Source: a virus. Taken from it: a stretch of DNA of 21,594 nucleotides. The notes beneath the pieces were generated by a model, which did no database searches, was not told the DNA's origin, and saw nothing but the letters and a program-made list of their open reading frames with translations. This document shows, piece after piece, positions 1-21,594 of this stretch; position 1 is the first letter of the stretch, and each line of letters opens with the position of its first letter. The DNA is taken from IMG/VR virus record IMGVR_UViG_3300025769_000993, positions 1 to 21,594 of that record; one strand, written 5' to 3'. The translations under genes and the position numbers were made by a program.

Positions 1-360
1 ATGTCGAGCCATTAGGCTAGAGGGTTTGTCTATAAAACGGGTGAATTCTTTAGGGAGGAATAAATCATGTTTTACTATTGTTTCTTCAACAAATGAACCC
101 TGAGGTATTAATCTCTTGGCTTCCTCAATTTTATCATATGCTTCCGCTTTTTTAAGTAGATTAGGAATGGTTTTTCCTCTGGTGTTGCATACCCAACAAT
201 GCCAAGGATTATGTCCTTTTTTGTTCTCTGTAAAATTAACCTCTAATTTAGGTTTATGATGTTTACAGAAGGGACAATGGTAAGCATAGTTGCCTCTGGC
301 AGTTTGGTTACCTTTTCCTAAAACGGAATCAACTAGGGTTACTAGTAGATGATTTATCAT
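1..360 (-). CDS. DNA primase, N-terminal part (cut by window edge)
   Basis: This is the first 120 codons of a minus-strand gene that continues past base 1. It begins with MINHLLVTLVDSVLGKG. It carries a four-cysteine zinc ribbon, HCPFC at residues 28-32 and WHCWVC at residues 53-58, giving CX2C-X22-CX2C (C29, C32, C55, C58). The second pair is followed by NTRGKT, as in the zinc-binding domain of bacteriophage primases that make RNA primers for lagging-strand synthesis. The catalytic TOPRIM region would lie beyond the window. The ATG at 360 is the first start after an in-frame TAA, which is the stop of the upstream endonuclease-like gene at 385-387. There is no Shine-Dalgarno sequence. The primase call comes from the zinc ribbon and its flanks, so a related zinc-ribbon replication protein cannot be fully excluded. 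Confidence 0.8.
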   Translation of the reverse strand, partial: MINHLLVTLVDSVLGKGNQTARGNYAYHCPFCKHHKPKLEVNFTENKKGHNPWHCWVCNTRGKTIPNLLKKAEAYDKIEEAKRLIPQGSFVEETIVKHDLFLPKEFTRFIDKPSSLMARH

Positions 361-384
361 GTAAGTGAATATACGATGAAAAAT

Positions 385-834
385 TTAGAAATCAAAGTCT
401 GATGTAAAAAATTTTCCTAAAACATTATCATTGTAGTACTCATCAGGTTTTTCCAACACTTCTAGCTGGAAGAGATATTTGGTTTCTAAGTATGTAAGGT
501 GTTTTTTATTAAAACCTATTTCGATAATTTGTTTTTTCAAATTTTTTATCGTAACTTCACCTTTAGTTATTTGGTCCTTTAGATGTTTATTTGAACCATA
601 ATATGTTTTCCAATCGCTTTCTTTACTCTCAATTATAGTCAACTTTTTCCTCCCCTTACCGGTTTGTTCTTTAAGTTCGGTTCTTGTGAGTTTTCGTTTG
701 CGATTGTGGTACAACGCTTTTTTACCAACATACTTTTTACCCTCGGGGGTAATTACTACATAAACAAACCCGAATGCTCCAAGGGGGAATTCTGATATGT
801 CTGTAATTTCTTTTTCATTATATAACCAATTCAT
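385..834 (-). CDS. GIY-YIG-type endonuclease-like protein
   Basis: This 149-aa protein resembles the small putative endonucleases common in T4-like phages. The GIY-like strand is GFVYVVI (residues 22-28, Y25) and the YIG-like strand is KKYVGKK (33-39, Y35). A basic stretch HNRKRK (43-48) supplies candidate catalytic arginines, and LETKY (116-120) supplies the expected metal-binding Glu117. KESDWKTYYGSNKHL (71-85) and the C-terminal DEYYNDNVLG (131-140) also match the phage subfamily as I remember it. Such enzymes cut DNA and may act as homing or recombination nucleases; that is family knowledge, not shown here. It sits between the tail-fibre gene (12-nt gap) and the primase gene (24-nt gap). 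The ATG at 834 is preceded by an A/T-rich leader without Shine-Dalgarno. Confidence 0.7.
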   Translation of the reverse strand: MNWLYNEKEITDISEFPLGAFGFVYVVITPEGKKYVGKKALYHNRKRKLTRTELKEQTGKGRKKLTIIESKESDWKTYYGSNKHLKDQITKGEVTIKNLKKQIIEIGFNKKHLTYLETKYLFQLEVLEKPDEYYNDNVLGKFFTSDFDF

Positions 835-846
835 ATTTTTAATTTA

Positions 847-2496
847 TTAACTAAATTCAGTTGCTGAAACAGGAGCTAACCCCCAATCATTTGCAGTCCC
901 TCCTCCTCGTTTATAATACTGGAAAGTAACCATCCATGGATCGCCAACGGGTGGAATAAAGGTAGTTGTATCGTGTGCATATAATGAACCTGTTTTTTCG
1001 GTTCCACTATTATCATATGCATATTTAAATTGAGTAGTATTTGTAAAGGATTTTCCATTAATTACTAAAAAGTCTCCTGTTGATAAACTACTTGTTAGAC
1101 TACTTGCAATAGCTAAAACTACATTTGAAGAAGCATCTCCTTGATTAGTATAACTTAGGGTTATATAATTACCTTCAATTTCGTGGCGATAAGCTGTTAA
1201 GTTAAAATCACAAATAGCAGGTTGTTCGTTATCTGCAAATGGTTCCCCAGCTATAGTATTAGATATAGAAATAGTTATAACTCCACCCGCAATTACAGCT
1301 GAATTAATGTTATATACACTAGTAACTCCTGATTGGTTTCTTACATCTAAAGTACCCCCATATAAAAAAGCATTAGCTACAAATAAAACTGAGTCTGTAG
1401 CAACTAAAGTTTTTATAGAAGTTTGAGTTGCAGGATCAGTACCCTGAAATACAAATTCTCCTGATGCTGGAGTATTCCCAGTAGTTCTAATTTTAAATCC
1501 TGAAGTAAAATTTCTATTTAATTTATAAGTAACATTATCTGTAGATGTTTCTGTCAATGCTAACCTTCCAGGTTGGAGTTGTTCTACATTTCCACTTGAA
1601 TCATGAGCTAAAATAAAACTAGGATTATTATTAGTTCCATCGTCTGTAGTAATAGAACTAGTTACAGGGAAATCAGCTGTATTTCCATACCCATATAATC
1701 TTAATTGTTTTGAACTTTTTAACTCAAAAGTATCAGTCATAGATGTTCCAGAAGTTGTTTGGAATATCATTTTAGTAGAATGGTTACTCCCAGGAGAAAG
1801 ATTAGAAGCTGCTTTTACTTGAATTCTAGCTATAGAATTACCTCCAAGTACTGCACTGGCTCTAGTAGTTATCTGACTAATAATATCTCCATTAGCTATG
1901 GAATTATCTAATGTATTAAGAAGAATATTAGTTTGGCCTGTACTTGAAGTTATAATTAAAGTGTTATTACTATCATCCCATCTTAAATTTCCAGCTCCTT
2001 CAGCATTATCATTTCCATTAAAATAAAGAATTTCTGTATCGGTTCCTGTAATACCTGATATACCTGAGGTACCTGAAGTACCTGTATTACCTGAAGTACC
2101 TGAAGTACCAGTTTCACCTGAAGTACCATCTGTTCCATCTGTACCTGAAGTACCTGAAGTACCATCTGTACCTGAAGTACCGTCAGTACCATCTGTACCT
2201 GAGGTGCCACTAACTCCCCCTTCATAAGATCCTGAGTAATAAAATTCTCCTGTAGAAGTATCTACTAACAAAACATTATAAGCTGACCCATTTGCATCCT
2301 GTACATTAGGATGATATAAACTTCCACTTACATAAGCTGATCCCGTTACTGTAAAAGAACCTGATACAATAATATCATAATCATCTGCTCCAGTAAAAGC
2401 ATCTACTGATTGAGAAACGTGCCATGAATTTATAGTATAATTTTGATCGATTTGATCATTACCTGCATCAAATATATTTTTTAGTTCTTTTGCCAT
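847..2496 (-). CDS. Tail fibre protein with collagen-like repeats
   Basis: This 549-aa virion protein has a central run of 19 Gly-X-Y triplets (residues 97-153), mostly GTS and GTD. Before the run is a short N-terminal region with Ser/Gly-rich beta-type segments ([16 protein letters not shown], 45-60). After it is a long Thr/Ser/Asn-rich part typical of trimeric fibre shafts and tips. Collagen-like triplets in phage fibres form rod-like triple helices, so the N-terminal part probably attaches to the virion and the C-terminal 390 residues probably contain the distal domains. It is the last gene of the structural block. The ATG at 2496 follows the stop of the upstream gene by two bases and is preceded by an A-rich leader (GATAAATAAAA). 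No chaperone or peptidase domain is recognisable at the C-terminus. Fibre is well supported; receptor binding is inferred. Confidence 0.75.
2038..2208 (-). repeat. Collagen-like Gly-X-Y repeat tract
   Basis: These are nineteen consecutive GXY codon triplets (fibre residues 97-153) with the pattern GTS or GTD in all but GET, GNT, GIS and GIT. On the plus strand they read as near-identical units such as ACCTGAAGT and ACCATCTGT. The nucleotide near-identity makes length variation by slippage or recombination plausible. Confidence 0.85.
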
Positions 2497-2498
2497 TT

Positions 2499-3491
2499 TT
2501 ATTTATCTATATTAATAAATATCGTAGTATCTGTAGTTTGTGAAGTAGGAAGAGGTTGAGCTAATTTTCCAACTGCTATTAATTCTTGATTATCATTATA
2601 AAGTCCTATTGTAGTTACAAAAGGTGAAAAACTAGATCCTGTTACAAAATTAGAATATTGAGCACTTCCCGAATCTAAAATTTTATTTTGACCTTTAACC
2701 GAAGATGAAAGTAAACTAGGATTTAATGAATAATTAAATTCATTAGCTCTAATAGTACATTTATATTGAGTTTCAAAAATTTCAAATGAAGAACTAAAGG
2801 AACAAGTTATGTCAGTTGAATTAATAAAATTAACTACAAAATTTGTATCTGGGTCTCCATAACTAGCAGTACCATAACTTCCAGTACCATATAAATCTCC
2901 TAATTTTTCACTACCATCTCCACTAGGATTCCCAGTACTAGTAATTATAACCATTCCTTGATTATATATAATATTACCACATACTTGATTAGAAGAATTA
3001 ATTATATTTCCTTCTCCATCATCCGTTATAGATACCCCTCCTGTTTCCATATAAAATGTAGTAGGTTGTATTCTATTTCCATATAATTTAGAAGGAATAG
3101 AAACTACTCCTATTTTTCCATTAGGATATGAAAAAGTTGATGTTGCAGTTGGAAAATATTTCCTATAATATAAATCAGTTTGGGGGTAATTCCAATAACT
3201 ACCTGAAGTAGTATAAGAGTCTCCGTTAGAAGCTGATAAATGTAAATTATTAGAATAATAAAGATTTTTTATAGAATGGTAAACTAACCTAGCATATTCA
3301 CTACCAACTTCACCTGTAGTAAAATCAATATTAGGGTTAAATAGAGAAGCTGTTGGTTTAAATCCTAAAAGTCTATCAACTCCTCCATTAGATCCAGTTA
3401 AAGCAGAAGTTCCTTCAAAATAGAATCCTTTATTTACCTCAAACGGGGTAATTATTATATCTGAAGCTAGGAAGTTTTTGTAAGTACTCAT
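2499..3491 (-). CDS. Virion structural protein, paralogue of the upstream 346-aa protein
   Basis: This 330-aa Ser/Gly/Thr/Tyr-rich protein has no enzyme motif. Its C-terminal part (residues 245-313) contains [15 protein letters not shown] (245-259), [20 protein letters not shown] (291-310) and a following QPL. These match the C-terminus of the 346-aa protein encoded just upstream. A segment around residues 170-184 ([13 protein letters not shown]) resembles a beta-hairpin often found in phage appendage proteins. The position between baseplate proteins and the collagen-like fibre suggests a peripheral baseplate or fibre-attachment role. The start ATG at 3491 lies 3 nt after the previous stop (TAA TGG ATG), so translation is probably coupled. 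Virion role is inferred from context and composition. Confidence 0.6.
2515..2522 (-). promoter_or_regulatory. ATATTTAT motif upstream of the fibre gene
   Basis: This is an exact copy of the octamer found at several gene starts. It lies in the last codons of the 330-aa gene, 18 nt before the fibre ATG. Its function is unknown; it could be part of a promoter for the fibre gene or an AU-rich translation element. Confidence 0.3.
2556..2759 (-). other. Shared C-terminal module, copy B
   Basis: Residues 245-312 of the 330-aa protein share the order NEFNYS-NPS, then FVT-[TS]-[IV]-GLYND, then EL-[IL]-AV-x-KL with the C-terminus of the neighbouring 346-aa protein. The spacing between the two blocks is longer here because of an inserted Ser/Gly-rich stretch. 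Confidence 0.7.
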
Positions 3492-3494
3492 CCA

Positions 3495-4535
3495 TTAGAA
3501 ATCTAACTTTACTCTAATAAGGGCTTCTTTAGTAAAATCTTTTTTTAGAGGTTTAGATAATTTTGCTACAGCTAATAACTCATTTGCATCATTGTATAAT
3601 CCTACACTAGTAACAAAACTTTGAGGAGCATTTATAAATTGAGTATAAAGTACTTCACCTGTAGAACCTGATATAAATGAAGGATTATCGGAATAATTAA
3701 ATTCACTATTTCTTGCTCTAACAAAAACATAATCAGAAGTTATATTTTCTTGACTATTTAAAGTAAAGAATTGAGAAGATGAAATAAAATCAAATAATTT
3801 TGCAGGATTCTTGCTATTATTATTACTAGTATTATTAGTAGTTAACGAAATCCCCCCATCAGAAGTACCTAATTGTAAAGCAGAGTCATTTAATATAATT
3901 GCCCCAACATCAGGTAAAAATAATCCATATGAACCTGATATGGTCATACCATTTGCTACAGCTCCTGTTGGGGTAGCAGCTGAACCTATAGCACTTCCAT
4001 TTGAACCTGATACAATTTGAAATACTCTTCCAGCTTCATTAAAAGTTTGGGTAATAACATCATTACTATTATCAGTTAATCTAATGGTATCAGTTCCATC
4101 TGAAAGTCTTAGATCCATAGTTCCTGGAAGGAGATTACCCTTATATCTAGATCTATTTACAGATAAAGCATAAAAACTTTGAGTTACGGGAGTTACTCCT
4201 CCAAATACAAAACTATTATTTTCATCTCCTAAAACAATATTTTGCCATTGTCCAAATACTGTAGAAGTTGGGGATTTTCCATCAATCCCACTATCAAATA
4301 AAGCAGAACCCGAACCTTGAGAATCTCCAAAAGTAATACTATATTGAACTTCAGCACTAGGTAAAATTGAACTAGTTTGATATATATCTAAATAATAAGT
4401 ACCACTAGCTCCATTTTCTTGTACAGATGAAGTATAAATTGCTGTTAATGTAGGAACATTTCCAGTCCAAGCCCCTGCAGTAATGCTATCAGCACTAATT
4501 AAAAAATCTTCTGGGTCTAATCTTTTAAATGACAT
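3495..4535 (-). CDS. Virion structural protein, paralogue of the downstream 330-aa protein
   Basis: This 346-aa protein begins MSFKRLDPEDFLISADSI. Its C-terminus (residues 270-330) contains FVRARNSEFNYSDNPSF (271-287), then FVTSVGLYNDANELLAVAKL (307-326) and SKPLKK, matching the adjacent downstream protein. Mid-protein, GSYGLFLPDVGAIILND (201-217) resembles a turn-and-strand motif of phage appendage proteins. No catalytic residues are recognisable. It follows the 219-aa protein by 5 nt and is followed by its paralogue after 3 nt, so the three are surely cotranscribed. Proteins of this type recur in marine myovirus tail clusters as I recall, without assigned function. A peripheral baseplate or fibre-connector role is my inference. 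Confidence 0.6.
   Translation of the reverse strand: MSFKRLDPEDFLISADSITAGAWTGNVPTLTAIYTSSVQENGASGTYYLDIYQTSSILPSAEVQYSITFGDSQGSGSALFDSGIDGKSPTSTVFGQWQNIVLGDENNSFVFGGVTPVTQSFYALSVNRSRYKGNLLPGTMDLRLSDGTDTIRLTDNSNDVITQTFNEAGRVFQIVSGSNGSAIGSAATPTGAVANGMTISGSYGLFLPDVGAIILNDSALQLGTSDGGISLTTNNTSNNNSKNPAKLFDFISSSQFFTLNSQENITSDYVFVRARNSEFNYSDNPSFISGSTGEVLYTQFINAPQSFVTSVGLYNDANELLAVAKLSKPLKKDFTKEALIRVKLDF
3546..3728 (-). other. Shared C-terminal module, copy A
   Basis: Residues 270-330 of the 346-aa protein carry the same NEFNYS/GLYND/AVxKL module as its downstream neighbour. Placement at the extreme C-terminus in both suggests a common docking or trimerisation surface; that function is inferred. Confidence 0.7.
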
Positions 4536-4540
4536 TTATA

Positions 4541-5200
4541 TTAAGTTGTTGTTTTAGTAATAGTTACAGGAAGAGTAATACGCGCACCACTATCTCTACC
4601 TACTAATTGCAATGTAGTATTTAATTGAGTATTAGAACCAAATAATGTATTAACTGTAGTAGCGGTTAAATTTATAGTAGTACCTACAACGGTTTTAGAT
4701 ACATTAGTACCTATAGTTTCTGTAGAATTAAGAGCTTGAACTTGTTCAGTATTCACACCAACTCCATTAAAACTACTTAATACTCTAACATCTGCAATAG
4801 TAGCAGTGTATCCATTCTGTTCAAATACTTGATTATTACCTAAATAATTTAAAGTTTGAGGAGTAATAGCTAGTGAAGCACCTTGTTTTAAAGTAATAGC
4901 TGCAAATCCTGCATCTAACACAGGCATTTTAGAAGTACCTCTAGGTAAAGTTACTAACTTATATTTTAAATTTTGAGTAGTTTCTGGGAATGCTTCTAAT
5001 AAAGGCATATTTTCAAGTGCTTGACCATAAAAAGTGCTACCTGAAGGATGAGTTGGATTATAAAGTGTATAATCAATTTCATCGTCACTTAAAGCAAATT
5101 GAGTAATTCTAAAAGAACCATCACCTCTAGCTAAAAGTTCTCTACCTTTATTAGTTAAAATAGCATCTACTGTTACTACTGAGTTGTTTAAATATCCCAT
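4541..5200 (-). CDS. Conserved phage structural protein (VTVDAILTNKGRELLARGDG type)
   Basis: This 219-aa protein has a strongly conserved N-terminus: VVTVDAILTNKGRELLA (residues 8-24), then RITQFALSDDEIDYTLYN (31-48) and ALENMPLLEAFPE (61-73). I recognise this pattern as a protein family recurrent in T4-like marine phages, where it is annotated only as structural or hypothetical. The C-terminal half is Thr/Asn-rich and probably beta-structured. It lies among baseplate and fibre genes, so a baseplate-associated role is likely. The gene is preceded by a 34-nt gap containing a tandem ATATTTATAAAC motif ending 2 nt before the ATG. Family membership is from memory; the molecular function is not known to me. 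Confidence 0.65.
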   Translation of the reverse strand: MGYLNNSVVTVDAILTNKGRELLARGDGSFRITQFALSDDEIDYTLYNPTHPSGSTFYGQALENMPLLEAFPETTQNLKYKLVTLPRGTSKMPVLDAGFAAITLKQGASLAITPQTLNYLGNNQVFEQNGYTATIADVRVLSSFNGVGVNTEQVQALNSTETIGTNVSKTVVGTTINLTATTVNTLFGSNTQLNTTLQLVGRDSGARITLPVTITKTTT

Positions 5201-5201
5201 T

Positions 5202-5227
5202 GTTTATAAATATGTGTTTATAAATAT
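5202..5227 (-). promoter_or_regulatory. Tandem ATATTTATAAAC motif before the 219-aa gene
   Basis: Two identical 12-nt copies, ATATTTATAAAC on the minus strand, sit at 5227-5216 and 5213-5202, separated by two bases (14-nt period). The second ends two bases before the ATG at 5200. Each holds the ATATTTAT octamer. The T4 late-promoter core TATAAATA is present on the opposite (plus) strand only, so the motif is not a simple T4 late promoter for these genes. Confidence 0.45.
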
Positions 5228-5234
5228 TGTAATT

Positions 5235-6824
5235 TTAATTTTCTATTATACCTGCTTGTTTTAAATCAAAAATTAAATTTTCTTGTCTATTTTTTATTGT
5301 AGTAGAAGGGTATTGGGGTAAAATTATTCCTTGGAAAGGTTGAGTACTGTTAACATCATTATTTTTTTCAACATTTAAAATCAAATACCCTCCATCAGGT
5401 GTTATTCTATAATGAGTAAAATGATTCACTTCAGTATTTTCTTCTACTCGGGGAGTAACAGTTAAAAATAATTTACCTAAATTTCCCGGGGAAACATTTA
5501 TAATTTTATGAACTTTATTTTTATTAAATTCAAATCTAATTTCATCTCCTTTTTGGAAAGTAAAAGGAGTAATAATATCATTAAAAGTATTACCATCTCC
5601 AGAAGGATCAAATGATGCTACGGAACCCTCTAATTGAACCGTATAGGTTCCATCTGCAAAGTTCCCAAATTCTACAGAAGAAGTTAAAATTGAGTAACTT
5701 TTTATATTATTAGATACATCACCTGCAAAAGTACTATAATTTGGTTCAAAATAAGGAGCTGTAGTAGCATTTAATCCTATAACACTAACATCTCCTGGGG
5801 TGTATTCTTGTATAGCCTTAAATTTTCCTCCTCTAATTTTTATATTATGATAAGATGGTCCTATTTTCCTAATACTAATTCTAAATCTAGTTCCTTCAGT
5901 AAAATTACTAAATGGGCCAGTATTTACAAAAGGGTAATAATAGTCTCCATTAAGTTGACCTGTTGTAGGTGATAATACGGGAATATAAAAGTCTTTAATA
6001 TCTTCTTGAACAAATTCACTCCCATTCCATCTTTCTAATTTTATGTCTCCGGACACCCCACCAGCAATATTATCTAAATCCCACTCAACTTGTATATAAA
6101 CATTTCCTTCAAACCTCATTCTTGTCCCAGCTACTGTAGTATCTTGGAGAAGTTCATAGTATTGGCTACTTTCAAAATCTATCCATTCATAAGTCCCATT
6201 AGATTGGGAAATTGGAATTGCTTCATCAGTATAATTTACTACACGATAATTATATTGTGAAGGGGATGAATCGGGACCAAAATCTTGAGTACCGTCATCA
6301 TTAACTGTAAATTGTGCAGATACATTTTGAGCATCTGAAACAATATCTTGTCCTTGGATATTGTTAAAGCTCATAGTTGGTATATAGGCTCCAACTGAAG
6401 AACCTGTTTCAGTAACAGAAATTAGTTTTAAAGTTCCTACATCATATACAGTTTGAATTCCCGAAAGATTTTGGTTTAACACTGTAGCATTGTCTGCTCT
6501 TACTACAACAGTTTTATCTTTTTCAAAATTTTGGGTAGCATCTAATGCTGTAGTTGAACCCTCTGCGGGTTTGGAAGTATTTAATTCTCCATCAACTAAA
6601 TAAGTAATTTTAAATTGAGTTTTATCAAAAATTTCAGGACCTGTATCTCCTACTTCGTCAAAAACTGCAAAAAAAGTTTGATTTTTTTCAGCTACAGGTA
6701 ATCCTCCTAGTGCCCCTTTTACTTCTAACCCAGTTAACCCTGGTAATTGGATTTCAAGATCTTGATTCTGACTAGCTTGATTTAGACTAGGGAGTGATGG
6801 TGGTTGATTAGGATTAGTAGGCAT
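5235..6824 (-). CDS. Virion protein of unknown function
   Basis: This 529-aa protein has a Pro/Asn/Gln-rich N-terminal tail (residues 1-30, including PPSLPSLNQASQNQ) followed by beta-rich sequence. A stretch near residues 225-335, with YIQVEWDLDN, DIKLERWNGSEF and TRFRISIRKIG, alternates hydrophobic and polar residues like a jelly-roll or carbohydrate-binding-type sandwich, but I cannot name a family. The C-terminal segment HYRITPDGGYLILNVE followed by FQGIILPQYPSTTI is also beta-type. It lies between the 1550-aa mosaic protein and the 219-aa structural protein, so it is most likely a peripheral baseplate or fibre component. The ATG at 6824 is preceded by an A-rich leader (AAAAAATAAATT). Confidence 0.55.
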   Translation of the reverse strand: MPTNPNQPPSLPSLNQASQNQDLEIQLPGLTGLEVKGALGGLPVAEKNQTFFAVFDEVGDTGPEIFDKTQFKITYLVDGELNTSKPAEGSTTALDATQNFEKDKTVVVRADNATVLNQNLSGIQTVYDVGTLKLISVTETGSSVGAYIPTMSFNNIQGQDIVSDAQNVSAQFTVNDDGTQDFGPDSSPSQYNYRVVNYTDEAIPISQSNGTYEWIDFESSQYYELLQDTTVAGTRMRFEGNVYIQVEWDLDNIAGGVSGDIKLERWNGSEFVQEDIKDFYIPVLSPTTGQLNGDYYYPFVNTGPFSNFTEGTRFRISIRKIGPSYHNIKIRGGKFKAIQEYTPGDVSVIGLNATTAPYFEPNYSTFAGDVSNNIKSYSILTSSVEFGNFADGTYTVQLEGSVASFDPSGDGNTFNDIITPFTFQKGDEIRFEFNKNKVHKIINVSPGNLGKLFLTVTPRVEENTEVNHFTHYRITPDGGYLILNVEKNNDVNSTQPFQGIILPQYPSTTIKNRQENLIFDLKQAGIIEN

Positions 6825-6846
6825 AATTTATTTTTTAACTTTTTAT

Positions 6847-9800
6847 TTAATTTTGATAAGGAATATTAAAATCCGGAGATGATACTTTACTTCCCTTATA
6901 CCTCCCATTTACCCATCCCCTATTATAATAATTAGAATCTTGAATTGGGGCTTTTAAAGCAGCACTAGTTTCAATTAAAGATTGATTTACGGGGATTATC
7001 CCTCCCGAATAATCTATATCCTGATAAATAGAAGAAAGTCTTGAATTAGTTGCATTATTATAATTATAAGCCAAATTTTCTAATTCTTTTTGTGCACTTA
7101 AAGGAGTATCAATAATCCTTCCTATTATATCAACCCCCTGTACTAAATATCCCCCACTTGATGCTTGAGTTGTCCCACCACCAGCTATAGTAAATAAATA
7201 ACTACTAGGATTGGGATTAGTTCCTTCTAAAGCTACTCTTAAAGTAGCAAAAGTCCCAGGGTTAGCAGGAAGATTATCATCATAAATAGTATTACTTACA
7301 GTAAAAGTATATGGAATTCCTTCAGGTTGCACAACAGAACCTAAACTTCCTGCATCAGTAACAGTTAAAGTAAATGTACTTCCTTGTGAAGCACTATTTA
7401 AAGTATTTATAAAATTAGGTACGCCTCCTTGAAGAGAAGTACCAAATACTAATTCAATTACATTGGAAGTACTATCTCGTAATACAAAAACACTTCTTGC
7501 CATAGTAAATTCATTAGTTGCTGACCATAATCCTAAATAATAATCAAAATTCTCAGGATTATCAAAAATTCGAACGCCATAATTGCTTGATTGAATATAT
7601 GTATTAGAATATTCTATTTGACTTCCTGTAGGGATATTTCCTAATTCTCCATTTGTAACAAGTAATTTACTTCCACTTAATTCTCCATCATAAAATTCAT
7701 TTTGAGAAGAATGGACTAAAGTAGTAGAACCACTTATAGTTTGAACAGTTTCATTCCAAATTTGGCTATTATAGGAAGGATTATTATGGAGTGTAGATTG
7801 AGAAAAAACAACTTTACATCCCCCAATTTGCTCAGCAGGACTTTCCGCATCATTATCGCTTATAGCAATAGATAAAGATTCACCTGGTAAAATTGTTAAA
7901 TTCTTTTTTTCTACATTAATAGTTCCTCCTACAGAAACATTTCCTAATGAAGCAGAGAAAATAGCTCCTGCTTTTCTTTTATCCATAAATCTAAAAGAAG
8001 AAGTAGTAAATCTTTTATCTGAGAAAATGTGGAATTCACCTTCATCGACATCATTAATAAATACTTCTCCTTCAAAAGAAAAATCAAATTGAATAGGAAT
8101 ATTTGATGTATTTTTAAAAGGATAACGAACTTGTCCTCCACTACCTTCATCATCAATAATAAATCCTCCATCACTTCCACTTATGCCATAACTTCCAATA
8201 GGTGTTACACCAAAACTATTAATGACTGTTAAAGTTCCAATATCTCTTCGTATCACATAAGCATTAGCTCCTGTTAAACTAATAAGAGAATTATTAGCAG
8301 GAGATTGATTTAGATTAGTAAAAGCACCTGCTTCACCTCCAATAATATTACCTATTGAAGAAGAAGCATACACAGAACCACTATATTCATGTTGGGAACT
8401 TTCAACTTGAGCAGGACGTTGTTTATTTCTTTCTAATAAATGTTGTTTAATTACAACTCCCGTCGCTAAACTAGATTTTGCAGGAACAAAATCTTTAATC
8501 ATTTTAAAGAGAGAATTATCAAAATATTTAATAAGTCTTATATAATCATTCCAATTATAATTTGTATAATACTTACTAAAATAAGAATCTCGTAATTTAT
8601 CTAACCCAGGATATGAAGTAACGGATTCTGATATTTGTCGGGGATCTCCAATATAATCCCCTATATTAAAGTATCCAAGACTAGAATTTATATCATCATT
8701 GATTTCATTTTGGGGAGAAAAAGCAATTTCTACTAAATTTATATCTTTAGTATAACTTCCACTTTCAGGTGTTAAATAATTTTGTTGTATACTTCTTAAA
8801 GGAGATAAAGTACTTCCTGAAGGGAAAGAATGGAGTTGGGTTCTTATTTTTTCTGATATTCTATTTTTTATTCCAACTGCAGGTTGGTCATAATAATATA
8901 CTTCGGTTTGTGATGGGAATGTTACTGAAGAACCTATAGTATATGTACTAGTACTATTACTAAAAGATTGAGTAACATATGAACCTGTTATTTTAGGATG
9001 GATTGAATTATAAGTTCCTGATCCTGTATCTATAAGTTCACTTCCAAGGGGAGCTCTAAAAGCTAAATTTTCTGCTGAAGAAGAATAATTACTACCTTCT
9101 ATTGAATAAGGATTCATAACAAAATCATAAAAAGTATTTTCACTTAGAGAAACGTTATAAAGTCTTAATTCTTGATATGAACCTGTTAACCCATAATAAT
9201 CATTACTATCTAAAGTAACAGCAGATGAACCATCTTTAGAAGGAAGATATATATTAGTTGAAGCATTCCAATCTAAAGAAGAATCAGAATTAGTAGAAGA
9301 AGTAGTATACCCTATCTTAAAACCTTCATTCCCATCATATATTTTACTAGCAGCTTTTAGAGTAAATTCACTACTTCCTGAGGTGATACTAATTCCCCAC
9401 CAATTTCCATCATAAAAGGGGGCATTAACACTTGTTACTTTTGTTCCATTTGACCAATATGCTAATTCAGCATAATTTCTAGATTGAGAAGTTATTGAAC
9501 CTGAATATGAACCACTAGCATCCCATGATCCTGTTCTAGAAAGGGTTAGATAAGCATTAACAGATTCTCCTGTATCTGTTATTTTACATACTGTTCTAAA
9601 ATTTTGTTCATTATCACTAGTAGGAATCTCTGGTTTAAATCTAAATAAGACTTCTTTAGGAGTATTAGTATTCCAATCAGATTTCAACCTAAACCCAGCA
9701 TCAATTCTATCCGTTGTACTACTTTCAGAAATATAGGTGTAATAATTAAATGTATTTTGAAAATAATCCCAATCATTAGAATTATTTTTATCTTTACCCC

Positions 9801-11499
9801 CAAATTCAGATATTCTTAAAATAGTATCGGGGATACCATAAATGTTAATTAAAGCTCTTATTCCTTCAACTGTACCTTTGGTTTTAAGGAGATAAGGTAA
9901 GTTATGGTAAATGCGTTTATATATTTCTTTATTTACATTATCTAAAACTGTAGGATTATTAGAAGCGCTAATGTATGTCTCTATAACTTCTGACCCAGTT
10001 GGAACTAATAACCCACCTCCGGGATTTATTCCGGTTAAAGCAGAAAATAAGTTATCAGAAGTAAAATTATTTTGGTATAGTTGAATTCCCATACCTTTAA
10101 TAGCATCTGCAACTATATCTTTTGATATACCATAATCTAATCTATTATCAGCATCAAATCTATTTGACAAATCTTTAGTATAAACCCAAATATTATCAAA
10201 ATGTTGACCTATCATATCCATAAACAAGAATAAAGGTTCATTTCTTGTATCATCTTGAACATATGAAGGTAATGAATTAACAATTCTATCTACATTTTCT
10301 AAATCATATATAGAGCCTGAGTTAGTTGCTTGGTCTTCTAACCAAGCTAGTGCCTCCACACTTCCTGTAGATACTAAAGTGTAGGGAGCACTAGTATTAT
10401 TTTTTGGATATATATCAGAAGACCCAGAAGAATAATACTGGTATTCTTCATATCCATCAAAGTTTTCTATTATTTGAGTTTTAGAATTTTCTAATGATAT
10501 TATACTAGCTGATACATCAGAATTATTTGTAGTTTCTAATTCTAAAATTTCATCGTCGTATGATTGAATTAAGCTTAATTTATAGTAAAAGTTCCTAACC
10601 CTTTGTTCAGCAGAAGAAAAATATATAAAATTATTAAAATCACTATAATCTACATTAACTGTAATACCTTTTTTATTTAAAATTCCTTTTAATTCATTAT
10701 AAGAAGAAGTTAAAATAGTATTATTTAATTCATTATTATTTACATAAACTGTAGAATTATTAATTACATCCTTACTTTTTAAATTAAAATTAGGACCTTT
10801 TAATTTTTTAGCAGGTGGGGGTGGGATAACAACAGGGGCAAAATTTACTTGATAGGAAACTTCTTCAGCAGTTTGAATTACAACCCATAAAGTATCTTTA
10901 ATATTAAATTGAGATTCTAAAGGTTCGTATAGTTTAATTAAAACTGTATATTGATCTGAAGTAGTATCTATTAATATATTGTTAGCTATAAAAATATTAT
11001 TATTACCAAAATTAATATAAAAATCTTCAAAGTAAGCAGAGGAATCTAAATTAGATTTAAATTTATTTGTTAATTTTTCTAATTCATCATTTGATATATT
11101 ATTATTAGCAACCCTTATCTCAGTCCTATCTGAAGAAATTTGTTTAATGTAAAACGGGTTAGATTGAGAAGAAGAAATTTGTGGTTTTAAAAAATTATAT
11201 ATAGCTGTATAAGTACCTTGAGAGTATCCTTCTTTAATTAAGTCTTCTTCAGGATTTACATTTACAGTAGATACACTATTTTTTTTAGTATTATAATCTA
11301 AAGTTATTGTAAAATCTTTATAGGAATAATTAATATACTCTAAAATATTATTTTCATTATATATAGAAAATTCTACATTATCCTCCTCAGGATTAAATTG
11401 AGAAATAACATCAAAAGATGGAATTAATTTTAAATCCTTATCATCATACCCTTCAGAAATAAAAGGAGTTGATATTTTATTTAATGTAACCTCAGCCAT
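6847..11499 (-). CDS. Giant mosaic baseplate/tail protein with LamG-like domain
   Basis: This 1550-aa protein is the largest in the window. The N-terminal 220 residues are followed by a proline hinge (VVIPPPPA, 223-230). Residues 400-570 contain VDRIVNSLPSYVQDD (403-417), RIYHNLPYLLKTKGTVEGI (529-547) and INIYGIPDTILRISEFGG (551-568), resembling the tail-protein-I-like segment of large phage structural proteins. Residues 600-800 look like a LamG/concanavalin-type sandwich ending in SYQELRLYNVSLSENTFYDF (774-793). Residues 920-1025 hold another conserved block (FVPAKSSLATGVVIKQHLLE, 1004-1023). The C-terminus ends with DSNYYNRGWVNGRYKGSK. It overlaps the upstream gene by 8 nt (ATGGCTGA). By size and position after gp6 it may take the place of T4 gp7, but sequence homology to gp7 is not evident. 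Confidence 0.65.
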   Translation of the reverse strand: MAEVTLNKISTPFISEGYDDKDLKLIPSFDVISQFNPEEDNVEFSIYNENNILEYINYSYKDFTITLDYNTKKNSVSTVNVNPEEDLIKEGYSQGTYTAIYNFLKPQISSSQSNPFYIKQISSDRTEIRVANNNISNDELEKLTNKFKSNLDSSAYFEDFYINFGNNNIFIANNILIDTTSDQYTVLIKLYEPLESQFNIKDTLWVVIQTAEEVSYQVNFAPVVIPPPPAKKLKGPNFNLKSKDVINNSTVYVNNNELNNTILTSSYNELKGILNKKGITVNVDYSDFNNFIYFSSAEQRVRNFYYKLSLIQSYDDEILELETTNNSDVSASIISLENSKTQIIENFDGYEEYQYYSSGSSDIYPKNNTSAPYTLVSTGSVEALAWLEDQATNSGSIYDLENVDRIVNSLPSYVQDDTRNEPLFLFMDMIGQHFDNIWVYTKDLSNRFDADNRLDYGISKDIVADAIKGMGIQLYQNNFTSDNLFSALTGINPGGGLLVPTGSEVIETYISASNNPTVLDNVNKEIYKRIYHNLPYLLKTKGTVEGIRALINIYGIPDTILRISEFGGKDKNNSNDWDYFQNTFNYYTYISESSTTDRIDAGFRLKSDWNTNTPKEVLFRFKPEIPTSDNEQNFRTVCKITDTGESVNAYLTLSRTGSWDASGSYSGSITSQSRNYAELAYWSNGTKVTSVNAPFYDGNWWGISITSGSSEFTLKAASKIYDGNEGFKIGYTTSSTNSDSSLDWNASTNIYLPSKDGSSAVTLDSNDYYGLTGSYQELRLYNVSLSENTFYDFVMNPYSIEGSNYSSSAENLAFRAPLGSELIDTGSGTYNSIHPKITGSYVTQSFSNSTSTYTIGSSVTFPSQTEVYYYDQPAVGIKNRISEKIRTQLHSFPSGSTLSPLRSIQQNYLTPESGSYTKDINLVEIAFSPQNEINDDINSSLGYFNIGDYIGDPRQISESVTSYPGLDKLRDSYFSKYYTNYNWNDYIRLIKYFDNSLFKMIKDFVPAKSSLATGVVIKQHLLERNKQRPAQVESSQHEYSGSVYASSSIGNIIGGEAGAFTNLNQSPANNSLISLTGANAYVIRRDIGTLTVINSFGVTPIGSYGISGSDGGFIIDDEGSGGQVRYPFKNTSNIPIQFDFSFEGEVFINDVDEGEFHIFSDKRFTTSSFRFMDKRKAGAIFSASLGNVSVGGTINVEKKNLTILPGESLSIAISDNDAESPAEQIGGCKVVFSQSTLHNNPSYNSQIWNETVQTISGSTTLVHSSQNEFYDGELSGSKLLVTNGELGNIPTGSQIEYSNTYIQSSNYGVRIFDNPENFDYYLGLWSATNEFTMARSVFVLRDSTSNVIELVFGTSLQGGVPNFINTLNSASQGSTFTLTVTDAGSLGSVVQPEGIPYTFTVSNTIYDDNLPANPGTFATLRVALEGTNPNPSSYLFTIAGGGTTQASSGGYLVQGVDIIGRIIDTPLSAQKELENLAYNYNNATNSRLSSIYQDIDYSGGIIPVNQSLIETSAALKAPIQDSNYYNRGWVNGRYKGSKVSSPDFNIPYQN
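9100..9702 (-). other. LamG/concanavalin-like domain within the 1550-aa protein
   Basis: Residues about 600-800 contain features usual in LamG-type domains: a central FYDGNWWGISIT segment, a run of alternating strands, and a final GSYQELRLYNVSLSENTF. Such domains often bind sugars or stabilise trimers. The assignment rests on motif resemblance only. Confidence 0.5.
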
Positions 11500-11860
11500 T
11501 TTGTATTTGTTGTGCTATTGCAGCATTTGTTTCTTGGGATTTTATTAATTCCGTTTGAGTATCTAATAATTGTGCTCTTAAAGAATCTATTTCTTGAACT
11601 AAAGCTTCAATTTCAGTATTAGTTTGTTCGTCCCCCACATACTCTGTACTTTGTTGAATTAAAGTATTATGGGAATTAATCCCGGTTTTAGGTATGTCAA
11701 AAAATAATTGGTCATAATAAGTAAAAAATTGCTCAACTGTTATAGTATCTTCTTCTATTTCTATTACAGGAGGTAAAAGTTCATTAAATGATGTATCAAT
11801 AGTTTTTTGATAATCACTTTTATTGAATACTGTTTTATTTAAATTTACTCTTTGAATCAT
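11492..11860 (-). CDS. Small coiled-coil virion-associated protein
   Basis: This 122-aa protein has an acidic middle (VIEIEEDTITVEQFFTYYDQ, residues 32-51) and a C-terminal heptad-like helix from about 80 to 120 (EIEALVQEIDSLRAQLLDTQ), likely a coiled coil. It has no signal peptide or enzyme motif. Its ATG overlaps the stop of the DNRLRE-like gene (ATGA at 11857-11860), and its own stop overlaps the giant mosaic gene by 8 nt, so the three are translationally coupled. A bridging or chaperone role for the neighbouring large protein is plausible but speculative. Confidence 0.55.
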   Translation of the reverse strand: MIQRVNLNKTVFNKSDYQKTIDTSFNELLPPVIEIEEDTITVEQFFTYYDQLFFDIPKTGINSHNTLIQQSTEYVGDEQTNTEIEALVQEIDSLRAQLLDTQTELIKSQETNAAIAQQIQNG

Positions 11861-12975
11861 CCATTTATTACTTTAAAATAATAATCATTATCTAGTACTA
11901 AAACTTCGTTATTTATAGGTACTTTAAGCAAAATTTGATAATATCTTTCGGGTTCAAAACCATTCATATATAAATTAAAATAGCTGCTGGTAGCATCAGC
12001 ACTAATTCTAGTATAGTCATCATTAAAGTCTACAATAAATTCATTACTATCTAAATCTTTTATAGCATAAGATGAAGACTCAGGAAGATAATAATTTGTA
12101 GTATAAATTGATGAAGTTTGATAAGTTCTTGAAGGAAAACGAGGACGACAATTAATTTTAAATTTATGAATACTTCCACTCCTAAAAGTTCCAGGATTGT
12201 TATCTAAACTAGCTACTAGTTCTGAGGTGTTAATAATAGTAGTTGATGAAGATCCTGTACTAAATGAAAAATCATCCCATTGAAATTGTAATTCGGGAGG
12301 ATAAATAGTATTAGTATCTATTGAGTAAAATTGAATTTTAGCCTGTTTATATAAACCACCAATTTCGTCATTTTTACTTTGTTTTATAATAAATCCATCA
12401 TTGTTAAAACCTCCTAAGCTATTTGAAGCACTATACCATGTTTTTATAGTATTAGTGACATCAATATTTAAATCTTTTGTGCTAGTATAATTGTATATTT
12501 TAGATTGGGTAACATTCAAACCTAAAGCAGACCCAGTATACCAAGTTCCTCCTCCCTCTACCTCAGAATAAGAACCCGTAGAATATGCTTCAAATCCTGT
12601 AGTTGTCCAAGCATCTGATCCTGAATAAGCTTTATACACCCAACTAACTCCATTATCTGTTTCAGGAGAATCTGTAAATCTCCCAGTTCCCATGTTCCAA
12701 GAGCCTGATACAGGGTAAATTTCTAATGTAGTATCAGTATTAAGATTTTCTATATTAGATATATAATTTTTTAAATTAACTTGAAAATTAGACCCACTAA
12801 TTTTATCATCTATAATAGAATTAATTTCATCCTGAGAAAACTGGATGAGATATCTACTTAAATAAGCATCTGTATCAGTAATAGTTTCTATAATGGAATC
12901 TAAGCCTGTGTTTCTAGCGGGGTATCTAGAATAGATTGTAGCATCTTTAGTGGGAAATATTTTGTATACTGCCAT
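11857..12975 (-). CDS. DNRLRE-like baseplate-associated protein
   Basis: This 372-aa protein begins AVYKIFPTKDATIYSRYP, the usual opening of DNRLRE-type beta-sandwich domains (an 'i.P..DatI' strand). YLSRYLIQFSQDEI follows at about 38-51. SWNMGTGRFTDSPETDNGVS fits the 'W.eG..r....t..G.sW' strand pair, and LNIDVTNTIKTWYSASN (residues 168-184) with GFIIKQS completes the family pattern. Known members are bacterial cell-surface and phage appendage proteins. A second beta-rich half (about 230-372) is unassigned. It follows gp6 after 3 nt and overlaps the next gene by ATGA. In T4 gp7 and gp8 come after gp6; here this unrelated-looking protein occupies the first such slot. The start context CTATAAAAAATG lacks Shine-Dalgarno. 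Confidence 0.6.
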   Translation of the reverse strand: MAVYKIFPTKDATIYSRYPARNTGLDSIIETITDTDAYLSRYLIQFSQDEINSIIDDKISGSNFQVNLKNYISNIENLNTDTTLEIYPVSGSWNMGTGRFTDSPETDNGVSWVYKAYSGSDAWTTTGFEAYSTGSYSEVEGGGTWYTGSALGLNVTQSKIYNYTSTKDLNIDVTNTIKTWYSASNSLGGFNNDGFIIKQSKNDEIGGLYKQAKIQFYSIDTNTIYPPELQFQWDDFSFSTGSSSTTIINTSELVASLDNNPGTFRSGSIHKFKINCRPRFPSRTYQTSSIYTTNYYLPESSSYAIKDLDSNEFIVDFNDDYTRISADATSSYFNLYMNGFEPERYYQILLKVPINNEVLVLDNDYYFKVING

Positions 12976-12978
12976 TTT

Positions 12979-14850
12979 TTATAGTGTTGTTGCTCTACCT
13001 CTAATATCAGTATCAGGGAATTTAACTTCAAAAATTGAGGGGTCTAATGAAGGATATATTACATTATTTAATGTTGCCCCTTTAATATCATAAGCATATT
13101 CCGAATAAGAACCCCCATTTTTATTAGTTATATTAATTTGATTTACAGTTTGTACTCCTTCTACTTTATCTAATAAAATATATAAATCTCTTAATAAAAT
13201 AGGCTGATTAATTTGAGCGTTATTAATATCAAAATAATTCTGGAGGGAAGTAATGCATTTAGATATAACTTCATTTGAATTATAGTTAGGGAGAATTAAC
13301 AAATCAAAATCAACTCCTATATTAATTATAAAGGCATCTTTTATTCTTATAGAGTCATTAATACTCCTATATTGAGATAAATAAGTTGAAAGATTTTTCT
13401 TTAAAGTAGTAGAAGATGTAGTTAATTGTTGGGAAGCATTGTATGCAAGAATATATAAATCTAATATTTTTAATCCTTCTTGAAAATTTAAAGAAGATGC
13501 TTTTTGAGGTTCAATGTAAGCTTTTGCTAATACCCCTAACTCAGAAGGCATACTTAGTGCTCTAACTAAATAATCTTCTTGAGTTACAGTTCTTAATTGA
13601 GCTCCAAAATTTCCTAAAGAATTATTTCTTATTTCTTCAACAGAATCTCCATCACTCCCTCCTATTGAGGCAGATGGGTTTGTAATCAATACGGAATCAT
13701 ATATATCTTGAGCAATTCCCCCTGTATTATTTACATTACTTTGTTGAAAATTTATAGTAGCAGATACTATATTATTAATAATATTAGAAGAAACATTAGA
13801 TTCTACTCCACCTCCAACTAAATACCTTACAGTTAAAGTAGTATTAGAAGGAGCAATCCCATAAGTATTAGTATATAAAAAGTTTTGAGGATCAAAAGCT
13901 GTTTTAGTTTTGTTTCTAGTATAAGGAAGTCCTATTCCTACATTATTAGGATTAGGGGTTATAACTTCAGTAATATTATTTTCATTATTCCCAGCTCCAA
14001 ATTGAATACTCAATTGGGTTTTCGATTTAAACCTTGAAACAAATCTTCTAGGAACTTTTTCTAAATTTAAAATATAAGGTACTTCTCCTTGATCATTAGA
14101 AGTATTAGGATCTATGTTATTTTTATTTTGAATATATTTAAAAACAGTTTCTTGAGATAAATAAGGAACCTCAGTCCAAGTATTTCCATCACTATCTGTT
14201 ATATCTAATATTCCAACTATATTAGTGTCATTTATTTCTACAGTAGGATATTTATCTACTTCAGTAAAAGTAAAACTTTCTGTTTTTATAGTAGCAGAAA
14301 TAGCTTTTCTAGTCTTTTTTAATAAAAATCTATTAACATCATTTCCTGAAATACTGTGTACAAAAACTTCTGTAGGATCTTGAGAAGAAGAAACACTAAA
14401 ATCAATAGGATCTTGAATTAAAAATTTAGTTGAATTACCTAAAGTAGAAGAAACTGAAGCATTTTCAGAAATTAATAAAGCATAACTATAATCAGGAACA
14501 TAAGTCCCTGAACCATCATCTATAGCTGGAACTTGTTGGTATATTTCTAGATTAGCTAAAGAGGTTCCTGTTACTTTGGGTTTATATCCCATCATGTAAG
14601 CTAATTCATATAAATTAGGTTCTTGGCGAGCATATTGTAAAAAGGTTTCTTGAACCTGATTATCTAAGTAAAAAGATAACACGTCCCCTACATAAGAAGC
14701 CATTTCTATAAACATAGAACCAGGGGAATTTTGGCTAAAATCGTTATAAGTTGTAGGGAAATAAGTCTTAGAAAATTCAATAAGACTATTTCTAAGGCTA
14801 TCAAAATCCCTATTAATATACTTTATATCTTTATTTATACCTTCAGCCAT
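12979..14850 (-). CDS. gp6: Baseplate wedge protein gp6 (Baseplate J-like)
   Basis: This 623-aa protein is close in size to T4 gp6 (about 660 aa). The N-terminal region matches the gp6/Baseplate-J pattern: YINRDFDSLRNSLIEFSKTY (residues 11-30), then NSPGSMFIEMASYVGDVLSF (41-60), then VQETFLQYARQEPNLYELAY (66-85) and MGYKP. The central region near 390-435 has the characteristic GGSDGDSVEEIRNN and QLRTVTQEDYLVRA motif. gp6 dimers form the iris-like ring that links wedges around the hub in contractile tails. The gene lies directly after gp25, which binds gp6 in the wedge core; the two are coupled at 14850 through TAATG. The conserved gene pair makes this one of the firmest calls in the window. 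Confidence 0.88.
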   Translation of the reverse strand: MAEGINKDIKYINRDFDSLRNSLIEFSKTYFPTTYNDFSQNSPGSMFIEMASYVGDVLSFYLDNQVQETFLQYARQEPNLYELAYMMGYKPKVTGTSLANLEIYQQVPAIDDGSGTYVPDYSYALLISENASVSSTLGNSTKFLIQDPIDFSVSSSQDPTEVFVHSISGNDVNRFLLKKTRKAISATIKTESFTFTEVDKYPTVEINDTNIVGILDITDSDGNTWTEVPYLSQETVFKYIQNKNNIDPNTSNDQGEVPYILNLEKVPRRFVSRFKSKTQLSIQFGAGNNENNITEVITPNPNNVGIGLPYTRNKTKTAFDPQNFLYTNTYGIAPSNTTLTVRYLVGGGVESNVSSNIINNIVSATINFQQSNVNNTGGIAQDIYDSVLITNPSASIGGSDGDSVEEIRNNSLGNFGAQLRTVTQEDYLVRALSMPSELGVLAKAYIEPQKASSLNFQEGLKILDLYILAYNASQQLTTSSTTLKKNLSTYLSQYRSINDSIRIKDAFIINIGVDFDLLILPNYNSNEVISKCITSLQNYFDINNAQINQPILLRDLYILLDKVEGVQTVNQINITNKNGGSYSEYAYDIKGATLNNVIYPSLDPSIFEVKFPDTDIRGRATTL

Positions 14851-15272
14851 TACAAATTATAATTTATTTCTACTGTATCTTCATTGTTATTAAACACATT
14901 ATAAGACATAACTACTTTCAAAGTATTATTATTGACATCTTCTAATACTTCTAAATTCTTTAATTTCACTTCAGGAAAAAATAATGACAAATTATCTATA
15001 ATTCTTTTTTTAACTAAATCAAATGTATTTGAAGTTAATTGTTCAAATAATATATCTTTTAAACCTCCCCCATAATTAGGGTTTAAAGGTCTTTCTCCTA
15101 AATTTGTAGTAAAAAATATAATTAAATTAGCTTTAATTTGTTCCTGAGTAGTATAATTTAATTTAAAGGGAACAGATCCTGAAGTAGCAAAAGTGGTAAA
15201 AGGATAAGCCAAACCAACAGCATTTCTGGGTTGTTGATCAATAGGAAATATGTTAGTTTGCTTAATTGCCAT
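14850..15272 (-). CDS. gp25: Baseplate wedge protein gp25
   Basis: This 140-aa protein is close to T4 gp25 (132 aa). The signature of the GPW/gp25 family is present at residues 59-77 (GERPLNPNYGGGLKDILFE), preceded by TTQEQIKANLIIFFTTN (41-57). gp25 is a small wedge-core protein that nucleates sheath assembly with gp6 and gp53. Translation is coupled on both sides by TAATG junctions: the preceding 109-aa gene ends at 15272 and gp6 begins at 14850. The N-terminus carries the expected PFTTFATSGSVPF segment. High-confidence call. Confidence 0.9.
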   Translation of the reverse strand: MAIKQTNIFPIDQQPRNAVGLAYPFTTFATSGSVPFKLNYTTQEQIKANLIIFFTTNLGERPLNPNYGGGLKDILFEQLTSNTFDLVKKRIIDNLSLFFPEVKLKNLEVLEDVNNNTLKVVMSYNVFNNNEDTVEINYNL

Positions 15273-15601
15273 TATTTATTATTCATTAACCCCATGATTT
15301 GGTCCATATTAACCTCACCACTAGGAAGATCAGATCCTGGCATTACTCCTTGGGGGTTAAATGCTTGGGGAACGTTTTGGGAATTAAAAGAAGAAGCCAT
15401 ATCACCTAATATATTTTGATAAGCTGCTCTTTTTTCATTTGAACTCATTGAGGGACCATCAACTACTTTTTGTGGTTGAATACTTTCTACAACTGTTTGT
15501 TTTGGAGCACGTACGGCTTCAAGAAGTATATCTTTAATTTCTTCTTGAATAGCCTCTTTAACTGCTTGTTTAATTAATGATTTTAATACGTTTTGTTTCA
15601 T
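15272..15601 (-). CDS. Small baseplate-region protein of unknown function
   Basis: This 109-aa protein has an amphipathic, charged N-terminal helix (LKSLIKQAVKEAIQEEIKDI, residues 6-25), a variable linker, and a C-terminal part rich in Asn, Gln, Pro and Met (NSQNVPQAFNPQGVMPG, 73-89; DQIMGLM near the end). No known domain is recognised. It sits between the 302-aa virion protein and gp25, so an assembly factor or minor baseplate protein is likely. A 17-nt gap with the ATATTTAT motif precedes its ATG at 15601, so it could be the first gene of a transcript unit running into gp25 and gp6. Its stop overlaps the gp25 start (TAATG). Confidence 0.5.
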   Translation of the reverse strand: MKQNVLKSLIKQAVKEAIQEEIKDILLEAVRAPKQTVVESIQPQKVVDGPSMSSNEKRAAYQNILGDMASSFNSQNVPQAFNPQGVMPGSDLPSGEVNMDQIMGLMNNK

Positions 15602-15606
15602 TATTT

Positions 15607-15614
15607 ATAAATAT
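15607..15614 (-). promoter_or_regulatory. ATATTTAT motif before the 109-aa gene
   Basis: Exact octamer in the 17-nt gap, followed by AAATA and the ATG at 15601. On the minus strand the overlapping TATAAATA (15609-15602) also matches the T4 late-promoter core, but it abuts the start codon, leaving no leader. Confidence 0.4.
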
Positions 15615-15618
15615 CTAA

Positions 15619-16527
15619 TTAATTTGCTCTTAAATTATCTCTATCTATCACTAGTTTTAATTCTTGAATCAATATATCAGGTGTACCAGTAAATGACAAT
15701 TCAGTTTGCAATAAAGTAATTCCATCTTGATTTTGTGCAAGAGCTCTTCTTCTATTAACTGTAGAAGAAAAAGGTACTTCTTCTATTTTAAAAACAAATC
15801 CTTTATAAGCAGTATCTATTAGGCTTTGTTCTTCTTCGTCTACATCTTGCTCAATAAAACTTATAATTTCGGGGGATATTGGAATTAATTTTGATTGAAC
15901 ACCTTCTTCATTTTGAACACCTTCTTCATTTACTTCAGAACATTCTAATATAGCAGCATCTAGTGCTTCTATAGTACAAATTAATTCTCTTAAAACATTA
16001 GCAAATAATTTAATAGCTACATTTGCAGAAACTAATCCTCCTACTATAGGAACTAGTCTTTGAGCCCCATCCCCTTTAAATTTTGCTTTTTCAATTAATT
16101 GTAAAGAACCATCAATAGCGGAGTTAGCTAAAGCAGGGATTGGGAGGGGAACAACAGCACCTGCAGTAATACCCCCTGCTGCTATCCCAGATGCTACGTT
16201 AATACCTGTAATAATACCCCTAAGACCCCTTTCTGCTCCTGATAAGTTTTTTGATAGTCTATCTACTTTATTGTAAACTTTGTTTAATTGCTCTGTTATA
16301 TTATTTCTAGTATTAATAAAATTATCAATTTGAGGTTGTGTAGGACACACCCCTTCTGCAAAATTAGATAGTATTTCTATAATTTTATTAGTATACTTAG
16401 CTTTTAATTTACTTACTTCTCTATTAATTGCTTCTACGAGTTTATTTATACTAGGTAATGGAGGTAAATTCTCTAAAATACTTTTAGTATCATCTGAGGG
16501 TGGTATTTGACAAAAATCACTAGCCAT
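15619..16527 (-). CDS. Baseplate-hub-region virion protein with hydrophobic Gly/Ala stretches
   Basis: This 302-aa protein starts MASDFCQIPPSDD. Residues 20-100 are predicted helical and charged. Two low-charge hydrophobic stretches follow: residues 104-137 (GIITGINVASGIAAGGITAG, then VVPLPIPALANSAI) and 158-180 (LVPIVGGLVSANVAIKLFA). A perfect 18-bp duplication gives NEEGVQ twice at 200-211. The C-terminal part has RRRALAQNQDGITLLQTELS and then a conserved-looking FTGTPDILIQELKLVID. It lies between the gp5-like hub protein and the 109-aa/gp25/gp6 genes and is coupled to the former by TAATG at 16527. The hydrophobic stretches would suit a membrane-interacting or tape-measure-like component, but the overall family is unknown to me. 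Confidence 0.55.
   Translation of the reverse strand: MASDFCQIPPSDDTKSILENLPPLPSINKLVEAINREVSKLKAKYTNKIIEILSNFAEGVCPTQPQIDNFINTRNNITEQLNKVYNKVDRLSKNLSGAERGLRGIITGINVASGIAAGGITAGAVVPLPIPALANSAIDGSLQLIEKAKFKGDGAQRLVPIVGGLVSANVAIKLFANVLRELICTIEALDAAILECSEVNEEGVQNEEGVQSKLIPISPEIISFIEQDVDEEEQSLIDTAYKGFVFKIEEVPFSSTVNRRRALAQNQDGITLLQTELSFTGTPDILIQELKLVIDRDNLRAN
15895..15930 (-). repeat. Perfect 18-bp tandem duplication
   Basis: The 18-nt unit TTGAACACCTTCTTCATT (plus strand) occurs twice head-to-tail at 15895-15912 and 15913-15930. It adds six in-frame codons (NEEGVQ) to the 302-aa protein. Identity of the copies implies a recent event. Confidence 0.95.
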
Positions 16528-17732
16528 TATTTAGTAAAATTACGATTTGACTTAGCTCCACCTTGTCCTGATTTGCTTAGAGTAGATTTAACACTATTTA
16601 AAGTACCTACTATATTATTAGCTAAAGGAGTTGAAGCAGGTTTATAAGGGGATGGTTCTTTTCCATAAACCGTAAAAAACTGGATTAAACTATTAATCAT
16701 AGTATTTAGTTGGGTTATAGTTATATCTCCTTTTAAGAGGGGTTCGGTTGCATTTTTATCCCCTAAATATATTTTATCAGAAGATACATAAGTTTCTTTA
16801 GAATCTACATTAACTGAATTAACTGCATTTAAATTAATAGATTTATTTGAAGTTAATAAAATATCACTAGTTTTAGTATTAAAAACTAACCTCCCAGAAT
16901 TAAGAATAATTTGGTTTTCTTGATATTCTTTAATTCCTATAGGAGCAGTAGTATAACTATTATAAGTAGTACTAGAAGCATTTAATAAAGTAGATTGATC
17001 TTGTATTAAAGATATAGTTGATTGATCTTCATTTATATCTTCAGTTATAGGTACCCATCCTTCTTCACTAGTATTACTAGGCTGACCATTTCGAATTGTT
17101 AAAGAGGGAGTATTATTATTATTACTAATAAAACTTCCTAATCTAATTGAATTTCCCCATCTTCCCTCAATTAAATTATCACCAGCAAAAAACCTTAAGG
17201 GGTGGGTATTAATTTGTTCATTAAATCCCTTTCCTAAGTCTATATCAGTTGAATTATCATATACTCTTCTTACATTTTGAGAAGTCCCTCCTTCAGTATT
17301 TTGGTAATCTTGTTGAGAATTTTCATTATTAGCTAAAGTAGAATCCGGAAGAGCATTATGATGTTGGCTATTCCACAAATTTATAGGGGGAAGATAATAA
17401 GCACTGGTAATATTAGTATTAGTTTGGGTATCTGTAGAAGCTAAAAATACTAAAGAAACTAATTCATTAATTAAAGGATAAAATTTATTGTTAGAAAATA
17501 AGGGTTGAGCCGTATTAACTGTTTTTTTAGCTGATGGAAATTGAACTGAATCATAAAATATGGTACCTACACCATTCCATTCTCCATATTCTTCAAAATT
17601 AGGATGGGTATCATCTAATATAATATCTATTACTCTAACTGATACTACCTCAGCTGAAGTGTTAGGTTGAAGAGTAGATTGAGGTTCAGTAGTTCTTGTA
17701 AGAGCAGAAATACCATAAAATTGCTGAGGCAT
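16527..17732 (-). CDS. gp5-like baseplate hub/spike protein (OB-fold)
   Basis: This 401-aa protein carries an N-terminal OB-fold-like segment (VRVIDIILDDTHPNFEEYG, residues 32-50, then GVGTIFYDSV). The conserved motif GDNLIEGRWGNSIRLGS (184-200) and LTIRNGQ (211-217) are typical of baseplate hub/spike OB domains. The C-terminus (275-335) has regular beta repeats (SGRLVFNTKTSDILLTSNKS; NLNAVNSVNVDS; KIYLGDKNATEPLLKGD) resembling a needle-like spike stem. No lysozyme domain is visible between them, unlike T4 gp5 (575 aa). It would cap the tube and pierce the envelope. It is coupled to both neighbours by TAATG junctions. Confidence 0.72.
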   Translation of the reverse strand: MPQQFYGISALTRTTEPQSTLQPNTSAEVVSVRVIDIILDDTHPNFEEYGEWNGVGTIFYDSVQFPSAKKTVNTAQPLFSNNKFYPLINELVSLVFLASTDTQTNTNITSAYYLPPINLWNSQHHNALPDSTLANNENSQQDYQNTEGGTSQNVRRVYDNSTDIDLGKGFNEQINTHPLRFFAGDNLIEGRWGNSIRLGSFISNNNNTPSLTIRNGQPSNTSEEGWVPITEDINEDQSTISLIQDQSTLLNASSTTYNSYTTAPIGIKEYQENQIILNSGRLVFNTKTSDILLTSNKSINLNAVNSVNVDSKETYVSSDKIYLGDKNATEPLLKGDITITQLNTMINSLIQFFTVYGKEPSPYKPASTPLANNIVGTLNSVKSTLSKSGQGGAKSNRNFTK

Positions 17733-18073
17733 TACTTTTTATCGTCTTTAAATTTCTTTACTTCATTCAATAACTGTTGTTTTTCATCTTCTGTCATACC
17801 AAAATTACCATCATCTGTTCCTTCTTGTTGGACTGCACGTTGGATAATAGTAGCCATTTTGATAAGTTGCTCATCATTTTTAACAGAAATTTCTAAATAT
17901 TCTTTTAAAAGCGGCACAACTAAAGTAGCATCCCCAATATCTTGAATTAAAGGTTTCAATTCAGATATTAAAGTAGAAATTTGCTCTTCTTTTTTCTTTT
18001 GATTAAGATAAATCTCTTCTAAAATATCAGAGAATTTTTTCTTACCAAATATTTTTTTGTCTAACTGCCCCAT
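17732..18073 (-). CDS. Small helical protein preceding the hub gene
   Basis: This 113-aa, mostly charged and probably all-helical protein has FSDILEEIYLNQKKKEEQIS (residues 14-33) and LVVPLLKEYLEISVKNDEQL (51-70), and ends in a Lys/Asp-rich tail (KKFKDDKK). No domain is recognised. Its stop overlaps the gp5-like gene start (TAATG at 17732), so it is probably translated with it and may help hub assembly. A 17-nt gap with ATATTTAT precedes its ATG at 18073, making it the apparent first gene of the baseplate block directly after the late sigma gene. Confidence 0.5.
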   Translation of the reverse strand: MGQLDKKIFGKKKFSDILEEIYLNQKKKEEQISTLISELKPLIQDIGDATLVVPLLKEYLEISVKNDEQLIKMATIIQRAVQQEGTDDGNFGMTEDEKQQLLNEVKKFKDDKK

Positions 18074-18077
18074 ACTA

Positions 18078-18085
18078 ATAAATAT
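18078..18085 (-). promoter_or_regulatory. ATATTTAT motif before the first baseplate-block gene
   Basis: Exact octamer in the 17-nt gap between the gp55-like gene and the 113-aa gene, followed by TAGT and the ATG at 18073. With the preceding T it reads TATATTTA, similar to the Bacteroidota -7 element TAnnTTTG but lacking the final G. Confidence 0.4.
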
Positions 18086-18090
18086 AGAAA

Positions 18091-18813
18091 TTAATCAAAA
18101 TCTATATACCCATGTTCTTTATAAAAAATAAAATTTTCTTTAAATATATCTCCTAATTGATCTGCAACACGGGTAATATGGGGTGTTTTAACATCTACCA
18201 TTTCCCTAATATAAAAATAAATAGCTTTTTTATTAAAAATATCTATATTTTCTCTTTTTCTAAAAACCTCTAATATAGCATCTGCAACTTTAGCATCTTT
18301 TTCTTTGGGAAAAAGAGTATAAATATTACTAGTACAATAATCTAAATACTCATCTAAAAAATCTGATAGATCATCTTTTTCTGTAGGATTATAATCTAAA
18401 TCATATGAATAATCTAAATTATGGTGTAATTCTTCAATTGGAGCTTTATCTATTCTTTTTTTATAGTTTTGTGTATTTTGTATAATTAAATATCGCTTAG
18501 CGATTGTCCCAAAATATGAGAATGCTTTTGCTCCGCGTGTAGGATCAAATAAATGAATTTTACTTAATAAAAATGTAATTACTTCATGTTGTAGATGTTC
18601 AATATTATCCACTTCTGTATAGTAAAATTTAAAAGTATGGATTATATTCTCGGTAAGTTTAAAAAAAGCATAGTGAATATCTTTACGATAGATTTCACTA
18701 CGCTCTTCGGGGTCACCGCAATTATTATATCTTACTATAGCATCTTCTGTTGCTTGTGTAAAATATTGATTTTTAGTCTTTTTTTTTCTTTTTCTTTTTA
18801 CTGGTTCGCTCAT
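18091..18813 (-). CDS. gp55: Late-transcription sigma factor, T4 gp55-like
   Basis: This 240-aa protein has a strongly basic N-terminus (KRKRKKKTKN, residues 6-15). Its core, residues 71-120, aligns in pattern with T4 gp55 region 2: IEHLQHEVITFLLSKIHLFD (71-90), PTRGAKAFSYFGTIAKRYLI (91-110), then QNYKKR. In T4 the corresponding part recognises the late promoter and binds host RNA polymerase. T4 gp55 is 185 aa; here a longer C-terminal portion (about 150-240), with the acidic DDLSDFLDEYLDYC and an HTH-like PHITRVADQLGDIF (211-224), is added. It overlaps the upstream TM gene (ATGA). The gene lies directly before the baseplate block it would be expected to activate. No gp33-like coactivator or sliding clamp is seen in the window. 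Confidence 0.75.
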   Translation of the reverse strand: MSEPVKRKRKKKTKNQYFTQATEDAIVRYNNCGDPEERSEIYRKDIHYAFFKLTENIIHTFKFYYTEVDNIEHLQHEVITFLLSKIHLFDPTRGAKAFSYFGTIAKRYLIIQNTQNYKKRIDKAPIEELHHNLDYSYDLDYNPTEKDDLSDFLDEYLDYCTSNIYTLFPKEKDAKVADAILEVFRKRENIDIFNKKAIYFYIREMVDVKTPHITRVADQLGDIFKENFIFYKEHGYIDFD

Positions 18814-19088
18814 AATTTTTCTACCCTAAAATTGGATAGAACTCTCTGAAGTTCTTTGATTTGTTCATACATGAACCCTATCTCATCATCACTCTTAAAA
18901 ATTCCTCGTTCGTCGATCTTTTTAAGCCTTTCATCTGAAAGTTCTATTATTTTACTAAATTGATCTAAATATGTTATATAACCTGCAAGAATATCTTCTT
19001 GTTTTTCGTTTTTACGAAGAAGGTTAAAGGTTGTAAACCCGAGGGCTACAACCAATACACCTAATATGCTTATAATAATAATTTCCAT
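18810..19088 (-). CDS. Small single-pass membrane protein with coiled coil
   Basis: This 92-aa protein has one N-terminal hydrophobic segment (IIIISILGVLVVALGFTTF, residues 3-21) followed by a basic RKNEK and an amphipathic helical tail (YLDQFSKIIELSDERLKKID, 40-59; DEIGFMYEQIKELQRVLSNF, 68-87). Topology is most likely N-out/C-in. Similar small membrane/coiled-coil proteins recur in marine T4-like phages as I recall, without a known function. It is embedded between the HD hydrolase (TAATG overlap) and gp55 (ATGA overlap), so it is tightly co-expressed. It could be a spanin-like or membrane-anchoring factor, but there is no specific evidence for either. Confidence 0.65.
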   Translation of the reverse strand: MEIIIISILGVLVVALGFTTFNLLRKNEKQEDILAGYITYLDQFSKIIELSDERLKKIDERGIFKSDDEIGFMYEQIKELQRVLSNFRVEKL

Positions 19089-19858
19089 TATAGTTTATCA
19101 AATAAATCTTTAAGTCCTTTACTTTCAAGTTGTGAAAGTGCTTTGTCTTTTGTCGATTTTTTTGTTTCTTTCGACAATGTAAAATTCTCTTCCTGGGCAG
19201 GCACGGGATTTTTAAACTTAGGTAACCACTCACGCTCAAATTCAATTCTTGCTGCCATTAAATCTGCCTGATGAAGAATAAATGGGAGTGAAGTACGTGG
19301 TTTTTGTTCGGGCATAAAAGCATGAAGATACTTTTTATTTGCTTCATCATACAAACCGTCATGAGTTTGGATTGCTAGCATCTCATTAAATGAATATTGA
19401 ACACCATGAGATTGAAGCATAAATAAACCTCTATCAGGAACTGAAGCGAATGGGACTTGTTTATTAAACATGTAATCCTCACCTAATTTTTCCTTCCTCC
19501 ACTTATCAGTCTGGGGGATGTATGATTCGTTTTCTTCATCACCCATTTTACCTAAATCATGGTTAATAGCAGAGAATACTAATTCTTCTTCCGTGAAAGT
19601 AGACATATCAGCTCCTTCAGCACTCCACAACTCTGCTTGTTTGCGAGCGCAACGAACAACTCGATTCACGTGTTCAACATAACCTCCTGGGAAAGCATTA
19701 TGATATTCTTTTTTATGAGCTGCAGGCATCATCATAATACGGTCCGCATATTTCTCATAAAATTCAAGAAGTTTTTCTTTACGAGGTGACGAGATATAGG
19801 TGTTAATATTCTCGCAGAATTCTTCCCAATTGGATTGAATTTGTTCAGCTGTAAGCAT
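19088..19858 (-). CDS. HD-domain phosphohydrolase
   Basis: This 256-aa protein carries a complete HD signature: GGYVEHVNRVVRCARKQAE (residues 58-76, H63), then LVFSAINHDLGKMG (93-106, H100-D101), then QTHDGLY (164-170) and HQADLMAARIEFE (196-208, D199). These are the metal ligands of HD hydrolases, which act on nucleotides, cyclic nucleotides or phosphoesters. Substrate and reaction cannot be read from the sequence. The C-terminal tail (about 215-256) is Lys/Glu-rich and probably flexible. It sits in the overlapped cluster with gp55, which is unusual for pure nucleotide metabolism. Coupled by TAATG at both ends. Its base composition is visibly less A+T-rich than the tail genes. Confidence 0.78.
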   Translation of the reverse strand: MLTAEQIQSNWEEFCENINTYISSPRKEKLLEFYEKYADRIMMMPAAHKKEYHNAFPGGYVEHVNRVVRCARKQAELWSAEGADMSTFTEEELVFSAINHDLGKMGDEENESYIPQTDKWRKEKLGEDYMFNKQVPFASVPDRGLFMLQSHGVQYSFNEMLAIQTHDGLYDEANKKYLHAFMPEQKPRTSLPFILHQADLMAARIEFEREWLPKFKNPVPAQEENFTLSKETKKSTKDKALSQLESKGLKDLFDKL

Positions 19859-20052
19859 TATACTCGGTTTTGTTCGTTAGGAGTTATAGGTTCACGTTCA
19901 ATTGCAGCCTTAAGTTCCTCAACTAAATCTTCACAAGCTACCTTAGCTTCATTAACTTCTTGTCTATTTCCTCTTCCATTATGGAATTCAATATGTTTTA
20001 ATTTTGCCTCAAGATTATTGAGTTTTTTCTGGATGTGTTCTCTAAAATACAT
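19858..20052 (-). CDS. Small charged coiled-coil protein
   Basis: This 64-aa protein is one or two amphipathic helices (YFREHIQKKLNNLEAKLKHI, residues 2-21; EAKVACEDLVEELKAAIERE, 35-54) joined by a short Gly/Asn/Arg-rich loop (NGRGNRQ). No family is recognised. The ATG at 20052 follows CTATAAAA. Its stop overlaps the HD hydrolase start (TAATG at 19858), so it may be a partner or regulator of that enzyme. Length and composition are compatible with a real gene, and the overlap supports it. Confidence 0.5.
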   Translation of the reverse strand: MYFREHIQKKLNNLEAKLKHIEFHNGRGNRQEVNEAKVACEDLVEELKAAIEREPITPNEQNRV

Positions 20053-20075
20053 TTTTTATAGATTTGATTTTGAAG

Positions 20076-20513
20076 TTACGAACTAGATTTTGAGGAATCA
20101 AGGAGTTTTTTAAGGAAAGCACACTTTTCATATTCCTCACCTTTCTCAAAATGTTTTATTGATAAATTTAAAGCATCTTTTAATTTAAAAGTATTTTCTT
20201 TTTGTAAAACCTTTAGACAATATTTGTCTTCTGGATTAAATTTAGAGATATAATCCCATGCTCTATTGTAGAGTAAATGTTCTCCTGCAGCTTCGATATC
20301 TTTTATATCAAGTTTAGGATCTGCTGATTGAAACATTTGGATTAAACCTTTTTGGTAACTAAGATGGTTATTAATAAGTTTGGAAAACATTCCTAAATAA
20401 TATCTAGGATGGTTTTCTTCCATATCCTTAATAAATTTAGGTGTAGGGAAATCATTTTCATCCCTATCAGAATTAAAGGTACCAAATATTTTATTAATGT
20501 CCATGCCGGACAT
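20076..20513 (-). CDS. Hypothetical protein with UVR-like C-terminal motif
   Basis: This 145-aa protein's C-terminal region, LNLSIKHFEKGEEYEKCAFL (residues 115-134) plus KKLLD, resembles the UVR interaction motif of UvrB/UvrC and of ClpP-adaptor and McsA-type proteins ('..A...EdYE.Aa.lrD.I'). The N-terminal three-quarters (FPTPKFIKDMEENHPRYYLG, 22-41; IEAAGEHLLYNRAWDYISKF, 73-92) is helical without a recognised domain. The ATG at 20513 overlaps an ATATTTAT motif; an in-frame ATG at 20504 (residue 4) is an equally likely start because it leaves a 7-nt spacer. The motif could allow contact with a host repair or proteolysis factor, but this is only a resemblance. Confidence 0.55.
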   Translation of the reverse strand: MSGMDINKIFGTFNSDRDENDFPTPKFIKDMEENHPRYYLGMFSKLINNHLSYQKGLIQMFQSADPKLDIKDIEAAGEHLLYNRAWDYISKFNPEDKYCLKVLQKENTFKLKDALNLSIKHFEKGEEYEKCAFLKKLLDSSKSSS

Positions 20514-20571
20514 AAATATAATTAACCTCTAAATTATCAATAGTAGTATTTACAGTCCAATAATTTTTCAT
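20494..20571 (-). CDS. Possible 25-aa coupled small ORF
   Basis: ATG at 20571 overlaps the stop of the 62-aa gene (ATGA), and the frame runs 25 codons (MKNYWTVNTTIDNLEVNYIY, then VRHGH) to a TAA at 20494, overlapping the start of the 145-aa gene. It fills nearly all of an otherwise 54-nt gap. The junction is the same type used by real genes here, but the length gives little statistical support. It could instead be a leader peptide coupling the two larger genes. Confidence 0.3.
   Translation of the reverse strand: MKNYWTVNTTIDNLEVNYIYVRHGH
20512..20519 (-). promoter_or_regulatory. ATATTTAT motif at the 145-aa gene start
   Basis: Exact octamer in TATATTTATG, overlapping the first possible ATG (20513) and 7 nt before the second in-frame ATG (20504). 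This arrangement argues for the second ATG if the motif marks the leader. Confidence 0.35.
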
Positions 20572-20756
20572 GCTACATCCCATTCTATAGCAGCCATTAA
20601 ATAAGCTGAACCTGTGTCAATGTTGGGATTCTCTCTCAGGATAGCCATTGCTTCTGATCTAACCTCACTTCTTAGCTGGTGGTCATCAGCTTTTGACAAA
20701 ATCATTTCAACTACATCTTTAGTACGCATAGTATAAGGGTTTTTATTAATGGACAT
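20568..20756 (-). CDS. Hypothetical 62-aa protein
   Basis: This short protein starts MSINKNPYTMRTKDVVEMIL (residues 1-20). It continues with an Arg/Glu-rich helix (DDHQLRSEVRSEAMAILREN) and a small C-terminal hydrophobic part (GSAYLMAAIEWDVA). The frame is open further upstream to an ATG at 20813, but that extension would read through the perfect GC hairpin at 20778-20802 and give MLFEGGGRKPPP, so I place the start at 20756. Directly before it is ATATTTACACA, a one-base variant of the ATATTTAT motif. No family recognised. It may couple to the 25-aa ORF through ATGA. Confidence 0.5.
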   Translation of the reverse strand: MSINKNPYTMRTKDVVEMILSKADDHQLRSEVRSEAMAILRENPNIDTGSAYLMAAIEWDVA

Positions 20757-20777
20757 TGTGTAAATATTATTGAAATT

Positions 20778-20802
20778 GGGGGGAGGTTTTCTTCCTCCCC
20801 CC
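20778..20802 (-). terminator. Perfect 9-bp GC hairpin, likely terminator
   Basis: GGGGGGAGG (minus strand, right side) pairs with CCTCCCCCC across a 7-nt loop AAGAAAA. This is far more stable than anything else in this A+T-rich sequence. It lies 20 nt after the DUF932 gene stop. On the minus strand it is followed by AATTTCAATAATATTT, only moderately U-rich, so it may terminate imperfectly or act as an mRNA 3'-end stabiliser. On the plus strand the downstream sequence TCAAACAA is not U-rich, so the orientation favours the minus strand. Confidence 0.65.
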
Positions 20803-20823
20803 TCAAACAACATGGCAGTGCTC

Positions 20824-21594
20824 TTATGCTGCGAATTCTTTCGCTACCTCAAAGAGCTTTTGGTTTACATCTAAATCTTGCTTAAAGTTCTTAATCTCAC
20901 GAGCTTTACGCATCTTAATACCGGAAACATAATCAAAATCTCCTGTAACTACACGCTCTTGTACGAGATTAAACACACTCCACAAATCATTTCCCTCATC
21001 TTCCTTACGAACTGGGGTAAGGAATGCATCTAAGTCAATCTTATAAACCTGATCAACTTTCTGGTTTTCTTGAATCTTAAATCGAGTTTCAAGGGCTTTA
21101 CGAGCCAAATCATACTTTTGATTTTGCGTCAATTCTGTATTCTTGAATCGATTCATACTTTCAACTGTTAATGGCAATTTTTCAACCATTTCATTAATTG
21201 TTTCACGCAATGTTTCAAAATCATAACCCATATGGCGGATTTTCATTGAACCAAATTCCTCATCAGCAATTACCAACCCATTTGAACAAACAAATCGGTA
21301 CATGCCTGCTTGGAACGTAAATGAATTTTTACCATCATGAGAATTAGTCATGATGATTTGAGGCCAAACATTATCACCATCTTTTCCTTCAACCATCAAA
21401 TCTGGGTGACGGAAAACAAGCATGTGCTTTTGAAAGCCTTTGGTTTGCTTTTTACGAGCAGCAACCTGTTTTGCTTCAATTACTCCCCAACCTAACTCAC
21501 GCATGTCATTAATCACACGGTTAGTTGGGATGTGAGTATAATGTTCACTCACTTCATTGCTCGCTTTCTCACTGAAAGCAACCGGGCAAACCTC
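20824..21594 (-). CDS. DUF932-type phage/plasmid protein (5' end cut by window edge)
   Basis: The frame is open from the right edge to the stop at 20824-20826, giving 256 residues. Upstream of the GTG at 21552 it reads VAFSEKASNE, which matches the 'vFaek......SdrY.fiPT' opening of DUF932 proteins; the GTG is therefore an internal valine and the true start lies outside. Family features include SEHYTHIPTNRVINDMRELG, KGFQKHMLVFRHPDL, RFVCSNGLVIADEEFG, LWSVFNLVQERV and a final KARE-KNF-QDLDVNQKLFEVA. DUF932 proteins are common in phages and plasmids with no agreed molecular function. Base composition is less A+T-rich than the tail genes. It is followed by the GC hairpin, so it probably ends its own transcript. 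Confidence 0.75.
   Translation of the reverse strand, partial: EVCPVAFSEKASNEVSEHYTHIPTNRVINDMRELGWGVIEAKQVAARKKQTKGFQKHMLVFRHPDLMVEGKDGDNVWPQIIMTNSHDGKNSFTFQAGMYRFVCSNGLVIADEEFGSMKIRHMGYDFETLRETINEMVEKLPLTVESMNRFKNTELTQNQKYDLARKALETRFKIQENQKVDQVYKIDLDAFLTPVRKEDEGNDLWSVFNLVQERVVTGDFDYVSGIKMRKAREIKNFKQDLDVNQKLFEVAKEFAA

Follow-up and report, generated by a model that had tools for sequence, protein, structure and literature searches.

The octamer ATATTTAT is probably a promoter of the -10-only type which serves mainly late genes in T4-like phages of Flavobacterium-type hosts, and it is most likely read by a phage-encoded, gp55-like sigma factor. It is proposed that the host RNA polymerase core takes up this sigma, that the polymerase programmed in this way would recognise ATATTTAT without a -35 element and that virion-building genes would thereby be switched on late in infection. 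An earlier note on this DNA had considered a phage-specific promoter element, a proposal which is strengthened by the findings that the octamer keeps to fixed gene boundaries, is strand-specific in related phages, stands apart from a promoter class of host type and co-occurs with the gene for the gp55-like sigma. The transcriptional role of the octamer, its reading by the sigma encoded at 18091-18813, the late timing and the location of 5' ends at the ATG are what we infer from sequence comparison.

The window, which is the whole stretch of 21,594 nucleotides that was analysed, carries 22 genes, all on the minus strand, including genes for gp6-like and gp25-like baseplate wedge proteins, a tail fibre gene and GIY-YIG (SegE-like) and DUF932 genes. 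Judged from its sequence, this stretch is the tail module of a T4-like phage, and the phage is a relative of Flavobacterium phage immuto (host Flavobacterium sp. LMO8), in which the gene order near the baseplate genes is the same; a nucleotide search among sequenced phages returned no close relative. The candidate reader of the motif is the product of a previously unannotated gene on the minus strand (18091..18813, 240 aa). Relatives of this reading frame occur in 363 matched IMG/VR stretches, and its product shares 47% identity, across most of its length, with immuto gp118, a protein annotated in immuto as 'hypothetical protein'. Nine of 13 members of the family match Sigma70_r2 (best 1.8e-4) and nine of 13 match the 'late sigma transcription factor' family PHROG 234 (best 0.0011), and a profile comparison with a T4-type gp55 alignment of seven sequences from T4-like phages and cyanophages covers about 100 residues with a probability of 62 and an E-value of 7.5e-5. 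The AlphaFold model of the protein is mediocre (pLDDT 68); its best Foldseek matches are mostly sigma factors, all of them weak and, within the PDB, without an E-value under 0.001, and the profile had no match among PDB chains by sequence. These matches are remote and mostly sub-threshold, and the protein is accordingly termed gp55-like; the identifications of the phage as T4-like and of the protein as a sigma both rest on remote homology. The T4-type sliding clamp family PF02916, which is present in T4, was not found in immuto nor in two long, partial contigs of relatives (G001 and G002), which suggests that the activation mechanism of T4 is not reproduced here.

Exact copies of ATATTTAT are located at 2515, 5206, 5220, 15607, 18078, 18319 and 20512 on the minus (coding) strand and at 14248 on the plus strand, and a recount confirmed all eight positions. 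This total compares with a shuffle mean of 8.4, so that the word is not over-represented in the window and the unusual part is its placement. Six of the seven coding-strand copies lie no more than 35 nt from a start, as had been claimed, and ATATTTAT ranks first among the octamers within 35 nt of window starts with six occurrences, the runner-up having three. When the upstream stretches of the window were dinucleotide-shuffled 2000 times, the mean was 0.5, the highest count was 4 and six was never reached. The earlier view that the total is near chance and the clustering is the signal is thus borne out. A scan for E. coli-type -35/-10 sites across the window was uninformative (110 against 110.9 expected).

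One conserved copy is situated directly past the stop codon of the sigma gene (18078..18085, minus strand). It would act as a late promoter for the 113 aa gene at 17732..18073 (minus strand), whose ATG follows after 4 nt and which is the first gene of a predicted late unit. Among dereplicated orthologues of this gene ATATTTAT is found within 40 nt in 41 of 41, mostly at 4 nt. Past the sigma stop most contigs keep the octamer while its flanks drift, and in the remainder it is placed slightly further upstream, at most 40 nt from the next start. The immuto counterpart, gp117, is 62% identical over 90 aa and has the octamer 14 nt before its ATG. A second predicted late promoter (15607..15614, minus strand) lies 5 nt before the ATG of the gene at 15272..15601 (minus strand, 109 aa), which opens a predicted late baseplate unit and is followed by the gp25-like and gp6-like baseplate genes. 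Its orthologues carry ATATTTAT in 39 of 39 cases, in 37 of them at 5 nt, and in the alignment of this site the columns of the octamer reach 1.8-2.0 bits, most flanking columns being lower. The positional counterpart in immuto, the gene at 81525, has CTATTTAT 4 nt before its ATG.

Two tandem copies on the minus strand precede the gene at 4541..5200 (minus strand, 219 aa), whose product shares 75% identity with immuto gp107. The distal copy (5220..5227), a predicted late promoter element of -10 type, is located 19 nt before the ATG and would give a leadered transcript, and the proximal copy (5206..5213) is located 5 nt before it and would give a near-leaderless one. At the same boundary the distance from octamer to ATG is 19 nt in G001, 17 nt in G002 and 20 nt in immuto gp107, so that the far copy, at 17-20 nt, is common to the window and these three phages; the 5-nt copy is seen in the window only and, being missing from the other three, is lineage-specific. 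The copy at 20512..20519 (minus strand) overlaps the ATG of the longest reading frame (20513). Orthologues, however, read ATATTTAT-N7-ATGGAC, and the true start of the gene is therefore probably the ATG at 20504, which makes this copy a predicted promoter 7 nt before the gene at 20076..20504; ATATTTAT is found in 14 of 35 orthologues, several of them in this arrangement.

The function of the copy at 2515..2522 (minus strand) is uncertain: it lies within the 3' end of the gene at 2499-3491, and the ATG of the next gene, at 847-2496, follows at a distance of 18 nt. This copy is not known to be conserved, and in G002 the genes that follow have no match ahead of them. The copy at 18319..18326 (minus strand), within the sigma gene, encodes Ile-Tyr ahead of LFPK and is lost where relatives alter those residues; it appears to be coding-driven and is probably no promoter. 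The sole antisense copy (14248..14255, plus strand), within the gp6-like baseplate gene, is taken as chance, and singly both this copy and that at 2515 may be chance occurrences. The one-base variant that had been noticed before a 62-aa frame was located as ATATTTAC at 20760..20767 (minus strand), 3 nt from the ATG at 20756. In orthologues this position drifts between ATATTTAT, ATATTTAC, ATATTTAA, ATATTTAG and none of these, and the site may be degenerate or of a different class.

The octamer was followed through 42 dereplicated contigs of relatives (556 kb, window included), in which starts in unannotated contigs were called by a simple longest-ORF procedure. Intergenic ATATTTAT occurs 145 times in sense and 17 times in antisense orientation (binomial 2e-26), a figure to be read with the qualification that most relatives are fragments of one clade and the copies are not independent by descent. 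Two further orthologue groups carry the octamer, one in all 16 of its members and the other in 9 of 12, and at operon-internal starts it is mostly present in 0 of 28-40 orthologues. Its presence at fixed boundaries and absence inside operons is the behaviour of a promoter and unlike that of a general ribosome-binding element. Between immuto and G001 ATATTTAT is common to four boundaries (immuto genes at 1346, 48985, 78906 and 90688), and when immuto is compared with G001/G002 the common boundaries are those of gp117 and gp107 together with the genes at 1346 and 48985, a conservation that extends across genera. Phage Mel-JY01 encodes a more distant homologue of the sigma (about 38% identical) and shows no strand bias in the stretch examined; its orthologue of the gene at 4541-5200 has one ATATTTAT ahead of it. 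Neither Mel-JY01 nor a 484-kb uncultured phage had a clear enrichment of the late motif.

The annotated immuto genome contains 31 sense and 4 antisense copies of ATATTTAT. In its intergenic regions the core extends to [AC]TATTTAT, in most cases with A or T as the next base, and this motif precedes the genes for terminase, gp20, PhoH, a virion protein, sheath, tube, baseplate hub and tape measure; gp23 is without it. The ATG follows the motif at anything from 2 to 84 nt, and one extra site overlaps its start codon. No conserved -35 element is seen upstream of the 36 intergenic sites, where no base exceeds 60% over 32 positions. A second class of sites, TTG-N20-TATATTTAG (TTG-N20-TAT[AC]TTTAG), precedes small genes at 60-76 kb; all 23 of these early-type sites have the TTG at a fixed distance and match the pattern of the host sigma-A. 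The two classes are separated by genome half: the virion half (78-160 kb) has 26 of the 36 late-type sites against 1 early-type site, and the region from 0 to 78 kb has the other 10 against 25 (Fisher p 4e-8). Some of the ten motif sites below 78 kb stand at early-looking genes, including that for GroES, and these, like the lack of the motif at gp23, tell against the late-promoter reading.

This separation bears on the possibility that ATATTTAT is only a degenerate TAnnTTTG box for the unmodified host holoenzyme, with the phage sigma being irrelevant. Aligned on TTT, nATATTTAT does resemble TAnnTTTG (PMC9723704), and the early box TATATTTAG of immuto differs from it in few bases. The late motif nevertheless lacks both a conserved preceding T and a conserved upstream TTG, which early-type sites have in 23 of 23, and the two classes occupy different halves of the immuto genome. 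A host sigma-A variant is thus unlikely, and reading by the phage sigma is preferred.

Across the 42 contigs the octamer most often ends 4 nt before the ATG, as it does in 56 cases, or 5 nt before it, as in 40, with the other distances mostly between 7 and 25 nt; among motif-bearing genes the 4-5 nt spacing applies to 9 of 19 in G001 and to 8 of 13 in G002. The Flavobacterium sigma-A box, known as the -7 box, is located at -12 to -5 (PMC9723704) and that of T4 late promoters at about -13 to -6, of which -13 is given and the rest is set by the 8-bp length (PMC2988020). With the octamer in either register, this spacing would place the 5' end on the A of the ATG or one base before it, and the resulting (nearly) leaderless mRNAs would be used in hosts that start translation without reliance on Shine-Dalgarno pairing. 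From sequence spacing, we infer that such mRNAs would arise from about half of the units which carry the motif in the window clade; in F. psychrophilum leaderless transcripts account for 5.5% of mRNAs with mapped starts (PMC9723704). The earlier suggestion of leaderless or short-leader transcripts therefore fits the modal spacing in the clade but is not general, as many sites, and those of immuto taken as a whole, leave room for a leader.

The near-fixed spacing of 4-5 nt in the window clade could also be that of an element for translation initiation, namely an AU-rich enhancer which replaces the Shine-Dalgarno sequence for Bacteroidota ribosomes, as had been considered in the earlier note, and A at -12 and -6 is favourable in F. 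johnsoniae (PMC6847099). Against this, the octamer is missing in these phages from almost every start within an operon, its distance from the ATG varies in immuto, and its T positions are conserved too, beyond A alone. The octamer is also not known to be complementary to the 16S tail. The idea was rejected mainly on the boundary rule and the variable spacing in immuto, and we regard it as quite improbable. The conservation of an 8-mer at particular gene boundaries would equally suit a protein-binding site, such as an operator for a DNA-binding regulator beside promoters that have otherwise escaped recognition. The octamer is, however, non-palindromic and strongly oriented, and at several immuto sites terminator-like hairpins end 4-24 nt upstream, which leaves little space for a separate promoter and renders an operator very improbable; terminators as such are in no clear excess, being found within 45 nt of 9 of the 36 late sites compared with 17% of intergenic positions. 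Chance in AT-rich DNA would account for a total that equals expectation, but as an explanation of the set it is next to negligible and was rejected on the placement shuffles (0 of 2000) and the conservation in orthologues (41 of 41 and 39 of 39).

Beyond the promoter itself, a wider reading, which may equally prove right or wrong, is that of a Bacteroidota lineage of T4-like phages with a gp55-like sigma, the core TATTTATA and no T4-type clamp, in one clade of which the start site has come to lie on the start codon. Many late transcripts would then be leaderless and the promoter core would double as the conserved sequence ahead of the gene. The open-licence literature in PubMed Central yielded no phage promoter of the form ATATTTAT or TATTTATA and no late promoters of Bacteroidota phages, and no late promoter was found described there for T4-like phages of Flavobacteria. 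From the motif, late units can be read off directly in hundreds of metagenomic contigs, and it also serves to mark this group of phages. With a cultured phage it becomes testable how gp55-type sigmas change promoter sequence, and also whether leaderless or near-leaderless late mRNAs are common in a phylum without Shine-Dalgarno pairing, for which the approximately 5% of leaderless mRNAs in the one mapped Flavobacterium provides the contrast.

Among known systems, the Bacteroidota sigma-A promoter, TTG ... TAnnTTTG (PMC9723704), is likely to be used by the same host polymerase core and shares the A-n-TTT similarity. It has a TTG at -33 and a final G, both of which the late motif lacks, and in immuto sites of this type form the separate class in the early half. 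Late elements of gp55 type have also been derived in silico in distant relatives of T4, as is the case here: NATAAATA in cyanophage S-PM2 (PMC2984593) and the late promoter of Aeromonas phage Aeh1, which is described as differing from that of T4 only at -13/-12 (PMC2988020). ATAAATA is retained in S-PM2 in transcribed orientation, and the Aeh1 element departs from that of T4 at these two positions only, whereas the motif described here has the opposite orientation. The late promoters of T4 are 8-bp, -10-only elements without conservation at -35 (PMC2988020). The earlier note had held that the octamer is not the T4 element TATAAATA in transcribed orientation, and this is correct, since the core TATTTATA (ATATTTAT in the window clade) is its reverse complement. 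Sense TATAAATA was rejected as the motif for want of enrichment both in immuto (15 sense against 30 antisense) and in intergenic regions of the relatives (21 against 90). The gp55 protein of T4 has about 185 aa, compared with 240 aa and extra C-terminal helices in the window sigma, T4 gp55 works with a gp45-type clamp, of the family for which immuto, G001 and G002 gave no match, and unlike T4 late promoters many sites here are predicted to be leaderless. What the two systems have in common, an 8-bp AT-only -10 element without a -35 element, located before virion genes and accompanied by a phage protein that remotely resembles sigma region 2, suggests that ATATTTAT is a functional analogue of the T4 TATAAATA promoter.

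The longest version of the ORF at window 20076-20513 (minus strand) starts at 20513, where it is overlapped by the octamer read as a predicted promoter, and the orthologous sequences suggest that the true start is located at 20504. The 81-aa ORF at 20568-20813 (minus strand) probably starts at 20756, which shortens it to 62 aa, and a terminator-like hairpin (GGGGGGAGG...CCTCCCCCC) precedes this start.

The family of gene 385-834 (minus strand) is 'NAD synthetase' according to PHROG but a SegE-type GIY-YIG endonuclease according to Pfam; the 'NAD synthetase' of the annotated relative, Flavobacterium phage immuto, bears the same label. The tail fibre gene (847-2496) contains collagen-like Gly-Thr-Ser-Gly repeats at about 2041-2225 (minus strand).

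Gene 4541-5200 (minus strand), which lies behind tandem octamer copies, is 40% identical to its orthologue in the more distant Microcystis phage Mel-JY01, where ATATTTAT is found a few tens of nucleotides upstream (L093 33027). In general ATATTTAT shows no strand bias in Mel-JY01, and this phage has leaders of a Shine-Dalgarno-like kind.

A different repeated element, TTCGTATATTCATGGRGTAAAGTTACAGCGAC, occurs in long intergenic gaps preceding small ORFs in G001 and G002, two partial contigs of the window's clade (for example at 58098, 80711, 81292 and 83509 in reversed G001 coordinates). It is probably the early promoter class of this clade. Immuto (NC_055915) carries a highly uniform second promoter class, GTTG-N20-TAT[AC]TTTAG-GTATCAATAATTAAAAC, mainly at 60-76 kb and followed by small hypothetical genes, which looks like host sigma-A early promoters.
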